The translations under genes were made by a program, and so were the position numbers. A stretch of 64,000 nucleotides of DNA from Pseudooceanicola nanhaiensis (lineage in GTDB: Bacteria > Pseudomonadota > Alphaproteobacteria > Rhodobacterales > Rhodobacteraceae). The notes below the pieces were generated by a model. That model was not told the DNA's origin. It saw nothing but the letters and a program-made list of their open reading frames with translations, and ran no database searches. The stretch lies in contig NZ_JAIUZP010000001.1 of assembly GCF_020171315.1 (NCBI RefSeq), positions 744,001-808,000 of the forward strand, written 5' to 3'. Each line of letters opens with the position of its first letter. The stretch's first letter is position 1. Shown here piece after piece: positions 1 to 64,000 of this stretch.

Positions 1-51
1 CCGCTTCTCGCGGTGATCGGCGGCTTTTTGGCATTTGAACGGTGGTGCGAT

Positions 52-1437
52 ATGAAAAACTTTCCGATGTTCCTGCGGATGAACGGCCGGCGCGTGGTGA
101 TCTGCGGCGGGACCGAAGAGGCGGCGCGCAAGGCCCGCCTGATGCTCAAGACCGAGGCCGAACTGGTCATCGTGGCCGCCGCGCCCGAGCCGGAACTGGC
201 CGCGCTGATCGGCAATGGCCGTGCCACCGGTGTGGCCTCTGCCACGCCTGAGACCTTCGAGAACTGCGCCCTCGTCTTCATCGCCACCGGCGACGAAGAT
301 GAAGACCTGCGCCTGCGCGCCATGGCGCGGGCCGCAGGCGCCGTGGTCAACGTGGTTGACCGGCCCGAGTATTGTGACGCCTTCACCCCCTCCATCGTGG
401 ACCGCGACCCGGTCGTCGTCGCCATCGGGACCGAGGGCGCGGCCCCGGTGCTGGGCCGGTCGATCAAGACGCAGGTGGAGGTGATGCTCTCGCCCCGTCT
501 CGGCGGCTTCGTGGCGCTGGCCGGCCGCCTGCGCGATGCAGTGGCCGAGGCGATCCCGCAGGCCCGCCGCCGTGCCTTCTGGGAAGCGGCCTTCACTGGC
601 GCGGCCTTCCGCGCCCATCTCGCGGGCCGCGAGCGGGAGGCCGCCGCGCTGCTGAAAGAGGCCATCGCCACCGGCGAGGCCCCCGAACCCGCGGGCCACA
701 TCGCCCTCGTCGGCGCGGGCCCCGGTGCGCGCGACCTGTTGACGCTGCGCGCGGTTGAACGTCTGCAACAGGCCGATGTCATCTTCTACGACCGCCTCGT
801 GGACCCGGAGGTGCTGGAACTGGCGCGCCGCGATGCGGACCGGGTCTTTGTCGGAAAGGAAGTAGGCGCCTGCGCCTGGCCGCAGGACAAGATCGACCGT
901 CTGATCGTCGCCGAGGCCAGCAAGGGCCGCCGCGTGGTGCGGCTGAAATCCGGCGATCCGTCGATCTTTGGCCGGGCCACCGAAGAGATCGAGGCCGCCC
1001 GCGCCGCAGGGATCGAGATCGAGATCGTGCCCGGCATCACCGCCGCCTCTGCTGCCGCCGCCTCGCTGCTGCGGCCCCTGACCGAGCGGGGCGAGACCGA
1101 TACCTTCGCCGTCTCCACCGGCACCTGCCGTCCCGGCGATGCCAACCCGGATCGTGCGCGGCTGGCCCATCCCGGCACCTCGATGGCCTTCTACATGGCG
1201 GTCGAGAAGGCGGGGCAGGTGCAGGGCGACCTGCTGGCCGGGGGCGCGCCCGCGGCCTGCCCGGTGGATATCGTCGCCTCCGCCTCTACGGTGAACGAGC
1301 GCCACGCCAGCACCACGCTGGGCGACCTCGCCGCCTGCATCGAACGCGAAGGCCTGAAGAGCCCGGCGATCCTCTTCGTGCGCTATCCCAAGTCGCTGGC
1401 AGCGCAGATCGAGGCCGCAGGCCGCAGCGCCGCATAA
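52..1437 (+). CDS. cysG: Siroheme synthase (CysG: precorrin-2 dehydrogenase/ferrochelatase fused to uroporphyrinogen-III C-methyltransferase)
   Basis: This 461-residue cytosolic enzyme makes siroheme, the cofactor of sulfite and nitrite reductases. The N-terminal half (about residues 1-200) is the NAD-binding CysG_N/dimerisation module, with the nucleotide loop VVICGGTEEAARKARL and the conserved stretch NVVDRPEYCDAFTPSIVDRD, which carries the catalytic Asp region. The C-terminal half (about 215-455) is the SAM-dependent methyltransferase, seen in VGAGPGARDLLTLRA, VVRLKSGDPSIFGRA and IVPGITAASAAAA. The ATG at 52 is chosen because it begins the conserved MKNFPMFLRMNGRRV; the frame stays open to the window edge, so an upstream extension is not excluded but matches no known domain. 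Genes for sulfite reduction usually follow cysG in relatives; here a terminator and an unrelated gene follow instead. Confidence 0.93.
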   Translation: MKNFPMFLRMNGRRVVICGGTEEAARKARLMLKTEAELVIVAAAPEPELAALIGNGRATGVASATPETFENCALVFIATGDEDEDLRLRAMARAAGAVVNVVDRPEYCDAFTPSIVDRDPVVVAIGTEGAAPVLGRSIKTQVEVMLSPRLGGFVALAGRLRDAVAEAIPQARRRAFWEAAFTGAAFRAHLAGREREAAALLKEAIATGEAPEPAGHIALVGAGPGARDLLTLRAVERLQQADVIFYDRLVDPEVLELARRDADRVFVGKEVGACAWPQDKIDRLIVAEASKGRRVVRLKSGDPSIFGRATEEIEAARAAGIEIEIVPGITAASAAAASLLRPLTERGETDTFAVSTGTCRPGDANPDRARLAHPGTSMAFYMAVEKAGQVQGDLLAGGAPAACPVDIVASASTVNERHASTTLGDLAACIEREGLKSPAILFVRYPKSLAAQIEAAGRSAA

Positions 1438-1805
1438 CAACATCTAGAGGCAGAGGGTCCGCAGAGGCCCGGGTGGAAACCGTCGAGGGGGCCGCGTACC
1501 GAAAGGGCGCGGCCCTTTTGCCGTGAAATGCGCTTGAAACGCGGGATTTTCGAGGGGAAGCGCACGGGCAGGCGCTAAAGCGTCCCGGCGACAAACGGCT
1601 GCCCGAAGTCGCGTCTATTCATGTGCCTGCAAAGATATCTTTCCACAACTTATTGAGTTTGTCCCCAACAAATTGCTTTACAGGCCCTGTCATCGCCAGC
1701 ACCATATTTGGTAAGGGAGCGGGGAAATCGCCCTGTCCCTAGAGCAGGCACCTAGCGCTTGGGGCGCTACCCGTCCCGGCGCTACAACAGAAATGAGGTG
1801 GCGCC
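1438..1805. other. 368-bp intergenic region between cysG and the ybjN-like gene
   Basis: No convincing coding frame is present. It holds a terminator-like hairpin for cysG near 1488-1519, then a comparatively A/T-rich stretch (about 1615-1720) that probably carries the promoter of the downstream ybjN-like gene, although no clear -35/-10 pair stands out. Short inverted arms TTTGT and ACAAA flank CCCCA around 1659-1673. Nothing else is recognisable. Confidence 0.6.
1488..1519 (+). terminator. Rho-independent terminator after cysG
   Basis: The arms GGGCCGCG (1489-1496) and CGCGGCCC (1508-1515) pair perfectly over 8 bp around an 11-nt loop and are followed by TTTT. It lies about 50 bp after the cysG stop in the right orientation. 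Confidence 0.7.
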
Positions 1806-2306
1806 ATGGCTATGGCTGAAACGTTCCAGACGGAAGAAGTTCATCCGATCGACATCGTCGAGACTCTGGCCGAATTCAACGAATGGGAATTCGACCGGAT
1901 CGCCGATGATCAGATCGCCATGGCGGTCGAAGGCCAATGGCGCACCTATTCCGTGACCCTCGCCTGGTCCCCCTACGACGAGACCCTGCGCCTTGTCTGC
2001 ACCTTCGAGATGGAACCGCCCGAGGATAAGGAAGCGGGCCTCTACGAACTGCTGAACAAGGTGAACGACCAGTGCTGGGCCGGGTCCTTCACCTACTGGA
2101 CCGAGCAGAAGATGATGGTCTTCCGCTACGGCCTGCTGCTGACCGGCGGCCAGATGGCCTCGCCGGAACAGATCGACATGCTGATCCGCGCCTCCGTCGG
2201 CTCGGCCGAGCGCTACTACCCCGCGTTCCAGCTTCAGGTCTGGGGCAACCGCACCGCCGAGGAAGCGCTGCAGGTCGCCATTGCAGAGGCCTACGGCCAC
2301 GCGTAA
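1806..2306 (+). CDS. YbjN domain-containing protein
   Basis: This 166-residue soluble protein is a member of the YbjN family (type III secretion chaperone-like fold). The family is implicated in stress and motility phenotypes in enterobacteria; its function in alphaproteobacteria is not established. Visible features are an acidic N-terminus (TEEVHPIDIVETLAEF), the core WRTYSVTLAWSPYDETLRLV, and the C-terminal SVGSAERYYPAFQLQVWG typical of the family. The start at 1806 follows GAGGTG with 5-nt spacing; an in-frame ATG two codons later is the alternative. There is no signal peptide or membrane segment. It stands alone behind the cysG terminator, 88 bp before proC, and may be cotranscribed with it. 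Confidence 0.8.
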   Translation: MAMAETFQTEEVHPIDIVETLAEFNEWEFDRIADDQIAMAVEGQWRTYSVTLAWSPYDETLRLVCTFEMEPPEDKEAGLYELLNKVNDQCWAGSFTYWTEQKMMVFRYGLLLTGGQMASPEQIDMLIRASVGSAERYYPAFQLQVWGNRTAEEALQVAIAEAYGHA

Positions 2307-2393
2307 ACATTTTCCCCGTACCCGTCGCCCCGGCCCGCGCATCCGCGCCCGCCGGGGGGGCGCGACCTGAAACGGCGAGCGACCGGGGGAAAT

Positions 2394-3209
2394 ATGACAC
2401 TAGAAATCGTTGCTGAACGCGGCCTTGTGCTTCTGGGCTGCGGCAAGATGGGCAGCGCCATGCTGGCCGGATGGCTCGAGGGCGGGCTGCCTGCCACCTC
2501 CGTTTGGGTGATCGACCCGAACCCCTCCGACTGGCTGAAATCCACCGGCGTCCACATCAACACCGAGGTGCCTGCCGCGCCTGCCGTCGTGCTTGTGGCG
2601 GTGAAACCGCAGATGATGGGCGCGGCCCTGCCGACGCTGGCGGCCATGGGCGATGGCGACACGCTGGTGATCTCCGTCGCCGCCGGGACGCCGATTTCCA
2701 AGTTTGCCGAGGTTTTCGGCGCGCAGACGCCGATCGTCCGCGCCATGCCGAACACGCCCGCCGCCGTGGGCCGGGGCATCACGGCGATCATCGGCAACGC
2801 CAACGTCAGTGAGGCGGGGCTTGATCTGACCGAGGCGCTGCTCTCTGCCGTGGGGCAGGTGGTGCGGCTGGAGGAGGAAAGCCAGATGGATGCCGTCACC
2901 GGCGTCTCCGGCTCCGGCCCGGCCTATGTCTTCCACCTGATCGAAACGCTGGCCGCCGCGGGCGAGGCACAGGGGCTTTCGCCCGAACTGGCACTGCAAC
3001 TGGCGCGCGCCACGGTGGCCGGGGCCGGGGCACTGGCCGAAGGCGTGGACGAGACGCCCGCGCAGCTCCGCATCAACGTCACCAGCCCCAACGGCACCAC
3101 GCAGGCCGCGCTGGAGGTGCTGATGGACGAGACCGACGGCTTCCCCGCGCTGCTGAAGCGCGCGGTGAAGGCGGCGACGGAGCGATCGCGGGAACTGGCG
3201 AATGGCTGA
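2394..3209 (+). CDS. proC: Pyrroline-5-carboxylate reductase
   Basis: This 271-residue enzyme catalyses the last step of proline synthesis, NAD(P)H-dependent reduction of 1-pyrroline-5-carboxylate. The N-terminal Rossmann nucleotide loop reads LLGCGKMGSAML, followed by VLVAVKPQMM and the family signature region VRAMPNTPAAVGRG. The C-terminal dimerisation and active-site helix region has VTGVSGSGPAYVF and LRINVTSPNGTTQAALEVL. The length is normal for ProC. The ATG at 2394 is preceded by GGGGGA at suitable spacing. The last 8 bases overlap the start of the next gene, so the two are probably translated from one mRNA. Confidence 0.96.
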   Translation: MTLEIVAERGLVLLGCGKMGSAMLAGWLEGGLPATSVWVIDPNPSDWLKSTGVHINTEVPAAPAVVLVAVKPQMMGAALPTLAAMGDGDTLVISVAAGTPISKFAEVFGAQTPIVRAMPNTPAAVGRGITAIIGNANVSEAGLDLTEALLSAVGQVVRLEEESQMDAVTGVSGSGPAYVFHLIETLAAAGEAQGLSPELALQLARATVAGAGALAEGVDETPAQLRINVTSPNGTTQAALEVLMDETDGFPALLKRAVKAATERSRELANG

Positions 3210-3540
3210 CATCTCCTTCGACGACTTTCTCAAGGTCGATATCCGCGCGGGCCGCGTGCTGCGCGCGGAGCCCTTCCCCGAGGCGCGCAAGCCCGCCATC
3301 AAGATGTGGATCGACTTCGGCCCCGAGATCGGCGAGCGCAAGACCTCGGCGCAGGTGACGAAACACTACACGCCCGAGAGCCTGACCGGCCGCATGGTGA
3401 TGGGCGTCGTGAACTTCCCGCCGCGCCAGATCGGGCCCTTCATGTCCGAGGTGCTGGTGCTGGGCGTCGCGGACGCCGAGGGGGGCATCGTGCTGCTGGC
3501 CCCCGATCAAGAGGTTGCCCCCGGGGAGCGGATGCATTGA
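3202..3540 (+). CDS. CsaA-like tRNA-binding protein
   Basis: This 112-residue protein consists of a single OB-fold tRNA-binding domain (the EMAP-II / CsaA type also found at the end of methionyl-tRNA synthetases). Diagnostic stretches are DFLKVDIRAGRVLRAEPFPE, GERKTSAQVTKHY and VVNFPPRQIGPFMSEVLVLG. CsaA proteins bind tRNA and have been described as secretion chaperones in Bacillus; the alphaproteobacterial role is unproven. Its start lies inside proC (8-base overlap) and its stop overlaps the TTG start of the following dehydrogenase, giving a tightly coupled three-gene unit. Confidence 0.88.
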   Translation: MADISFDDFLKVDIRAGRVLRAEPFPEARKPAIKMWIDFGPEIGERKTSAQVTKHYTPESLTGRMVMGVVNFPPRQIGPFMSEVLVLGVADAEGGIVLLAPDQEVAPGERMH

Positions 3541-4493
3541 AACGGATCCTGATCACGCGTCCCCTGCCGGCCGCTGTCCTCGCCCGTGCCGAGGCCACCT
3601 ATGACGTGGAACTGCGCGAGAAGAACGAGCCCATGAAACGGGCCGAAATGCGGGCCTCGCTGGCGCTCTACGACGGGGTTCTGATGACCCTTGGCGACAA
3701 TTACGGCACCGAAGTTCTTGCAGATTCCGAACATCATCGCTGCAAGATCCTGTCGAATTTCGGCGTAGGCTTTAACCATATCGACATTTCGGCCGCCGCC
3801 GCCTCGGGCATCACCGTGACCAACACGCCGGGCGCCGTGACCGATGCCACCGCCGATATCGCGATGACGCTGATCCTCATGTCCTGCCGCCGCGCGGGCG
3901 AGGGCGAGCGTCTGCTGCGTGCCGGGCACTGGCAGGGCTGGTATCCGACCGAACTGCTGGGGCTGCATGTCACGGGCCGCACCGTCGGCATCGTGGGGAT
4001 GGGCAACATCGGGCAGGCCATCGCGCGGCGCTGCCACCACGGCTTCGGCATGACGGTGAAGTACTTCAACCGTTCCCCGAAAGACGTTGGTTTCCCGGCA
4101 GAAAAGGTCGAGAGCCTGACGGATCTGGCGGGATCGGTCGATATCCTCGTCGTGGCCGTGCCGGGCGGGGCGGACACGCGCCACCTGATCAATGGGCAGG
4201 TGCTGGCCGCGATGCAGTCCCATGCGCATCTGGTCAACATTGCCCGGGGCGAGATCGTCGAGGAGGCTGCGCTGATCGCGGCGTTGGAGGCCGGGCAGAT
4301 CGCCGGCGCCGGGCTCGACGTCTACGAGTTCGAACCGGAGGTGCCCCTGGCCCTGCGGAGCCGCGAGAACGTCACGCTGCTGCCCCACCTGGGGACCGCC
4401 AGCGAGGAGGTCCGCACGGACATGGGGATGATGGCGCTCGACAACCTCGACGCCTTCTTTGCGGGCGAGACGCCTCCCAACGCGGTGAGCTGA
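3537..4493 (+). CDS. D-2-hydroxyacid dehydrogenase (glycerate/glyoxylate reductase family)
   Basis: This 318-residue NAD(P)-dependent enzyme of the D-isomer-specific 2-hydroxyacid dehydrogenase family probably acts on hydroxypyruvate/glycerate or glyoxylate. The Rossmann loop is VGIVGMGNIGQAIARR; the catalytic Arg is in NIARGEIVEE, the Glu in YEFEPEVP and the His in LLPHLGTAS. The upstream frame is open, but homology begins at KRILITRPLP, so the TTG at 3537 is taken as start; it overlaps the preceding stop and follows GGGGAG. The exact substrate cannot be read from sequence. Six hairpins follow the stop. Confidence 0.88.
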   Translation: MKRILITRPLPAAVLARAEATYDVELREKNEPMKRAEMRASLALYDGVLMTLGDNYGTEVLADSEHHRCKILSNFGVGFNHIDISAAAASGITVTNTPGAVTDATADIAMTLILMSCRRAGEGERLLRAGHWQGWYPTELLGLHVTGRTVGIVGMGNIGQAIARRCHHGFGMTVKYFNRSPKDVGFPAEKVESLTDLAGSVDILVVAVPGGADTRHLINGQVLAAMQSHAHLVNIARGEIVEEAALIAALEAGQIAGAGLDVYEFEPEVPLALRSRENVTLLPHLGTASEEVRTDMGMMALDNLDAFFAGETPPNAVS

Positions 4494-4503
4494 GCGCGGG
4501 TCA

Positions 4504-4693
4504 CCGGAAAATGCACATTTTCCGGGCCGTTTTCTTCGAAGAAAACGGTTTGGCTTGAGGGCGGGGCGCCTGTGAAAGGCGCCTTGCCCGCCGGTGAGAC
4601 CGGGGGCGCCCCGCTGTGAGCGGGGACTGCCACCGCAGCCGGGCAGGAAGATTTTTCGAAAAATCTTCCCAAAATTCTTCGAAGAATTTTGGG
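4504..4693. repeat. Array of six consecutive inverted repeats between convergent genes
   Basis: Perfect or near-perfect palindromes lie at 4504-4525 (arms CCGGAAAATG/CATTTTCCGG), 4527-4548 (centre TTCGAA), 4565-4583 (GGCGCC arms), 4609-4625 (CCCCGC/GCGGGG), 4647-4668 (centre TTTCGAAA) and 4668-4693 (26-bp perfect palindrome, centre CTTCGAAG). The last ends two bases before the tdk stop. Placed between a plus-strand gene and a minus-strand gene, the array can act as a bidirectional terminator, but its size and order exceed what termination needs. Confidence 0.85.
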
Positions 4694-4695
4694 CG

Positions 4696-5286
4696 TTACG
4701 CCTCGGCGGTATCGCCCATCTCTTCACGCCAGTGGCGGCGGCAGAGGGAGACATAGGTCTCGTTCCCACCGATCTGCACCTGTGCCCCTTCCCGCAGGGC
4801 CTTGCCGCTGCCGTCCCGGCGCACGACCATCGTCGCCTTGCGCCCGCAGTGGCAGATCGTGCGCACCTCGCGCATCTCGTCGGCCAGTGCCAGCAGCGCG
4901 GCGGAGCCCTCGAAGAGTTCGCCCAGGAAATCGACCCGCAGCCCGTAGCACATCACCGGCACGCGCAGGTCGTCCACGGCGCGGGCCAGCTGCCAGACTT
5001 GATCGCGCTCGAGGAACTGGGCCTCGTCCACGAAGACGCAGGCGCAGGGGCCCGTGGCCAGCCGGTCGCGGATGCGGGCAAAGAGGTCCTCGCCGGGGCC
5101 GAAGGTCTCGGCCTCGGCGCCGATGCCGATACGCGAGCCGATCCGCCCCGCGCCCGCGCGATTGTCGAGCCGTGCGGTCAGCAGGAAGGTCTGCATCCCC
5201 CGTTCGCGGTAGTTGTGCGACGCCTGCAGCAGGATCGTCGATTTGCCCGCGTTCATGGTTGAATAGTGGAAGTAGAGCTTGGCCAT
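4696..5286 (-). CDS. tdk: Thymidine kinase
   Basis: This 196-residue type II thymidine kinase phosphorylates thymidine to dTMP with ATP (pyrimidine salvage). The P-loop is STMNAGKST near residue 10, the Walker-B/lid region FVDEAQFLERDQV, and the zinc-site cysteines lie in CHCGRKATMVVR and near the C-terminus (SLCRRHW). The length matches the family. It converges on the hydroxyacid dehydrogenase across the palindrome array and has a short lipoprotein gene and carB upstream on the same strand. Confidence 0.94.
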   Translation of the reverse strand: MAKLYFHYSTMNAGKSTILLQASHNYRERGMQTFLLTARLDNRAGAGRIGSRIGIGAEAETFGPGEDLFARIRDRLATGPCACVFVDEAQFLERDQVWQLARAVDDLRVPVMCYGLRVDFLGELFEGSAALLALADEMREVRTICHCGRKATMVVRRDGSGKALREGAQVQIGGNETYVSLCRRHWREEMGDTAEA

Positions 5287-5407
5287 GGGCAGGGCATAGC
5301 CCCAGAGCCGCAGGGCTGTCCAGATCGCTTGAGGCCTCCGATCCGCAGCTGTGGCGCCGCGGCGGGGGCAGGCGCGGACCCGGCGACCGGACCGCGCCCG
5401 CGCGGCC

Positions 5408-5491
5408 TCAGATCAGCGGCACGAGCGGCACGTCGCAGCCCGCCAGGGCCATCAGTCCGAGGAGCAGGCCAAGGCGCGTGAGAAGGGACAT
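5408..5491 (-). CDS. 27-residue lipoprotein (small orphan lipoprotein)
   Basis: A complete short frame starts with ATG at 5491 and stops with TGA at 5408. It encodes a Lys-poor signal sequence with one Arg and a run of Leu, ending in the lipobox LMALAGC (Cys at residue 19), then only eight residues, DVPLVPLI. A GGAG motif sits about six bases upstream. If translated, the product would be a lipid-anchored octapeptide-tailed micro-lipoprotein, comparable in architecture to entericidins, but I do not recognise the family with certainty. It lies between carB and tdk, behind a hairpin after carB. Confidence 0.55.
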   Translation of the reverse strand: MSLLTRLGLLLGLMALAGCDVPLVPLI

Positions 5492-5511
5492 GAGAGAACT
5501 CCGAATGCAGA

Positions 5512-5535
5512 AGGGGCGCCCCGAAGGACGCCCCT
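5512..5535 (-). terminator. Hairpin after carB
   Basis: The arms AGGGGCG and CGCCCCT pair over 7 bp, about 30 bp downstream of the carB stop. The T-tract is poor, so it may attenuate rather than fully terminate; read-through would express the small lipoprotein that follows. Confidence 0.5.
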
Positions 5536-5562
5536 GAAGTCTGTGCGATCTTCCGACCGGGG

Positions 5563-8500
5563 TCAAATCGACTGCAGGCTTTCCACTTCGATCTCGCCCT
5601 CGATCCGCGACTGCATCGCCTGAACGGCGGCTTTCGCGCCAGCCGCGGTGGTGAAGTAGGGGATCTTGTCGTAGAGCGCCACGGAGCGGATCTCGCGGCT
5701 GTCGGAGACCGACTGCGCGCCTTCGGTTGTGTTCAGCACGAGGGCGATCTGGCCGTCCTTCAGCTGATCCACGATGTTCGGGCGGCCTTCGTAGACCTTG
5801 TTCACCGTTTCGCAGGCCACGCTGGCCTCTTTCAGCCAGGCAGCGGTGCCGCGGGTGGCGACGATGGTGAAGCCCATGCCGTCGAGGCCCTGCGCCGCTT
5901 CCAGCATCGCGGGGGTCTTGTCTTCGTCCCGGATCGACAGGAAGACGCGGCCTTCGGTCGGCAGGTCGGTGCCGGCGCCCAGCTGGGCCTTGAGGAAGGC
6001 GCGGGCGAAGGTGCGGTCATAGCCCATGACTTCGCCGGTGGAGCGCATTTCCGGCCCGAGGATCGTGTCGACGCCCGGGAAGCGGGCGAAGGGCAGCACA
6101 GCCTCTTTCACCGCGAAGCCGTCGATCTGGGGATCGATCAGGTCGAAGTTGCCCAGCTTCTCGCCGGCCATGACGCGGGCCGCGATCGAGGCGATGGGCG
6201 AGTTCACGGCCTTGGCCACGAAGGGCACGGTCCGCGAGGCGCGCGGGTTGACCTCGATCAGGTAGATCTCGCCGTCCTTGACCGCGAACTGCACGTTCAT
6301 CAGGCCGACGACGCCCAGTTCCAGCGCAAGCGCGGTGGACTGGCGCTTCAGTTCGGCGATGATCTCGGGGGCGAGCGAGTAGGGGGGCAGCGAGCAGGCG
6401 CTGTCGCCCGAGTGCACGCCAGCCTCTTCGATGTGCTGCATCAGGCCCGCCACATGCACGTTCTCACCGTCGCAGAGCGCGTCCACGTCCAGTTCCGTCG
6501 CATTGGCGAGGTAGCTGTCGAGCAGCACGGGGCTGTCGCCCGAGACGACCACGGCGTCGCGGATGTAGCGCTTGAGGCCTTCCATGTCGCGGACGATCTC
6601 CATCGCGCGGCCACCGAGGACGTAGGAGGGGCGGATCACCAGCGGGAAGCCGATGTCGCCCGCGATCTCCAGCGCCTCTGCGTCGGAATGCGCGATGCCG
6701 TTCTTGGGCTGCTTCAGGCCCAGACGGTTCACGAGGTCCTGGAACCGCTCGCGGTCCTCGGCCAGGTCGATGGCGTCGGGCGTGGTGCCGAGGATCGGGA
6801 TCCCGGCCTCTTCCAGTTGGTTCGCCAGTTTCAGGGGCGTCTGGCCGCCGAACTGGACGATGACGCCGTGCAGCGTGCCCTTGGACTGTTCGACGCGGAG
6901 GATTTCCATCACGTGTTCGAAGGTCAGCGGCTCGAAGTAGAGCCGGTCCGAGGTGTCGTAGTCGGTCGAGACGGTTTCGGGGTTACAGTTGACCATGATG
7001 GTCTCGTACCCGGCATCCGTCAGCGCGAAGCAGGCGTGGCAGCAGCAGTAGTCGAACTCGATCCCCTGACCGATCCGGTTCGGACCGCCGCCGAGGATGA
7101 CGACCTTCTTGCGCTCGGAGGGGCGCGCCTCGCATTCCACCTCGCCCATGACGGGCTCTTCGTAGGTGGAGTACATGTAGGGCGTCTGGGCCTCGAACTC
7201 GGCCGCGCAGGTGTCGATCCGCTTGAAGACGGCGGTGACGCCGAGGTTGTGGCGCGCACGGCGCACGTTGTCTTCCTCGCGGCCGGCCAGCTTGGCGAGG
7301 CGGGCGTCGGAGAAGCCCATCATCTTGAGCTTGCGCAGGCCTTCCTCGGTCACGGGCAGCCCGTTGACGGCCACTTCGGCCTCGGCGCGCATGATTTCGC
7401 GAATGCGGTCGAGGAACCACGGGTCATAGGAGGTGGCGGCGGCGATCTCGTCGTTGCTCAACCCGTGGCGCATCGCCTGCGCGATGACACGGATACGGTC
7501 CGGGGTCTGGGCCGAGAGCGCCTTTACCACGGCGGCCTTGTCGGGCGCGCCGGCGATCTCGATCTCGTCGAAGCCGGTCAGGCCGGTTTCCATCGAGGTG
7601 AGGGCCTTCTGCATCGACTCGTGGAAGGTCCGGCCGATGGCCATCGCCTCCCCCACAGACTTCATCGCGGTGGTGAGATGCGGCTCGGAGCCGGGGAACT
7701 TCTCGAAGGCGAAGCGCGGGATCTTGGTGACGACATAGTCGATGGTCGGCTCGAACGATGCCGGCGTGACCTTGGTGATGTCGTTGTCCAGCTCGTCCAG
7801 CGTGTAGCCCACGGCCAGCTTGGCCGCGATCTTGGCGATCGGGAAGCCGGTGGCCTTGGAGGCAAGCGCCGAGGAGCGCGACACGCGCGGGTTCATCTCG
7901 ATCACGACCATGCGGCCGTCTTCGGGGTTGATCGCCCACTGCACGTTCGACCCGCCGGTTTCCACGCCAATCTCGCGCAGCACGGCGATCGAGCCGTTGC
8001 GCATGGCCTGGTATTCCTTGTCGGTCAGCGTCAGCGCGGGGGCCACGGTGATCGAGTCACCGGTGTGCACGCCCATCGGATCGACGTTCTCGATCGAGCA
8101 GACGATGATCGCGTTGTCCGCCTTGTCGCGGACGACCTCCATCTCGAATTCCTTCCAGCCGAGGAGGGATTCGTCGACGAGGATCTGCCCCACGGGCGAG
8201 GCTTCCATGCCCGAGCGGCAGAAGTGTTCGTAATCGTCGCGGTTGTAGGCCACGCCACCGCCGGTGCCCCCGAGGGTGAAGGCGGGGCGAATGATCGCGG
8301 GCAGGCCGATGTGGTCCAGCGCGTCGATGGCATCTTTCAGGCCCGAGGCGATGTCATGCTTGCCGTTGGCCATCTTGGGTGCGGTGACGATGGTCGCCTT
8401 GGGGTTTTCCAGCCCGATGCGGTCCATGGCTTCGCGGAAGAGCTTGCGGTCTTCGGCCATCTCGATGGCGTCGCGGTTCGCGCCGATCAGTTCGACGTTG

Positions 8501-8832
8501 AACTTCTCCAGCACGCCCATGTCGGCCAGTGCCAGCGAGGTGTTGAGGCCCGTCTGGCCGCCCATGGTGGGCAGCAGCGCGTCGGGGCGCTCTTTCTCGA
8601 TGATCTTGGCGACCACTTCAGGGGTGATCGGTTCGATGTAGGTCGCATCGGCAAGGCCCGGATCGGTCATGATCGTGGCCGGGTTCGAGTTCACGAGGAT
8701 GACGCGATAGCCTTCTTCGCGCAGGGCCTTGCAGGCCTGTGCCCCCGAGTAGTCGAATTCGCAGGCCTGCCCGATGATGATGGGACCTGCACCGATGATC
8801 ATGATCGATTTGATGTCTGTTCTCTTCGGCAT
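5563..8832 (-). CDS. carB: Carbamoyl-phosphate synthase large subunit
   Basis: At 1089 residues this is the glutamine-dependent carbamoyl-phosphate synthase large subunit, working with CarA (not in this window) for arginine and pyrimidine synthesis. It shows the duplicated ATP-grasp architecture: the first half begins [15 protein letters not shown] with glycine loop [10 protein letters not shown]; the second begins [20 protein letters not shown] and carries [10 protein letters not shown]. The C-terminal MGS-like allosteric domain includes [12 protein letters not shown] and [14 protein letters not shown]. An insertion after the first half makes it slightly longer than the E. coli enzyme, as in other alphaproteobacteria. 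The start at 8832 gives the canonical MPKRTDIKS. Confidence 0.97.
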
Positions 8833-8942
8833 GTCCTGTACCCCGGCGGCAAATTGATGCGGGTTATAGTCAAAGCCCCCCCGGGCGCAAGGGGCCGCGG
8901 GCAGGGTCGGGGGCCTCGTTGTGCCCCCTGTGATTTATTCTG

Positions 8943-8956
8943 TCCCCCGAGGGGGA
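8943..8956 (-). terminator. Short hairpin after trpS
   Basis: TCCCCC and GGGGGA form a compact G/C stem just after the trpS stop on the minus strand. No T-tract follows, so termination is only suggested. The remaining 110 bp up to carB should contain the carB promoter; no clear consensus is visible. Confidence 0.35.
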
Positions 8957-8964
8957 TGCAGGCC

Positions 8965-9990
8965 TTATCCGTGGACCATGCCCACGATCTCCAGCGTGCG
9001 TTTGAGCACGGGCTGGGCGATTTCGCGGGCGCGGTCGGCGCCACGGGTCAGAATCGAGTCGATTTCCTCGGGCGCTTCCATCAGCCGCGCCATCTCGGTC
9101 GAGATCGGCGAGAGCTTGGCCACGGCGAGGTCGGCGAGCATCGGCTTGAACTCCGAGAACTGCTTGCCGCCCACATCCGCCAGCACCTGCTCGACCGTCT
9201 GGTCGTTCAGCGCGGCGTAGATGTTGACGAGGTTGCGGGCCTCGGCGCGTTCCTTCAGGCCCTCGGTCTCGGAGGGCAGGGCCTCCGGGTCGGTACGGGC
9301 CTTGCGGATCTTGTTGGCGATTGCATCGGCGTCATCGGTCAGGTTGATCCGGCTCATGTCGGAGGGATCGGATTTCGACATCTTCTTGGTGCCGTCGCGC
9401 AGCGACATGACGCGGGTGGCCGCGCCTTCGATCACCGGCTCGGGCAGAGGGAAGAACTCGGTCCCGTAGTCGTGGTTGAACTTGATCGCGATGTCGCGGG
9501 TCAGTTCCACGTGCTGTTTCTGGTCCTCGCCCACGGGGACGTGGGTGGCGTGGTAGAGCAGGATGTCCGCCGCCATCAGCGCCGGATAGGCAAAGAGGCC
9601 GAGCGAGGCGTTCTGGCTGTTCTTGCCCGCCTTGTCCTTCCACTGGGTCATGCGCTGCATCCAGCCCATGCGGGCGACGCAGTTGAAAATCCACCCCAGC
9701 TGGGCGTGTTCACCCACCTGGCTCTGGTTGTAGAGGATCGATTTTTCCGGATCGACGCCCGAGGCGATGAAGCCGGCGGCCAGTTCGCGGGTCTGGCGGC
9801 GCAGGGCGTCGGGGTCCTGCCAGACGGTGATCGCGTGCATGTCGACCATGCAATAGATCGTTTCCATCCCCTGATCCTGCGCATCGGCAAAGCGTTTCAG
9901 CGCACCGAGGTAGTTGCCAAGGGTCAGCCCGCCCGAGGGCTGGATGCCCGAAAAGACGCGCGGGGTGAACTGGGGGGCGGCCTCGGTCAT
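8965..9990 (-). CDS. trpS: Tryptophanyl-tRNA synthetase
   Basis: This 341-residue class Ic aminoacyl-tRNA synthetase charges tRNA-Trp. The HIGH-equivalent is in [20 protein letters not shown] and the KMSKS loop in [36 protein letters not shown] is the tryptophan-binding region. The length is normal. It is transcribed divergently from the rhomboid-like gene across 111 bp, which must contain both promoters. Confidence 0.97.
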
Positions 9991-10101
9991 GCTTTGGTCC
10001 TGTCTGGTGTCACGGGCTGGTCTGGATTTTCTGCCGCACCTCGCTTACCCATGCCCCCAATTATCGTCAAGGCGCACAGCGCCCTTGCAGAGGAAGAGCC
10101 C

Positions 10102-10788
10102 ATGTATCAGTCCGGCCAAGAGAGCCCGATCAACCCGCTGCCGACTGTCGTGCTGCTGCTCTTCGCAGGCATCATGGCGATGGAGGTCGTGCTCAGCCTC
10201 GGAAGCTGGGGCGTGGTGGGCGGACCGCAGGCGATCGGCTGGCGCCTGACGGCGATCCAGCGCTTTGCCTTCTCGGGCGAGATCTTCGACTGGATGGTGG
10301 AAAACCGGCGCTTCCCGGCGGAACACCTGCTGCGCTTCGTGACCTATCCCTTCGTCCATCCCGCCTTCACCTCCGCGCTCTTCTCGGGCGTCATGCTGCT
10401 GGCGCTTGGCAAATGGGTGGGCGAGGTGATCCACGGGCTGGCCCTGATCGTGGTCTTCTTTGCCTCGGCCATCGTGGGGGCCGTGGCCTACGGGTTCTTC
10501 ACCGAGGACCCGATGCCGCTGATGGGGGCCTTCCCGCCGGTCTACGGGCTGATCGGGGTCTTTACCCACCTGATGTGGATCCGTCTGGGCCAGATCGGCC
10601 AGAAGCAGGCCCGCGCCTTCACCCTGATCGGGATGCTGATGGCGCTGCAACTGCTCTTCGGCCTTATGTTCGGCGCGCATTCCGACTGGGTCGCGGATCT
10701 CGCGGGCTTCGTCACCGGCTTCGTGCTGACGCCGCTGCTGGTGCCCGGTGGCTTTGCCGCGCTGCTGGCCCGCCTGCGGCGCGAGTGA
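10102..10788 (+). CDS. Rhomboid-fold membrane protein, probably proteolytically inactive
   Basis: This 228-residue polytopic membrane protein has about six hydrophobic segments, the first at residues 14-34, then a soluble loop (WMVENRRFPAEHLLR) and a five-helix core. FVTYPFVHPAFTSALFSGVM matches the conserved rhomboid segment before the active-site helices. Active rhomboids use GxSG plus a C-terminal His; here the equivalent positions read MGAFPPVYGLIG (no Ser) and DWVADLAGFVTGF (Asp or Ala in place of His). I infer a pseudoprotease that might act as a membrane chaperone or substrate binder. The ATG at 10102 follows AGGAAG with 5-nt spacing. It sits between trpS and murJ, as in relatives. Confidence 0.75.
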   Translation: MYQSGQESPINPLPTVVLLLFAGIMAMEVVLSLGSWGVVGGPQAIGWRLTAIQRFAFSGEIFDWMVENRRFPAEHLLRFVTYPFVHPAFTSALFSGVMLLALGKWVGEVIHGLALIVVFFASAIVGAVAYGFFTEDPMPLMGAFPPVYGLIGVFTHLMWIRLGQIGQKQARAFTLIGMLMALQLLFGLMFGAHSDWVADLAGFVTGFVLTPLLVPGGFAALLARLRRE

Positions 10789-10813
10789 TCCGCGCCGCAC
10801 GGTCCCGCGACCG

Positions 10814-12460
10814 TCAGAACATCGCCGCCGGCACGATCGGCACGTAGCGGGCGAAATGGCGGTTGCGCGTTTCCGGGAAGGGCATGGCGAACCCGTCCCG
10901 GTCGTCGGGCTGACGGGCTGCATTGGCCAGCGCCGCCTCGCGCCATGTGGTGACCCGGTCCACCGGCTTGCCCTCGCCATGGGCGCCCAGCCAGTTGCTC
11001 GCCAGCCGCTCGCGCAGGGTGCGGATCGCCTCTGCATCGTGGAACATGACCGAGGCCTCGCTGTCCCAGAGCATCGACCGTCCGTTCAGGTTGGCAGAGC
11101 CCACGATCCCGGTGTGATCATCCACCAGCGTCACCTTGGAATGAACGTAGACGATGCCCGCGCCCTCCACCGGCAAATGCTCGCCCTCGGGCGCCCTGCG
11201 CGGCTGCACCGGCGAGACCACCGTCATGCGGCGCCCGAAGGCCTTGCGCAGGATGCGCAGGCAGCGCAGTTGAAGCGCCTGCCCGTGGCGGGCATCGACA
11301 CTGTAGTGGCCTTCGAAGATCACCCGCTCCGGCTCCGTCGGCAGGACGAGGACCAGCTCCAGCTCCGGTGACCGGGCGGCGGCCCCGGCGAGGGCGCGGG
11401 CCAGGGGCTCGTGGCGGAAGAACTGGGTCTCGACGTAGATGTACCGCTCGGCCCGCTCGAAGGCGGCCAGATGCGCAGTCACATGTTCCGACACCGCCGT
11501 TTCGGGCGAGAAGCGGAACGGACCGGGGCAGCCGACGGAGAGGGTGCGCAGCAGGCTGGGGGCATGGGGCTTGCCCGCCGCGGCCTCGTCGATCCGGCGT
11601 TCGATCCAGGGATCGGGGATGATGTCGAGGGCGTCTTCCTCCATGGAGCCCGCCTCGGCCGAGAAGACGGTGCCGCCGTTGTGGCGCGCGCGTTCCCAGC
11701 AGGTCGCGAAGTGGCTGCGAATCTGCGGCACGATCTCGCCCGTCACCTGCATCGAGACGTCATGCCATGTGTCGCGCGGGCGCTGGTCGTGGTCCGGCCC
11801 GTCCCAGCGGCGTTCGTCCACGTCGATGCCACCGATGATCGCGCGGGCGCCATCGGCCACCGCGAACTTCTGGTGCAGGGTCACGGGCGCGATGAACCAG
11901 TCGCCGCCAAGGGCGCGGTGCTGCAGCGGCGTCAGCGCATGGCCGGGCGCGCGTTTCAGACTGCGAAGATTGGATTTCACCTTGGGCAGGAAAATCCATT
12001 CATAGAGCGGCGCGGGGCGGCATTCGTGGATCGCGGCGATGATCTCGGCCTCGGGCGGCAGGCGGGCGGCAAAGATGCGCGCGCTGGCCCATGTGCCGCG
12101 GTGCAGGTCGGCGGTGAAGACCGGATCGAAATCCGCCAGCAGCAGGCGGATCTTCACGCCCTTGCGGGCCACATGATCCAGCAGGTCGGCCCATGTCACG
12201 AGGTCCAGCGCAAGCGCCTCGGCGCTGCGCAGGGCGGTGCGGGCATCGAAGATGCGGAACGACAGCAGCAGTTCACGCTCCGCCGAGAGGGCGAGGCGCT
12301 CCAGCTCCGGGAACATCTCGGAGGCGGTGATCAGAGGCGCGAGCAGCGGCACCTCGGGCGCGGGCACGGCGGTGGCCGTGGCGCTTTCCGTTTCCTGCCG
12401 AAACACGCGGGCCAGCCGGTGGGCAAGGGAGGAGGGGAGGGGCAGTTGTCTGCGGGTCAT
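10814..12460 (-). CDS. Phospholipase D-like protein with two HKD motifs
   Basis: This 548-residue protein of the phospholipase D superfamily has two complete catalytic motifs: HQKFAVADGARAIIGGID near the middle and HSKVTLVDDHTGIVGSAN near the C-terminus. The pair forms one active site and suggests a phosphatidyl transferase or hydrolase acting on membrane lipid. The closest architecture is the large PLD/phosphatidylserine-synthase-like group rather than cardiolipin synthases, since no N-terminal membrane helices are seen. The start ATG at 12460 is chosen because the upstream frame only mirrors murJ. It is downstream of murJ on the same strand with a 75-bp gap. Confidence 0.85.
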   Translation of the reverse strand: MTRRQLPLPSSLAHRLARVFRQETESATATAVPAPEVPLLAPLITASEMFPELERLALSAERELLLSFRIFDARTALRSAEALALDLVTWADLLDHVARKGVKIRLLLADFDPVFTADLHRGTWASARIFAARLPPEAEIIAAIHECRPAPLYEWIFLPKVKSNLRSLKRAPGHALTPLQHRALGGDWFIAPVTLHQKFAVADGARAIIGGIDVDERRWDGPDHDQRPRDTWHDVSMQVTGEIVPQIRSHFATCWERARHNGGTVFSAEAGSMEEDALDIIPDPWIERRIDEAAAGKPHAPSLLRTLSVGCPGPFRFSPETAVSEHVTAHLAAFERAERYIYVETQFFRHEPLARALAGAAARSPELELVLVLPTEPERVIFEGHYSVDARHGQALQLRCLRILRKAFGRRMTVVSPVQPRRAPEGEHLPVEGAGIVYVHSKVTLVDDHTGIVGSANLNGRSMLWDSEASVMFHDAEAIRTLRERLASNWLGAHGEGKPVDRVTTWREAALANAARQPDDRDGFAMPFPETRNRHFARYVPIVPAAMF

Positions 12461-12534
12461 GCGGGGCTTTGGCCTCTGCTGTCTGGGTCGACCAGACAAC
12501 GCCCCAGCCCCGCATTTGTTTCCCGCGAAGTGAC

Positions 12535-14073
12535 TCAGCGCCGCACGGCGGCGCGGAAGTCCTTGAGACGGAAGGCGCCTATCAGCTGGCCCGCAGCGAA
12601 ATAGACCACCGATCCCCAGAGGATCAGCAGCAGAACGCCGAGGTAGCGCAGGCCGGGGGTGTTCAGCCAGCCATGCAGCACCATGTAGCCCGGCCAGAGC
12701 GCGGCGCCCATGATCAGCGCGGCCGCGGTGATCCGCCAGATGCGGCGGCGGAACTGCGCGTCGAAGCGGGCGACCTCGCCCATGCCGCGGCTGCCGATGA
12801 CCAGCAGGCCCACCATGGCCCAACCGGCCGCCGTGGTGGCAAGCGCGGTGGCCAGCCAGCCCAGAACCGGGGCAAGGCCCACGGCGATTAGGGCGTTCAC
12901 CCCCATCGCCGCAAGGGCATAGTGGAACGGGCGCCGGGTGTCCTCGCGCGCGAAGAAGAGCGGTTGCAGGATCTTCTGGAGCACGAAGGCCGGCAGGCCA
13001 AGGCCATAGATCGCCACGGCCATGGCAATCGCCTCGCTGTCGGTGCGCGTTGTTGCGCCGCGCTCGAAGAGGACGGCGACGAGGGGCAGGGGGATCACCA
13101 CCAGCGCCACGGCGCAGGGGATGGTGAGGGCGAGGCTGATCTCACCCGCCCGCGACAGCGCATGGCGCGCGCCGGTGTCGTCCTTCGCCTTCAGGCGGCG
13201 CGAGAGGTCGGGCAGCAGCACGACGCCCACGGCGATCCCCACCACGCCGAGGGGCAGCTGGTAGAGACGGTCAGCGGCATAGAGCCAGCCCACCGCGCGG
13301 TCGAAGTAGGAAGCAACCTGCTGGCCCACCAACAGGTTGATCTGCACCACGCCCCCGGCAAGGGCGGCGGGAATGGCGATCCGCACGAGGCGCTTCATCT
13401 CGGGCGTCAGGCGCGGGCGGCGGGGCCGGATGCGCAGGCCCGCGCGGCCCACGGCAGTCCAGACCAGCGCCATCTGCGCGACGCCTGCCACCGGGATCGC
13501 CCAGATCAGCCATTGCGCCACGTCCCCGCCCACGAGGATGCCGATGCCCATGGAGGCGACGAGCAGCACGTTCAGCAGCACGGGCGCGGCGGCGGCGGCG
13601 GCAAAGCGGCCGGAAGCGTTCAGCACCCCCGACAGCAGCGCCGCGATGGAGATGAAGAGGATGTAGGGGAAGGCGATGCGCCCGAAGTCCACCGCCAGAG
13701 GGAACTGCGCCTGCCCGGCAAAGCCGGAGGCGAGGGCAAGGATCAGCCACGGCATGGCCAGCTGCGCCACCAGCGTCAGCAGGATCAGCACCATGGCCAG
13801 CCCCGAGAGCGCCTGCGAGGCAAAGCCCTCGGCGTCCTCCTCGCCTTCGAGCTTCTTCGAGAACATCGGCACGAAAGCCATGTTGAAGGCGCCCTCGGCA
13901 AAGAAGCGGCGGAACATGTTGGGCAGCCGGAAGGCCACCACATAGGCCTCGTAGGCCGGGCCCGTGCCCAGCCATGCGAGGATCATCGCGTCCCGGACAA
14001 AGCCCAGCACCCGGCTGAGCATGGTCCACATCCCGACGGTGAAGAGGCCCGAGGCCAGCCGGATCGGCTTCAA
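12535..14073 (-). CDS. murJ: Lipid II flippase MurJ (MviN)
   Basis: This 512-residue polytopic protein of the MOP superfamily, with about 14 membrane segments, flips lipid II for peptidoglycan synthesis. The N-terminal hallmark is MLSRVLGFVRDAMILAWLG, followed by FRLPNMFRRFFAEGAFNMAF. The first codon appears to be TTG at 14073, overlapping the glnD stop as TTGA, so translation is probably coupled to glnD. The glnD-murJ order is common in Rhodobacteraceae. The gene is normally essential. Confidence 0.95.
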   Translation of the reverse strand: MKPIRLASGLFTVGMWTMLSRVLGFVRDAMILAWLGTGPAYEAYVVAFRLPNMFRRFFAEGAFNMAFVPMFSKKLEGEEDAEGFASQALSGLAMVLILLTLVAQLAMPWLILALASGFAGQAQFPLAVDFGRIAFPYILFISIAALLSGVLNASGRFAAAAAAPVLLNVLLVASMGIGILVGGDVAQWLIWAIPVAGVAQMALVWTAVGRAGLRIRPRRPRLTPEMKRLVRIAIPAALAGGVVQINLLVGQQVASYFDRAVGWLYAADRLYQLPLGVVGIAVGVVLLPDLSRRLKAKDDTGARHALSRAGEISLALTIPCAVALVVIPLPLVAVLFERGATTRTDSEAIAMAVAIYGLGLPAFVLQKILQPLFFAREDTRRPFHYALAAMGVNALIAVGLAPVLGWLATALATTAAGWAMVGLLVIGSRGMGEVARFDAQFRRRIWRITAAALIMGAALWPGYMVLHGWLNTPGLRYLGVLLLILWGSVVYFAAGQLIGAFRLKDFRAAVRR

Positions 14074-16832
14074 GACCGGGCCCTTTCCTGACCATCCTGG
14101 ATGGCCTGTTGCAGGGCTTTCTCAAGCGCGCGGCGCTTGCTCTCGGAGTGGAGTTTCAATCCGAACACGTCCTTGACGTAGAAGGTATCCACCACCTGTT
14201 CACCGAAGGTGGCACAGACGGTCTGGAAGATCTGGATATGCGAGGCGGCCAGCGTCCGGGACAGATCGTAGAGCAGGCCGGGCCGGTCGCGGGTGTCCAC
14301 CTCGATGATCGTGTAGATCTCGGAACCCTCGTTGTCGAAGGCGATGGAGGTGTTCACCCGGAAGGCGCGTTCGCGCTTCTTGATCTTGTCGCGGTCCTTG
14401 ATCGCCTCGCGGGCCACCACTTCGCCCTTGAGGGTCTTGTGGATCATCTGGGTCAGGCGTTTCAGGCGGCTGGCCTCGTAGGGGTGTCCGTCCTGATCCT
14501 GTATCCAGAAGGCCGCCGTGGCATAGCCGTCCTTGGAGGTGTAGGAGCGCGCGTCCACCACGTTGGCCCCCACGAGGGCGAGCGCCCCGGAGAGGCGCGC
14601 GAAGATGCCCGGGTGGTCCGCCATGGCAAAGAGCGCCCGGGTCGCGTCGCGGTCCTCGTCCGGGTGCAGGTCGATGGCGATCTCGTCGGGGCCGAGGTCA
14701 CGCAGCATCCGGGCGAATTCCACATGCGCGGTGACATGCAGGCCCTGCCAGTAGGGCGGGTAGTGCCGCTTGACCTCGACGGCGAGGTCCTCCTTGGGCC
14801 AGTCCTTCAGCGCATCGCGCAGCGAGGCCACGGCCTCTTCGCCGCGCCGGGTGCGGTTCAGCTCTTCCAGCCCGGTTTCCATGGCCCGCTTGGTCTGGCG
14901 GTAGAGCGAGCGCAGCAGCGCCGCCTTCCAGTTGTTCCACGTCGTCGGGCTAACGCCGCGGATGTCGCAGACCGTCAGCACCGTCAGCAGGTCCAGCCGC
15001 TTGACCGTCTGCACCGCCTTGGCGAAGTCGCGCACGGTGCGGGGGTCCGCGATGTCGCGTTTCTGCGCCATGTCGGACATCAGCAGGTGATAGCGCACAA
15101 GCCATTCCACGGTGGCGGATTCCTCGGGCGTGAGGCCGAGGCGCGGGGCCACCTTGCGGGCGATCTTGGCGCCGAGGACAGCGTGATCCTCGTCCCGGCC
15201 CTTGCCGATGTCATGCAGCATCAGCGCGACGTAGAGCACCTTGCGGTTCACCCCGTCGGCGAGGATCGTCGAGGCGACGGGCAGTTCCTCGCGCAGCTCG
15301 CCATGTTCGATCTGGGCCAGCGTGCGGATGCACTGGATGGTGTGCTCGTCCACCGTGTAGGCGTGATACATGTTGAACTGCATCATCGCCACGATGGGCT
15401 CGAACTCGGGGATGAAGGCGGCCAGCACGCCGAGCTCGTTCATCCGCCGCAGCGAGCGTTCCGGGTTGCCGTGCTTGAGCAGGAGGTTCAGGAAAATCTC
15501 CTGCGCCTCTGGATCGTTGCGCATGTCCTCGTCGATCAGCTTCAGGTTCGCCGAGACAAGGCGCATCGCATCCGGATGGATCAGCAGCCCGGTGCGCAGC
15601 CCCTCGTCGAAGAGCCGCAGCAGGTTCAGCTTGTCCGCGAGGAAGGCCTCCTCGTCGCCGATCGCCAGCCGGTTGTGGACCGTGGCATAGGGCGGCTTGA
15701 CCTTGGGCGCCCGCCGGAACAGCCGCTGCAGTAGGGGCTCGGTCTTGACGTGGGTGGCTTCCAGCTTGGTCAGGAAGATGCGGGTCAGGTCGCCCACCTG
15801 CGTGGCATGGCGGAAGTAGGCCTGCATGAAATGCTCGACCGCGCGGCGCCCGCCCTTGTCGACATAGCCCATGCGTTCGGCCACCTGCACCTGCATGTCG
15901 AAGGTGAGCTGGTCCATGGGCCGTTCGGCGATCAGATGAAGGTGGCAGCGCACTGCCCAGAGGAAATCCTCGGCGGCGCGGAAGGTGCGGTATTCCTCGT
16001 CCGTGAAGACGCCAAGCCGCACGAGATCCTGCACCGATTGCACCCCGTGGACATACTTGGCGATCCAGTAGAGCGACTGCAGGTCGCGTAGGCCGCCCTT
16101 GCCCTCCTTCACGTTGGGTTCCACCACGTAGCGCTGGCCGCCCTGTTTGCGGTGACGCGCGGCGCGTTCTTCCAGCTTGGCCTCGATGAAATCGCTTTCC
16201 GTGCCGCTGAAGAGCTCGGTCCAGAGCCGGCTTTCCAGCTCCAGCCCCAGCTTGCCGTCGCCGGCCAGCAGGCGGGATTCCATCAGCGCGGTGCGGATCG
16301 TGTAATCCTCCGCGCCCATCTTCAGGCAGTCCTTGATGGTGCGCGAGGAGTGGCCGACCTTCAGGTGCAGGTCCCAGAAGATGTAGAGCAGGGTCTCGAT
16401 CAGGCTCTCGAGCCAGGGCGTGATCTTGTTGTGGGCGAGGAACAGCAGGTCCACGTCGGACTGCGGTGCCATCTCGCCCCGGCCATAGCCGCCCACGGCG
16501 CAGACCGCGAAGACGGTGGGCTTGCCCTTCTCCTGCGGGGTGATGTGGTGGACCGTCGCGCTCAACGCGGTGCGGATCACGCAGTCCATCAGCCAGGAAT
16601 AGGCCGCCGTGGTGGCGCGGCTGTCGAAGGGATGGGCGGCGAAGGCCTCGGCGATGGTGGCGCGGCCCGTGGTCAGGGCCTCCTGCAGCATCGGGACGAG
16701 CGCGTCGCGGAAGGGCTTGCCGCCGCCGGTCTCCTCAAGGGCCTTCGCGATACGGGCGTCCATTGCGCCCTGATCGAAAATCGTTTCGGCCGGACAAATC
16801 AGATCGTCCGGCCGTGCCATGGTGAGTGTCAT
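14070..16832 (-). CDS. glnD: [Protein-PII] uridylyltransferase/uridylyl-removing enzyme
   Basis: This 920-residue bifunctional nitrogen sensor uridylylates PII proteins under nitrogen limitation and deuridylylates them when glutamine is high. Domains in order are the nucleotidyltransferase with VGGYGRGEMAPQSDVDLLFL (the G..R.E....SD.D motif), a helical region, an HD hydrolase domain with MLHDIGKGRDEDHA, and two ACT domains at the end (MADHPGIFARLSGAL and VDTRDRPGLLYDLSRTLA), which bind glutamine. All expected catalytic motifs are present. The start at 16832 gives MTLTMARPDD; the second Met is a possible alternative. It overlaps murJ by 4 bases. Confidence 0.96.
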   Translation of the reverse strand: MTLTMARPDDLICPAETIFDQGAMDARIAKALEETGGGKPFRDALVPMLQEALTTGRATIAEAFAAHPFDSRATTAAYSWLMDCVIRTALSATVHHITPQEKGKPTVFAVCAVGGYGRGEMAPQSDVDLLFLAHNKITPWLESLIETLLYIFWDLHLKVGHSSRTIKDCLKMGAEDYTIRTALMESRLLAGDGKLGLELESRLWTELFSGTESDFIEAKLEERAARHRKQGGQRYVVEPNVKEGKGGLRDLQSLYWIAKYVHGVQSVQDLVRLGVFTDEEYRTFRAAEDFLWAVRCHLHLIAERPMDQLTFDMQVQVAERMGYVDKGGRRAVEHFMQAYFRHATQVGDLTRIFLTKLEATHVKTEPLLQRLFRRAPKVKPPYATVHNRLAIGDEEAFLADKLNLLRLFDEGLRTGLLIHPDAMRLVSANLKLIDEDMRNDPEAQEIFLNLLLKHGNPERSLRRMNELGVLAAFIPEFEPIVAMMQFNMYHAYTVDEHTIQCIRTLAQIEHGELREELPVASTILADGVNRKVLYVALMLHDIGKGRDEDHAVLGAKIARKVAPRLGLTPEESATVEWLVRYHLLMSDMAQKRDIADPRTVRDFAKAVQTVKRLDLLTVLTVCDIRGVSPTTWNNWKAALLRSLYRQTKRAMETGLEELNRTRRGEEAVASLRDALKDWPKEDLAVEVKRHYPPYWQGLHVTAHVEFARMLRDLGPDEIAIDLHPDEDRDATRALFAMADHPGIFARLSGALALVGANVVDARSYTSKDGYATAAFWIQDQDGHPYEASRLKRLTQMIHKTLKGEVVAREAIKDRDKIKKRERAFRVNTSIAFDNEGSEIYTIIEVDTRDRPGLLYDLSRTLAASHIQIFQTVCATFGEQVVDTFYVKDVFGLKLHSESKRRALEKALQQAIQDGQERARS

Positions 16833-16855
16833 CTAGGTGGTCGTCTCCGAGAGGA

Positions 16856-18034
16856 TCAGAAGCCGAAACCGCCGAAGGCGCGCGGGGCGGCGTCGATCAC
16901 AACGACCTGGCCGTCCCGGACCGTCGCCACGGCGAGGCCACGTTCGTTGGTGCCGTTGCCCAGCAGGCGGAACACGCCGCCCACGCCCTGGAACCCGGCG
17001 GATTGGGTCAGCGCCTGGCCGGTCAGCGCGTCGCCGCGGCCCTGTTTCACCAGCGCGCCGATGGCCGCGATGCCGTCATAGGCGAGCGAGCCGATCGGGT
17101 GCGGCTGGCCCCCGTAGGCGGCCGCGTAGCGCGACGAGAACTGCTGCGACAGGTTGGGGTCGGGCATGGCGAACCAGCCGCCCTGCACACCGGGCAGCTC
17201 CAGCGTCTGGGGCGGGATGTCCCAGCGGGTCAGGCCGATGAACTGCGTGGCGGCGGGCGAGACGCCCTGTTCCGGCAGCAGCTGGCTGAAGAGCGGCAGC
17301 GCGCCCGAGGTATCCGCAGTCAGGAAGATCGCGTCGGCGCCCTGGTCCACGGCGGATTTCACCCGCGGCACGGCGCTCATCACGCCCTGCTGCGAGAATT
17401 CGTAGGTCACGTTGGCGGCGACGTTCACGCCGGCGGTCTGCGCGGCATTCGCGATCGCCTGCTGGCCCAGCTGGCCGGCGAGGTTGGTGGAGGAAACCAC
17501 CACGATGTTCTGCTTGCCCTGGCTGCGGGCGAACTGGGTCAGGCGGTTGGCGGTATTCTGGAACGTCGGGCCGAGGATGAAGACGTTGCCGCCCGCCACG
17601 GTGGGGTTGTTCGAGAAGGCCAGCACGTTGACGCCACGTTGCGCAGCGACGATGCCCACGGCATTCGCGCTCTCGCCGTAGACCGGGCCGAGGATGATCT
17701 TGGCGCCGTCGTCGATCGCCTTGGAGGCGACGCTCTGCGCCGTGGCGGCATTGCCGGCGGTGTTGTAGACCCGCAGGTCGATCTGCACGCCGTCCAGGTC
17801 GTTCGCCGCAAGGCGGGCCGCGTTTTCAAGGCTTTGCGCCAGAACGTCATCGCCCGCGCTGCCGGACCCGCGGGGCACGAGAAGGGCGACGGGGACGGGG
17901 GCAGAGGTGTTGATCGACGGGCCCGTGGACCCCCCGCTCATGGAGACCGGCTGACAGGCGGCCAGCGTCAGGGCGGCGACGCCCGCGGTGAGGCTGGCAA
18001 ACGCCTTGCGGGCGGCGCGCGGAAGGGCGAACAT
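16856..18034 (-). CDS. Penicillin-binding protein activator-like lipoprotein (LpoA/periplasmic-binding fold)
   Basis: This 392-residue lipoprotein has a signal peptide ending in the lipobox LTLAAC (Cys 27). The mature part has the type-I periplasmic-binding fold of the Leu/Ile/Val receptor and LpoA families: VALLVPRGSGSAGDDVLAQS, IILGPVYGESANAVG, VNVLAFSNNPTVAGGNVF and SLAYDGIAAIGALVKQG. LpoA activates PBP1A in gammaproteobacteria; the alphaproteobacterial homologue is assumed to assist peptidoglycan synthesis, consistent with murJ nearby, but this is inference. The ATG at 18034 is chosen for its GGAGTC ribosome-binding site and the signal peptide. It is divergent from rsmI. Confidence 0.82.
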   Translation of the reverse strand: MFALPRAARKAFASLTAGVAALTLAACQPVSMSGGSTGPSINTSAPVPVALLVPRGSGSAGDDVLAQSLENAARLAANDLDGVQIDLRVYNTAGNAATAQSVASKAIDDGAKIILGPVYGESANAVGIVAAQRGVNVLAFSNNPTVAGGNVFILGPTFQNTANRLTQFARSQGKQNIVVVSSTNLAGQLGQQAIANAAQTAGVNVAANVTYEFSQQGVMSAVPRVKSAVDQGADAIFLTADTSGALPLFSQLLPEQGVSPAATQFIGLTRWDIPPQTLELPGVQGGWFAMPDPNLSQQFSSRYAAAYGGQPHPIGSLAYDGIAAIGALVKQGRGDALTGQALTQSAGFQGVGGVFRLLGNGTNERGLAVATVRDGQVVVIDAAPRAFGGFGF

Positions 18035-18122
18035 GGGAGACTCCTCGGATCCGTGGCTCGGGTCGGCCCCTAGGGGGCGTATCTCCAGAGGATAATAGAC
18101 GCATCGTAAACGGGGTCCAGCG

Positions 18123-19010
18123 ATGAATGGCACAGTTTCCAAACCGGCGGGTGCCCACCTGCCGCAGTCCCTTGCGCCCGGGCTCTACCTCGTGGCGGTG
18201 CCTATCGGCACGGCACGGGACATCACCCTGCGGGCCCTCGACATCCTCGCCAGCGCCGATGTGATCGCCGCCGAGGACACCCGCTCCATGCGCCACCTGC
18301 TGGAAATCCACGGCGTGCCCTTGGGCGACCGGCCCCTGCTGGCCTACCACGACCACAACGGCGCGCAGGTGCGCCCCAAGCTGCTGCAGGCGCTGGCCGA
18401 GGGCAAATCGGTGGCCTATGCCTCCGAGGCCGGCACGCCCATGGTGGCCGACCCCGGCTTCGACCTTGCCCGGGCGGCCCGGGCGGAGGGGTGGGCCGTG
18501 ACCTCGGCCCCCGGCGCCTCCGCCGTGATCACCGCGCTGACCCTTGCCGGGCTGCCCACCGACCGCTTCCTTTTTGCAGGCTTCCTGCCCAATGCCAGCG
18601 GCCAGCGGAAATCGGCGATGGCGGAGCTGGCGGGCGTGCCCGCGACGCTGGCCTTCTACGAATCCCCCAAGCGCATCGCCGCCATGCTGCGCGACGCGGC
18701 GGAGGTCCTGGGCCCGGACCGGCAGGCTGCGGTCTGCCGCGAACTGACCAAGAAGTTCGAGGAGGTGCTGACCGGTACGCTTGAGGAACTGGCCGCCACC
18801 TGCGCCGAACGCAGCCTCAAGGGCGAGATCGTGGTGCTGGTGGATCGCGGAAAGAAGGCAAATGTTAGCGAATCTGACTTAGACCAGATCCTGTCCGAGG
18901 CGCTGGAGGATATGAGCGTGCGGGATGCGGCGGATATGGTGGCCTCGGATACCGGGCTGCCGCGTCGCAAGGTCTATCAGCGGGCGCTCGCGCTCGAGAA
19001 GGCGAAGTAG
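18123..19010 (+). CDS. rsmI: 16S rRNA (cytidine-1402-2'-O)-methyltransferase
   Basis: This 295-residue SAM-dependent methyltransferase of the tetrapyrrole-methylase fold modifies C1402 in the ribosomal P-site. Signatures are GLYLVAVPIGTARDITLRAL, VIAAEDTRSMRHLLEIHG, SEAGTPMVADPGFDLARAA and SAPGASAVITALTLAGLPTD. The C-terminal tail (DAADMVASDTGLPRRKVYQR) is the expected helical extension. It starts the plus-strand set rsmI, yraN, gshB and is divergent from the LpoA-like gene with an 88-bp promoter region between them. Confidence 0.95.
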   Translation: MNGTVSKPAGAHLPQSLAPGLYLVAVPIGTARDITLRALDILASADVIAAEDTRSMRHLLEIHGVPLGDRPLLAYHDHNGAQVRPKLLQALAEGKSVAYASEAGTPMVADPGFDLARAARAEGWAVTSAPGASAVITALTLAGLPTDRFLFAGFLPNASGQRKSAMAELAGVPATLAFYESPKRIAAMLRDAAEVLGPDRQAAVCRELTKKFEEVLTGTLEELAATCAERSLKGEIVVLVDRGKKANVSESDLDQILSEALEDMSVRDAADMVASDTGLPRRKVYQRALALEKAK

Positions 19011-19062
19011 CCGCCCCGGGCTTGGGAAAGGCCCGGCAAGGCGCAGCAAGGGACATCGGATC

Positions 19063-19479
19063 ATGAGCTATTCTGCCCCGTTTGATGTGACCGAAGCCCG
19101 GCAGGTATCCCCGACGCGGCGCGCCCGGGGACAGGGCGCTTATGCGGGAGGGCTGGCGGCGGAGGAGACCGTACTGCGAGCGTACCAGCGCGGGGGATCG
19201 CGCCTGCTCGCGCGGCGGTTCCGGGGCCGGGGCGGTGAAATCGACCTTGTCCTGCGCGATGCCTCCGGGCTCGTCTTTGTCGAGGTGAAGCAGGGCCGGG
19301 ATTTCGACCGGGCCGCGAGCCGATTGCGCCCGGCGCAGATGCGGCGCATCGAGGCGGCGGCGCTGGAATACCGCGGCCGCTACCGCGACGCGGATTTCAT
19401 AGACATGCGGATCGATGTTGCCCTCGTGGACGGGCAGGGCGCGGTGCAGATCCTCGAAAACGCCTTCGCTTATTGCTGA
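19063..19479 (+). CDS. YraN family (UPF0102) putative endonuclease
   Basis: This 138-residue member of UPF0102 has a restriction-endonuclease-like fold. GLAAEETVLRAYQRGG and LLARRFRGRGGEIDLVLRD carry the conserved E and E-I-D positions, and GLVFVEVKQGRDFDRAASRL carries the E-V-K motif of PD-(D/E)XK nucleases. The cellular role of the family is unresolved. The ATG at 19063 follows AAGGGA. It lies between rsmI and gshB, the usual family order. A 250-bp gap to gshB contains no visible gene. Confidence 0.85.
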   Translation: MSYSAPFDVTEARQVSPTRRARGQGAYAGGLAAEETVLRAYQRGGSRLLARRFRGRGGEIDLVLRDASGLVFVEVKQGRDFDRAASRLRPAQMRRIEAAALEYRGRYRDADFIDMRIDVALVDGQGAVQILENAFAYC

Positions 19480-19729
19480 GACGCATCTGGCGGCGACGGG
19501 CCGGGTCCGCGAAAGGGTGCGGATCGCAAAACGCTGCAGGGGGCGCCGGGGCCGTTTTACAGGCGGTACAGTCTCTTCTGACCCCTGACCTTCTGCCCTG
19601 CCTCGCGCCGCGCGCCTGTCTCCCGGGCAGGGCCCTCCGCCGGGGCGCCGCTTCTCACCCCGCCCCATTGCACCCCCGGTGCACTTCGGCCAATAGTCTC
19701 TCCGAACCATCCTGACGAGGAGAGTGCGC

Positions 19730-20665
19730 ATGAAAGTCGCCATCCAGATGGACCCGATCGGGCCCATCAACATCGACGCCGACACCACCTTCCGGCTCGC
19801 GGAGGAAGCGCAGGCCCGCGGGCACGAGCTGTTCTACTACACCCCGGACAAGCTGGCCTATGAAGAGGGCAAGATCACCGCGCGCGGCTGGCCGCTGACC
19901 GTGCAGCGGGTGCAGGGCGATCACTTCCGCCTCGGCGAGGAACAGGTCGTGGACCTCTCCACCTTCGACGTGGTCTGGCTGCGGCAGGACCCGCCCTTCG
20001 ACATGTTCTACATCACCACGACGCATCTGCTGGATCGGATCCATCCCAAGACGCTGGTGGTGAACGATCCCTTCTGGGTCCGGAACTACCCCGAGAAGCT
20101 GCTGGTCCTTGACTTCCCGGAGCTGACCCCGCCGACGACCATTGCCCGGGACATCGGCACGATCCGTGCCTTCAAGGAAAAGCACGGCGACATCATCTTG
20201 AAGCCGCTCTACGGCAATGGCGGTGCGGGCGTCTTCCGGCTCACCGAGTCGGATCGCAACCTGTCGTCGCTGCATGAGCTCTTCACCGGCTTCTCGCGTG
20301 AGCCGCTGATCGTGCAGAAATACCTTCCGGCGGTCTCCAAGGGCGACAAGCGCGTGATCCTCGTGGACGGCGAACCCGTCGGCGCGATCAACCGCGTGCC
20401 GGCCGAGGGCGAGACCCGCTCGAACATGCATGTGGGGGGGCGTCCCGAGAAGGTGGCCCTGACCGAGCGCGATCTCGAGATCTGCCGCACCATCGGCCCG
20501 CGGCTGAAGGAAAAGGGCCAGGTCCTCGTCGGCATCGACGTGATCGGCGACTGGCTGACCGAGATCAACGTGACTTCGCCTACCGGCATTCAGGAGCTGG
20601 AGCGCTTCGACGGCACCAATGTCGCGGAGCTGGTCTGGCAGGCGATCGAGGCCAAGCGGGCCTGA
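19730..20665 (+). CDS. gshB: Glutathione synthetase
   Basis: This 311-residue ATP-grasp enzyme joins gamma-glutamylcysteine and glycine. The N-terminus [19 protein letters not shown] is characteristic, followed by [20 protein letters not shown], the ATP-grasp lid [15 protein letters not shown], and the C-terminal [14 protein letters not shown]-type motif (here [17 protein letters not shown]). The ATG at 19730 sits 7 nt after AGGAG and is preferred to the GTG two codons upstream. A strong terminator follows. Confidence 0.96.
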
Positions 20666-20721
20666 TCGTTTCGTCAGCGCCGCTTTTCGCAGGTGCTGGC
20701 AAGCTGTTGATAAGATAAGGG

Positions 20722-20746
20722 AAAGGCCGCCTTCGGGTGGCCTTTT
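20722..20746 (+). terminator. Rho-independent terminator after gshB
   Basis: AAAGGCCGCC and GGTGGCCTTT pair around a TTCG tetraloop and run into TTTT. It lies 57 bp after the gshB stop and faces the convergent yifB gene. Confidence 0.85.
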
Positions 20747-20808
20747 CGCTTAATGGGCCTGTGCCTCCGCGCCAGCCATTTCCAGGCACCCCGGCACCCC
20801 GCTCAGGT

Positions 20809-22323
20809 CTATTCCGGGGCCTCCGTCGCCAGCCGGAAGCTGAGCGCTTCGGCGACATGAGGGGCGCGGACATCGGGCTCCTCCGCGAGGTCGGCGATGG
20901 TGCGCGCCACGCGCAGGACGCGGTGATAGCCCCGCGCCGTGAGGCGGAACCGCTCCGACGCGCGCAGGAGCAGGGCCTTGCCCTCGGGATCGGGGGTGGC
21001 GATCTCCTCCAGCACCTGCCCCTCGGCGTCGGCATTCTGGCGCAGTTCCGGGTGGGCGGCGAACCTTTCTGCCTGCCGGGCGCGGGCGGCGGTGACGCGG
21101 GCGGCGACCTCGGCGGAGCCTTCTGCGGCGGGGGGCAGGTCGAGGTCATGAACGGCGACCGGGGGCACCTCGACCCGCAGGTCGAACCGGTCCATCAACG
21201 GGCCGGAGACCTTGCCGAGGTAGTCGCGCCCGCAGTCCGGCACCCGGGCGCAGGCCCGTTCCGGATCGGCCATGTGCCCGCAGCGGCAGGGGTTTGCGGC
21301 GGCTACCAGCAGGAAGCGGCAGGGATAGCGCACGTGGGCGGCGGCACGGCTGACCATGACCTCGCCGGTTTCGACCGGCTGGCGCAGGGTGTCGAGGACC
21401 GCACGCCCGAACTCGGGCAATTCGTCGAGGAAGAGCACCCCGTTGTGGGCGAGCGAGACTTCCCCCGGTTTCGACCCGCGCCCGCCGCCGATGACGGCGG
21501 CCATGGTGGCGGTGTGATGCGGGTTGCGGAACGGGCGCTGGCGGGAGAGGCCTCCTTCGGGCAGTGCGCCGGCGATGGACTGGATCATCGAGGTCTCCAG
21601 GGCCTCCTGCGGGGAGAGGTCGGGCAGCAGGCCGGGCAGCCGGGCGGCGAGCATGGATTTGCCTGAGCCGGGCGGGCCGGAGAGAAAGAGGTGATGGCGT
21701 CCGGCGGCGGTGATCTCCAGCGCGCGCTTGGCCCGTTCCTGCCCCTTCACATCGCGCAGGTCGCGGAAGCTGGCGGGGGCGGTTACCTCGCCCGGGCGGG
21801 CGGCGGGCAGTTCCTGCTGACCGGTGAGGTGACGCACGAGGGCAGGCAGATCGGGCGCGGCGATGATCCGCGTGCCCGCGCTCCATGCCGCCTCGGCGCC
21901 GCAGGCGGCGGGGCAGAGCAGGGCGCGGTCCTCCTCGGCGGCGGCGAGGGCCGCGGGTAGGGCGCCGGGCACCGCGACGAGGGTGCCGTCGAGGGTGAGT
22001 TCGCCAAGCGCTACGTGGGTTTCCAGCATGTCGGGGGGGAGGATGCCGATGGCCGCCAGCAAGGCAAGCGCGATGGGCAGGTCGAAATGGCTGCCCTCCT
22101 TCGGCAACGAGGCGGGCGAGAGGTTCACGGTGATCCGCTTGGTCGGCAGGGCAATCCGCATTGCCTGCAGCGCGGTGCGCACCCGGTCGCGTGCCTCGGA
22201 GACGGCCTTGTCGGGCAGGCCGACGAGGGCAAAGCCCGGCAGCCCCGGCGTCAGGGCGCATTGCACCTCGACCAGCCGGGCCTCGATCCCGTCGAAGGCC
22301 ACGCTGTAGGCCGTCACCGCCAT
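20809..22323 (-). CDS. YifB/ComM family Mg-chelatase-like AAA+ ATPase
   Basis: This 504-residue protein has an N-terminal Lon-protease-like S5 domain (TAYSVAFDGIEARLVEVQ, VGLPDKAVSEARDRVRTAL) and a central AAA+ module with Walker A LFLSGPPGSGKSMLAARL and Walker B GVLFLDELPEFGR. A C-terminal Mg-chelatase domain carries four cysteines in ANPCRCGHMADPERACARVPDC. The homologue ComM is a hexameric branch-migration helicase used in natural transformation in Vibrio and related bacteria; the role here is inferred from homology only. It converges on gshB. Confidence 0.9.
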   Translation of the reverse strand: MAVTAYSVAFDGIEARLVEVQCALTPGLPGFALVGLPDKAVSEARDRVRTALQAMRIALPTKRITVNLSPASLPKEGSHFDLPIALALLAAIGILPPDMLETHVALGELTLDGTLVAVPGALPAALAAAEEDRALLCPAACGAEAAWSAGTRIIAAPDLPALVRHLTGQQELPAARPGEVTAPASFRDLRDVKGQERAKRALEITAAGRHHLFLSGPPGSGKSMLAARLPGLLPDLSPQEALETSMIQSIAGALPEGGLSRQRPFRNPHHTATMAAVIGGGRGSKPGEVSLAHNGVLFLDELPEFGRAVLDTLRQPVETGEVMVSRAAAHVRYPCRFLLVAAANPCRCGHMADPERACARVPDCGRDYLGKVSGPLMDRFDLRVEVPPVAVHDLDLPPAAEGSAEVAARVTAARARQAERFAAHPELRQNADAEGQVLEEIATPDPEGKALLLRASERFRLTARGYHRVLRVARTIADLAEEPDVRAPHVAEALSFRLATEAPE

Positions 22324-22330
22324 TCCGGCG

Positions 22331-22357
22331 CCTCCCCTGCTGTCGGGGCAGGGGAGG
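22331..22357 (-). terminator. Hairpin between the glutathione transferase and yifB
   Basis: The 10-bp arms CCTCCCCTGC and GCAGGGGAGG are perfectly complementary around a 7-nt loop, 30 bp after the transferase stop on the minus strand and just before the yifB start. It lacks a long T-tract and could be a terminator or a 5' structure for yifB. Confidence 0.55.
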
Positions 22358-22386
22358 GCCGAAAAGGTTGGTTAATCGTTAACGCT

Positions 22387-23262
22387 TCAGCCGAGCAAGG
22401 CCATGGTCGCGGGCCATGCGGCGGGGTCGTTCACCGTCTTGTCGCGGCAGGTGGGGTTGCAGAAGCCGATGACCTTGCCGTCGATCTCGGCGAAATCGGT
22501 GACCGGGTCGCCGGAATAGGGGCAGGTCTCGTTGATCGAGGGGCCGCTGCCGACGGCCCGGGCGGGGATCGGCGCGGGCCCGGGCCAGGGGCCGGTGGGC
22601 AGCGGCTTGGCATAGGGCACGGGATCGTAGGTGACGGTCAGGCCGAGCGAGCGCCACTGGCGGAACTTCTCTTCCTCCAGCGTGAGGCGGACATAGGCGG
22701 CGGCCTCCTCGCCCACGGGCAGGGCATAGCCCGCGATCCGCGCCGCGACCGGGGCATAGAAGACATCGGCCAGCGAGTAGCGGCCGAAGAGCCACGGGCC
22801 CTCGGCGCCATATTGACTGCGCGCCAGCGACCAGAGCTCCTGCAGGCGGTCGAGGTCCTTCTGCACGGCCGGGGAGACCTCGAAGCCCTTGTATTGATAG
22901 AGCAACTGGCAGGGGCATTCGTTGCGCAGGGCGGTGAACCCGGCGTGCATCTCGGCCACCAGCCAGCGGGCAAGGGCGCGGGCGGCGGGGTCTTCGGGCC
23001 AGAGACCGGCCTCGGGGTGACGTTCGGCCAGCATCTCGGCCATGGCGAGGGTTTCGCCCAGCACGATGCCCTCGGGGCTGCGCATCACGGGGACGAGGCG
23101 GGCAGGGGCGAGGCCGGCCTCGGCGAGGTCCTGCGCCATGGTGCCGGAGTAGAGGCCGATCATCCGCGAGGTGACGGGCAGGCCGAATTTCACGAACATC
23201 AGCCAGCCCCTGAGGGACCAGCTGGAGAAGGCGCGATCGGCGATGAAAAGCTCGTAGGTCAT
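22387..23262 (-). CDS. Glutathione S-transferase with C-terminal cysteine-containing extension
   Basis: This 291-residue cytosolic protein has a GST thioredoxin-like N-terminal domain (MTYELFIADRAFSSWSLRGW with the SSWS active-site region) and a helical C-terminal domain (RYSLADVFYAPVAARI). After the usual GST end, about 50 further residues carry TCPYSGDPVTDF and VIGFCNPTCRDKTVND, with Cys at 247, 268 and 272. The spacing and sequence resemble a YHS-type metal-binding segment. The start at 23262 has AGGGAG 6 nt upstream. The substrate is unknown; the tail may sense metal or redox state (inference). Confidence 0.83.
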   Translation of the reverse strand: MTYELFIADRAFSSWSLRGWLMFVKFGLPVTSRMIGLYSGTMAQDLAEAGLAPARLVPVMRSPEGIVLGETLAMAEMLAERHPEAGLWPEDPAARALARWLVAEMHAGFTALRNECPCQLLYQYKGFEVSPAVQKDLDRLQELWSLARSQYGAEGPWLFGRYSLADVFYAPVAARIAGYALPVGEEAAAYVRLTLEEEKFRQWRSLGLTVTYDPVPYAKPLPTGPWPGPAPIPARAVGSGPSINETCPYSGDPVTDFAEIDGKVIGFCNPTCRDKTVNDPAAWPATMALLG

Positions 23263-23434
23263 CGGAAACTCCCTGTGGAATGATCCCTGTGGAATATCCG
23301 GAAGGCTAGCTTTTGCTGCAGCGCCGCAAAAGCGGTCTTTCGTGGGGCGTCGCATCACGGAGCGTGATGGATAGGGCGGCGCGCGTCACGGGGACTGCGG
23401 CTGCAGGCCGGGGCCCCTTGTGGCCGATCCCGGG

Positions 23435-24007
23435 TCAGGGGGCGTGATTGATCCGCACCAACTCCCACCCGGCGGAGGTCTGGCGCAATTCGGTCGCCGA
23501 GAGCGGATCGACGCTGTGGCTGATGGCCTCGCGCGCGGGCAGGCCAGTGGCATGGGCGACATGGCACAGGATCGCGCCCATATGGGCGACGATGACGAGA
23601 TCGCCGGGCGTGGCGAGAAGGGCATCGACGGCGCGGCAGACCCGCGCGGTCAGCGCCTGCCAGCTTTCGCCCCCGGGCGGGCAGGCGCTGCCGGGATCGG
23701 TCCAGAAGGCGCGGGACAGGTCGGGGTGGCTTTCCATCAGCTCGCCCGCGCGGCGCATCTCCCAGTCGCCGAAGTGCATTTCCCGCAGGGCGGGATCATG
23801 GGGCAGGCGGGCGCGATCCCCCTGAAGGACATCGGCGGTGGTGACGGCGCGGGTCAGGTCGGAGGAGACGATGCGGGCCTCGCCGGGCAGCCATTGGGAG
23901 AGCCGGGCAATGCGCGCGGTATCCGACAGATCGGCGGGCAGGTCGGTCCAGCCGACCATGCCGCGGGCATGGGTGGGGCCGTGGCGGACCCAGATCAGCC
24001 GTCGCAT
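23435..24007 (-). CDS. Histidine phosphatase family protein, probable alpha-ribazole phosphatase (CobC)
   Basis: This 190-residue member of the phosphoglycerate-mutase/histidine-phosphatase superfamily has the catalytic His loop LIWVRHGPTHARGMVG at the N-terminus, IVSSDLTRAVTTADVL, and the second His in LVIVAHMGAILCHVAHATG. The start overlaps the 3' end of cobU by 13 bases, and this linkage is the main reason to propose removal of phosphate from alpha-ribazole-5'-phosphate in cobalamin lower-ligand synthesis. Other substrates are possible, since the family is broad. Confidence 0.8.
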   Translation of the reverse strand: MRRLIWVRHGPTHARGMVGWTDLPADLSDTARIARLSQWLPGEARIVSSDLTRAVTTADVLQGDRARLPHDPALREMHFGDWEMRRAGELMESHPDLSRAFWTDPGSACPPGGESWQALTARVCRAVDALLATPGDLVIVAHMGAILCHVAHATGLPAREAISHSVDPLSATELRQTSAGWELVRINHAP

Positions 24008-24522
24008 GGCGCCCCCTTCAGCACGCGCGGCAGGCCCACGGTGACCTGAACCACCGTTTCCGCCGCCTGCGCCAGCCGGATGTTGAGCCGCCCCTGTGCC
24101 TCGCGGAAGCGGCGGGCGAGGGCATTGTCCGGCACGATCCCTTGGCCCACCTCGTTGGAGACCACGCAGACCTGCGCCGGGCAGGTGACGAGCGCGTCGA
24201 TCAGCGCGTCTTCCTCGGCGGCCAGATCGTGTTCGGCCAGCATGTGGTTGGTCAGCCAGAGCGTCGCGCAATCCACCAGCACCGCGCGGTCGGCGGGCAG
24301 GGCGCGCAGCGCCGCGGCAAGGTCGAAGGGCGCCTCGCACAGATCCCATGCGGCGCCCCGGCGTTCGGCATGGGCGGAAATCTTCTCGCGCATTTCGTCA
24401 TCCCAGATCTGGGCCGTGGCGATATAAGTCAACGGTTTGCCCGTGTTTTTTATGGCGTTTTCGGCGTAAGCGGACTTGCCCGACGCCGCGCCACCGATCA
24501 CCAGCAGAAAAAAATTGCTCAT
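23995..24522 (-). CDS. cobU: Bifunctional adenosylcobinamide kinase/adenosylcobinamide-phosphate guanylyltransferase
   Basis: This 175-residue enzyme (CobU in Salmonella, CobP in Pseudomonas) activates cobinamide for nucleotide-loop assembly. The P-loop is LLVIGGAASGKSAYAENA; VLVDCATLWLTNHML and VCVVSNEVGQGIVPDNALAR are family signatures. The start is taken at 24522 (MSNFFLL) because homology begins there and a weak GGA lies upstream; an in-frame ATG at 24531 is the alternative. It is divergent from the sigma factor gene over about 100 bp and overlaps the cobC-like gene. Confidence 0.92.
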   Translation of the reverse strand: MSNFFLLVIGGAASGKSAYAENAIKNTGKPLTYIATAQIWDDEMREKISAHAERRGAAWDLCEAPFDLAAALRALPADRAVLVDCATLWLTNHMLAEHDLAAEEDALIDALVTCPAQVCVVSNEVGQGIVPDNALARRFREAQGRLNIRLAQAAETVVQVTVGLPRVLKGAPCDG

Positions 24523-24622
24523 ATTTTCCATTCTTTGGTGAACCAAACCGCCGTCTCGTGCGTTCCGCAGGTGTAGCACAAATCAAAGGGCGCTCCATGC
24601 GTCCAAGACACCGGGGGGTGCC

Positions 24623-25501
24623 ATGCCGCTGGATAATCCGAACGACCTGTCCCTGTCACGCCGTGCCATGAAGGCCGAACTTCTGGATGCGGAGACCGAG
24701 CTGGAACTGGCGCGCGCCTGGAGGGACCGGCGGGACGAAGCGGCATTGCATCGCCTCGTGACCGCCTACATGCGACTGGCCATCTCGATGGCCTCGAAGT
24801 ACCGCCGATATGGTGCCTCGATGAACGACCTGATCCAGGAAGCGGGGCTTGGCCTGATGAAGGCCGCCGACAAGTTCGACCCGGATCGCGGCGTGCGTTT
24901 CTCGACCTACGCCGTGTGGTGGATCAAGGCCTCGATCCAGGACTTTGTGATGCGGAACTGGTCCATGGTGCGGACCGGCTCGACCTCGTCCCAGAAGTCG
25001 CTGTTCTTCAACATGCGACGGGTACAGGCCCGTCTGGAGCGCGAGGCGCAATCGCGCGGTGAAACGCTGGACGGCCACCAGATGCGCCACATGATCGCCA
25101 CCGAAGTGGGCGTGCCGCTGCGCGACGTGGAGATGATGGAGGGCCGCCTGTCAGGCTCTGACTTCTCGCTGAACGCGACCCAGTCGGCCGATGACGAGGG
25201 CCGCGAGTGGATCGAGACGCTGGAAGACGACGGCGTGCAGGCGGCCGAAAGCGTGGCAGAGGATCACGACCGTGGCCTGCTGCGCGGCTGGCTGGCGCAG
25301 GCCATGTCGGACCTCAATCCGCGCGAACAGCTGATCGTGCGCGAACGCAAGCTGCGCGACGATCCCCGCACGCTGGAAAGCCTTGGGACCGAGCTGGGCC
25401 TCAGCAAGGAGCGGGTGCGCCAGCTGGAGGCCGGGGCCTTCAAGAAGATGCGCCGGATGCTGGAACAGAACGGCACCGTGGCGCACGATCTGCTGCACTG
25501 A
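24623..25501 (+). CDS. RNA polymerase sigma-32 family factor (RpoH, possibly RpoHII type)
   Basis: This 292-residue group 3 sigma factor of the RpoH family directs transcription of heat-shock or oxidative-stress genes. Region 2 reads LVTAYMRLAISMASKYRRYG, DLIQEAGLGLMKAADKFD and RFSTYAVWWIKASIQDFVMR. The RpoH box is represented by QKSLFFNMRRVQ near residue 127, and region 4 by TLESLGTELGLSKERVRQLE. Rhodobacterales usually carry two RpoH proteins; the position beside cobalamin genes and the variant box make me lean to the RpoHII (singlet-oxygen/oxidative stress) branch, but that is inference. No RpoE-like promoter is evident in the short upstream gap. Confidence 0.87.
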   Translation: MPLDNPNDLSLSRRAMKAELLDAETELELARAWRDRRDEAALHRLVTAYMRLAISMASKYRRYGASMNDLIQEAGLGLMKAADKFDPDRGVRFSTYAVWWIKASIQDFVMRNWSMVRTGSTSSQKSLFFNMRRVQARLEREAQSRGETLDGHQMRHMIATEVGVPLRDVEMMEGRLSGSDFSLNATQSADDEGREWIETLEDDGVQAAESVAEDHDRGLLRGWLAQAMSDLNPREQLIVRERKLRDDPRTLESLGTELGLSKERVRQLEAGAFKKMRRMLEQNGTVAHDLLH

Positions 25502-25528
25502 TCGCGCGGACATCCCGTCCCGCAGCCG

Positions 25529-25549
25529 AAGGCCCCCTCGGGGGCCTTT
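25529..25549 (+). terminator. Rho-independent terminator after rpoH
   Basis: AAGGCCCC and GGGGCCTT form a perfect stem with a very small loop, followed by TTTGTTGTTT, starting 28 bp after the rpoH stop. Confidence 0.85.
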
Positions 25550-25694
25550 GTTGTTTCTGTCGTCTCCGGGGCAGGGCCGCTGACCCCGCGACGCCCCGCG
25601 CCGGACAAGGCTTGTCGCTTGTCTCTCCCGGGGCTTGCCCCTATCGTCCGCCCGCATCCGGCCCGTTGGGGGGCCGTCGAAAAGGGGGCGAGCC

Positions 25695-26897
25695 TTGCTG
25701 ACATCCAAGCGCATCCTGCTGGTCATCGCGGGCGGTATCGCCGCCTACAAGTCGCTCGACCTGATCCGCCGCCTGCGCGAACGCGGCGCCAGCGTCACGC
25801 CGGTGCTGACCAAGGCGGCAGAGGAGTTCGTGACGCCGCTCTCGGTCTCGGCGCTGGCCGGGGCTAAGGTCTATCGCGATCTCTTCGATCTGACCGACGA
25901 GGCGGAGATGGGGCATATCGAGCTCTCCCGCTCTGCCGACCTGATCCTCGTGGTGCCGGCAACGGCGGACCTGATGGCGCGGATGGCGACCGGGCGGGCG
26001 GATGACCTTGCCTCGACCCTGCTGCTGGCCACCGACACGCCCGTCATGGTGGTGCCCGCCATGAACGTGCGGATGTGGACCCACCCGGCCACGCAGCGCA
26101 ACCTTGCCACGCTGAAGGGCGACGGCATCGCGGTTGTCGGGCCGGTCGAAGGCTCCATGGCCTGCGGCGAGTTTGGCCCCGGCCGGATGAGCGAGGTGCC
26201 CGAGATCCTTGCCGCCGTTGAGGATTTCTTTGCCGAGGGGCCGCTGAAAGGCCGTCGCATCCTCGTCACCTCCGGGCCCACGCATGAGCCGATCGACCCG
26301 GTGCGCTACATTGCCAACCGCTCCTCCGGGGCGCAGGGCACGGCGATTGCCGCGGCCTTGGCCGCGCTGGGCGCAGAGGTGGTCTTTGTCACCGGCCCTG
26401 CCGACGTGCCCTCGCCCGCGGGTGTGCAGGTGGTGAAGGTGCAAAGCGCCCGCGAGATGCTGGAGGCGGTGCAGGCCGCGCTGCCCGTGGAGGCGGCCGT
26501 CTTTGCCGCCGCGGTGGCGGATTGGCGCGTCGCCTCTGCCAGCGGGTCCAAGATCAAGAAACAGCCGGGCGGCGCGCTGCCGGTGCTGGAGTTCGCCGAG
26601 AACCCCGACATCCTCGCCACCGTCAGCCAGATGGGGCCGGGCCGTCCGCCGCTGGTGGTGGGCTTTGCCGCCGAGACCGACGACGTGGTGGTCAATGCCA
26701 CCGCCAAGCGCGCGCGCAAGGGCTGCGACTGGATCGTCGCCAATGACGTGCGCCCCGAGACTGGGATCATGGGCGGTTCCGAGAACGCCGTGATCCTGAT
26801 CACCGACCAAGGGGCCGAGGACTGGCCCCGCATGACCAAGGAGGCGGTGGCCACGCGCCTTGCCGCCCGCATCGCCGAGACGCTGGAGACCGAATGA
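25695..26897 (+). CDS. coaBC: Bifunctional phosphopantothenoylcysteine decarboxylase/phosphopantothenate-cysteine ligase
   Basis: This 400-residue coenzyme A synthesis enzyme has an N-terminal CoaC flavoprotein domain ([71 protein letters not shown] with the catalytic Cys). The C-terminal CoaB domain has [28 protein letters not shown] and KIKKQPGG. No ATG fits the conserved N-terminus, so the TTG at 25695 is taken as start; another TTG at 25635 would add 20 residues without homology. The stop overlaps dut as ATGA. Confidence 0.95.
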
Positions 26898-27370
26898 CCG
26901 CCCCCATCCCCGTGAAGCTGCAACGCCTGCCCGAGGCCGACGCCACGATCCCGCTGCCCGCCTACGAGACGACCGGCGCCGCGGGCGCCGACCTGCGCGC
27001 CAACCTGGCCGAGGCCGACCGCGCGGCGGGCATCACGCTGGCCCCGGGCGCGCGCGCCCTGATCCCCACCGGCCTGCGGCTGGAGATCCCCGAGGGCTAC
27101 GAGATCCAGATCCGCCCGCGCTCCGGCCTTGCGCTGAAGCACGGGATCACCCTGCCGAACACGCCGGGCACCATCGACAGCGACTATCGCGGCCCCCTCG
27201 GCGTGATCCTGATGAACGCGGGGCAGGAGCCCTTCACTGTCGCCCATGGCGACCGCATCGCGCAGGCCGTGCTGGCCCCCGTGGTGCAGGCGGCCTTCGC
27301 GCTGGTCGACGAGGCCCTGAGCGAGACCGTGCGGGGCGAGGGCGGCTTCGGCTCCACCGGGCGGGGCTGA
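26894..27370 (+). CDS. dut: Deoxyuridine 5'-triphosphate nucleotidohydrolase
   Basis: This 158-residue trimeric dUTPase hydrolyses dUTP to dUMP and pyrophosphate. The five family motifs are present in order: [54 protein letters not shown] and the Gly-rich C-terminal GEGGFGSTG. The coaBC-dut pair is a conserved arrangement in proteobacteria, here with a 4-base overlap. Confidence 0.97.
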
Positions 27371-27380
27371 GGCAGGGCGG

Positions 27381-28457
27381 ATGGCGCTGATCCTCGGCCT
27401 CTGCGTCCTGCTCTACGCACTGGCGGCGCTGCTGCGCCTGCCGCCCGCGCTGCGGTGGGCGCTGCCGCTGGGGCTCTATGCCGTGACGCTGCTGATCCAT
27501 GTGACCCTTCCCGAAGGCCATGTCCTGCGGGCCGCCACCGGCGGCAGCGCAGTGCCGTGGCTGTTCCTCGGCGCGATTGCCGCCGTGGTGCTGATCTACC
27601 GCGAGGGCCTGCGCCGCCTGCGGGCAAAGGTCGCCGCCAAGGATGCCGCAACCGCCGCCGAGGCGCCCGAGCAGGGCCCGTTCAGCGCCAGCGAGCTGGA
27701 CCGCTATTCCCGCCATATCATCCTGCGTGACATCGGCGGCACCGGGCAGCGCCGCCTGAAGGACGCCCGGGTGCTGGTGATCGGGGCCGGGGGGCTGGGG
27801 GCGCCCGCGCTGCTCTACCTCGCCGCCGCGGGCGTGGGCCGCATCGGGGTGATCGACAACGACGTGGTGGAGGGCACCAACCTGCAACGGCAGGTGATCC
27901 ACCGCGACGCGGACATCGGCACGCCCAAGGCGCTGTCCGCCGCGCGGGCCATGGAGGCGCTGAATCCCTTCATCGAGGTACGCCCCTACAACCGCGCCCT
28001 GACCGAGGAGATCGCCGCCGATCTCTTTGCCGACTATGACCTGATCCTCGACGGGACCGACAATTTCGCGACCCGCTACCTCGCCAACCGCGTGGCGGTG
28101 GCGCAGGGCAAGCCGCTCGTCTCGGGCGCGCTGTCGCAATGGGAGGGCCAGGTCAGCACCTATGACCCCGCCAAGGGCGCGCCCTGCTACCAGTGCATCG
28201 TCCCACAGGAACCGCCCGCCGAACTGGCGCCGGCCTGTGCCATCGCGGGCGTGCTGGGGCCGCTGCCCGGCGTCGTCGGCTCGATGATGGCGGTGGAGAC
28301 GGTCAAGCTGATCACCCGCGCCGGGCAGGACCTGCGCGGCCGGATGATGATCTATGACGCGCTCTGGAACGAGACCCGCCAGATCACCCTCAAGCCACGG
28401 ACGCATTGCCCGGTTTGCGGAACCGGGGGGCTGGCGAAGCACACGACATCACACTAA
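27381..28457 (+). CDS. Membrane-anchored MoeB/ThiF/HesA family adenylyltransferase
   Basis: This 358-residue protein has an unusual N-terminal region of about 90 residues with three hydrophobic segments (LILGLCVLLYALAALLRL, LPLGLYAVTLLIHV, VPWLFLGAIAAVVLIY). It is followed by a complete E1-like adenylyltransferase: ELDRYSRHIILRDIGGTGQR, ATP loop VLVIGAGGLGAPALLYLAAA near residue 135, VIDNDVVEGTNLQRQVIH, DGTDNFATRYLANR, and zinc cysteines in CYQCIVP and HCPVCGTGG. Such enzymes activate the C-terminal Gly-Gly of MoaD or ThiS in molybdopterin or thiamin synthesis; which one cannot be decided here. The segment CIVPQEPPAE is where the catalytic Cys would be expected. Confidence 0.87.
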   Translation: MALILGLCVLLYALAALLRLPPALRWALPLGLYAVTLLIHVTLPEGHVLRAATGGSAVPWLFLGAIAAVVLIYREGLRRLRAKVAAKDAATAAEAPEQGPFSASELDRYSRHIILRDIGGTGQRRLKDARVLVIGAGGLGAPALLYLAAAGVGRIGVIDNDVVEGTNLQRQVIHRDADIGTPKALSAARAMEALNPFIEVRPYNRALTEEIAADLFADYDLILDGTDNFATRYLANRVAVAQGKPLVSGALSQWEGQVSTYDPAKGAPCYQCIVPQEPPAELAPACAIAGVLGPLPGVVGSMMAVETVKLITRAGQDLRGRMMIYDALWNETRQITLKPRTHCPVCGTGGLAKHTTSH

Positions 28458-28479
28458 CTTTTGAGCAAAGGAGCACAGC

Positions 28480-30504
28480 ATGACCAATCCACTGCTCACG
28501 ACCTGGGACACCCCTTTCGACATCGCGCCCTTCGACCAGATCAGCGATGACGATTTCGCGCCCGCCCTTGATGCGGCGCTGGCCGAGAACCGCGCCGAGA
28601 TCGACGCGATTGCCGCCTCCGACGAGGCCCCGACCTTCGAGAACACGCTGGCCGCCATCGCCGCCTCGGGCGAGGCGCTGGACAAGGTTCTGTCGGTCTT
28701 TTTCACCGTGGCGGGGGCCGACAGCAACGAGACCCGCGAGGCGCTGCAACGCGAGTTCTCGCCCAAGCTGGCGGCGCATTCGTCGGAATTCTATGCCAAC
28801 AAGGCGCTGTTCCAGCGGATTCAGACCCTCTGGGACACGCGTGAGAGCCTCGAACTGGAGGCCGATGACGCCCGCCTGCTGGAGCTGACGCACCGCGATT
28901 TCGTGCGCGCCGGGGCCGCGCTGGAGGGCACCGAGGCCGAACGGCTGAAGGAGGTGAAATCCCGCCTCGCCGTGCTGGGCACGCAGTTCACCCAGAACCT
29001 TCTGGCCGACGAACGCGGCTGGTTCATGGAGTTGAGCGAAGACGACCTCGCCGGGCTGCCGGATTTCGTGATCTCCTCCGCCCGGGCTGCGGGCAAGGAG
29101 AAGGGCGTCGCGGGCCCCGCGATCACCCTGTCGCGGTCGCTGATCGTGCCCTTCCTGCAGTATTCCACCCGCCGCGACCTGCGTGAAAAGGCGTGGCGCG
29201 CCTGGACCTCGCGCGGGGAGATGGCCGAGGCAACGGACAACCGTGCCATCGCGGCCGAGATCCTCGCCCTGCGGGACGAGCGGGCCAAGCTTCTGGGCTA
29301 CGAGAACTTCGCCGCCTACAAGCTGGAAACCGAGATGGCCGGCAATGCGCAGAATGTGCGCGACCTGCTGATGCAGGTCTGGAAGCCCGCCAAGTCGCAG
29401 GCCGAGGCCGACGAATGGGTTCTTGGCCAGATGATGAAGAACGACGGCGTGAACGGCGCGCTGGAGCCATGGGACTGGCGCTTCTACTCCGAGAAGCGGC
29501 GCAAGCAGGAGCATGACCTCGACGAGACCGCGCTGAAGCCCTACCTCCAGCTCGATCGGATGATCGAGGCGGTTTTCGACACGGCGCACCGGCTCTTCGA
29601 GCTGAACTTCCGGCCGCTGGACCTGCCGCTCTACCATCCTGATTGCCGGGCTTGGGAAGTGACCCGTGGCGGCGAACATGTGGGCGTCTTCATCGGGGAC
29701 TACTTCGCCCGCGGATCGAAACGTTCGGGCGCGTGGTGTTCGGCGATGCGCAGCCAGGCCAAGAAGCCGCGCGTGCAGACGCCGATCGTGATCAACGTCT
29801 GCAACTTCGCCGCGCCGCCGGAAGGGGAGCCTGCGCTGCTCTCCTATGACGATGCGCGCACGCTCTTCCACGAGTTTGGCCATGCGCTGCACCAGCTGCT
29901 CTCGGACGTGAGCTGGGAGCGCTATTCGGGCACCTCGGTCGCCCGGGACTTCGTCGAATTGCCCAGCCAGCTTTACGAGCACTGGCTGGAGGTGCCGGAG
30001 GTGCTGCAACGCTTCGCCACCCATGCCGAGACCGGCGAGGCGATGCCGCAGGACATGCTGGAGAAGGTGCTGAAGGCTGCGACCTACGATCAGGGCTTCC
30101 AGACCGTGGAATACGTCGCCTCGGCGCTGGTGGACCTCGAGTTCCACGATGGCCCGCCGCCCGCCGATCCGATGGCCAAACAGGCCGAGATCCTCGCAGG
30201 CATCGGCATGCCGCACGCCGTGGTCATGCGCCACGCGACGCCGCATTTCGCCCATGTCTTCTCGGGCGACGGCTATTCGTCGGGTTACTACAGCTACATG
30301 TGGTCCGAGGTGATGGACGCCGACGCCTTCGAGGCCTTCGAGGAGGCAGGCGACGCCTTCGACGCGGCCACGGCCCATGCGCTGCAGGAGAACATCCTTT
30401 CCAAGGGCGGATCGGTCGAGGCAGACACGCTCTACATCGCCTTCCGCGGCCGTCTGCCGGGGGTCGAGGCGCTGTTGAAGGGACGCGGGCTTCTGCCCGT
30501 CTGA
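28480..30504 (+). CDS. M3 family oligopeptidase / peptidyl-dipeptidase
   Basis: This 674-residue zinc metallopeptidase is of family M3 (oligopeptidase A / Dcp). The zinc site is LFHEFGHALHQL at about residues 462-473, with the third ligand region ARDFVELPSQLYEHWLEV downstream; GYSSGYYSYMWSEVMDADAF near the C-terminus is the conserved substrate-binding Tyr region. There is no signal peptide, so it is probably cytosolic and trims peptides. It is 22 bp after the ThiF-like gene. OpA-type and Dcp-type enzymes are hard to separate on sequence alone. Confidence 0.92.
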   Translation: MTNPLLTTWDTPFDIAPFDQISDDDFAPALDAALAENRAEIDAIAASDEAPTFENTLAAIAASGEALDKVLSVFFTVAGADSNETREALQREFSPKLAAHSSEFYANKALFQRIQTLWDTRESLELEADDARLLELTHRDFVRAGAALEGTEAERLKEVKSRLAVLGTQFTQNLLADERGWFMELSEDDLAGLPDFVISSARAAGKEKGVAGPAITLSRSLIVPFLQYSTRRDLREKAWRAWTSRGEMAEATDNRAIAAEILALRDERAKLLGYENFAAYKLETEMAGNAQNVRDLLMQVWKPAKSQAEADEWVLGQMMKNDGVNGALEPWDWRFYSEKRRKQEHDLDETALKPYLQLDRMIEAVFDTAHRLFELNFRPLDLPLYHPDCRAWEVTRGGEHVGVFIGDYFARGSKRSGAWCSAMRSQAKKPRVQTPIVINVCNFAAPPEGEPALLSYDDARTLFHEFGHALHQLLSDVSWERYSGTSVARDFVELPSQLYEHWLEVPEVLQRFATHAETGEAMPQDMLEKVLKAATYDQGFQTVEYVASALVDLEFHDGPPPADPMAKQAEILAGIGMPHAVVMRHATPHFAHVFSGDGYSSGYYSYMWSEVMDADAFEAFEEAGDAFDAATAHALQENILSKGGSVEADTLYIAFRGRLPGVEALLKGRGLLPV

Positions 30505-30575
30505 CAGCGTGCCTGACACCGCGCCCGACGGCGTGGGTGTTACCCCATTTCAGGGGGGTAAGGGTTTGAAATCTC

Positions 30576-30602
30576 AAGGCCGGGCCAGAGTGCCCGGCCT
30601 TT
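30576..30602 (+). terminator. Rho-independent terminator after the M3 peptidase gene
   Basis: AAGGCCGGGC and GCCCGGCCTT form a 10-bp stem around a 6-nt loop, followed by a short T-run. A second small hairpin (TTACCCC/GGGGTAA) precedes it around 30539-30561. Confidence 0.75.
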
Positions 30603-30710
30603 GTGCACCATTGCATACCTGCATTGACGAGGTTGCACTTTACACCACACAGGCATGCTTCAGGGTGGCCGGGACGAGGCAGGAGACCTCGTCCGCGAGA
30701 GGAGCTATCC

Positions 30711-32018
30711 ATGTTGAATTTCATCGCCCGGCCGATGGTCCGGGTCGTGGACCGGTACCTGCCGGATCCCTATATCTTCGTCATCATCCTGACCGTCGTC
30801 GTCATGGCCGCGGCCATGCTCTTCGAGGGCCATTCGCCCATGGCCGTGGCCACCATGTGGGGCGACGGCTTCTGGGCCCTGCTGCAATTCGCCATGCAGA
30901 TGGTTCTGGTGCTGGTCACCGGCTACATGATGGCCTCCACCCCGCTGGTGCGGAAGGGGCTGGCCAAGCTGGCCGGGCTGACCAGCAGCGCCGGCGGTGC
31001 GATCCTGCTGGTGAGCGTCGTCTCGCTGGCGGCGAGCTGGATCAACTGGGGCTTCGGCCTCGTGGTGGGGGCGCTCTTTGCCAAGGAGATCGCCAAGCAG
31101 GTGCGCGTCGATTACCGGCTGCTGATCGCCTCGGCCTATTCCGGCTTCATCGTCTGGCACGGTGGCCTCGCGGGGTCGGTCCCGCTGGCGATCGCCACGG
31201 CGGGCCATCCCTTCGAGGCGCAGATCGGCGTGATCGGCACCTCGCAGACGATCTTCTCCTTCTTCAACCTCGCCATCGTCGTGGCGCTCTTCATCGTGGT
31301 GCCGCTGGTGAACCGGATGATGCTGCCCTCCGAGGCGGACAGCGTCTTTGTCGATCCGGCGCTGCTGGAGGAGAAAGAGGTGAAACAGCCCGAGGTGATG
31401 ACCCCGGCCGAGCGGCTGCAGAACTCGATGATCCTGACCGGGCTGATCGGCCTCGCGGGCGTGGCCTACCTGATCCAGTACTTCCTCGGCGGCGGCACCC
31501 TGACGCTGAACATCGTGAACTTCCTCTTCCTGATCGTGGCGATCATCCTGCACGGCACCCCGCGCAACCTGCTGGCCGCACTGGAAGAAGGGGTGAAGGG
31601 CGCCTCGGGCATCGTGATCCAGTTCCCGTTCTACGCGGGCATCATGGCGATCATGGTGAAATCGGGCCTCGCGGCCTCGGTCTCGGAATGGCTGGTCTCG
31701 CTGGCCTCGCCGGGCAGCTTCCCCTTCTTCGCCTTCATCAGCGCGGGGATCGTGAACTTCTTCGTCCCCTCGGGCGGCGGACAATGGGCGGTGCAGGCGC
31801 CGGTGATCCTGCCCGCAGCCGAGGCGCTTGGCGTCGATGCGGCGCGCGCGGCCATGGCCGTGGCCTGGGGCGATGCCTGGACCAACATGGTGCAGCCCTT
31901 CTGGGCGCTGCCGATCCTCGGCATCGCGGGGCTGAAGGCCAAGGACATCATGGGCTTCTGCACGCTGCACCTGATCCTGTCCGGCGCGATCATCGCCCTG
32001 GGGCTGACGTTCCTGTGA
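30711..32018 (+). CDS. Short-chain fatty acid transporter (AtoE family)
   Basis: This 435-residue inner-membrane protein with about ten transmembrane segments belongs to the AtoE short-chain fatty acid uptake family. Recognisable stretches are DRYLPDPYIFVIILTVVV, SWINWGFGLVVGALFAKEI, FVPSGGGQWAVQAPVILPAA and WGDAWTNMVQPFWALPILGI. The ATG at 30711 follows AGGAG at 8 nt. No ato enzymes are adjacent, so the exact substrate (acetoacetate, butyrate or another short chain acid) is uncertain. It is followed by copy A of the intergenic repeat. Confidence 0.9.
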   Translation: MLNFIARPMVRVVDRYLPDPYIFVIILTVVVMAAAMLFEGHSPMAVATMWGDGFWALLQFAMQMVLVLVTGYMMASTPLVRKGLAKLAGLTSSAGGAILLVSVVSLAASWINWGFGLVVGALFAKEIAKQVRVDYRLLIASAYSGFIVWHGGLAGSVPLAIATAGHPFEAQIGVIGTSQTIFSFFNLAIVVALFIVVPLVNRMMLPSEADSVFVDPALLEEKEVKQPEVMTPAERLQNSMILTGLIGLAGVAYLIQYFLGGGTLTLNIVNFLFLIVAIILHGTPRNLLAALEEGVKGASGIVIQFPFYAGIMAIMVKSGLAASVSEWLVSLASPGSFPFFAFISAGIVNFFVPSGGGQWAVQAPVILPAAEALGVDAARAAMAVAWGDAWTNMVQPFWALPILGIAGLKAKDIMGFCTLHLILSGAIIALGLTFL

Positions 32019-32029
32019 CCCTGCGGGCG

Positions 32030-32098
32030 GGGAGGGGGCGCTGCCCCCTCTTGGCCTGCGGCCAATTCACCCCCGGGATATTTTCGGCAAGAAAATGG
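32030..32098 (+). repeat. Copy A of a three-copy structured intergenic element
   Basis: Stem 1 is GAGGGGG (32032-32038) / CCCCCTC (32044-32050) with loop CGCTG. Stem 2 is TTGGCC (32051-32056) / GGCCAA (32060-32065) with loop TGC. The tail has CCCCCGGGATATTTTCGGC and AAGAAAATGG. It lies between the atoE-like gene and the convergent pgm. Copies B and C are at 46226 and 60405. Confidence 0.8.
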
Positions 32099-32123
32099 AT
32101 CGGGGGGAGGCGCTGAAAATGGA

Positions 32124-32149
32124 AAAGGCCGCCCCGGGGGGCGGCCTTT
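32124..32149. terminator. Bidirectional terminator between atoE-like gene and pgm
   Basis: AAAGGCCGCCC and GGGCGGCCTTT form an 11-bp stem with a tiny loop, flanked by T on either strand. It sits 24 bp after the pgm stop on the minus strand and also faces plus-strand transcription. Confidence 0.8.
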
Positions 32150-32172
32150 GCGTTTCTGGGTCGGGGCGGGGA

Positions 32173-33669
32173 TCAGAAGGTCTGATCGTAATCGCCGACG
32201 GCGGGTTCGGTGCGGATCACGTCGTCGATCTCCTTGAAGATCGCGCGCAGTTCCTCTTCGCTTTCCGAGCTTTCGCAGACCACGACGAGGTTCGGCGTGT
32301 TCGAGGAGGCCCGCACAAGGCCCCAGGAGCCGTTGTCGAGGATGACGCGGGCGCCGTTCACGGTGACCACTTCCTTGATCGCGCGGCCGGCGAAGCTGTC
32401 CCCGGCCTCACCCTTGGCGACGAGTTTCTGCACGAGGCGCTCGAGGATGTCGTATTTCTCGGTATCCGCGGCATAGGGCGACATGGTCGGCGTCGACCAG
32501 GTCTTGGGCAGGGCCTTGCGCAGGTCCGACATCTGCATGTCGGGGTTGCGGTCCATCAGTTTGCAGATCTCGACCGCGACGCGCATGCCGTCGTCATAGC
32601 CACGGCCCACCGGCTCGGCCATGAAGTAGTGGCCCGACTTCTCGAAGCCCGCCAGTGCACCCAGCTCGTGCACGCGGCGCTTCATGTGGGAGTGGCCGGT
32701 CTTCCAGTAGTCCGCCTTGACGCCATTCGCCTTCAGCTCGGGGTCGGAGGCGAAGAGGCCGGTGGATTTCACGTCCGCCACGAAGGTCGAGCCGGGGTAG
32801 AGCTTGGAGAGGTCGCGGGCCATGATGACACCGACCTTGTCGGCGAAGATTTCCTCGCCCTCGTCGTCCACCACGCCGCAGCGGTCGCCGTCGCCGTCGA
32901 AGCCGAGGGCAAAGTCCGCACCGGAGGCCTTCACGCTGTCGGCCATGTCATGGAGCATCTCCATGGCCTCGGGGTTCGGGTTGTAGTTCGGGAAGGTGTA
33001 ATCGAGCGTGTTGTGGCTCTCGACGACCTCGACGCCGAGGCGTTCGAAGAGCGCCGGCGCATAGGCGGCGGCGGTGCCGTTGCCGGTGGCGCAGACGACC
33101 TTCAGCTTGCGGGTCATTTTGAAGTCACCGACGAGGTCGTCCATATAGGCATCCCAGACGCCTTCGACGAATTCGTAGGAGCCGCCCTCGCGGGCCTCGC
33201 CCTTGCCTTCCAGCACGATGTCTTTCAGCTCGCCCATCTCGTCCGGGCCGTGGGTCAGGGGCATGTCGAAGCCCATCTTCACGCCGGTCCAGCCGTTCGG
33301 GTTGTGCGAGGCGGTGACCATGGCCACGGCGCAGCCGCCGAGGTGGAACGAGGAGAAATAGGCCATCGGCGTGATGCAGGGGCCGATGTCCTTCACCTTG
33401 ATGCCGGCCTGCATGAGGCCGAGGATCAGGGCGTTCTTGATCGCGAGGGAATAATCCCGGTAGTCGTTTCCGACCGCGATGACCGGCGCGACGCCGCGCT
33501 TGATCATCTGGGTGCCGAGGCCGAGGCCAAGGGCGGTCATGCCGGGCAGGTTGATCTCTTCGGGGTATTTCCAGCGGGCGTCATATTCCCGGAAGCCCGT
33601 CGGCTTGATCATCGGATCGCGCAGGAATTCCCAGGTGTTCGGCGTCACGTCGGCAATGGGTTTCGTCAC
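32173..33669 (-). CDS. Phosphomannomutase/phosphoglucomutase
   Basis: This 498-residue member of the alpha-D-phosphohexomutase superfamily interconverts hexose-1- and hexose-6-phosphates for glycan precursors. The phosphoserine loop is VTASHNPNGWTGVKM, the metal loop GFDGDGDRCGVVDDEG, and the sugar-binding loop includes EKSGHYFMAEPVGRGYDDG. The start codon is GTG at 33669 (no ATG fits MTKPIADVTPN). It lies 25 bp after kdsA on the same strand, which ties it to the capsule/Kdo cluster. Substrate preference (mannose or glucose) is not readable. Confidence 0.92.
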   Translation of the reverse strand: MTKPIADVTPNTWEFLRDPMIKPTGFREYDARWKYPEEINLPGMTALGLGLGTQMIKRGVAPVIAVGNDYRDYSLAIKNALILGLMQAGIKVKDIGPCITPMAYFSSFHLGGCAVAMVTASHNPNGWTGVKMGFDMPLTHGPDEMGELKDIVLEGKGEAREGGSYEFVEGVWDAYMDDLVGDFKMTRKLKVVCATGNGTAAAYAPALFERLGVEVVESHNTLDYTFPNYNPNPEAMEMLHDMADSVKASGADFALGFDGDGDRCGVVDDEGEEIFADKVGVIMARDLSKLYPGSTFVADVKSTGLFASDPELKANGVKADYWKTGHSHMKRRVHELGALAGFEKSGHYFMAEPVGRGYDDGMRVAVEICKLMDRNPDMQMSDLRKALPKTWSTPTMSPYAADTEKYDILERLVQKLVAKGEAGDSFAGRAIKEVVTVNGARVILDNGSWGLVRASSNTPNLVVVCESSESEEELRAIFKEIDDVIRTEPAVGDYDQTF

Positions 33670-33694
33670 TTCTGTCTCGCTTCAATGTTTTCTT

Positions 33695-34528
33695 TTACAA
33701 ACGGATCGGATCCGCCTTGGCCAGACGGTCGAAGGCCATCAGGCTGGCGATGAGTTTGTCCATCTCATGTAACGGGATCATGTTCGGCCCGTCGCTCGGC
33801 GCGTTGTCGGGATCCTCGTGGGTCTCGATGAAAACCGCGGCGATGCCCAGAGAAACGGCAGCCCGCGCCATGACGGGCGCGAATTCGCGCTGTCCGCCGG
33901 AAGAGCCGCCCTTGCCGCCGGGCTGCTGAACGGAATGCGTCGCGTCCATCACCACCGGGTAGCCGGTCTGCGCCATCTGGGGCAGGCCGCGCATGTCGGC
34001 GACGAGGGTATTGTAGCCGAAGGAGGTGCCGCGTTCGGTCAGCAGGATGCGTTCGTTGCCGGTGGAGGCGATCTTGGCCGCCACGTTGGGCATGTCCCAC
34101 GGCGCGAGGAACTGCCCCTTCTTGACGTTGATCGCGGCCCCGGTTTCGCCCGCGGCGAGCAGCAGGTCGGTCTGGCGGCAGAGGAAGGCGGGGATCTGCA
34201 TCACGTCCACGACCGACGCCACGGGGGCGCATTGCGCCTCGCTGTGGATGTCGGTCAGGACGGGGACGCCGAACTTTTCCTTCACGCCCGCGAGGACCTC
34301 GAGGCCCTTGTCCATGCCAAGCCCGCGCTTGCCCGAAAGCGAGGTGCGGTTGGCCTTGTCATAGGAGCCCTTGAAGATGAACTGCGCGCCGTGGGCCGCG
34401 CAGATGTCCTTCATGGTGCCTGCGATCATATGGGCGTGGTCTGCGCTTTCCAGCTGGCAGGGGCCCGCGATCACTGTCAGCGGGGCGTCGTTGCCCACCG
34501 AGAGCGCGCCAATCTCTACTGTTTTCAT
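33695..34528 (-). CDS. kdsA: 3-deoxy-8-phosphooctulonate synthase (KDO-8-phosphate synthase)
   Basis: This 277-residue aldolase condenses phosphoenolpyruvate with arabinose-5-phosphate to give Kdo-8-phosphate. Family stretches are TVIAGPCQLESADHAHMIA, FKGSYDKANRTSLSGKRGLG, VLTDIHSEAQCAPVASVVDV and PAFLCRQTDLL. The Cys in SEAQC-type position suggests, but does not prove, the metal-dependent class. It lies one base after kpsE and before pgm on the minus strand; this linkage implies Kdo for a capsule (group 2 poly-Kdo linker) as well as, or instead of, lipopolysaccharide. Confidence 0.95.
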   Translation of the reverse strand: MKTVEIGALSVGNDAPLTVIAGPCQLESADHAHMIAGTMKDICAAHGAQFIFKGSYDKANRTSLSGKRGLGMDKGLEVLAGVKEKFGVPVLTDIHSEAQCAPVASVVDVMQIPAFLCRQTDLLLAAGETGAAINVKKGQFLAPWDMPNVAAKIASTGNERILLTERGTSFGYNTLVADMRGLPQMAQTGYPVVMDATHSVQQPGGKGGSSGGQREFAPVMARAAVSLGIAAVFIETHEDPDNAPSDGPNMIPLHEMDKLIASLMAFDRLAKADPIRL

Positions 34529-34529
34529 A

Positions 34530-36602
34530 TCAGGAGGATACCTGTTCCCTCAGAATCGATGCCGTGAGCGAGATCATCAGGTAAATCCCGGAAAAGATCA
34601 AAAACGCCAGAACGGTGTTTTCGAACGCCCTCGGATAGGAGGGGTCTTCCGGGGGGACCGGACGCACGCTGGTGGTGAGGTAGCGCACCTGACGGTTCGC
34701 TTCCAGTTCCGTCTGCTTCTCGTTCTGGAGCGCCGATTGCAGGAACAGGTCCGCGGTGGCCAGATCCGCCTGTGCCATCTGGATTCGCGCCGCTTTCTCG
34801 GCAAGCGAAGAGTCGCCGGTGGTGGCGTCGGTCATCTTGGCGTTGAGGTCGTCAAGCATGCCCTGCAGCCGGTCCACGTCCCCGCGCGCGCCCTCGACCC
34901 GGGCCGAGTTCGGCCGCGCGTTGTCGAGCAGCGCCTGCAGTTGCAGCTGCTTCTCCTGAAGCTGGACCTCGATATTGTTGATCTGCGCCCGCAGGCCCGC
35001 GATGATCCCCTCCGGGTCCACGACAGAGCCTTCCTGCAACTGGACCAGCGCCTCCTGCGCCTCCCGGCGTTCGGCCTTGGCCCGTTCGAGGCTTTCGCGC
35101 GCGGTGGCCATGCCGTCCTCGCGCTTGCGGCGGCTGAGTTCGTCGACGCGGTCCTCGGCATAGCCGATCAGCGCTTCAGAGAATTGCGAGGCCACGGTGG
35201 GATCGGCGGCGACCACCTCCATGCGGATGACGCCCTCGGTCGGGTCGTAGCCGATCTTCACGTCCTTCTTGTAGACCTTGTAGGCCTCCTCGTTCGAGGG
35301 ATCGGGGCTCAGGCGCTGGATCGGGTCGATCCAGGGCTGGCTGAAGTGGCTCTTGAAGCCGACATCCCGGTCCAGCCGGACCATGGCGTCCTTGGACTGG
35401 AGGTAGGATTGCACCGCGATGCTGTCCTGGTTCGTGGCGAACTGGGTGCCGGAGAGCAGCCCGCCGAGGCCGCCGCCACCCTGGTTGTCGGCCTGAAGGA
35501 TCAGGAACTCGGACTTGGCGGCATACATCGGCGTGGCGACGCCGTAGAAATACCAGCCCGCGAGGATCGTGGGCGCGAAGACGAAGAAGGCGAGCCGGGT
35601 GAAGAGCAGGGCCGTCCGGCGGCGGCGGCGCTTGGCGATGTCCTTCTGGATCTCGCCGATCTCGCGCATGCGGCGCTGCATGGGCGAAGCAACCTCGGTC
35701 GAGGGCAGGAACTGGGCGTCCTGCTTGCCGGCCTCGACGGTCTGGGGCAGTTGCACCCGCGGCTCGGTGGGTTCGTCCTTCGGCTGGCCGTTGTTGACCA
35801 CGAGGTCCAGCATGTTGGTGCGCGAGAACGGGTCGATCCCGCGGGCGCGCAGCTGGCGCACCGCGTCGAAGTCCGAGGTCGCGGCGAGGCCATGCTTCTG
35901 GGCCACGCGCCGGGCCATGCGCAGCTGGCGGCCGGTGAGGCCTTCCTTGCGGATCGTGTCGATGTCCTGCTCGACCTTCACCCCGTGGGCCGAGGTCACC
36001 TCGCCATCCCGGGGCGGCGTGGCCGGGCGGGCGGCGGGCTTGGCGGGTTGCGTTCCCGGGGTGGCGGGCTGCGGACGGGCGGCCTGCGCGGCGGGGCGCG
36101 TGGGCTGGACCGGAGCCTGTGCGGTGGCCTGCGGTGTGGGGGGCGTTTGCGCCTGAGCCTGAGCCTGAGCCGGGGTCAGACGGCGCACTTGCACCGTCGC
36201 CGGGCGGACGGGCTGGCTGGGGGCCGCAGGTGTCGCGGGCGCCGCGGGGCGCGGAGGCACGGCGGCGCGGGGCGTCCCTGCCGGGGCCTCGGGTGCCTTG
36301 GCCTCGGCCGGCGGGGCGGGCTGTTCCGAGGGCGGCGCCTTTGCGGCGGCGGGCGGGGTCTTCGTCGCCTTCGCCGTCTCGGCCCGTTTCATCAGCGCGG
36401 CCCGCAGCTCCACCGGAGAGGCGGGGCGGTTCGAGGCGGGTTTCGCCTCACCGGCCGGAGGGGTCTCCACAACGGCCTCTGCGGTGCTCTCCGGCTCGAT
36501 CGGCGGGATCTGGGGCGCCTCGGCGGCACCGGGCTTGGCGCTGCCTTCGGACATCTCGCCACGGCGGAGACGGAATTTCTTAGCCTTGGGTTTCGTAGTC
36601 AT
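34530..36602 (-). CDS. Capsule polysaccharide export inner-membrane protein (KpsE family) with long Pro/Ala-rich N-terminus
   Basis: This 690-residue protein begins with about 300 residues of low-complexity Pro/Ala/Thr/Gln-rich and basic sequence, a region much longer than in classical KpsE. The recognisable part starts with a transmembrane helix (TRLAFFVFAPTILAGWYFYG, around residue 335-355), then a periplasmic domain (MYAAKSEFLILQADN, LQSKDAMVRLDRDVGF) with a long coiled coil (ERAKAERREAQEALVQLQEG). It ends in a second helix (AFENTVLAFLIFSGIYLMIS). This is the polysaccharide co-polymerase topology that connects the ABC transporter to the outer-membrane exporter. It overlaps kpsT by 23 bases. 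Confidence 0.88.
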   Translation of the reverse strand: MTTKPKAKKFRLRRGEMSEGSAKPGAAEAPQIPPIEPESTAEAVVETPPAGEAKPASNRPASPVELRAALMKRAETAKATKTPPAAAKAPPSEQPAPPAEAKAPEAPAGTPRAAVPPRPAAPATPAAPSQPVRPATVQVRRLTPAQAQAQAQTPPTPQATAQAPVQPTRPAAQAARPQPATPGTQPAKPAARPATPPRDGEVTSAHGVKVEQDIDTIRKEGLTGRQLRMARRVAQKHGLAATSDFDAVRQLRARGIDPFSRTNMLDLVVNNGQPKDEPTEPRVQLPQTVEAGKQDAQFLPSTEVASPMQRRMREIGEIQKDIAKRRRRRTALLFTRLAFFVFAPTILAGWYFYGVATPMYAAKSEFLILQADNQGGGGLGGLLSGTQFATNQDSIAVQSYLQSKDAMVRLDRDVGFKSHFSQPWIDPIQRLSPDPSNEEAYKVYKKDVKIGYDPTEGVIRMEVVAADPTVASQFSEALIGYAEDRVDELSRRKREDGMATARESLERAKAERREAQEALVQLQEGSVVDPEGIIAGLRAQINNIEVQLQEKQLQLQALLDNARPNSARVEGARGDVDRLQGMLDDLNAKMTDATTGDSSLAEKAARIQMAQADLATADLFLQSALQNEKQTELEANRQVRYLTTSVRPVPPEDPSYPRAFENTVLAFLIFSGIYLMISLTASILREQVSS

Positions 36603-37239
36603 AGAGTTGCTTCGCTTCTTCCAAGGTGTCGAACATATGCAATTGGCCGTTCATGAGAACAGCGGCCTCGCTGGCGAATTTCTGCAGGACCTGCGGCTGG
36701 TGCGAGACGATGACCACGGTGGTCGTCGCCAGCCGCTCGCGCAGGATTTCCCCGGCCTTGCGGTTGAACTCCACGTCGGTGGAGGAGGGCATCCCCTCAT
36801 CGATCAGGTACATGTCAAAGTCGAGCGCCAGCATCAGGGCAAAGCTGAACCGCGCCCGCATGCCCTGCGAATAGGTGCCGATCGGCTGCTCGAAGTAATC
36901 GCCGAGGTTGCACATCCAGCGGCAGAAGGCCTCGACGTAATCCGGGTCCAGCCCGTAGAGCCGCGCGATGTAGCGCGAGTTCTCGAAGGCGGAGTGGCGC
37001 GAGATGACGCCGCCCATGAAGCCGAGGGGGAAGGAGATCTTGCACATCCGGTGGATATGTCCCTCGTCGGGTTTCTCCAGCCCGGCCATCATGTTGATCA
37101 GGGTCGTCTTGCCGGTGCCGTTGGGCGCCAGAATGCCGAGCGAACGGCCAAGCTCGACCCGGAACGAGACCTGGTCGAGGATCACCTTGCGCTGTTTGCC
37201 TGTCCAGAAGGACTTGCTGACGTTCTCGAATTCGAGCAT
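36580..37239 (-). CDS. Capsule polysaccharide ABC transporter ATP-binding protein (KpsT family)
   Basis: This 219-residue ATPase energises export of a capsular polysaccharide. Walker A is ILAPNGTGKTTLINMMAGL, the signature YSQGMRARFSFALMLAL and Walker B FDMYLIDEGMPSS; the H-loop is VVIVSHQ. KpsT-specific features are the early MLEFENVSKSFWTGKQRKVI and ISRHSAFENSRYIARLYGLD. The permease partner KpsM is not next to it in this window. The ATG at 37239 is chosen because homology starts there. It is the first gene of the unit kpsT-kpsE-kdsA-pgm and divergent from the glycosylase gene. Confidence 0.9.
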   Translation of the reverse strand: MLEFENVSKSFWTGKQRKVILDQVSFRVELGRSLGILAPNGTGKTTLINMMAGLEKPDEGHIHRMCKISFPLGFMGGVISRHSAFENSRYIARLYGLDPDYVEAFCRWMCNLGDYFEQPIGTYSQGMRARFSFALMLALDFDMYLIDEGMPSSTDVEFNRKAGEILRERLATTTVVIVSHQPQVLQKFASEAAVLMNGQLHMFDTLEEAKQLYDYETQG

Positions 37240-37496
37240 TCGACGCTCCGGCTCTACCCTGCGTCCCCTTTGGCGAGGATCTGCTGTGGCTGCCCCATGG
37301 CACCTATTATGCGGCAGGAGTGTGCCGTATGCCAAGTTATCGCGGCGAAATTGTGGCTTGGTTAACCAAAGACCGCAGCAATCCTGTGACATCTCGGGGA
37401 TTGTTTCGCCGGCCGGGGGCTCTTGCGCAGGTTGCCGGGGGCCTTGCGCCCGGTGCCCGCGCTTGACCTGCTGCCGCGCCGGTGCAACCTGACGCC

Positions 37497-38105
37497 ATGC
37501 CAGATGACAGCCCTGCTCTCGTGCCCCCGCTGGTGGAGGAGATCCGCGCCTGCCGCGCCTGTGCGGCGCGGTTTGCCGCAACGCGTACCGCCCACCGGGC
37601 GCGTCCGGTGGTCTGGTTCCGGCCCGGGGCGCGGCTGCTGGTGGCGGGACAGGCGCCGGGGATGCGGGTGCATGAAAGCGGCAGGCCCTTCGACGACCGC
37701 TCCGGCGACCGGCTGCGGGACTGGATGGGGATCGACCGCGACACCTTCTATGACCTGACGCGGGTGGCGGTGGTGCCGATGGCCTTCTGCTTCCCGGGCT
37801 ATGACGCCAAGGGATCGGACCTGCCGCCGCCGCCGGTCTGTGCCGATCTTTGGCACGAGAGGGTCATGGCCGCGCTGCCGGGCCTCCGGCTGAAACTGCT
37901 GATCGGGGGCCATGCGCATCGCTGGCACCTTGGCGGGCGGATGGGGGTGACGGAGCGTGTCATGGGCTGGCGCGACCATCTGCCGGACGTCCTGCCCTTG
38001 CCTCATCCGTCGTGGCGCAATACGGCTTGGCTTCGCAGAAACCCATGGTTCGAGGACGCGCTGCTGCCCGTCCTGCGGCAGAAAGTGCAGGAGGCGCTGC
38101 AATGA
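37497..38105 (+). CDS. Uracil-DNA glycosylase family protein
   Basis: This 202-residue member of the UDG superfamily has motif A in LLVAGQAPGMRVHESGRPFD, the central VVPMAFCFPGYDAKG, LLIGGHAHRWHLG, and motif B PLPHPSWRN. The combination is close to the small family-4/5-like or uncharacterised UDG-fold proteins. Only two Cys (CRACAARF) precede the fold, so a four-Cys iron-sulfur cluster is not evident. Base-excision activity on uracil is therefore plausible but unproven. The start may also be the GTG five codons upstream. It overlaps the SseB gene by 4 bases. Confidence 0.75.
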   Translation: MPDDSPALVPPLVEEIRACRACAARFAATRTAHRARPVVWFRPGARLLVAGQAPGMRVHESGRPFDDRSGDRLRDWMGIDRDTFYDLTRVAVVPMAFCFPGYDAKGSDLPPPPVCADLWHERVMAALPGLRLKLLIGGHAHRWHLGGRMGVTERVMGWRDHLPDVLPLPHPSWRNTAWLRRNPWFEDALLPVLRQKVQEALQ

Positions 38106-38917
38106 CAGACACACCCGAGGCAGAGCTGACCCCGCTGGATCAGGCCCATGCCGCGATGGAGGCCGCCCCCGAGGACGACGCCGCGCGGCTGCGATTCTAC
38201 GAGCGGCTGGCCGACAACGAGCTGTTCCTGATGCTGACCGAGGAGGCCAAGCCCGAAACCGTCAGCCCGCATATCTTCGACCTCGGCGAGGGTGAGCAGG
38301 TGGCGCTGGTCTTCGACCGCGAGGAACGGCTCTCGGCCTTCAGCCCGGTGCCGGTGCCCTACGTCGCGTTGTCGGGCCGGGTGATCGCCGCGGCGCTTGC
38401 GGGGCAGGGGATCGGTCTGGGGGTGAACCTCGGCGTGGCGCCTTCCTCGATCCTGCTGCCACCCGAGGCGCTCGGCTGGCTGTCCGAGACGCTGGGCCAT
38501 GCGCCCGACGAGATGGAGGCCCGGATCGCCGAGGTCCATGCCCCGGGCAAGCTGCCCGAGGTGCTGCTGCAGGGGCTCGACGTGAAGCTGGCGATGGCGG
38601 CGGGCCTTGCGGTCTCCGCCGTGCTGGCCGAGGTCGTCTATGACAGCGGTGCGCGCGGCCACATGCTGGGCTTCATCGACGTGAAAGACGGGGCCGAGGC
38701 GCCGCTGGCCAAGGCCGCGGGCGAGGCGCTCGCCTTCTCTGGCATCGACGCGGGCTGGATGGATGTGGGCTTCTTCGCGGCCGAATCCTCTGTCGGTGCG
38801 GCACTGCTGCGGCGTGGGCTGAAGGTCGATCTGCCCGAGCCCGAGGTCCAGTCACCCGCCCGGGTGGAACGCATCGCCCCCGGCTCTGACCCCGACAAGC
38901 CGCCGATCCTGCGCTAA
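38102..38917 (+). CDS. SseB family protein
   Basis: This 271-residue soluble protein has an N-terminal SseB domain (PLDQAHAAMEAAPEDDAARL, FYERLADNELFLMLTEEA, ERLSAFSPVPVPYVALSGRV) and a second half related to the SseB C-terminal domain. SseB-like proteins are widespread and of unknown function outside rhodanese-linked contexts. It is translationally coupled to the preceding glycosylase-family gene (ATGA overlap). A small palindrome with arms CTGACA/TGTCAG follows at 38972-38987. Confidence 0.78.
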   Translation: MTDTPEAELTPLDQAHAAMEAAPEDDAARLRFYERLADNELFLMLTEEAKPETVSPHIFDLGEGEQVALVFDREERLSAFSPVPVPYVALSGRVIAAALAGQGIGLGVNLGVAPSSILLPPEALGWLSETLGHAPDEMEARIAEVHAPGKLPEVLLQGLDVKLAMAAGLAVSAVLAEVVYDSGARGHMLGFIDVKDGAEAPLAKAAGEALAFSGIDAGWMDVGFFAAESSVGAALLRRGLKVDLPEPEVQSPARVERIAPGSDPDKPPILR

Positions 38918-38971
38918 AAGCTGAGGAGTCCGCTCTGCCGTCCCACAAGCGATTGTGGGGCGCTTGGCCTG

Positions 38972-38987
38972 CTGACAATTCTGTCAG
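38972..38987 (+). terminator. Small hairpin after the SseB gene
   Basis: CTGACA and TGTCAG form a perfect 6-bp stem with loop ATTC and are followed by ATTTTC. It could terminate the glycosylase/SseB unit, or be an operator for the downstream secreted protein gene. Confidence 0.5.
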
Positions 38988-39100
38988 ATTTTCACGCCGC
39001 GCGTTGAAAAAAGACTGGAAATACGGTAAGAAGCGACCAGTTCCTAAAGTGGGGCGGGACCGGGGAAAACATCCGGGCCGCAGTCGAGCAGAGGCAGAAA

Positions 39101-39412
39101 ATGAACAAGACCATCCTGGGGGCCGCCGTTCTGGCGATGACCCTCGCCAACGTCGCTACATCCGCAAACGCCGGTCCGATCAGCCGGGCCTGCATGAGCT
39201 CCGACCGGGGCGCCCGGTCGTCGGGGCTGTGCAGCTGCATCCAGAAGGTCGCCAACAAGACCCTGAACTGGACCGATCAGCGCGAAGCGGCCAAGTTCTT
39301 CCGTGAACCGCAGCGGGCGCAGGATGTGCGCATGTCCACGACCGCGCGCGACAACGAGTTCTGGTCGCGCTACAAGACCTTCGGCGAGGCCGCCGAGCGC
39401 ACCTGCAGCTGA
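39101..39412 (+). CDS. Small secreted protein with four cysteines (often labelled arginine transporter)
   Basis: This 103-residue protein has a clear signal peptide (MNKTILGAAVLAMTLANVAT) with probable cleavage after SANA at residue 24, leaving a mature domain of about 79 residues with Cys at 31, 44, 46 and 102. The core SGLCSCIQKVANKTLNWTDQ and FWSRYKTFGEAAERTC is a family I recognise from Rhodobacteraceae genomes, where it is frequently named arginine transporter without evidence; no transport domain is present. It is probably a disulfide-bonded periplasmic protein of unknown role. It is monocistronic, with its own terminator. Confidence 0.75.
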   Translation: MNKTILGAAVLAMTLANVATSANAGPISRACMSSDRGARSSGLCSCIQKVANKTLNWTDQREAAKFFREPQRAQDVRMSTTARDNEFWSRYKTFGEAAERTCS

Positions 39413-39419
39413 TCCGACG

Positions 39420-39443
39420 ACGCCCCCGCCCCGGGGGCGTTTT
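39420..39443 (+). terminator. Rho-independent terminator after the small secreted protein
   Basis: ACGCCCCC and GGGGGCGT pair over 8 bp around a 5-nt loop, followed by TTTT, 7 bp after the stop codon. Confidence 0.85.
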
Positions 39444-39469
39444 CATGTCCGGGGTCCGTTGCGCCGCGC

Positions 39470-39925
39470 TCAGAGAGACGTGAGCAGCCCACGTGCGGCG
39501 GCTTCGATCAGATCCAGCGCGCCATCGAAGTCGCGCGTGTAATAGGGATCGGGCACCGCGGTGACGCCGGTCTGGGGCGCGTACTCCATGAAGAGCCGCA
39601 GCGCCGCGCCGGTGCCGGGATCGAGCGCGCGCAGATCCGCGAGGTTCTTCTCGTCCATGGCGAGGATCAGGTCGAAGTCCTTGAAATCCTGCACCTTCAC
39701 CTGCCGTGCGCGCAGCGACGACAGGTCGTAGCCGCGCTGTTTCGCGGCCCGTTGCATATGGCCATAAGGCGGCTCGCCCACGTGCCAGTTCCCCGTGCCC
39801 GCACTGTCGAGCTCCAGCGCCCGGCCCTCGGCCATGCGCTGGACGACACCCTCCGCCGCCGGAGAGCGGCAGATGTTTCCGAGGCAGACGAAGAGGATGC
39901 GGGGTGGTTTTGCGGGATCGGACAT
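39470..39925 (-). CDS. Low molecular weight protein-tyrosine phosphatase
   Basis: This 151-residue enzyme has the LMW-PTP catalytic loop ILFVCLGNICRSPAAEG (C-x5-R-S), the region LDSAGTGNWHVGEPPYGHMQ and the general-acid Asp in AVPDPYYTRDFDGALDLIEA. The D-P-Y-Y version is typical of eukaryote-like LMW-PTPs. In bacteria such enzymes often counter tyrosine kinases in polysaccharide export; a capsule cluster lies about 2.5 kb away, but no BY-kinase is visible. The start at 39925 is preferred over a GTG seven codons upstream. Confidence 0.9.
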   Translation of the reverse strand: MSDPAKPPRILFVCLGNICRSPAAEGVVQRMAEGRALELDSAGTGNWHVGEPPYGHMQRAAKQRGYDLSSLRARQVKVQDFKDFDLILAMDEKNLADLRALDPGTGAALRLFMEYAPQTGVTAVPDPYYTRDFDGALDLIEAAARGLLTSL

Positions 39926-39966
39926 GATGTTGTGATAGGGCAGCACCAGCGTGGGGAAAAGACCTG

Positions 39967-40653
39967 ATGGAGAAGATCGTCATTCTGACCGGGGCAGGGA
40001 TCTCGGCGGAAAGCGGGCTCGGCACCTTCCGGGGGGCGGGGGGCCTGTGGGAAAACCACCGGGTCGAGGACGTGGCCACGCCCGAAGCCTTTGCTCGCGA
40101 TCCCGCGCTTGTGACCACCTTCTATAACCAGCGCCGCGCCGGCGCCGCGTCGGCAAAGCCCAACGCGGCCCATGCGGCGCTCGCCCGGTTGCAGGCGGAG
40201 TATGACGGTGAGGTCGTCATCGTGACGCAGAATGTCGACGGGCTGCACGAGGCGGCCGGGGCGACGGTTCTGCACATGCACGGCCAGCTGGATCAGGCGC
40301 TCTGTGCCGGATGCGGGCATCGCTGGCCCGCGCCGATGGAGATGGCGGTGGGCGAGGTCTGCCCGGCCTGCAAGGGCCCGCACGGGCGGCCCGACATCGT
40401 CTGGTTCGGCGAGATGCCCTATGACATGGACGAGATCTTTGGCCATCTGGTGAGCTGCGGCCTCTTCGCGGCGATCGGCACCTCGGGGCAGGTCTACCCG
40501 GCCGCGGGCTTCGTGCAGGAGGCCGATGCCGCGGGCGCCCACACGGTCGAGCTGAACCTCGATCCCTCATCGGTGGTGTCGCAATTCGCCGAGACCCGCT
40601 TTGGCCCGGCGACGCAGACCGTCCCTGCATGGGTGGCGGGACTGCTGTCCTGA
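39967..40653 (+). CDS. cobB: NAD-dependent protein deacylase, sirtuin class III (CobB-like)
   Basis: This 228-residue sirtuin has the NAD-binding loop ILTGAGISAESGLGTFRGAG, VVIVTQNVDGLHEAAG and the catalytic His in VLHMHGQLDQ. Its zinc ribbon is CAGCGHRW / CPACKGPHGR, and VWFGEMPYDMDEI follows. The Tyr and Arg in TFYNQRRAG match the Y-x-x-R pair that defines class III enzymes acting on succinyl- and malonyl-lysine as well as acetyl-lysine. It is divergent from the phosphatase gene with a very short spacer (about 40 bp). The name cobB is used in the deacylase sense, not for cobyrinate synthesis. Confidence 0.93.
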   Translation: MEKIVILTGAGISAESGLGTFRGAGGLWENHRVEDVATPEAFARDPALVTTFYNQRRAGAASAKPNAAHAALARLQAEYDGEVVIVTQNVDGLHEAAGATVLHMHGQLDQALCAGCGHRWPAPMEMAVGEVCPACKGPHGRPDIVWFGEMPYDMDEIFGHLVSCGLFAAIGTSGQVYPAAGFVQEADAAGAHTVELNLDPSSVVSQFAETRFGPATQTVPAWVAGLLS

Positions 40654-40740
40654 TACGGGCAGGACAGCCCCGCCAATGCGCAGGCCCTTGACCTTAAGGC
40701 CCGTGCCGCCTAACCGGGCCGAAACCCGCAGGAGCACGCC

Positions 40741-41613
40741 ATGACCACCTTCACCGCTTTCACCACCCTTCCCGGCAAGGCCCAGGCCGAGGGCCTCGGC
40801 GAAGCCATGGAGCGTCTGGAGCCGGAACCCTATGGCGTCGGTGTCTTCGAGCTGGAGGATGACTCGGGTCTCTGGGAAGTTGGTGGCTATTTCACCGATG
40901 CGCCCGACGAGGCCGGTCTGGCCGTGCTGGCCGCCGCCTTCGGCGCCAAGCCCTTCGCCGTGTCCGAACTTCCGGAAACCGACTGGGTCGCCAAGGTGAA
41001 GCGCGAACTGGCGCCGGTGCAGGCGGGCCGCTTCTTTCTCTATGGCTCCCACGACGCCGACAAGGTGCCCGAGGGCGTCGAGCCGCTGCTGATCGAGGCC
41101 GCCATGGCCTTCGGCACCGGGCACCATGGCACGACGCTGGGCTGCCTGCGCGCGCTCGACCGGCTGGCGACGGAAGGCTTCTCGACCGACCGCACCGCCG
41201 ACATCGGCTGCGGCACCGCCGTGCTGGCCATGGCCGCCGCGCGGATCTGGCCCGGGGTGCCGATGGCCTCCGACATTGACCCGGTGGCCGTGGAAGTGGC
41301 CGAGGCGAACCTCGCGGCCAACGACATGGCCGGCACCGTGACCTGCCTCGAGGCCACCGGCTTTGACCATCCGCAGATCGCGGCCGGCGCGCCCTATGGC
41401 CTGATCTTCGCCAATATCCTCAAGGGCCCGCTGGTGGAACTGGCGCCCGACCTCTCGGCCCATCTGGCGCCCGGCGGTCACGCGATCCTCTCGGGCATCC
41501 TGAACGAGCAGGCGGAAGAGGTGAAAGCGGCCTATGGGGCGCAGGGCTGTGCGCTGCACTTCGAGGAAGTCATCGGCGACTGGACCACGCTGACCCTGAC
41601 CAAGGCGGCCTGA
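40741..41613 (+). CDS. prmA: Ribosomal protein L11 methyltransferase
   Basis: This 290-residue SAM-dependent enzyme trimethylates ribosomal protein L11. The N-terminal substrate-recognition domain is followed by the methyltransferase: EAAMAFGTGHHGTTLGCLRA (the characteristic F-G-T-G-x-H), TADIGCGTAVLAMAAARIWP and LIFANILKGPLVELAPDL (the N-I-L motif). The length is normal. An 87-bp leader separates it from cobB. Confidence 0.95.
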   Translation: MTTFTAFTTLPGKAQAEGLGEAMERLEPEPYGVGVFELEDDSGLWEVGGYFTDAPDEAGLAVLAAAFGAKPFAVSELPETDWVAKVKRELAPVQAGRFFLYGSHDADKVPEGVEPLLIEAAMAFGTGHHGTTLGCLRALDRLATEGFSTDRTADIGCGTAVLAMAAARIWPGVPMASDIDPVAVEVAEANLAANDMAGTVTCLEATGFDHPQIAAGAPYGLIFANILKGPLVELAPDLSAHLAPGGHAILSGILNEQAEEVKAAYGAQGCALHFEEVIGDWTTLTLTKAA

Positions 41614-41738
41614 TCCGCCGCCCGGCCCGGGCGTGGCCTGACGCTGATCCGATTCAGGGCCCGGGCAATCCCTATTTTGGCCGCAATCGTCGCCGATAAA
41701 GCCCCCTGACCGGTGGGGGCCGGCTCGAAGAGGTCAAA

Positions 41739-42098
41739 ATGGGTAGCGTCAAGACAACGCGCTCCTTCGAGGAGCGCATCCGGTCCATCGACCGGAACCG
41801 CCAGACAATGGATGCCAACGGCTATCGTGCGGTCATGGGCCGGGACGGGCTGTTGCAGATGAAGGCCAAGCGGCGCATGCCGCGGCTTATGCTGCCGCTG
41901 CGGCTTCTGCTTGCGGCGGCGATCATGGTCACCGTCTTCAAGGTGTTCCTGCTGCTGCGGCTGGGGGAGGGGGAGTATCTTGCTCATCTCGACAGCCTGC
42001 ACGCGGGCGGCATCGTCGAACGGGCCGGGGCCTGGGTGATGCAGGCGGATGTGGTCACGCTCTGGCTTGCGCAGCTGTTCGCGCCCATCGTGGGCTGA
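41739..42098 (+). CDS. Conserved hypothetical single-pass membrane protein
   Basis: This 119-residue protein has a basic N-terminal cytosolic half (RSFEERIRSIDRNRQTMDAN, KRRMPRLMLPLRL), one membrane helix (RLLLAAAIMVTVFKVFLLL) and a periplasmic tail (HLDSLHAGGIVERAGAWVMQ). I know of no characterised family member; similar proteins occur in Rhodobacteraceae genomes. The position after prmA and before a strong terminator suggests a short independent unit. It may scaffold or regulate something at the membrane, but nothing in the sequence shows what. Confidence 0.68.
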   Translation: MGSVKTTRSFEERIRSIDRNRQTMDANGYRAVMGRDGLLQMKAKRRMPRLMLPLRLLLAAAIMVTVFKVFLLLRLGEGEYLAHLDSLHAGGIVERAGAWVMQADVVTLWLAQLFAPIVG

Positions 42099-42129
42099 TC
42101 CCTCGGCACATCCCAAGGCTGAGACATCA

Positions 42130-42162
42130 AAAAAGCCGCGTCCCTAGTGGGCGCGGCTTTTT
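42130..42162. terminator. Bidirectional terminator
   Basis: AAAAAGCCGCG and CGCGGCTTTTT form an 11-bp stem flanked by A- and T-runs on either side, between the small membrane protein gene (plus) and the convergent DUF1127 gene (minus). Confidence 0.9.
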
Positions 42163-42229
42163 CGGGTCCGGCGGGCCATCTGAAGTGGCGCTATCCGGAA
42201 ATCTGCCTGTCGGTCCTGCGGACAGACCA

Positions 42230-42439
42230 TCAGCGGAAAACGCTGACGCGGTCGATGTCGCCGCGGGTCAGGCCGATATCGTCGAGTTCACGATCCGAGA
42301 GCTTCGACAGGGCGTTGCGGGTCACGCGGGCGTCGTTCCAGTCGGAGATTGCGGCGAGCAGCGTCGAGATGGCGCGGCCCATGCGGCCATAGAGGGCAGC
42401 GGAGTCGGTTTTCGGGGCGGCGATGTAGAAGGCACCCAT
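42230..42439 (-). CDS. DUF1127 domain-containing small protein
   Basis: This 69-residue protein ends in the DUF1127 signature ALSKLSDRELDDIGLTRGDI, preceded by WNDARVTRN, and has an N-terminal segment MGAFYIAAPKTDSAALYGRM. In Rhodobacter sphaeroides a DUF1127 protein (CcaF1) binds RNA and is encoded just upstream of the CcsR small RNAs, under stress sigma factor control. That is known for the relative; a similar RNA-linked or stress role here is inference. The ATG at 42439 lies 12 bp after a GGACTG stretch. Between its stop and the terminator are some short hairpin-forming sequences but no CcsR-like repeats. Confidence 0.85.
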   Translation of the reverse strand: MGAFYIAAPKTDSAALYGRMGRAISTLLAAISDWNDARVTRNALSKLSDRELDDIGLTRGDIDRVSVFR

Positions 42440-42860
42440 GGTGTCAGTCCTTGTGTATACGGGTTGATCTTTTGTCTGAGCGGCAAATATTTCGAGCATG
42501 CACAAAAAACAAGCGGAGGCTTTTGCAAAGCCCCGTTGCGTTTTGTGCATAGCTAAATTCTGATATAAACACCTGAAAAAGTTATGAAAACTTTGTGCGA
42601 TCTGGATGAACTTCGTGTCGCAAAACCGTTGCAAGGGGTCGCTCTGACCGGGGCGCACGCAAGATTTCACCAGATTTGAGCGGGAAATGAAGGAAATTTG
42701 CTTGACAGGCTTTGTGTCGCATCGGGCTTGGCGCGTGTTCTCCTTTCGTGCTACTTCTGGCGGAGAGCAAACAAGATGTTGCGGATCTGCCGCAGTCCGG
42801 CACGGGCCGGGCGCGGGATCGGCGGCGCAGAAGCCGGAATCGGCGGGCAGGGCAGGTGCG
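42440..42860. other. 421-bp A/T-richer intergenic region between divergent DUF1127 gene and ruvC
   Basis: This is the longest gene-free stretch in the window and visibly lower in G+C than its surroundings from about 42470 to 42720. It holds a nested inverted repeat (42498-42550) and both divergent promoters. A TTGACA at 42702-42707 lacks a matching -10; TTGGCG (42728-42733) with CTACTT 17 bp on is a weak alphaproteobacterial-type candidate for ruvC. No credible protein-coding frame is seen; an sRNA is possible. Confidence 0.55.
42498..42550. repeat. Nested inverted repeat upstream of the DUF1127 gene
   Basis: The outer arms ATGCACAAAA (42498-42507) and TTTTGTGCAT (42541-42550) are perfectly complementary over 10 bp. 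Inside them GGCTTT (42518-42523) and AAAGCC (42527-42532) form a second stem around TGC. The structure could be a transcribed RNA hairpin (sRNA or leader) or a double operator. Confidence 0.6.
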
Positions 42861-43355
42861 ATGCGTGTGATGGGAATCGATCCCGGTCTCAGGAACATGG
42901 GCTGGGGCATGATCGAGATGGACGGCAGCCGCCTGCGCCACCTCGGAAACGGCATCTGTCACGGCGAGGGGGGCGAGATGGCCCAGCGTCTGCATGCGCT
43001 GCATATCGGCCTGACCGCCGTCATCGCGGAGTACCAGCCCGAGGCGGTCGCGATCGAGAATGTCTTCGTCAACAAGGACGCCGTGGGGACGCTGAAGCTG
43101 GGGCAGGCGCGGGGCATCGCGCTGCTGGTCACGGCGCAGGCCGGGCTGCCGGTGGGCGAATACGCCCCCAACGCGGTCAAGAAATCCGTGGTCGGCGTCG
43201 GCCACGCCCAGAAGGAACAGGTGGCCCATATGGTCAAGGTGCAGCTACCCGGCGTTCAGCTGGCCGGTCCCGACGCGGCGGATGCGCTCGCCATCGCGAT
43301 CTGTCACGCGCATCACCTCGGCTCGGCCCGGGCGACGCTGAGGATCCGCGCATGA
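42861..43355 (+). CDS. ruvC: Crossover junction endodeoxyribonuclease RuvC
   Basis: This 164-residue Holliday-junction resolvase has the first catalytic Asp at residue 7 in [17 protein letters not shown], the Glu in [20 protein letters not shown], and the C-terminal acidic pair in [17 protein letters not shown]. The length is slightly short but complete. The ATG at 42861 is where homology starts. Its TGA overlaps the ATG of ruvA, giving a coupled ruvC-ruvA-ruvB operon. Confidence 0.95.
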
Positions 43356-44050
43356 TCGGGCGGATTGCCGGGCGGCTGGATTACCGCGCCGACGATCACG
43401 TGCTGATCGACGTGAAGGGCGTGGGCTACCTCGTCTATTGTTCCGACCGCACCATGGCCGCCCTGCCGGGACCGGGGGAGGCGGTGGCGCTCTATACCGA
43501 TCTGCTGGTGCGCGAGGACCTGTTGCAGCTTTTCGGCTTCCCCACGCTAGTGGAGAAGGAGTGGCACCGGCTGTTGATGACGGTGCAGGGGGTGGGCGCG
43601 AAAGCCTCGCTCGCCATCCTCGGCACGCTGGGGGCGGAAGGCGTCAGCCGTGCCATTGCGCTTGGCGATGCCAATGCGATCAAGGCGGCCAAGGGCATCG
43701 GCCCCAAGACCGCGCAGCGCGTGGTGATCGAGTTGAAGGACAAGGCGCCCTCGGTCATGGCGCTTGCCGGGCGTGGTGCTGCCGCCGCACCCGCGATGCC
43801 GGATGCGGACGACATGGTGATCGAACCCGCCGAACCCGCGACGGCGAAGCCCGCGCGCAAACCTGCCGCGCCCTCGGCGGCGCAGGCCTCTGCCGCGGCG
43901 CAGTCCGAGGCCCTGTCGGCGCTCTCCAATCTGGGCTATGCCCCGTCCGAGGCGGCCGCCGCCGTGGCGCAGGCCGCGCAGGAAAACGAGGGCGCCGACA
44001 CCTCGGCCCTGATCCGCGCCGCACTGCGCCTGCTGGCGCCGAAGCAATGA
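43352..44050 (+). CDS. ruvA: Holliday junction branch migration protein RuvA
   Basis: This 232-residue tetrameric junction-binding protein has an N-terminal OB domain ([30 protein letters not shown]) and helix-hairpin-helix domain II with [20 protein letters not shown] and [20 protein letters not shown]. An Ala/Pro-rich linker of about 50 residues, longer than in E. coli, leads to the C-terminal domain III that contacts RuvB ([20 protein letters not shown]). Confidence 0.95.
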
Positions 44051-44084
44051 GCGCAGGCCGCATAAGCGCCCGCAGGAGAGCAAG

Positions 44085-45113
44085 ATGACCGAGTCCGACC
44101 CGACGCTGCGCCCCGAGAGGCTGCCCGAGGACGACGGACGCGCCCTGCGCCCGCAGGGTCTGGACGAGTTCATCGGTCAGGCCGAGGCGCGCGCCAACCT
44201 CAAGGTCTTCATCCAGTCCGCCAAGCAGCGCGGCGAGGCGATGGATCACACGCTCTTCCACGGGCCGCCGGGCCTCGGCAAGACGACGCTGGCGCAGATC
44301 ATGGCGCGCGAACTGGGGGTGAACTTCCGCATGACCTCCGGCCCGGTGCTGGCCCGCGCGGGCGACCTGGCGGCGATCCTCACCAACCTCGAGGCGCGCG
44401 ACGTCCTCTTCATCGACGAGATCCACCGGCTGAACCCGGCGGTGGAAGAGGTGCTCTACCCCGCGATGGAGGATTTCGAGCTCGACCTCGTCATTGGCGA
44501 GGGCCCCGCCGCGCGCACCGTCCGGATCGAGTTGCAGCCCTTCACGCTGGTGGGGGCGACCACGCGGCTTGGCCTGCTGACCACGCCGCTGCGCGACCGT
44601 TTCGGCATTCCGACGCGGCTTCAGTTCTACACGGTGGACGAGTTGCACGAGATCGTCACCCGCAACGCCCGCCTGCTGGGGGCGCCCGCGGATGAGCAGG
44701 GCGCCCATGAAATCGCCCGCCGCGCCCGGGGCACGCCCCGGATCGCGGGCCGCCTGCTGCGCCGGGTGGTGGATTTCGCCGTGGTCGAGGGCGACGGGCG
44801 GATCACCCGGGCCCTGGCCGACAATGCGCTGACCCGTCTGGGGGTTGATCAGCTGGGCCTCGACGGGGCCGACAGACGTTATCTGCGGATGATTGGCGAA
44901 GGCTATCAGGGCGGGCCGGTGGGGATCGAGACGCTGGCCGCCGCGCTGTCGGAGAGCCGCGACGCCCTGGAAGAGGTGATCGAGCCCTACCTGCTGCAAC
45001 AGACGCTGATCCAGCGTACGCCCCGGGGCCGGATGCTGGCACAGCGCGGCTGGCAGCACCTTGGCCTCACGCCGCCGCGCCCGCCGGGGCAGGCGGATTT
45101 CTTCGACGGGTAG
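44085..45113 (+). CDS. ruvB: Holliday junction branch migration ATPase RuvB
   Basis: This 342-residue AAA+ motor has Walker A in [20 protein letters not shown], Walker B in [17 protein letters not shown], sensor 1 in [20 protein letters not shown] and sensor 2 in [20 protein letters not shown], with a winged-helix C-terminus ([20 protein letters not shown]). It drives branch migration with RuvA. It is followed after 3 bp by a MazG-like gene. Confidence 0.97.
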
Positions 45114-45116
45114 CCC

Positions 45117-45428
45117 ATGGATATCGCTACGCTCTCCGCCCGCGCCGTCGCGGTAAACCGCCTCTATGTCGAGGCCTTCGGGGTGGAGCGTGACGGGCTC
45201 TTCCTCCTCGGCAAGCTCTCGGAAGAGGCGGGCGAGGTGGCGGGCGCCTATCTCAAGCTGCATGGCCGCGCCCGGGGCAGCGATGCGGCGCCCGACGCGC
45301 TGCGTGCCGATCTCGCCGCCGAGATGGCGGATTTGCTGGGTTTCCTGCTCTGCCTCGCGGCGGAGGAGGGGGTGGACCTCGCCACGGCTTTCGAGGAGAA
45401 GTGGGGCCGCTATCTGGAGGCCCCATGA
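45117..45428 (+). CDS. MazG-like nucleotide pyrophosphohydrolase domain protein
   Basis: This 103-residue all-helical protein has the NTP-pyrophosphohydrolase metal-binding pattern: LLGKLSEEAGEVAGAYLKLH supplies E-E-x-x-E, and LAAEMADLLGFLLCLAAEEG supplies E-x-x-D. It belongs to the MazG/PRA-PH superfamily and probably removes pyrophosphate from an aberrant or regulatory nucleotide; the substrate is unknown. It is placed directly after ruvB and overlaps the next gene by 4 bases (ATGA), so it is likely part of the ruv operon. Confidence 0.8.
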   Translation: MDIATLSARAVAVNRLYVEAFGVERDGLFLLGKLSEEAGEVAGAYLKLHGRARGSDAAPDALRADLAAEMADLLGFLLCLAAEEGVDLATAFEEKWGRYLEAP

Positions 45429-46090
45429 TCGACCCACGCCCGACCCCCGAAGAGGTCACCGCGCTTTTCACCGCCGCTGACGGCAGCTTCCGCTTTGCCC
45501 GCTGGGAGCGGCCCATCGTGCCCGTGATCATGGGCGTGGATGACGACAGCCTCCCGGTGCTCAAGGGCGCGATCGAGGCGGTGGTGGCCAGTGCCGGGCA
45601 CAAGATGTCCGACATGGACCCGGAACTGGGCGTGAACCTGATGGTCTTCTTCCTGCGCGATTGGCAGGAACTGGCCGCGCTGCCCGACCTGCACCACCTG
45701 ATCCCCGGCCTCGACGATCTGCTGGGGCGGCTGGAGGCGGCGGATGCCAAGCAGTACCGGCTCTTCCGCTTCGAGAAGAACGGCGCGATCCGGGCGGCCT
45801 TCGTCTTTGTCCGCCTGACCGGCGAGATGGCCGAGCAACCGGCCGAGACGCTGGCCCTCGACCAGGCGCTGCGCGCGCTGCTGCTCTGGTCCGAGACCGC
45901 CTTTGCCGAGCAGAGCCCGCTGGTTGCCGATCCGCAGGGCAACGCGCTGCTGCGGCCCGAGATCGCGGCGGTGCTGGCCTCGGCCTATGATCCGCTGCTG
46001 CCCTCCGCCTCCGAGGACCCGAGCCACGCCATGCGGCTGTCGGCGCGGGCGACGCTGAAGCTGGCCTCGGCGGAGTGGAGCGACGACTGA
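45425..46090 (+). CDS. Conserved hypothetical protein of the ruv operon
   Basis: This 221-residue soluble protein has no motif that I can assign. Recurrent features are the N-terminal TPEEVTALFTAADGSFRFAR and WERPIVPVIMGVDDDSLPVL, an acidic middle (HLIPGLDDLLGRLEAADAKQ), and a C-terminal region around LLRPEIAAVLASAYDPLLP. There is no signal peptide or membrane helix. It is translationally coupled to the MazG-like gene, so a role in DNA or nucleotide maintenance is a reasonable but unsupported guess. Confidence 0.72.
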   Translation: MIDPRPTPEEVTALFTAADGSFRFARWERPIVPVIMGVDDDSLPVLKGAIEAVVASAGHKMSDMDPELGVNLMVFFLRDWQELAALPDLHHLIPGLDDLLGRLEAADAKQYRLFRFEKNGAIRAAFVFVRLTGEMAEQPAETLALDQALRALLLWSETAFAEQSPLVADPQGNALLRPEIAAVLASAYDPLLPSASEDPSHAMRLSARATLKLASAEWSDD

Positions 46091-46420
46091 GGACGGCTGA
46101 GCGGCGTCGCGCGGGATCGGGCGGGGGGGCGTCTGACCGATATTCGCAGTGCCCTCTGAAGCCGGACGCTACGGCCAGGTGAGACATCGCCCCCTTTGAT
46201 CGGGGAAACTCTAAACGATGGAAGTGGGAGGGGCGCTGCCCCCGTCGCGTGCCGCGACACCCCCGGAGTATTTTGGGAAAGATGAAGGCTGGGCTTATGG
46301 GGGCGGGTTGTTGCAAATCGCCCACCGGACGCGGGCGTCCTGCGCGGGGTGCTTGCGGTGGGCCGCGAGGGATGGTTCCTTGGCCGCAGAGCCGAGCTGA
46401 ACCAGACGAGGACCCCGCCC
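46091..46420. other. 330-bp intergenic region between the ruv-linked gene and ybgC
   Basis: No coding frame is convincing. It contains copy B of the structured intergenic element (46226-46288). Upstream of that, around 46120-46147, a G-run followed by CGTCTGACCGATATTCGC resembles a decayed copy of the same element. The ybgC promoter should lie after 46290, but no consensus is clear. Confidence 0.55.
46226..46288 (+). repeat. Copy B of the three-copy structured intergenic element
   Basis: Stem 1 is GGGGC (46230-46234) / GCCCC (46238-46242). Stem 2 is GTCGCG (46244-46249) / CGCGAC (46253-46258) with loop TGC, the same loop as copy A but a different stem sequence. The tail reads CCCCCGGAGTATTTTGGG and AAAGATGAAG. 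It lies upstream of ybgC on the same strand. Confidence 0.8.
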
Positions 46421-46810
46421 ATGGCCCATCTCTTCCCGCTGCGCGTCTACTACGAGGACACCGACCTCGCGGGGATCGTCTATTACGCCAACTACCTGAA
46501 ATTCATCGAAAGAGCCCGGACCGAATGGGTTCGCACCCTTGGCGTGGACCAGACCGCGCTGAAGCGCGAGGAGGGCATCGTCTTTGCGGTCCGCCGGGTC
46601 GAGGCGGACTACCTCAGCCCTGCGCATTTCGACGATGAACTGGTGGTCGAGACGACGGCCGAACAGGTCTCGGGCGCGCGGATCGTCCTGCTGCAGGAGG
46701 TTAAGCGCGGGGGCGACGTGCTCTTTACCTCGCACGTCACGCTGGTTGCTCTGACAGAGACCGGTCACCCGACCCGTCTGCCGGCAAATATCCGCCTGTT
46801 ACTGCACTAA
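46421..46810 (+). CDS. ybgC: Tol-Pal-associated acyl-CoA thioesterase YbgC
   Basis: This 129-residue hotdog-fold thioesterase is the usual first gene of tol-pal clusters. The active-site region is VYYEDTDLAGIVYYANYLKF (Y-x-D-T-D-x-x-G-x-V-x-H/Y-x-x-Y), followed by FIERARTEWVRTLGVDQ and the C-terminal HVTLVALTETGHPTRLP. It hydrolyses short acyl-CoAs or acyl-ACP in characterised homologues. The ATG at 46421 follows GAGG with spacing of about 10 nt; upstream in-frame starts show no homology. Confidence 0.93.
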   Translation: MAHLFPLRVYYEDTDLAGIVYYANYLKFIERARTEWVRTLGVDQTALKREEGIVFAVRRVEADYLSPAHFDDELVVETTAEQVSGARIVLLQEVKRGGDVLFTSHVTLVALTETGHPTRLPANIRLLLH

Positions 46811-46821
46811 ACAGCCTGCTC

Positions 46822-46840
46822 CGGCCCCGGCGCGGGGCCG
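46822..46840 (+). terminator. G/C hairpin between ybgC and tolQ
   Basis: CGGCCCCG and CGGGGCCG form an 8-bp stem around GCG, 12 bp after the ybgC stop, without a T-run. It may attenuate read-through from ybgC into tolQ. Confidence 0.45.
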
Positions 46841-46858
46841 CCGTCACACGGCAATGTG

Positions 46859-46887
46859 TTGGCCTTTTGACCGGATATGCGCTAGTT
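46859..46887 (+). promoter_or_regulatory. Candidate promoter of tolQRAB-pal
   Basis: TTGGCC (46859-46864) and CTAGTT (46882-46887) are separated by 17 bp, resembling the relaxed alphaproteobacterial sigma-70 consensus, about 60 bp before the tolQ start. Support is sequence likeness only. Confidence 0.3.
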
Positions 46888-46947
46888 TCGCCGCAAACAG
46901 AGCCATAAACGGCCAACGCATAACAGGCCGAAGCAAAGAGCAGGCGG

Positions 46948-47643
46948 ATGGAAGCAGAAACTCTCGCGGCAGCGCAGAGCATGGATTTCTCCATGTGGGC
47001 GCTTTTCGCACGTGCGACCCTGACAGTGAAACTGGTGATGATCATGCTGATCGTTGCCTCGTTCTGGTCCTGGTCGATCATTATCCAGAAAATCATCTCC
47101 TACCGCGCGGCCCGGCGCGAGGCGGCGCGCTTCGATCGCGCCTTCTGGTCCGGGGAGCCGCTGGACGATCTCTATGACACGATCGGGGCCGATCCTTCGG
47201 GCCGGGCGCAGCGTATCTTCGCCGCCGGCATGACGGAGTGGCGCCGGTCCCATCGCGACGATGGCGGGCTGATCGCCGGGGCGCAGGCCCGGATCGACCG
47301 CGCCATGGACGTGGCCATCGCCCGCGAGGCCGAAGGGCTTCAGGCCGGTCTGCCGGTGCTGGCCACCGTCGGCTCCGTCACGCCCTTCGTGGGTCTCTTC
47401 GGCACGGTCTGGGGGATCATGCATGCCTTCATCGGCATCGCCGAGCAGCAGAATACCAACCTCGCCGTCGTGGCGCCGGGGATCGCCGAGGCGCTTCTCG
47501 CCACCGGTCTGGGCCTGCTGGCCGCCATCCCGGCGGTGATCTTCTACAACAAGATCAGCACCGACGCGGACCGGATCATCGGCGGCTACGAGGCCTTTGC
47601 CGACGAATTCTCGACCATCCTCTCGCGCCAGCTGGACGCCTGA
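46948..47643 (+). CDS. tolQ: Tol-Pal system proton channel protein TolQ
   Basis: This 231-residue member of the MotA/TolQ/ExbB family has three transmembrane helices; together with TolR it uses the proton gradient to energise TolA. Helix 1 is VKLVMIMLIVASFWSWSIII, and the conserved core is VATVGSVTPFVGLFGTVWGI with EALLATGLGLLAAIPAVIFY. It starts a tight set, with 3 bp to tolR. Confidence 0.95.
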   Translation: MEAETLAAAQSMDFSMWALFARATLTVKLVMIMLIVASFWSWSIIIQKIISYRAARREAARFDRAFWSGEPLDDLYDTIGADPSGRAQRIFAAGMTEWRRSHRDDGGLIAGAQARIDRAMDVAIAREAEGLQAGLPVLATVGSVTPFVGLFGTVWGIMHAFIGIAEQQNTNLAVVAPGIAEALLATGLGLLAAIPAVIFYNKISTDADRIIGGYEAFADEFSTILSRQLDA

Positions 47644-47646
47644 TCC

Positions 47647-48138
47647 ATGGGCGCGGGTGTCATGGCAAAGGGCGGCGGCGGTGGCCGCCGGGGGCGGCGT
47701 CACGGGGGCCGTGCGCGCCCGATGGCCGAAATCAACGTCACGCCATTCGTGGACGTGATGCTGGTGCTCTTGATCATCTTCATGGTGGCCGCGCCCCTGA
47801 TGGTGGTCGGCGTGCCGGTGGAACTGCCCAAGACCGCCGCCGAGGCGCTGCCCGGCGAGCAGGAAGAGCCGCTTTCCGTCACCGTGACCGCGCAGGGCAC
47901 CGTGATGATCCAGACCACGGAAGTGCCGCGGGACGAGTTGATCGACCGGCTGCGTGCCATTGCGGCTGAACGCGCCTCGGATCGGGTCTACCTGCGGGCG
48001 GACGGGTCGGTGCCCTATGCCGAGATCATGCAGGTCATGGGCGCGATGAACCGTGGCGGTTTCAGCAACATCGGCCTCGTGACCGACAGCAACGGCCCGA
48101 CGCTGGACAGCCCCACCGGGGCCACGGGTTCGAACTGA
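47647..48138 (+). CDS. tolR: Tol-Pal system protein TolR
   Basis: This 163-residue member of the ExbD/TolR family has a basic, Gly-rich N-terminus, then [20 protein letters not shown], which carries the membrane Asp needed for proton flow, and a periplasmic domain ([20 protein letters not shown]). The sixth codon is also ATG and may be the real start, since the first 24 residues are low-complexity. It lies 7 bp before tolA. Confidence 0.94.
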
Positions 48139-48145
48139 CCTTTCC

Positions 48146-49375
48146 ATGAACACGGGACAGATCATATCCGGCGTGGGCCACGTAGGGCTCATCGGCTGGC
48201 TGCTTTTTGGTGGCATCTCGCCCGCGCGTCCGCCCGAGGTGGTGACCGAGGTGTCGGTCGTTACATCGGAGGAATTCGCGCGGCTGTCCGGCGAGACGGC
48301 CCCCGAGACCGAGACCGAGGCCCCCACGCCCGAGGGCCCGGCGGAGCCTGCCGTCACGCCTGATCCCGAACCGACCCCGGAACCGGCGGCAGAGCCGGAG
48401 CCCGCGCCTGCGCCCGAACCGGAACCCGCGCCAGAACCGGAGCCGGAGCCTACACCGGAACCGGAACCGACCCCCGCGCCCGAGCCGGAGCCCGCCCCGC
48501 AGCCGGAACCGCCCCAGCCGGAACCGATGCAGGAGGCCGCGACGCCCGAACCGGCGCCGGAACCCGTCCCCGATCCCACGCCCCCGGCCGCGCCGCGGGT
48601 TGCCTCGCGTCCGCAGCCGCGTCCGCAGGTCGATGCCGCGCCCGCCGAGATCGTCCAGCGGGAAACCACGCCCGAGCCCGCCCCCGAGGCGGAGCCCGAA
48701 CCCGTGCCCGAGCTGGAGGAAACCGCGCCGCCCGAGGCGACGACCGAGATCGTGACCGAGGCCGAGACACCGCAGAACGCCGCGCCGACTACTTCGCTGC
48801 GCCCCCAGACCCGTCCGCAGCGCCCTGCCGCGGCGCCGAAGCCCGAGCCGACCCAGACCGCCGAGGCGAAGCCTGAACCGAAGGCCGAGCCCAAGCCGGA
48901 GCCGAAACCGGCGCCCAAGCCAGAACCCAAGACCGAGACCAAGCCGCAGAGCAATTCCAACAGCTCCGCCGTGGATGACGCTCTCGCCAAGGCGCTTGCC
49001 GGCGGGTCCACGCCCGCCGAAACCCCCGCCGCCCCCCAGCGTCCCGCGGGCCCGCCCATGACGGCGAGCGAACGCGAGGCCCTGCGTGTGGCGGTTTCGT
49101 CGTGCTGGAACGTGGGCTCGCTCTCCTCCGAGGCGCTGGGCACCACCGTCGTCGTGTCGATGTCGATGAACGAGAACGGCACGCCGCAGGGCGAGACGAT
49201 CCGCATGGTGTCGCACAGCGGGGGCGGCGATGCGGCCGCTCGGCAGGCATTCGAGGCCGCGAGGCGGGCAATCATCCGCTGCGGCGCCCAAGGATTTGAC
49301 CTGCCGCGTGACAAGTACAGTTCGTGGCGTGACATTGAAATGACATTCAACCCGGAGAAGATGCGGTACAAATGA
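48146..49375 (+). CDS. tolA: TolA-like envelope protein with long Pro-Glu-rich spacer
   Basis: This 409-residue protein has an N-terminal anchor ([18 protein letters not shown]). A spacer of about 230 residues is dominated by PEPxPEP-type repeats (for example [20 protein letters not shown]), giving a stiff acidic arm in place of the Ala-rich helix of E. coli TolA. The C-terminal TonB-like domain has [20 protein letters not shown] and [20 protein letters not shown], with two cysteines. It is assigned as TolA by position between tolR and tolB and by the domain layout. It links the TolQR motor to TolB-Pal. The stop overlaps tolB (ATGA). Confidence 0.88.
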
Positions 49376-50709
49376 GCAAGATCACCGGACCCCTCACCGG
49401 CCTTCTGGCCGCCGCCAGCCTCGCGCTGATGACCCCCGCCGTGGCCACTGCGCAGTCGGGCCCCCTCAGGATCGAGATCACCGACGGCGTGATCGAGCCG
49501 ATGCCCTACGCGGTGCCCGACTTCGTACCCGAAAGCGGCGCGGCGACCGAGATGGCGCAGCAGCTGGCCCGCGTCGTGGCGGAGGACCTCAGCGGCACGG
49601 GGCTGTTCCGGGAAATCCCGGCAAGCGCCCATATCTCGCGGATCACCAGCTTCTCCTCTCCGGTGCAATATGCCGACTGGAAGGCGATCAACGCGCAGGC
49701 GCTGATCACCGGCGCCGTGTCCGTGCAGGGCGACCGGGTGACCGTGAAGTTCCGCGTCTATGATGTCTTCTCGGGCAAGGAACTTGGATCGGGCCTGCAA
49801 TTCGCGGGCACGACCGCCGGCTGGCGCCGCATGGCGCACAAGGTGGCCGATGCGGTCTATTCCCGGATCACGGGCGAGGGCGGCTATTTCGACAGCCGCG
49901 TCGTCTACGTGGCCGAGACCGGGCCCAAGGACGACCGCCGCAAGCGTCTGGCGATCATGGATTACGACGGCGCCAACGTGAAATACCTGACCGAGAGCGG
50001 CTCCATCGTGCTGGCGCCCCGGTTCTCGCCCACCGGCGACCGGGTGCTCTACACCAGCTACGAGACCGGCTTCCCGCGGATCTACGTGCTCGATGTGGCC
50101 AACGTGGGCCGGCGCGAGTTGCAGACCCAGGGCGGCAACATGGCCTTCTCGCCGCGCTTCGCGCCCGATGGGCGGACGGTGCTCTACTCGCTGGAAAGCG
50201 GCGGCAACACCGATATCTACGCCCTCGACAGCGCAACGGGGCAGAGCCGCCGCCTGACCGATGCGCCCTCGATCGAGACCGCGCCCAGCTTCTCGCCGGA
50301 CGGCACGCGGGTGGTCTTCGAAAGCGACCGCTCCGGCAGCCAGCAGCTGTACGTCATGCCGGTCTCAGGCGGCGAGGCCACGCGCATCAGCTTCGGGCAG
50401 GGGCGCTATGGCACGCCGGTCTGGTCGCCGCGCGGGGACATGATCGCCTTCACCAAGCAGAGCAAGGGCCGGTTCCACATCGGCGTCATGCGCACCGACG
50501 GCTCCGAGGAACGGCTGCTCACGGCCTCGTTCCTTGACGAAAGCCCGACCTGGGCCCCGAATGGACGGGTGATCATGTTCACCCGGGAAACCCAGGGCGC
50601 GCAGGGCCAGTCCTCGCTCTATTCCGTCGATATCTCGGGCCGCAATCTCAAGCGCGTGCGGACCGAGGGCGGCGCCTCCGACCCGTCCTGGGGCCCGCTG
50701 CAACCGTAA
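49372..50709 (+). CDS. tolB: Tol-Pal system beta-propeller protein TolB
   Basis: This 445-residue periplasmic protein has a signal peptide ([20 protein letters not shown]). The N-terminal domain includes [20 protein letters not shown], and the six-bladed propeller has repeated S-P-x-(F)-S-P-D/T-G motifs such as [18 protein letters not shown] and [20 protein letters not shown]. It binds Pal and TolA. The start overlaps the tolA stop. A weak long-loop hairpin (TTCGGGG/CCCCGAA) lies in the 76-bp gap to pal. Confidence 0.96.
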
Positions 50710-50724
50710 CGCCGCTTGCATTCC

Positions 50725-50758
50725 TTCGGGGCGACTGCTGTGCTAGAATCACCCCGAA
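50725..50758 (+). promoter_or_regulatory. Possible hairpin in the tolB-pal spacer
   Basis: TTCGGGG (50725-50731) and CCCCGAA (50752-50758) can pair around a 20-nt loop that itself contains TAGAAT, a possible -10. It may be a weak attenuator or internal promoter for pal, whose product is usually needed in excess over TolB. Confidence 0.33.
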
Positions 50759-50785
50759 AAGCATAAGAACGAGGCACGAGACGAC

Positions 50786-51316
50786 ATGAATTTCTCTACA
50801 AAAGCGGCACTTCTGCTGGCTGGCCTCTCGCTGGCCGCCTGTACCAACCCTGACCGGTTCGACAGTGCAGACGGCTATGGCAACGGCGCGGGCTACGGCG
50901 CCGGGGCAGGGGCCTATGGCGATGGTTCGGCCAGCGATCCCAGCTCGCCCGCCTACTTCCAGCAGACCGTGGGCGACCGCGTGCTCTTCGCTGTCGACCA
51001 GTCGACCATCTCTGCCGAGGCGCAGTATACCCTCGACGGTCAGGCCGACTGGCTGATGCGCAACACCGACTACGTGTCGGTGATCGAAGGCCACGCAGAC
51101 GAACAGGGCACGCGGGAATACAACCTCGCGCTCGGTGCGCGCCGTGCCAATGCGGTGCGTGAATACCTGATCTCGAAAGGCGTCTCTGCCGCCCGGCTCA
51201 AGACTGTGAGCTACGGCAAGGAACGCCCGATCGAGATCTGTTCCGAGGAAGCCTGCTATGCCAAGAACCGTCGCGCGGTGACCACCATCGCCGCCGGGGC
51301 CATGGGCACCAGCTAA
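50786..51316 (+). CDS. pal: Peptidoglycan-associated lipoprotein Pal
   Basis: This 176-residue outer-membrane lipoprotein has the lipobox LSLAAC (Cys 19), a Gly/Tyr-rich linker (DGYGNGAGYGAGAGAYGDGS) and an OmpA-like peptidoglycan-binding domain: VLFAVDQSTISAEAQYTLDG, VIEGHADEQGTREYNLALGA, RRANAVREYLISKGV. All core peptidoglycan-binding residues appear present. It anchors the outer membrane to the wall and is bound by TolB. Confidence 0.96.
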   Translation: MNFSTKAALLLAGLSLAACTNPDRFDSADGYGNGAGYGAGAGAYGDGSASDPSSPAYFQQTVGDRVLFAVDQSTISAEAQYTLDGQADWLMRNTDYVSVIEGHADEQGTREYNLALGARRANAVREYLISKGVSAARLKTVSYGKERPIEICSEEACYAKNRRAVTTIAAGAMGTS

Positions 51317-51339
51317 ATCATCCAGTCAAGGAGATGTCG

Positions 51340-52188
51340 ATGCGGCCTTTCGCCGGTCTGATCCTCGGGTTTGCCATCGTCCTGTCGCCGGCGCTGCCGG
51401 CGGCGGCACAGGACAGGAGCGAGACCCTCGCCGATATCCGTCAGGAAATGTCTGTCCTCTACGTGGAGGTGCAGAAGCTGAAGCGTGAGTTGTCCACCAC
51501 CGGGGCGAGCGGTGCGCTCAACACCGGGGGCTCGGCGCTCAACCGCATCGACGCGATCGAGAGCGAGCTGCAGCGCCTGACCGGCAAGACCGAGGAGCTG
51601 GAGCACCGCATCGACCGCGTGGTGACCGATGGCACCAACCGCATCGGCGACCTCGAATTCCGTCTCGTGGAACTCGAAGGCGGCGATATCTCCAAGCTGG
51701 GGCAGACCTCGACGCTCGGCGGCGGTGCCATGCCGGACAGCGGGGGCGGGGCTGCGCCCGCGGTGCCGTCGAACGGCGTGCCCGTGTCGCAGGGGACCGA
51801 ACTGGCGATTGGCGAAGAGGCGGATTTCCAGCGAGCGTCGGAGGCGCTCGCCAATGGTGACTTTCGCGGCGCCGCGGACCTCCTTGAGACCTTTGGCACG
51901 ACCTACCCGGGCTCGCCCCTAGAGCCCGAAGCGCGGGTCAAGCGCGGCGAGGCGCTGGAGAAGCTGGGCCAGCCGACCGAGGCCGCGCGCTCCTTCCTCG
52001 CGGCCTATACGCTGGCGCCCGACGGGCCGCTGGCGCCCGGCGCGCTCTTCAACGTCGGCCGCCTGCTGGGCCAGCTGGGCAAGGCGCAGGACGCCTGTGT
52101 CACGCTGGGGCAGGTCAGCGTCCGCTATCCCGAGGCCGCGGCAGCAACCCGCGCGAACGCGGAGATGCAGTCGCTGGGCTGTTCGTGA
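51340..52188 (+). CDS. cpoB: Cell division coordinator CpoB (YbgF)
   Basis: This 282-residue periplasmic protein has a signal peptide (ending LPAAAQ), an N-terminal coiled coil (SVLYVEVQKLKRELSTTGAS, RIDAIESELQRLTGKTEELE) and C-terminal TPR repeats (FRGAADLLETFGTTYPGSPL). CpoB couples outer-membrane constriction to septal peptidoglycan synthesis in E. coli. Two in-frame ATGs occur; the one at 51340 lies 6 nt after AAGGAG while the one at 51334 touches it, so 51340 is chosen. The stop overlaps tilS. Confidence 0.9.
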   Translation: MRPFAGLILGFAIVLSPALPAAAQDRSETLADIRQEMSVLYVEVQKLKRELSTTGASGALNTGGSALNRIDAIESELQRLTGKTEELEHRIDRVVTDGTNRIGDLEFRLVELEGGDISKLGQTSTLGGGAMPDSGGGAAPAVPSNGVPVSQGTELAIGEEADFQRASEALANGDFRGAADLLETFGTTYPGSPLEPEARVKRGEALEKLGQPTEAARSFLAAYTLAPDGPLAPGALFNVGRLLGQLGKAQDACVTLGQVSVRYPEAAAATRANAEMQSLGCS

Positions 52189-53438
52189 CGCAGCGCGAAG
52201 AGCTGCTGAAAGAAGTCGTCGGCGGGGCTTTCCTGCCGAAGACCCCGGACCGGATCGGCATCGCCGTTTCCGGGGGCGGGGATTCCATGGCGCTCATGGT
52301 GATGCTGGCAGAGCTTCAGGCCTGCCTCAGGGCCGAGCTCTTCGCCGTCACCGTGAACCATGGGCTGCGCCCCGAGGCGCGGCAGGAGGCGCTGCTGGTG
52401 GCCGAGACCGCCGCGGACCTTGGCATCAAGCATGACATCCTCACGTGGTCGGGCTGGGACGGGCAGGGCAACCTGCAGGACCGGGCCCGGCGTGCGCGCT
52501 ATGACCTGCTGGCCGACTGGGCGCGGCGCAAGGGCATCCCCGTCATCGCATTGGCCCATACCGCCGACGATCAGGCCGAAACGGTGCTGATGCGGCTGGC
52601 AAGGGCCTCGGGCGCGGACGGGCTCTCGGCGATGGCGTCGCGGCGGCGTCTGGACGGCGTCACGCTGGTCCGCCCGATGCTGACGTTGCGTCGCTCCGAC
52701 CTGCGGGATTTCCTGCGGGCACGCGGGCGGACCTGGGTCGAGGACCCGTCCAATTCCGACAGCCGCTATGAACGGGTCCGCATCCGCGAGGCGATGGCCC
52801 TGCTGGAACCGCTGGGGCTGACCGTGCCTGCGCTCTGCAACGTGGCCGACAACCTCTCGTCCATCCGCGAGACGCTGAACTGGTACACGTTCACCGAGGC
52901 CCGCGGGCTCGTCGGCTTCGAGGCGGGCGACCTGCTGATCGCGCGGGCCGGGTTCCGCCTGCTGCGCCCCGAGATCGCGCGCCGCCTGCTGCAACGGGCG
53001 CTCATGTGGGTGGGCGGTGCCGAATATCCGCCCCGCCGCACCGCCATGCAACTGCTGCAGGAGGCGATTTCGGCGGGCACCGGGATGACCTTGATGGGCT
53101 GCCGGATCACCGTGGGGACACGGGCGATCCGCATCTTTCGGGAGCACAATGCCGTCGCACACCTCACCGCGCCTGTGCGCGAGGTCTGGGATGGACGCTG
53201 GAAACTGGACGGACCGTGGCCAGATGCTGCCGAGATCGCAGTTTTGGGGGAGGCAGGGCTTGCCGATTGCCCCGCATGGCGCGACACTGGGCTGCCGCGC
53301 GCGTCGCTGCTCGCCTCTCCGGCCGTCTGGCGCCGGGGTGTGCTGATCGCAGCGCCGCTGGCGGGACGCGCCGAGGGCTGGACCGCCACCCTCGTGAGGG
53401 ACACGGAGAGTTACTTTGCCGCGCTGCTCACGGATTGA
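52185..53438 (+). CDS. tilS: tRNA(Ile)-lysidine synthetase TilS
   Basis: This 417-residue enzyme converts C34 of tRNA-Ile(CAU) to lysidine, changing codon and amino-acid specificity. The PP-loop ATP site is IAVSGGGDSMALMVML, followed by FAVTVNHGLRPEARQEALLV and ALAHTADDQAETVLMRLARA. The start is GTG, overlapping the cpoB stop as GTGA. The C-terminal domain is divergent, as is usual for the family. The tol-tilS-ftsH order is known in alphaproteobacteria. Confidence 0.93.
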   Translation: MTQREELLKEVVGGAFLPKTPDRIGIAVSGGGDSMALMVMLAELQACLRAELFAVTVNHGLRPEARQEALLVAETAADLGIKHDILTWSGWDGQGNLQDRARRARYDLLADWARRKGIPVIALAHTADDQAETVLMRLARASGADGLSAMASRRRLDGVTLVRPMLTLRRSDLRDFLRARGRTWVEDPSNSDSRYERVRIREAMALLEPLGLTVPALCNVADNLSSIRETLNWYTFTEARGLVGFEAGDLLIARAGFRLLRPEIARRLLQRALMWVGGAEYPPRRTAMQLLQEAISAGTGMTLMGCRITVGTRAIRIFREHNAVAHLTAPVREVWDGRWKLDGPWPDAAEIAVLGEAGLADCPAWRDTGLPRASLLASPAVWRRGVLIAAPLAGRAEGWTATLVRDTESYFAALLTD

Positions 53439-53519
53439 ACCTGACGGCGTGAAGCTTATTTAAACCGGATAGCCCCTGTGATACGAGCCGGGGGCAACCG
53501 GAATTTGGGGAGACCTTCC

Positions 53520-55427
53520 TTGGGCACTGCGAAAAACTTCGCCTTCTGGATCGTGCTGCTGATGCTGATCGTGGCGCTGTTCAATCTCTTCAGCGGGTCG
53601 GGCAGCACGATGCAGAGCCGCGAGATCAGCTACTCTGACTTCGTTTCGGCTGTGAACGACGATCGCGTCAGTTCGGCCACGATCGATGGCGAGCAGGTGC
53701 GTTACCGGGGGACGGACGGTCAAGACTACGTGACCATCAAGCCGCAGGACAGCGAAGTGACCCAGCTGCTCCTCGACAACAATGTCCCCGTGACCGCCAA
53801 GGCGCAGGAAGAAAGCGGCTTCCAGGCGTTCATCATCTCGCTGCTGCCGATCCTTCTGCTGATCGGCGTGTGGATCTATTTCATGAACCGGATGCAGGGC
53901 GGCGGCAAAGGCGGGGCCATGGGCTTCGGCAAGTCGCGCGCCAAGCTGCTGACCGAGAAGCACGGCCGCGTCACCTTCGACGATGTCGCCGGCATCGACG
54001 AGGCCAAGGAAGAGCTGGAGGAGATCGTCGAATTCCTCCGCAATCCGCAGAAATTCTCGCGTCTCGGCGGCAAGATCCCCAAAGGCGCGCTGCTGGTGGG
54101 CCCTCCGGGCACCGGTAAGACGCTGCTGGCGCGTGCGATTGCAGGCGAGGCGGGCGTGCCCTTCTTCACCATCTCGGGCTCCGACTTCGTCGAGATGTTC
54201 GTGGGTGTCGGTGCCTCCCGTGTCCGCGACATGTTCGAACAGGCCAAGAAGAACGCCCCCTGCATCGTCTTCATCGACGAGATCGACGCCGTGGGCCGTC
54301 ACCGTGGCGCAGGCTATGGCGGGGGCAACGACGAGCGTGAGCAGACCCTCAACCAGCTGCTGGTGGAGATGGACGGCTTCGAGGCCAACGAGGGTGTGAT
54401 CATCCTCGCGGCGACCAACCGTCGTGACGTTCTCGACCCCGCGCTGCTGCGCCCGGGCCGCTTCGACCGTCAAGTCACCGTGCCGAACCCCGACATCAAG
54501 GGCCGCGAGAAGATCCTCGGCGTCCATGCCCGCAAGACCCCGCTGGGCCCCGACGTCGATCTGCGCATCATCGCGCGCGGCACCCCGGGCTTCTCCGGTG
54601 CGGACCTGTCGAACCTCGTGAACGAGGCCGCGCTGATGGCCGCCCGTGTCGGCCGCCGCTTCGTGACCATGGTTGATTTCGAGAACGCCAAGGACAAGGT
54701 CATGATGGGGGCCGAGCGTCGCTCGATGGTCCTCACGCAGGACCAGAAGGAAAAGACCGCCTACCACGAGAGCGGCCACGCCGTCGTCGGCCTGACCCTG
54801 CCCAAGTGCGATCCGGTCTACAAGGCGACGATCATCCCCCGTGGCGGTGCCCTCGGCATGGTGGTCTCGCTGCCCGAGATCGACCGCCTGAACTGGCACA
54901 AATCCGAGTGCGAGCAAAAGCTGGCCATGACCATGGCGGGCAAGGCCGCCGAGATCATGAAGTACGGCCCTGACGAAGTGTCGAACGGCCCCGCCGGCGA
55001 CATTCAGCAGGCCTCCAGCCTCGCCCGTGCGATGGTGCTGCGCTGGGGCATGTCGGACAAGGTCGGAAACGTGGACTACGAACAGGCCCACGAAGGCTAC
55101 ATGGGCAACGGTGCCGGCGGCTTCTCCGTCTCGGCCCATACCAAGGAGCTGATCGAGGAAGAGGTGAAGCGCCTCATCGACGAGGCCTACGAGTGGGCCT
55201 ACAAGATCCTCGAAGAGCAGAAGGACGAGTGGGAGCGCCTCGCGCAGGGCCTGCTGGAATACGAAACCCTGACCGGCGACGAGATCAAGCGCGTCATGAA
55301 GGGTGAGCCTCCGCAGAGCCCGGACGAGGATGACAGCTCCGACACCGGCAGCACCTCGGTCACGGCCATCCCCAAGACCAAGCCGCGCGGCAAGCCCGGC
55401 GGGATGGAGCCGGAACCCAGCGTCTGA
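53520..55427 (+). CDS. ftsH: ATP-dependent zinc metalloprotease FtsH
   Basis: This 635-residue membrane-bound AAA+ protease degrades misfolded membrane proteins and regulators such as sigma-32 and LpxC. TM1 is [19 protein letters not shown] and TM2 [19 protein letters not shown]. Walker A is [20 protein letters not shown] at about residue 190, Walker [21 protein letters not shown], and the zinc site HESGH at about residue 416. The conserved start motif GTAKNFAF is best reached from TTG at 53520, which has GGGGAGA upstream; a GTG at 53478 would add 14 residues. Confidence 0.95.
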
Positions 55428-56209
55428 TGACCGACACTGCGAAAGATTGGAGTCCCGGGGCCTATGACAGGTTCCGGGACGTTCGTTTGAGGCCCGCGCT
55501 GGACCTGATCGCCCGGCTGGAGGCCCCCCGGGGCCCGGTGGTGGACCTCGGCTGCGGCTCCGGCGCCGCCGGTCCTGCCTTGCGGTCGCTTGCAGGAACA
55601 GCCCGCCTGATTGGCCTCGACAGTTCGCCCGCGATGCTGTCCAAGGCCGCCGCGACAGAGGCCTACGACCTGTTGGAAGAAGCCGACATCGCCCGCTGGC
55701 GGCCGGATGCCGCGCCCGCGCTGATCTTCTCCAATGCCGCGCTGCACTGGCTGGGGGATCATGCCACGCTGCTGCCGCGCCTTGCGGGGCTGCTGGCCCC
55801 GGGCGGCACGCTGGCGGTGCAGGTGCCGCATCAGAACAACGCGCCCTCGCACCGGATCTGGCATTCGCTGGTGGAAGAGCATTTCCCCGGTCGCTTCGAT
55901 CCCGCCACGGCGCCGGGCATCGAACGCCCTGCGACCTATCACGCGATGCTCTCGCCGCTGGGGCAACTCGACCTCTGGGAAGTGGATTACTACCAGGTGC
56001 TGCCCAAGGCAGAGGAGGGCCACCCGGTGCGGCTCTTCACCCAGTCGACCTTTGCGCGGCCCGTGCTGGACAGCCTGCCAGAGGACGAGCAGGCCCAACT
56101 GATCGCGCTCTACGACGAGGTGATCGAGGCCGCCTATCCGCGCTCGGCCGATGGCTCTGTCCTGTTCCCCTTCCGGCGGCTCTTCTTCACCCTGCGACCT
56201 GCTGGCTGA
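55427..56209 (+). CDS. SAM-dependent methyltransferase, trans-aconitate 2-methyltransferase-like
   Basis: This 260-residue class I methyltransferase begins with the Tam hallmark DWSPGAYDRFRDVRLRPALD. Motif I is VVDLGCGSGAAGPALRSLAG, with IGLDSSPAMLSKAA and ALIFSNAALHWLGDHATLLP after it; the W-L-x-D-H stretch is typical of trans-aconitate methyltransferases, which detoxify an inhibitor of aconitase. The gene starts on the last base of the ftsH stop (TGATG). The exact substrate is inferred from homology. Confidence 0.85.
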   Translation: MTDTAKDWSPGAYDRFRDVRLRPALDLIARLEAPRGPVVDLGCGSGAAGPALRSLAGTARLIGLDSSPAMLSKAAATEAYDLLEEADIARWRPDAAPALIFSNAALHWLGDHATLLPRLAGLLAPGGTLAVQVPHQNNAPSHRIWHSLVEEHFPGRFDPATAPGIERPATYHAMLSPLGQLDLWEVDYYQVLPKAEEGHPVRLFTQSTFARPVLDSLPEDEQAQLIALYDEVIEAAYPRSADGSVLFPFRRLFFTLRPAG

Positions 56210-56396
56210 CGCTGGCAGGCTGGCCGTGATCCCTTGATGGGCGCAGGCCGGTCCGGGCGCGGCCGGGGGCTGCTGCACGACAGGCCCTAGACCCATCCGG
56301 AGCCGGACGGCCGCTCGTCCTAAGGCGGGGCAGGGGTTGACACTCCGCCCCCCGTGCCGGTTCATCGGGCCTCATTCCACGGACCGAGGACAGGAT

Positions 56397-57002
56397 ATGC
56401 CCGCGCTCAAACCCACCGATTTCACCGCCCGTATCGTCTGGCTCGGCCGTGTGCCCTCGCGCGAGGCGGCGCTCGACTCGCAGCCCGTGCAATCGCTGGC
56501 GCTGAGCTTCGCGGGGCCCGAGGGTGAGGATCACGGCGGGCTGACCCGCCCGTCCTGCAGCCGCGTCCTGTCGCAATATCCCCGCGATACGGAGATCAGG
56601 AACGTCCGGCAACTGTCGGTGATCTCTCAGGAAGAACTGGATGCCATCGCCACGGACATGGGCCTCGAAAGCCTCGATCCGGCGTGGCTGGGGGCGACGC
56701 TGGTGATCGCGGGCATCCCGGATTTCTCCCTCGTGCCGCCGTCCTCGCGGCTACAGGGCGCAAACGGGGCGACGATCACCCTTGATATGGAAAACCGTCC
56801 CTGTCAGCTTCCGGCCAAGGTCATCGCCGAACATCACCCCGAACAGGCCCGTCTCTTCAAACGGGCGGCAACGGGGCGGCGGGGCGTGACAGCATGGGTG
56901 GAGCGGGAAGGGACGTTTACTCTCGGAGAAGAGCTGCGCCTGCATGTGCCGGACCAGCCGGTCTGGCCACATATGCAGGCGGCGCGGGGGGCTCTCGTCT
57001 GA
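56397..57002 (+). CDS. MOSC domain-containing protein
   Basis: This 201-residue protein has one MOSC beta-barrel domain (found in molybdenum-cofactor sulfurases and YiiM/YuaD-type proteins). Visible landmarks are FAGPEGEDHGGLTRPSCSRV with the conserved Cys, TEIRNVRQLSVISQEEL, LGATLVIAGIPDFSLVPPSS and LDMENRPCQLPAKVIA. Such proteins deliver sulfur or bind Moco; the target is unknown. A long leader (187 bp) precedes it, with no gene visible. The ATG at 56397 follows GAGGACAGG. Confidence 0.83.
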   Translation: MPALKPTDFTARIVWLGRVPSREAALDSQPVQSLALSFAGPEGEDHGGLTRPSCSRVLSQYPRDTEIRNVRQLSVISQEELDAIATDMGLESLDPAWLGATLVIAGIPDFSLVPPSSRLQGANGATITLDMENRPCQLPAKVIAEHHPEQARLFKRAATGRRGVTAWVEREGTFTLGEELRLHVPDQPVWPHMQAARGALV

Positions 57003-57004
57003 CC

Positions 57005-57079
57005 TCAGCCGAGCAGAAGCGCGGCGCCGAGAAGGGTCAGGGCGAAAGATGCGTGGATAACGAGCGTTGCGGCTTTCAT
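57005..57079 (-). CDS. 24-residue hydrophobic micropeptide
   Basis: A complete short frame runs from ATG at 57079 to TGA at 57005, preceded by GGGAGA about 8 bases upstream. The peptide starts MKAATLVIHASF and ends in a Leu/Ala/Gly helix long enough to span the membrane once. It has no lipobox. The next gene on the same strand is far away, so it would be a stand-alone transcript lying antisense in the gap between the MOSC gene and fhs. Coding capacity is supported only by the ribosome-binding site and composition. Confidence 0.42.
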   Translation of the reverse strand: MKAATLVIHASFALTLLGAALLLG

Positions 57080-57206
57080 CTTGTGTCTCCCTTTGTCATC
57101 TGTCCCCCCCAACGCGCCAAAGCGACCACGGGTTCCATGAGTCTCCGATCCGGGAGGCCCCCATGGCCCGATTGCCCCCCTCGCGAGGCGTCAGAAGGAC
57201 AGGAAC

Positions 57207-58883
57207 ATGACTGCGAAGACCGACATTGAAATCGCCCGCGCCGCCTCGAAGCAGCGCATTCAGGCCATCGGCGCCAAGCTCGACATTCCCGAGGAGGCGC
57301 TGCTGCCCTATGGCCACGACAAGGCCAAGATCGCGCAGGACTTCATCGCCGGGCTCGCCGATCGGCCCGATGGCAAGCTGATCCTCGTGACCGCCATCAA
57401 CCCCACGCCCGCGGGTGAGGGCAAGACGACGACGACGGTCGGTCTGGGCGACGGGCTCAACGCCATTGGCAAGCGCGCGGCGATCTGCATCCGCGAGGCC
57501 AGCCTCGGCCCCTGCTTCGGCATGAAGGGCGGGGCGGCGGGCGGCGGCTATGCGCAAGTCGTGCCGATGGAGGAGATGAACCTCCACTTCACCGGCGATT
57601 TCCACGCCATCACCTCGGCCCACAACCTGCTGGCGGCCATGGTGGACAACCACGTCTACTGGGGCAACGAGCTGGAGATCGACACCCGTCGCATCACCTG
57701 GCGCCGGGTCATGGACATGAACGACCGCGCGCTGCGCGACGTGGTGACCTCGCTGGGCGGTGTCGCCAACGGCTATCCGCGCCAGAGCGGCTTTGACATC
57801 ACCGTGGCCTCCGAGGTCATGGCGATCCTCTGCCTTGCGACCTCGCTGGACGATCTTCAGGCACGGCTGGGGCGGATCATCGTGGGCTACCGCCGCGACC
57901 GGACCCCGGTGACGGCGGCGGACGTGAAGGCGGACGGCGCGATGACGGTGCTGCTGAAGGACGCGATGCAGCCGAACCTCGTCCAGACGCTGGAGAACAA
58001 CCCGGCCTTCGTCCACGGCGGGCCCTTCGCCAATATCGCCCATGGCTGCAACTCGGTCATCGCGACCCGCGCGGCGCTGAAGCTGGCCGATTACGTGGTG
58101 ACCGAGGCAGGCTTCGGCGCCGACCTCGGGGCAGAGAAGTTCTTTGACATCAAGTGCCGCAAGGCGGGGCTGGAACCGGCGGCGGTGGTGCTGGTGGCCA
58201 CGGTCCGGGCGCTGAAGATGAACGGCGGCGTGGCCCGCGCGGACCTCGGCGCCGAGGACGTGGCGGCGGTGCGTGCCGGATGTGCCAATCTGGGCCGGCA
58301 TATCGAGAATCTGCAAGGCTACGGCGTGCCTGTCGTTGTAGGGATCAACCATTTCACCGGCGACACCGATGCGGAAGTTGAAGAAGTGAAAGCCTTCTGC
58401 GCCGAGCACGGCGTCGAGGCGCTGCTCTGCACCCATTGGGCCGAGGGCTCCAAGGGGATCAAGGCGCTGGCGGAGAAGGTGGCGGCGCTGGCTGATGGCG
58501 GCACCGCGCAGTTCGAGACGCTCTATCCCGATGCCATGCCGTTGGCCGAGAAGATCGAGACCGTGGCCAAGCGGATTTACCGCGCGGGCACCGTCCAGAT
58601 GGGCGATGCGATCCGCAAGCAACTGGCGGAATGGGAAGAGGCCGGGCACGGCGACCTGCCGGTCTGCATGGCGAAGACGCAGTACAGCTTCTCGGCCGAT
58701 CCGACCTTGCGCGGCGCGCCCGAGGGGCATGACCTGCCGGTGCGCGAGGTGCGCCTTTCGGCCGGGGCGGGCTTCGTGGTGGCGATCTGCGGAGAGATCA
58801 TGACCATGCCCGGCCTGCCGTCGAAACCGGCCGCCGAAGCCATCCGCCTGAACGACATGGGCCAGATCGAGGGGCTCTTCTGA
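57207..58883 (+). CDS. fhs: Formate-tetrahydrofolate ligase
   Basis: This 558-residue enzyme makes 10-formyl-tetrahydrofolate from formate, THF and ATP, important in the C1 metabolism of Roseobacter-group bacteria. The ATP site is [20 protein letters not shown], followed by [60 protein letters not shown] and the C-terminal [20 protein letters not shown]. All are well conserved. The start lies close to AAGGAC. The stop shares a base with the start of the next gene. Confidence 0.97.
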
Positions 58884-59194
58884 TGCGCATGACCCGCAAG
58901 GCGCCGAGCGAGGTGCAGACGATGCCCGAACTGCGGGCGCAGATCGACGCATTGGACCGTGACCTGATCGCCCTGCTGGCCGAACGGCAGCGCCACATCG
59001 ACCGGGCGGCGCAGCTCAAGCCCGCGCTCGGCTGGCCCGCACGGATCGACGAGCGGGTCGAGGATGTCGTGTCCAAGGTCGAGGCGACGGCGGCGGAACT
59101 GGGGTTCGACCCGGCGCTGGCCGGGGCGCTCTGGCGGCAGATGATCGACGAGGCCATCGCCCGCGAAGAGCGGCTGATGGCCGGGCGGGGCTGA
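58883..59194 (+). CDS. Chorismate mutase (AroQ class)
   Basis: This 103-residue all-helical protein has the AroQ pattern: MPELRAQIDALDRDLIALLA, ERQRHIDRAAQLKPALGWPA, DERVEDVVSKVEATAAELGF and LWRQMIDEAIAREERLMAGR. It would convert chorismate to prephenate for phenylalanine/tyrosine synthesis; isochorismate-pyruvate lyase is the alternative in this fold. It is fused transcriptionally to fhs by a 1-base stop/start overlap, an unexpected partner. Confidence 0.86.
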   Translation: MRMTRKAPSEVQTMPELRAQIDALDRDLIALLAERQRHIDRAAQLKPALGWPARIDERVEDVVSKVEATAAELGFDPALAGALWRQMIDEAIAREERLMAGRG

Positions 59195-59195
59195 A

Positions 59196-59217
59196 GACGG
59201 CCGCCGCCGGGGCCGTC
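59196..59217. terminator. Hairpin between convergent chorismate mutase and thioesterase genes
   Basis: GACGGCC and GGCCGTC form a 7-bp stem that reaches into the stop codon of the thioesterase gene. There is no clear T-run, but it is well placed between converging units. Confidence 0.5.
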
Positions 59218-59641
59218 AGCCCGCAGGGACCGGCGTGCAGGTGCCCTGCAGCAGGGCGATCAGCTTCTCCTGACCGCCGGTCACGGCCATGACCTCGGCT
59301 GAGACCACCACGAGGCGACGCCCGGCATGGACCACGCGGCCCCGGGCCACCAGCCTGTCGCCGATGCCGGGGCGCATGAGGTTGATCTTCATCTCGGAGG
59401 TCACGACCTCCATCGTGTCGTCCATGGTGGAGAGCGCGGCATAGCCCGCCGCGCTGTCGCCGATGGCGAAGGCGAGCGCAGCATGGGCAAAGCCGTGCTG
59501 CTGCTGCGATCCGGGCAGGATCGGGGCGGAGATCGCCACAGCACCCGGCGCGACGCTCGCCAGCTCCGCCCCCAGCGTTTTCATCATGTTCTGCCGGTCG
59601 AAACTGGCGCGGATACGGGCGGTGAGGGCGTCGTCGGTCAT
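59216..59641 (-). CDS. PaaI family hotdog thioesterase
   Basis: This 141-residue hotdog-fold acyl-CoA thioesterase has the catalytic helix segment SQQQHGFAHAALAFAIGDSA (H-G-x-x-x instead of the common H-G-G), followed by VVTSEMKINLMRPGIGDRLV and GRVVHAGRRLVVVSAEVMAV. The substrate may be phenylacetyl-CoA-like or another acyl-CoA. It lies 20 bp after pdeM on the same strand and is probably cotranscribed with it, though a functional link is not obvious. Confidence 0.85.
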   Translation of the reverse strand: MTDDALTARIRASFDRQNMMKTLGAELASVAPGAVAISAPILPGSQQQHGFAHAALAFAIGDSAAGYAALSTMDDTMEVVTSEMKINLMRPGIGDRLVARGRVVHAGRRLVVVSAEVMAVTGGQEKLIALLQGTCTPVPAG

Positions 59642-59661
59642 GGTCTCTTTCAGCGTCTTTC

Positions 59662-60324
59662 TCAGCGGGGCATGGGGATGGGGCGCGGCGTTTCGCCGGT
59701 GAGGATGGCGAGCGCCTCGGGGCGCATGAGGCCGGTGAGGGCCGCGTCCGAGCTGTGCAGCCCGCCGGTATAGGTGCCGTAGGCAGGCAGGATCAGCCGG
59801 TCGCTGTCGAGCAGGAAGGCCCGGCGCGTGACGGTCCGGCCCCCGGCGCTGATCCGGGCCTTGGGGTGGTAATGCCCCGACACCTCGCCCGAGGCCCCGG
59901 TCCGCGCGATGTGGCGGAAGGTCAGCGGCGGGGCGGGCAGGGCGTTCAGATGGCTGCCGCCCATGTCCACGGGGCCCGGATCGTGGTTGCCCTCGATCCA
60001 GACCCAGCGGCGCCCGGCCTGCAGGCGGGCGATCCAGGCGCGGGTCTTGTCGTCGAGGGCATGAGCGGCCTCGGTATCATCGAAGCTGTCGCCGAGGCAG
60101 ACCACGGTTGTGGCCTGGGTGAGCGCCAGGTCCCGGTCGAGGCGGGCCAGCGTGTCGATTGTCTCGTAGGGGGGCAGGGTGCCGCCACCGCGCCGCGCCG
60201 TGCGTTCGGACTTGCCGAGGTGCAGGTCGGAGACGCAGAGCAGCCGCCGGTCCGGCCAGTGCAGGGCGCCGGAGCCAAGCGCCACGAGGCGCGCGCCGGC
60301 GAGGGTGAAAGCGTAGTGGCTCAT
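59662..60324 (-). CDS. pdeM: Ligase-associated DNA damage response endonuclease PdeM
   Basis: This 220-residue metallophosphoesterase has the metal-site motifs LLCVSDLHLGKSERTARRGG, VVCLGDSFDDTEAAHALDDK, VWIEGNHDPGPVDMGGSHL and GHYHPKARI. PdeM is one member of a four-gene set (helicase, DNA ligase, exonuclease, PdeM) known by comparative genomics as a ligase-associated DNA damage response system. The helicase of that set is the next gene upstream; ligase and exonuclease are not in the window. The ATG at 60324 is where homology begins. Confidence 0.88.
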   Translation of the reverse strand: MSHYAFTLAGARLVALGSGALHWPDRRLLCVSDLHLGKSERTARRGGGTLPPYETIDTLARLDRDLALTQATTVVCLGDSFDDTEAAHALDDKTRAWIARLQAGRRWVWIEGNHDPGPVDMGGSHLNALPAPPLTFRHIARTGASGEVSGHYHPKARISAGGRTVTRRAFLLDSDRLILPAYGTYTGGLHSSDAALTGLMRPEALAILTGETPRPIPMPR

Positions 60325-60404
60325 GCGCCCTTGTTGGCGGGCGCCGGGGGATTTGGCAAGCGGGTCGGGGCGGTGCGGAGAGGGGGGCGCGTGACACGGG
60401 CGGG

Positions 60405-60473
60405 GTGGGGGGGCGTCTGCCCCCCTTGGCCCTGACGGGCCAATTCCCCCCGAGGATATTTGGGAAACGGAAA
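60405..60473 (+). repeat. Copy C of the three-copy structured intergenic element
   Basis: Stem 1 is GGGGGGC (60408-60414) / GCCCCCC (60419-60425) with loop GTCT. Stem 2 is TTGGCCC (60426-60432) / GGGCCAA (60437-60443) with loop TGAC. The tail has CCCCCGAGGATATTTGGG and AAACGGAAAG. It lies between pdeM and the helicase, antisense to both genes. Confidence 0.8.
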
Positions 60474-60482
60474 GGGGGCGGG

Positions 60483-62927
60483 TCAGCTGGGAGGGGAGAG
60501 GCCTGCTTTTTCCATCAGGCGGCGGGTTTCCTCCTCTTCGAGGCGGTCGCGGCCGGCGCCGTCGATGGGGATGCGGCCCATTTCGAGGAAGAGGGGGGCC
60601 GCGAAGGGGGAGACCCGGGAGAGGGCGACATGGTCGATCCGGCCCGCGGTGCGGGCGGCGAGGTCTTCGAGCCGGGCGAAGTCGATCAGACCGCGCATGG
60701 CCTCGGTCCTGGTGATCCGCAGGAGCAGGTGGTCGGGGTCGTATTTTGCCAGCGTGTCGTAGAGGATGTCGGAGGAGAAGGTCGCCTGTCGGCCGGTCTT
60801 GCGGGCCTGCGGCGTGTTGCGCTGGATCAGCCCCGCGATCTGGGCGCTGTCGCGGAAGGTGCGTTTCATCACCGCGTTGGTGGTGAGCCACTGGTCGAGC
60901 CCTTCGCGCAGCCGGGCGAGATCGAAGAGCGGCGCGGGATCGGGCGTGGCCTCCAGCCCCCAGATCAGCGTGGCGTAGTCCGTGGCGACGAAGCCGAGGG
61001 GGGCGAGGCCCATCTCCTCCATCCGCTTGGTGAGCAGGAGGCCGAGGGTCTGCTGCGCGTTGCGGCCCGCGAAGCCATAGGCCACGAGATGCTCGCGCCC
61101 GTCATGGTGGAAGGTCTCGATCAGGAGGCGGCCCGGTTCCGGCAGGCGCGACACCGCGCGCTGGAGGGTGAGCCATTCGGCGGTATGGGCGGGCAGGTTG
61201 GGCCAGCTCTCCTGCTGGAGGAGACGCAGGATGCGTTGCGAAAGCTGGGTCGAGGTGGCGAACTTGGTGCCCGCGAAGGTTGCGACCTTGGGCTTGCGGG
61301 CGGCGTTGCGGGTGACCTCGACGGTGGTTTCGCGCAGGCCCTCGTAGCGCACGATCCGCCCGCCGATCAGGAAGGTATCGCCGGGCGAGAGGGAGGCGGC
61401 GAAGCCTTCCTCGATCTCACCCAGCGGGCGGCCATGGGTGGACTTGAGCCGGACCTTCAGCAGGTCATGGTCGATGATCGTGCCGATGTTCATGCGGATC
61501 AGTTGGGCCGCGCGGGGATCGCGCAGTTGCCAATCGCCGTCGGGGCGTTGTTGCAGGCGCTGCCACTGGTCATAGACGCGCAGGGCGTAGCCGCCGGTGG
61601 CGCAGAACGCGAGGCATGCGTCGAAGCTGTCGCGGGACAGGGCGGCATAGGGCCCGGCGGTGATGACCTCGTGGTAGAGCGTCCCGGCGTCGAAGGGCCC
61701 GGCGCAGGCACGGATCAGGATATGCTGGCAGAGCACGTCGAGGGGCCCGGGGCCGCGCGGTTCGCCATCGAGGTCGTGGTCCTGCACCGCCTCGAGCGCC
61801 GCCTCGCATTCCACCACCTCGAAGCGGTTGGCGGGCACCAGCAGCGCCTTGGAGGGGGCGTTGTAGCGGTGGTTCGCCCGCCCGATCCGCTGGACGAGGC
61901 GCTTGACGTTCTTGGGCGCGCCGATCTGGATCACGAGGTCCACGTCGCCCCAGTCGATCCCGAGGTCGAGCGAGCCGGTGCAGACCACCGCGCGCAGCCG
62001 CCCGTGGGCCATGGCGCGTTCCACCCTTTCGCGCTGTGTGCGGTCGAGGGAGCCGTGGTGGATGCCGATCGGCAGGCCCTCCTCGTTGGCGAGCCAGAGG
62101 TTGTGGAAGAAGATCTCGGCCTGGGCGCGGGTGTTGTGGAAGACCAGCGTGGTGCGGTGCTGGCGGATCTGGGCCAGTACCTCGGGGATCGCATAGGCCG
62201 CGCCGCCGCCGGACCAGGGCGGGGGGGCCTCGACCTGCAGCATGCGGATGTCGGGATCGGGGCCGGGATCGGCAGTGAGGATCTCGCAGGGGTCCGGATG
62301 GCGGGCGAGGAGACGCGCCACAGAGGCCGGGTCTTCCACCGTGGCAGAGAGGCCGACGCGCCGCAGGTCGGGGCAGAGCGCCTGAAGCCGCGAGAGCGCG
62401 AGGAAGAGCTGATCGCCGCGCTTGCTTTCGGCGAGGGCGTGGATCTCGTCGATGACGACCCGTTGCAGGCCCGCGAAGATGCGCGGCGCATCCTCGTAGG
62501 AGGTGAGCAGCGCGAGGCTCTCGGGCGTGGTCAGCAGGATATGCGGCGGATCGGCCCGCTGGCGTTTCTTGCGGCTGGAGGGCGTGTCGCCGGTGCGGTC
62601 CTCCACGCGGATCGGCAGGCCGGCCTCCTCGATCGGGGTCGAGAGGTTGCGGCGGATGTCGGCGGCAAGCGCCTTGAGCGGCGAGATATAGAGCGTGTGG
62701 AGGCCCTTGTGGCGGCCGTCGGAAAGCTCGGCCAGCGTGGGCAGGAAGCCGGCCAGCGTCTTGCCGCCGCCGGTGGGGGCGATGAGCAAGAGGGCGGGGT
62801 CCGCCGCGCGGGCCAGCATGTCGCGCTGGTGCGGGTGCATCTGCCAGCCCCGTTGGGCGAACCAGCCGGAGAGCGCCTGCGGCAGCAGGGGATCGGAAGA
62901 GGCGTCAGGCAGCGGCGCGTCGGACAT
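60483..62927 (-). CDS. Ligase-associated DEXH-box DNA helicase (Lhr-like)
   Basis: This 814-residue superfamily 2 helicase has motif I LLLIAPTGGGKTLAGFLPTL, motif Ia TLYISPLKALAADIRRNL, motif II VVIDEIHALAESKRGDQ, motif III RVGLSATVEDP, and the second RecA-like domain with TTLVFHNTRAQAEIFFHNLW and LVQRIGRANHRYNAPSKALL (motif VI). A winged-helix and C-terminal Lhr-core domain follow. It belongs to the ligase-associated helicase branch and is paired with pdeM downstream; this set is thought to act in repair of DNA breaks or cross-links. Copy C of the intergenic repeat separates the two genes. Confidence 0.93.
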   Translation of the reverse strand: MSDAPLPDASSDPLLPQALSGWFAQRGWQMHPHQRDMLARAADPALLLIAPTGGGKTLAGFLPTLAELSDGRHKGLHTLYISPLKALAADIRRNLSTPIEEAGLPIRVEDRTGDTPSSRKKRQRADPPHILLTTPESLALLTSYEDAPRIFAGLQRVVIDEIHALAESKRGDQLFLALSRLQALCPDLRRVGLSATVEDPASVARLLARHPDPCEILTADPGPDPDIRMLQVEAPPPWSGGGAAYAIPEVLAQIRQHRTTLVFHNTRAQAEIFFHNLWLANEEGLPIGIHHGSLDRTQRERVERAMAHGRLRAVVCTGSLDLGIDWGDVDLVIQIGAPKNVKRLVQRIGRANHRYNAPSKALLVPANRFEVVECEAALEAVQDHDLDGEPRGPGPLDVLCQHILIRACAGPFDAGTLYHEVITAGPYAALSRDSFDACLAFCATGGYALRVYDQWQRLQQRPDGDWQLRDPRAAQLIRMNIGTIIDHDLLKVRLKSTHGRPLGEIEEGFAASLSPGDTFLIGGRIVRYEGLRETTVEVTRNAARKPKVATFAGTKFATSTQLSQRILRLLQQESWPNLPAHTAEWLTLQRAVSRLPEPGRLLIETFHHDGREHLVAYGFAGRNAQQTLGLLLTKRMEEMGLAPLGFVATDYATLIWGLEATPDPAPLFDLARLREGLDQWLTTNAVMKRTFRDSAQIAGLIQRNTPQARKTGRQATFSSDILYDTLAKYDPDHLLLRITRTEAMRGLIDFARLEDLAARTAGRIDHVALSRVSPFAAPLFLEMGRIPIDGAGRDRLEEEETRRLMEKAGLSPPS

Positions 62928-63065
62928 GGGAGAAGATTTAGGGACGATACCGCAGAGGTCCAGTGCGCTCTCCGCCCTCTCCGGCAGCCATGACCGGCGC
63001 GCGCCATGGGCCCCCGCCGGAGGTCCGGTGGGGGTGCCGCTTTTCGGTGCAGTCGTGGGGGCAGG

Positions 63066-63644
63066 TTACTTCAGCTTGCGGGCCAGATCGCGGGCGAGGG
63101 CCTCGATCTCGGGGTGCAGACGTTCGGCCGAGGCGTCGCCCGAATCGTCCACCCAGGCAAAGAACCGGTCCATCAGGGGCAGGAAGGTGTCGATCTCCTC
63201 CTGCGACCAGCCGGTGAGGAACTGGCCCATGATCAGGAACTTGATCGTGCGCACCGCATCCACGATGGCGCGGCCCTTGGGCGTCAGGGCGACGATGGTG
63301 CGCCGGGCGTCCTGCTGGCTGACCCCGCGTTCGGCATAGCCCAGCGAGATCACCTCGCTCACCAGACGGGAGGCGCGGGACGGGTCGATGTTGAGCCGGG
63401 TCGCCACGGTGGAGACCATGGTTTCCTGCCCCGCCTCGTGGCCGAATTCGTTGCGTGGCCCGGCGATGGCAAAGAGCACGTCCATCTTCGGCAGGTCCAG
63501 TTCCAGCCCCAGTTCGCGCAGCGCCATGCGGCCCAGTTCGCGTTTCTGTACCTGACGGCGCCACCGCTGCACGATGGCGTCGATGGCCAGGGCGCGGTCC
63601 GTCACCTCGGGGGAAATGCCCGCCTCGGCGAGGAAGCGCTTCAT
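63066..63644 (-). CDS. MarR family transcriptional regulator
   Basis: This 192-residue winged-helix regulator has its DNA-recognition region in MVSTVATRLNIDPSRASRLV followed by the wing SLGYAERGVSQQDARRTIVA, with helical dimerisation regions before and after (ITDAIVQRW-type segment RALAIDAIVQRWRRQVQKRE). The start is set at ATG 63644 (MKRFLAEAGISPEV), since no usable start codon occurs for 15 codons upstream, although its ribosome-binding site is weak. It is divergent from the partial gene at the window edge, and the palindromes between them are likely its operator. Confidence 0.87.
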   Translation of the reverse strand: MKRFLAEAGISPEVTDRALAIDAIVQRWRRQVQKRELGRMALRELGLELDLPKMDVLFAIAGPRNEFGHEAGQETMVSTVATRLNIDPSRASRLVSEVISLGYAERGVSQQDARRTIVALTPKGRAIVDAVRTIKFLIMGQFLTGWSQEEIDTFLPLMDRFFAWVDDSGDASAERLHPEIEALARDLARKLK

Positions 63645-63795
63645 CTGGGTTTCTGCCGTCTCTATCGTCCCATCCTCCGGTGACCGGGTGTTGTTGCGGA
63701 ACGCGCCAGGGCGGCCCCGATGGCGGCATTGAAGCCGCGTTATGTCCCTGTTGCAATTACGGGGCGTGCCACGCAACACAATTTTCCGAAAGCGT

Positions 63796-63840
63796 GTAAT
63801 TGACATGCATTTGTGTTTGTCACATATATACCCCAATTAC
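63796..63840 (+). promoter_or_regulatory. Promoter with overlapping inverted repeats (candidate MarR operator)
   Basis: TTGACA (63800-63805) is followed after 17 bp by CATATA (63823-63828), or after 19 bp by TATATA. The inverted pair TGACA (63801-63805) / TGTCA (63818-63822) overlaps the -35 and spacer, and the outer pair GTAATT (63796-63801) / AATTAC (63835-63840) brackets the whole element. This is the arrangement expected for a repressor site controlling the rightward gene. Confidence 0.55.
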
Positions 63841-63915
63841 ATCTACCTGAGATCGACGCTGCCGCGGGACCCGAGGGGTCTGCGACCGGCGCCGTCGGCG
63901 TCCGAAGGAAGCAAT

Positions 63916-64000
63916 ATGTCGGAAAGCCTCCCCAATACGGAGCCCGGCTGGGACGAGATCCCGCGGCTGAAGATCATCATCGCCGCCGTGGCCTGTTGTC
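63916..64000 (+). CDS. Start of a probable membrane transport protein (cut by window end)
   Basis: Only 28 codons are present: MSESLPNTEPGWDEIPRLKI followed by a hydrophobic run IIAAVACC that looks like the beginning of the first membrane helix. An AAGGAAG stretch lies just upstream. The position divergent from a MarR regulator, with a strong promoter between, suits an efflux transporter of the major facilitator type, but the visible sequence cannot prove it. Confidence 0.5.
   Translation, partial: MSESLPNTEPGWDEIPRLKIIIAAVACC

Follow-up and report, generated by a model that had tools for sequence, protein, structure and literature searches.

A family of dispersed hairpin elements that resembles REP repeats, without their usual tag and transposase, is described here from Pseudooceanicola nanhaiensis. 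It was recognised from three copies in the analysed window of 64,000 nucleotides. Because the copies are nearly confined to the 3' ends of genes, their most likely role is in 3'-end formation. The elements are accordingly read as an untagged, RAYT-less, REP/BIME-like hairpin mosaic that would form or protect mRNA 3' ends in either orientation. We give this reading, whose mechanism we infer, a probability of roughly 45 %.

The copies at 32030-32098 (A), 46226-46288 (B) and 60405-60473 (C), all on the plus strand, share the order of parts given in the first-pass annotation: a constant G/C hairpin (H1), a variable hairpin (H2), CCCCCGG with an RTATTT box, and a purine-rich tail. Further hairpins are often found beyond H1. 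In copy A, H1 (GGGGGC-GCT-GCCCCC, 32034..32048) was matched by the covariance model R1 and H2 (TTGGCC-TGC-GGCCAA, 32051..32065) was read from the sequence; CCCCCGG with the box GATATTTT and a purine-rich tail of the CAAGAAAATG type follow at 32070..32097. Copy B has an H1 of five pairs with the loop GCT and the outermost A/C unpaired (46229..46243), an H2 of GTCGCG-TGC-CGCGAC (46244..46258), and CCCCCGG with the box AGTATTTT and a tail of the AAAGATGAAG type (46260..46287). Copy C carries the GTCT-loop subtype of H1 (60407..60425), an H2 of TTGGCCC-TGAC-GGGCCAA (60426..60443, read from the sequence), and the box CCCCCCGAGGATATTT with a tail of the AAACGGAAA type (60446..60473). The genes on either side of it are both on the minus strand, and the tail is directed towards the stop of the gene 60483-62927, ending 9 nt from it. 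With up to three mismatches, the motif CCCCCGGNATATTTTNGGNAAGA occurs twice in the window, in A and B, and not at all in 100 shuffles; copy C deviates from it by one more C (GAGGATATTT). The folding energy of copy A is lower than that of shuffled sequence (z -3.8 on the plus and -3.0 on the minus strand), whereas copies B (0.8 and 0.3) and C (-0.5 and -1.1) have little or no such advantage. Only A stands out by folding energy; the evidence for the element lies in its recurring sequence and in covariation. Plus-strand RNA of copies A and C favours alternative pairings, and the double hairpin is predicted for the minus-strand RNA of all three.

In the covariance-model search that the annotation had proposed, B (75.9 bits, one of the 20 member sequences of R1), A (49.6) and C (30.6, like A outside R1) scored far above the next-best match in the window (12.6 bits, E 0.08). 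The genome contains at least 125 R1 matches at E<=0.01. Since only subsets of the candidates were scored (150 of 10,672 in this genome, at most 46 per genome in the family survey), all copy numbers are lower bounds. The element is present in 95 of the 120 Rhodobacteraceae genera sampled. Among laboratory members of the family, Ruegeria pomeroyi DSS-3 and Paracoccus denitrificans each carry a plasmid-borne match. In a class-wide sample of 289 genomes, matches were found in three, all Rhodobacteraceae and P. nanhaiensis among them, and none outside the family. These results bear out the earlier view of a REP-like structured element of Rhodobacteraceae; the copies are neither just three without covariation nor exclusively ordinary terminators, the two cases that the annotation had named against itself. 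The 28 copies on the contig of A, B and C are spaced at 2.7 to 124 kb; of these, 10 are on the plus and 18 on the minus strand. The 14.2 kb interval between the three copies therefore looks like chance, as had been allowed for, and a periodic spacing was rejected; the common strand, which had been taken as meaningful, likewise looks accidental. A phage origin was also rejected: a single 60-base query matched none of 50,697 phage records. Eight matches occurred in viral contigs, several of them close to contig ends.

For gene context, 91 of the 125 matches were studied, which remained from 100 model matches in 90 loci after removal of eight duplicates from overlapping loci and one weak second match. 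Genes were called by a custom script using a hexamer score trained on the window. All but one of the 91 copies are intergenic, 41 of them between convergent, 44 between tandem and five between divergent genes, and the tandem copies are randomly oriented (21 sense, 23 antisense). Gaps of at least 80 bp with an element were convergent in 39, tandem in 42 and divergent in five cases, compared with 17, 79 and 41 neighbouring gaps without one, this background being drawn from loci fetched for their elements. Convergent gaps are thus enriched (odds ratio 5.9, p 7e-8) and divergent gaps depleted (odds ratio 0.14, p 6e-6). In other genomes, 56 copies were convergent, 93 tandem and six divergent.

According to the proposed mechanism, the element would be transcribed within 3' UTRs, where its stacked G/C hairpins could halt 3'-to-5' exonucleases and slow RNA polymerase. 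The hairpins might thereby set the 3' ends of mRNAs, make these more stable and reduce read-through from one convergent gene into the other, whichever way the element is oriented. On the strand that is read tail-first, the tail is unpaired, C/U-rich and G-poor; in many copies it closely follows the stop codon of the gene, where it could also be a loading site for Rho. In P. nanhaiensis, an antisense stop lies within 15 nt on the tail side in 29 of 64 copies and on the other side in nine of 62, and the stop distances of the two sides differ (p 5e-8). In other genomes, the corresponding counts are 42 of 101 and 38 of 104, with about equal median distances of 27 and 22.5. A directional rut role is therefore weak, and the adjacency of tail and stop was dropped as a directional signal. 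Tail positions 5-16 are 78 % purine compared with 52 % in the flank (n=196), a count that leaves out tail-picked loci and includes many loci found via R1, which itself contains the tail. It is doubtful that untagged, transposase-free composite hairpins are a general 3'-end device of Rhodobacteraceae, with an antisense C/U-rich Rho-loading tail, transcription ended both ways, and tails and modules swapped by gene conversion in concerted evolution at fixed positions.

The annotation had denied that the element is a simple terminator, and in one respect this holds: neither hairpin is followed by a U-tract on the motif strand, since H1 leads into H2 and H2 into CCCCCGGRTATTT-type sequence. For the opposite strand, the sequence past H1 was assessed only as part of whole gaps. 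The role at 3' ends that the annotation had played down is, by contrast, now the most likely one. The elements resemble intrinsic terminators in having G/C hairpins past stop codons and differ from them in that the same constant sequence recurs at dispersed sites, several hairpins follow one another and both orientations occur. Terminator-like hairpins with a T-tract were found at 15 of 78 convergent gene ends with an element and at 13 of 34 without (p 0.056). The opposite trend at tandem ends (5/42 with, 6/79 without) speaks against the 3'-end reading, as do the canonical terminators near some copies, including copy A. It is also counted against this reading that, in the available part of PMC7866481, a MEME search of the 15 nt leading up to PNPase-sensitive 3' ends in R. 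sphaeroides yielded no motif.

The covariation of H2 is strong. Across 218 copies with 125 distinct stems, 1443 Watson-Crick pairs and 32 mispairs were counted, leaving out the 26 of 244 double-hairpin elements that gave no stem. The earlier observation that the second stems change in sequence and keep their pairing holds across these copies, with covariation above its controls. RNAalifold missed H2 on alignment A2, and the MAFFT alignment A3, containing 40 of 45 copies, placed two stem classes out of register. R1 was built from 20 of these 40 in a single register, and pairing was therefore favoured in the first covariation count; the count of 218 copies and 1475 pairs is independent of this selection. 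None of the 1475 pairs is a G-T pair on the motif strand, compared with 16 among 613 pairs in 68 terminator-like hairpins from the same DNA. This counts against the 3'-end reading because the absence is odd for an RNA stem that needs stability alone.

Near-pure Watson-Crick pairing would suit an element acting as DNA, which is possible, if improbable. Its palindromes would either extrude or be occupied by a protein that organises the nucleoid or controls topology (gyrase or IHF-like), and would absorb supercoils between genes, with CCCCCGG-RTATTT as a putative binding site. Such supercoil uptake has been proposed for enterobacterial BIMEs, which are bound by gyrase, IHF or Pol I. The enrichment in convergent gaps, the random orientation in tandem gaps and the constant unpaired box, which is partly due to the choice of search motif, are consistent with it. 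The avoidance of divergent gaps argues against it, though promoter harm would equally explain this avoidance.

The wobble-type mispairs of H2, 12 A-C and no G-T, look as if pairing of the minus-strand transcript mattered, and both hairpins fold in 61 of 75 copies on the minus strand and in 44 of 75 on the plus strand. A small-RNA family or strand-specific processing sites, for example for RNase E or RNase III, could account for this. Such a role is nevertheless quite unlikely: orientation to genes is random, the A-C copies are unlinked to minus-strand genes (seven face one, four do not, one is unclear), and seven of the 12 A-C mispairs fall on the second pair of the stem, four of them as the identical C-A change. 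In addition, Rfam 15 gave no match at its gathering score in the window, and its one match at E<=1 in five loci, RF00126, reached 19.3 bits against a gathering score of 80. A strand-specific RNA element was rejected, as the excess of A-C over G-T did not track gene orientation.

At least for two closely related species, the copies are best explained by inheritance at fixed positions. All nine checked positions are common to G003, the one close congener in which positional sharing was examined. The core is identical there at 410 of 427 sites (96 %), compared with 336 of 400 (84 %) in the H1-side flank (p 4e-9), and the stretches around the nine positions are mostly 84-96 % identical. At two of the nine sites the tail was swapped. 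The 86-bp module adjoining copy B (46135..46220, plus strand), single in the P. nanhaiensis genome, precedes the copy A orthologue of G003 in an 81 %-identical version. Tails and modules may be traded among copies via gene conversion or recombination, and this exchange would keep the family alike.

A module that is shared between one element locus in one species and a different one in the other would also fit a mainly selfish, non-autonomous repeat, spread by a putative mobilising enzyme, with gene ends as the only places where it is tolerated and with hairpins kept perfect through template-switch correction or the transposition mechanism. Patchy copy number points the same way: the strict motif was found in 91 of 198 genomes, at 0 to 68 occurrences per genome surveyed and with chance matches included (one match in each of 6/198 genomes in the reversed control; L045, for example, lacks H1), and a separate count gave up to 80 in one congener. 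So do the two bases before TATTT, which tend to be genome-typical in the places listed, tail-to-tail pairs in places, and the apparent lack of an element, by eye, in the 190 nt downstream of the orthologous stop beside copy A in 15 of 17 other congeners, a lack that also counts against the 3'-end reading. We consider this origin unlikely, since the nine shared positions and the conserved core indicate constrained copies and no clean empty site with target duplication was seen. Of the 120 family genomes, 12 encode the Y1 (RAYT) transposase domain PF01797, P. nanhaiensis not being one of them; the search was positive in five of 14 control genomes, including E. coli. With no Y1 transposase in 108 of 120 genomes, P. 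nanhaiensis included, a RAYT-driven REPIN was rejected.

Rhodobacteraceae include abundant marine bacteria and phototrophic model organisms. With over 100 copies placed at gene ends, shared positions and strong stem covariation, the family provides many natural replicates that could test what REP-like repeats do without a RAYT to spread them. Knowledge of the element could also aid annotation, as copies could be mistaken for sRNAs or terminators.

No published name for the hairpin element was found in the literature searched, which was mostly freely accessible and included the available parts of PMC7866481, PMC5107571, PMC2573895, PMC3733652 and PMC3116915. As far as the latter two go, REP, BIME and REPIN sequences are short palindromes, repeated many times between genes and lying beside 3' ends. 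With its high-copy palindromes in convergent and tandem gaps, mosaic clusters and some inverted pairs, the element is like them. Extra hairpins amount to 6.2 per kb in element gaps, 1.4 in other gaps and 0.1-0.2 in shuffled sequence, and extra perfect ones occur in 44 of 86 element gaps and 26 of 137 others, so that palindromic modules are combined in clusters as in BIMEs. By eye, the same H1 occurs with differing H2 stems and tails. The GTAG tag of REP and REPIN is not constant, GTAG or CTAC occurring anywhere in five of 91 copies. Inverted doublets of the REPIN type are not the rule: by pattern, two of 91 copies have a tail-to-tail partner, one of them doubtful, and one tight pair is found among the 125 matches (C4:343429/343513). 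A few degenerate partners were seen by eye, and pairs occur in two relatives. Unlike REP and REPIN, the element has two dissimilar hairpins, together with a box and tail that form a long, constant and unpaired stretch.

The CGTC-tagged palindromic repeats, as presented in the accessible text of PMC3733652, are alphaproteobacterial, have no transposase association and adjoin gene 3' ends, all of which the element shares. They are stated for all alphaproteobacterial orders; the Rhodobacterales names searched are absent from that text, its figure species lists lying outside this scope. Unlike them, the P. nanhaiensis element has no constant unpaired CGTC tag, CGTC occurring in 24 of 91 copies on the motif strand and in 11 on the other. 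On the motif strand it mostly lies, by eye, where the end of H1 meets a GTC stem. RIME and the A, B and C mosaic elements of Rhizobium and Sinorhizobium, described in the part of PMC2573895 that was available as palindromic repeats between genes that are conserved in structure and have no known function, belong to a different bacterial order and are likened by description only; with them the element shares its palindromic, intergenic nature and its conserved structure.

All three hairpin repeats that the first-pass annotation had described, on the plus strand at 32030-32098 (copy A), 46226-46288 (copy B) and 60405-60473 (copy C), were seen again on re-reading the sequence, with the same layout. 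In order, the element consists of a hairpin H1, GGGGGC-(2-5 nt)-GCCCCC, a hairpin H2 with a variable stem, the sequence CCCCCGG, a box with TATTT as its last bases, and a tail rich in purines. R1, a covariance model built from 20 copies in the source genome and relatives in genus and family, with copy B included, gave 75.9 bits for copy B, 49.6 for A and 30.6 for C, and no other match in the window exceeded 12.6 bits. At least 125 R1 matches at E<=0.01 were obtained in the source genome (150 candidates scored), where an exact motif search gave 15 matches and the reversed control 0. The folding energy was clearly better than that of shuffled sequences for copy A alone, copies B and C being hardly or no better than their own shuffles. 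Copy A is separated from the next stop codon by a hairpin of canonical terminator-like form, AAAAGGCCGCCCC...GGGGCGGCCTTT, at 32123-32149. Elsewhere in the window, ARAGORN called a tRNA-Gly(gcc) at 37542-37638, which at 97 bases is unusually long for glycine and may be false.

The tail varies among genomes, and several subtypes occur inside one genome. Among 91 copies in the source genome, 32 carry AACAGTGGATG, 26 AAAGATGA, 12 CAAGAAAATG, six AAACG(G)AAA and two GCGAAAGATG, while 13 tails fall outside these subtypes. The 326 distinct elements include 244 with a double and 80 with a single hairpin. Further palindromes often lie beyond H1, and extra hairpins reach 6.2 per kb in gaps with the element, compared to 1.4 in other gaps and 0.1-0.2 in shuffled sequence. 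At locus L244, 3460-3665, six different palindromes, counted by eye with H1 and H2, follow one another in one intergenic gap; the element comes first, directly after a stop codon.

In a 20-row alignment with rows selected for one shared register, 95% of cells pair compared to 52-64% in slid controls, and both-side changes occur in 5 of 6 H2 pairs. Without register selection, 125 distinct H2 stems were obtained from 218 of the 244 double-hairpin elements, the other 26 giving no stem. A stem was found in 93/106 elements of other genomes and 75/76 of the source genome, compared to 20 and 15 shuffled segments. The 218 stems contain 1443 Watson-Crick pairs, 12 A-C, 0 G-T and 20 other mispairs, whereas 68 terminator-like hairpins of the same DNA contain 563 Watson-Crick pairs, 16 G-T, 11 A-C and 23 others; from this comparison, H2 pairing is kept nearly without wobble. 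The 12:0 split of A-C and G-T has a two-sided binomial probability of 0.0005, with seven of the 12 at the second stem pair and not all independent. On folding, both hairpins form in 61/75 copies on the minus strand and 44/75 on the plus strand. Split and folding hint at the minus strand; the split did not match the orientation of neighbouring genes.

Of the 91 source-genome copies, 90 are intergenic: 41 lie between convergent genes, 5 between divergent genes and 44 between tandem genes, 21 of these in sense and 23 in antisense orientation. The remaining copy is weak and overlaps with a predicted gene. Among gaps of at least 80 bp, those with the element are convergent in 39 cases, tandem in 42 and divergent in 5, compared to 17, 79 and 41 for neighbouring gaps without it. 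Copies in other genomes lie in 56 convergent, 93 tandem and 6 divergent gaps, with three at contig edges and three overlapping a predicted gene. Six inspected plasmid regions comprised three annotated tandem gaps, one convergent gap and two lacking annotation at the match. At convergent ends, terminator-like hairpins were fewer with the element (15/78) than without it (13/34; p 0.056), which did not hold for tandem ends (5/42 vs 6/79).

The strict motif is present in 18/22 genomes of the genus and 91/198 of the family, while the reversed control gave one match in 1/22 and one in each of 6/198. At E<=0.001, R1 matched in 95/120 family genera. At E<=1e-5, it matched 3/289 genomes of a class sample, all of the same family and including the source genome; one listed family member had no match at this threshold. 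Matches were also present in 19 plasmid records, every one from a genus that we assign to Rhodobacteraceae in the broad sense. One of these matches coincides with an annotated gene for a hypothetical protein, and annotation is missing from two of the listed records. Among the 80 loci listed, from a total of at least 120, contigs with motif and tail are named as Rhodobacteraceae or unclassified alphaproteobacteria with two exceptions, Enemella and a Flavobacteriia MAG. These two element-bearing contigs, labelled Enemella evansiae (L311) and Flavobacteriia (L336), are perhaps mislabelled or contaminated. Eight IMG/VR viral contigs (L074-L081) also carry the motif, several near the contig end, perhaps in host flanks of proviruses.

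In three stretches syntenic between the source genome and a close congener (G003), outside which copies B and C fall, all nine R1-found source copies have a congener copy at the same place, and the congener has one extra weak match (L255 6366, E 0.007). Identity is 96% (410/427) in the core, 84% (336/400) in the H1-side flank, with copy A omitted owing to an insertion, and 83% (104/126) in the tail, the tail subtype differing at copy A and L246:18484. An upstream hairpin at L244:3466 has changed at both positions of one pair, from C-G to A-T, and a tail-to-tail pair at L244:13963 shows two matched changes with unmatched ones alongside. The gene adjacent to copy A is present in 17 further congeners. 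By eye, 15 of these show no element in the first 190 nt past the stop codon of this gene, and the other two have a tail-to-tail pair there; in none of the 17 was the upstream neighbour of copy A matched beside it. A module of about 86 bp (46135-46220), single-copy in the source genome, precedes copy B and is absent there before copy A. Its 81% identical counterpart in G003 (L083 1413-1498) precedes the orthologue of copy A, and the module has perhaps travelled along with an element.

A RAYT-associated REPIN was ruled out, as there is no tag, doublets are few and the Y1 transposase is absent from the source genome. The element failed the test for the tag of CGTC repeats, and an intrinsic terminator was rejected on sequence. 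The available text of PMC3733652 describes tagged REPs as likewise placed at 3' ends, CGTC repeats as lacking a transposase and further untagged families as likely to exist; it contains none of the Rhodobacterales names looked for. For Rhodobacter sphaeroides, PMC7866481 concludes that structured RNA may halt PNPase decay, but MEME found no motif in the 15 nt before PNPase-sensitive ends. This neither proves nor disproves the proposed role in mRNA 3'-end formation or protection. Judged by its anatomy and location, the element resembles REP/BIME repeats in its probable working.
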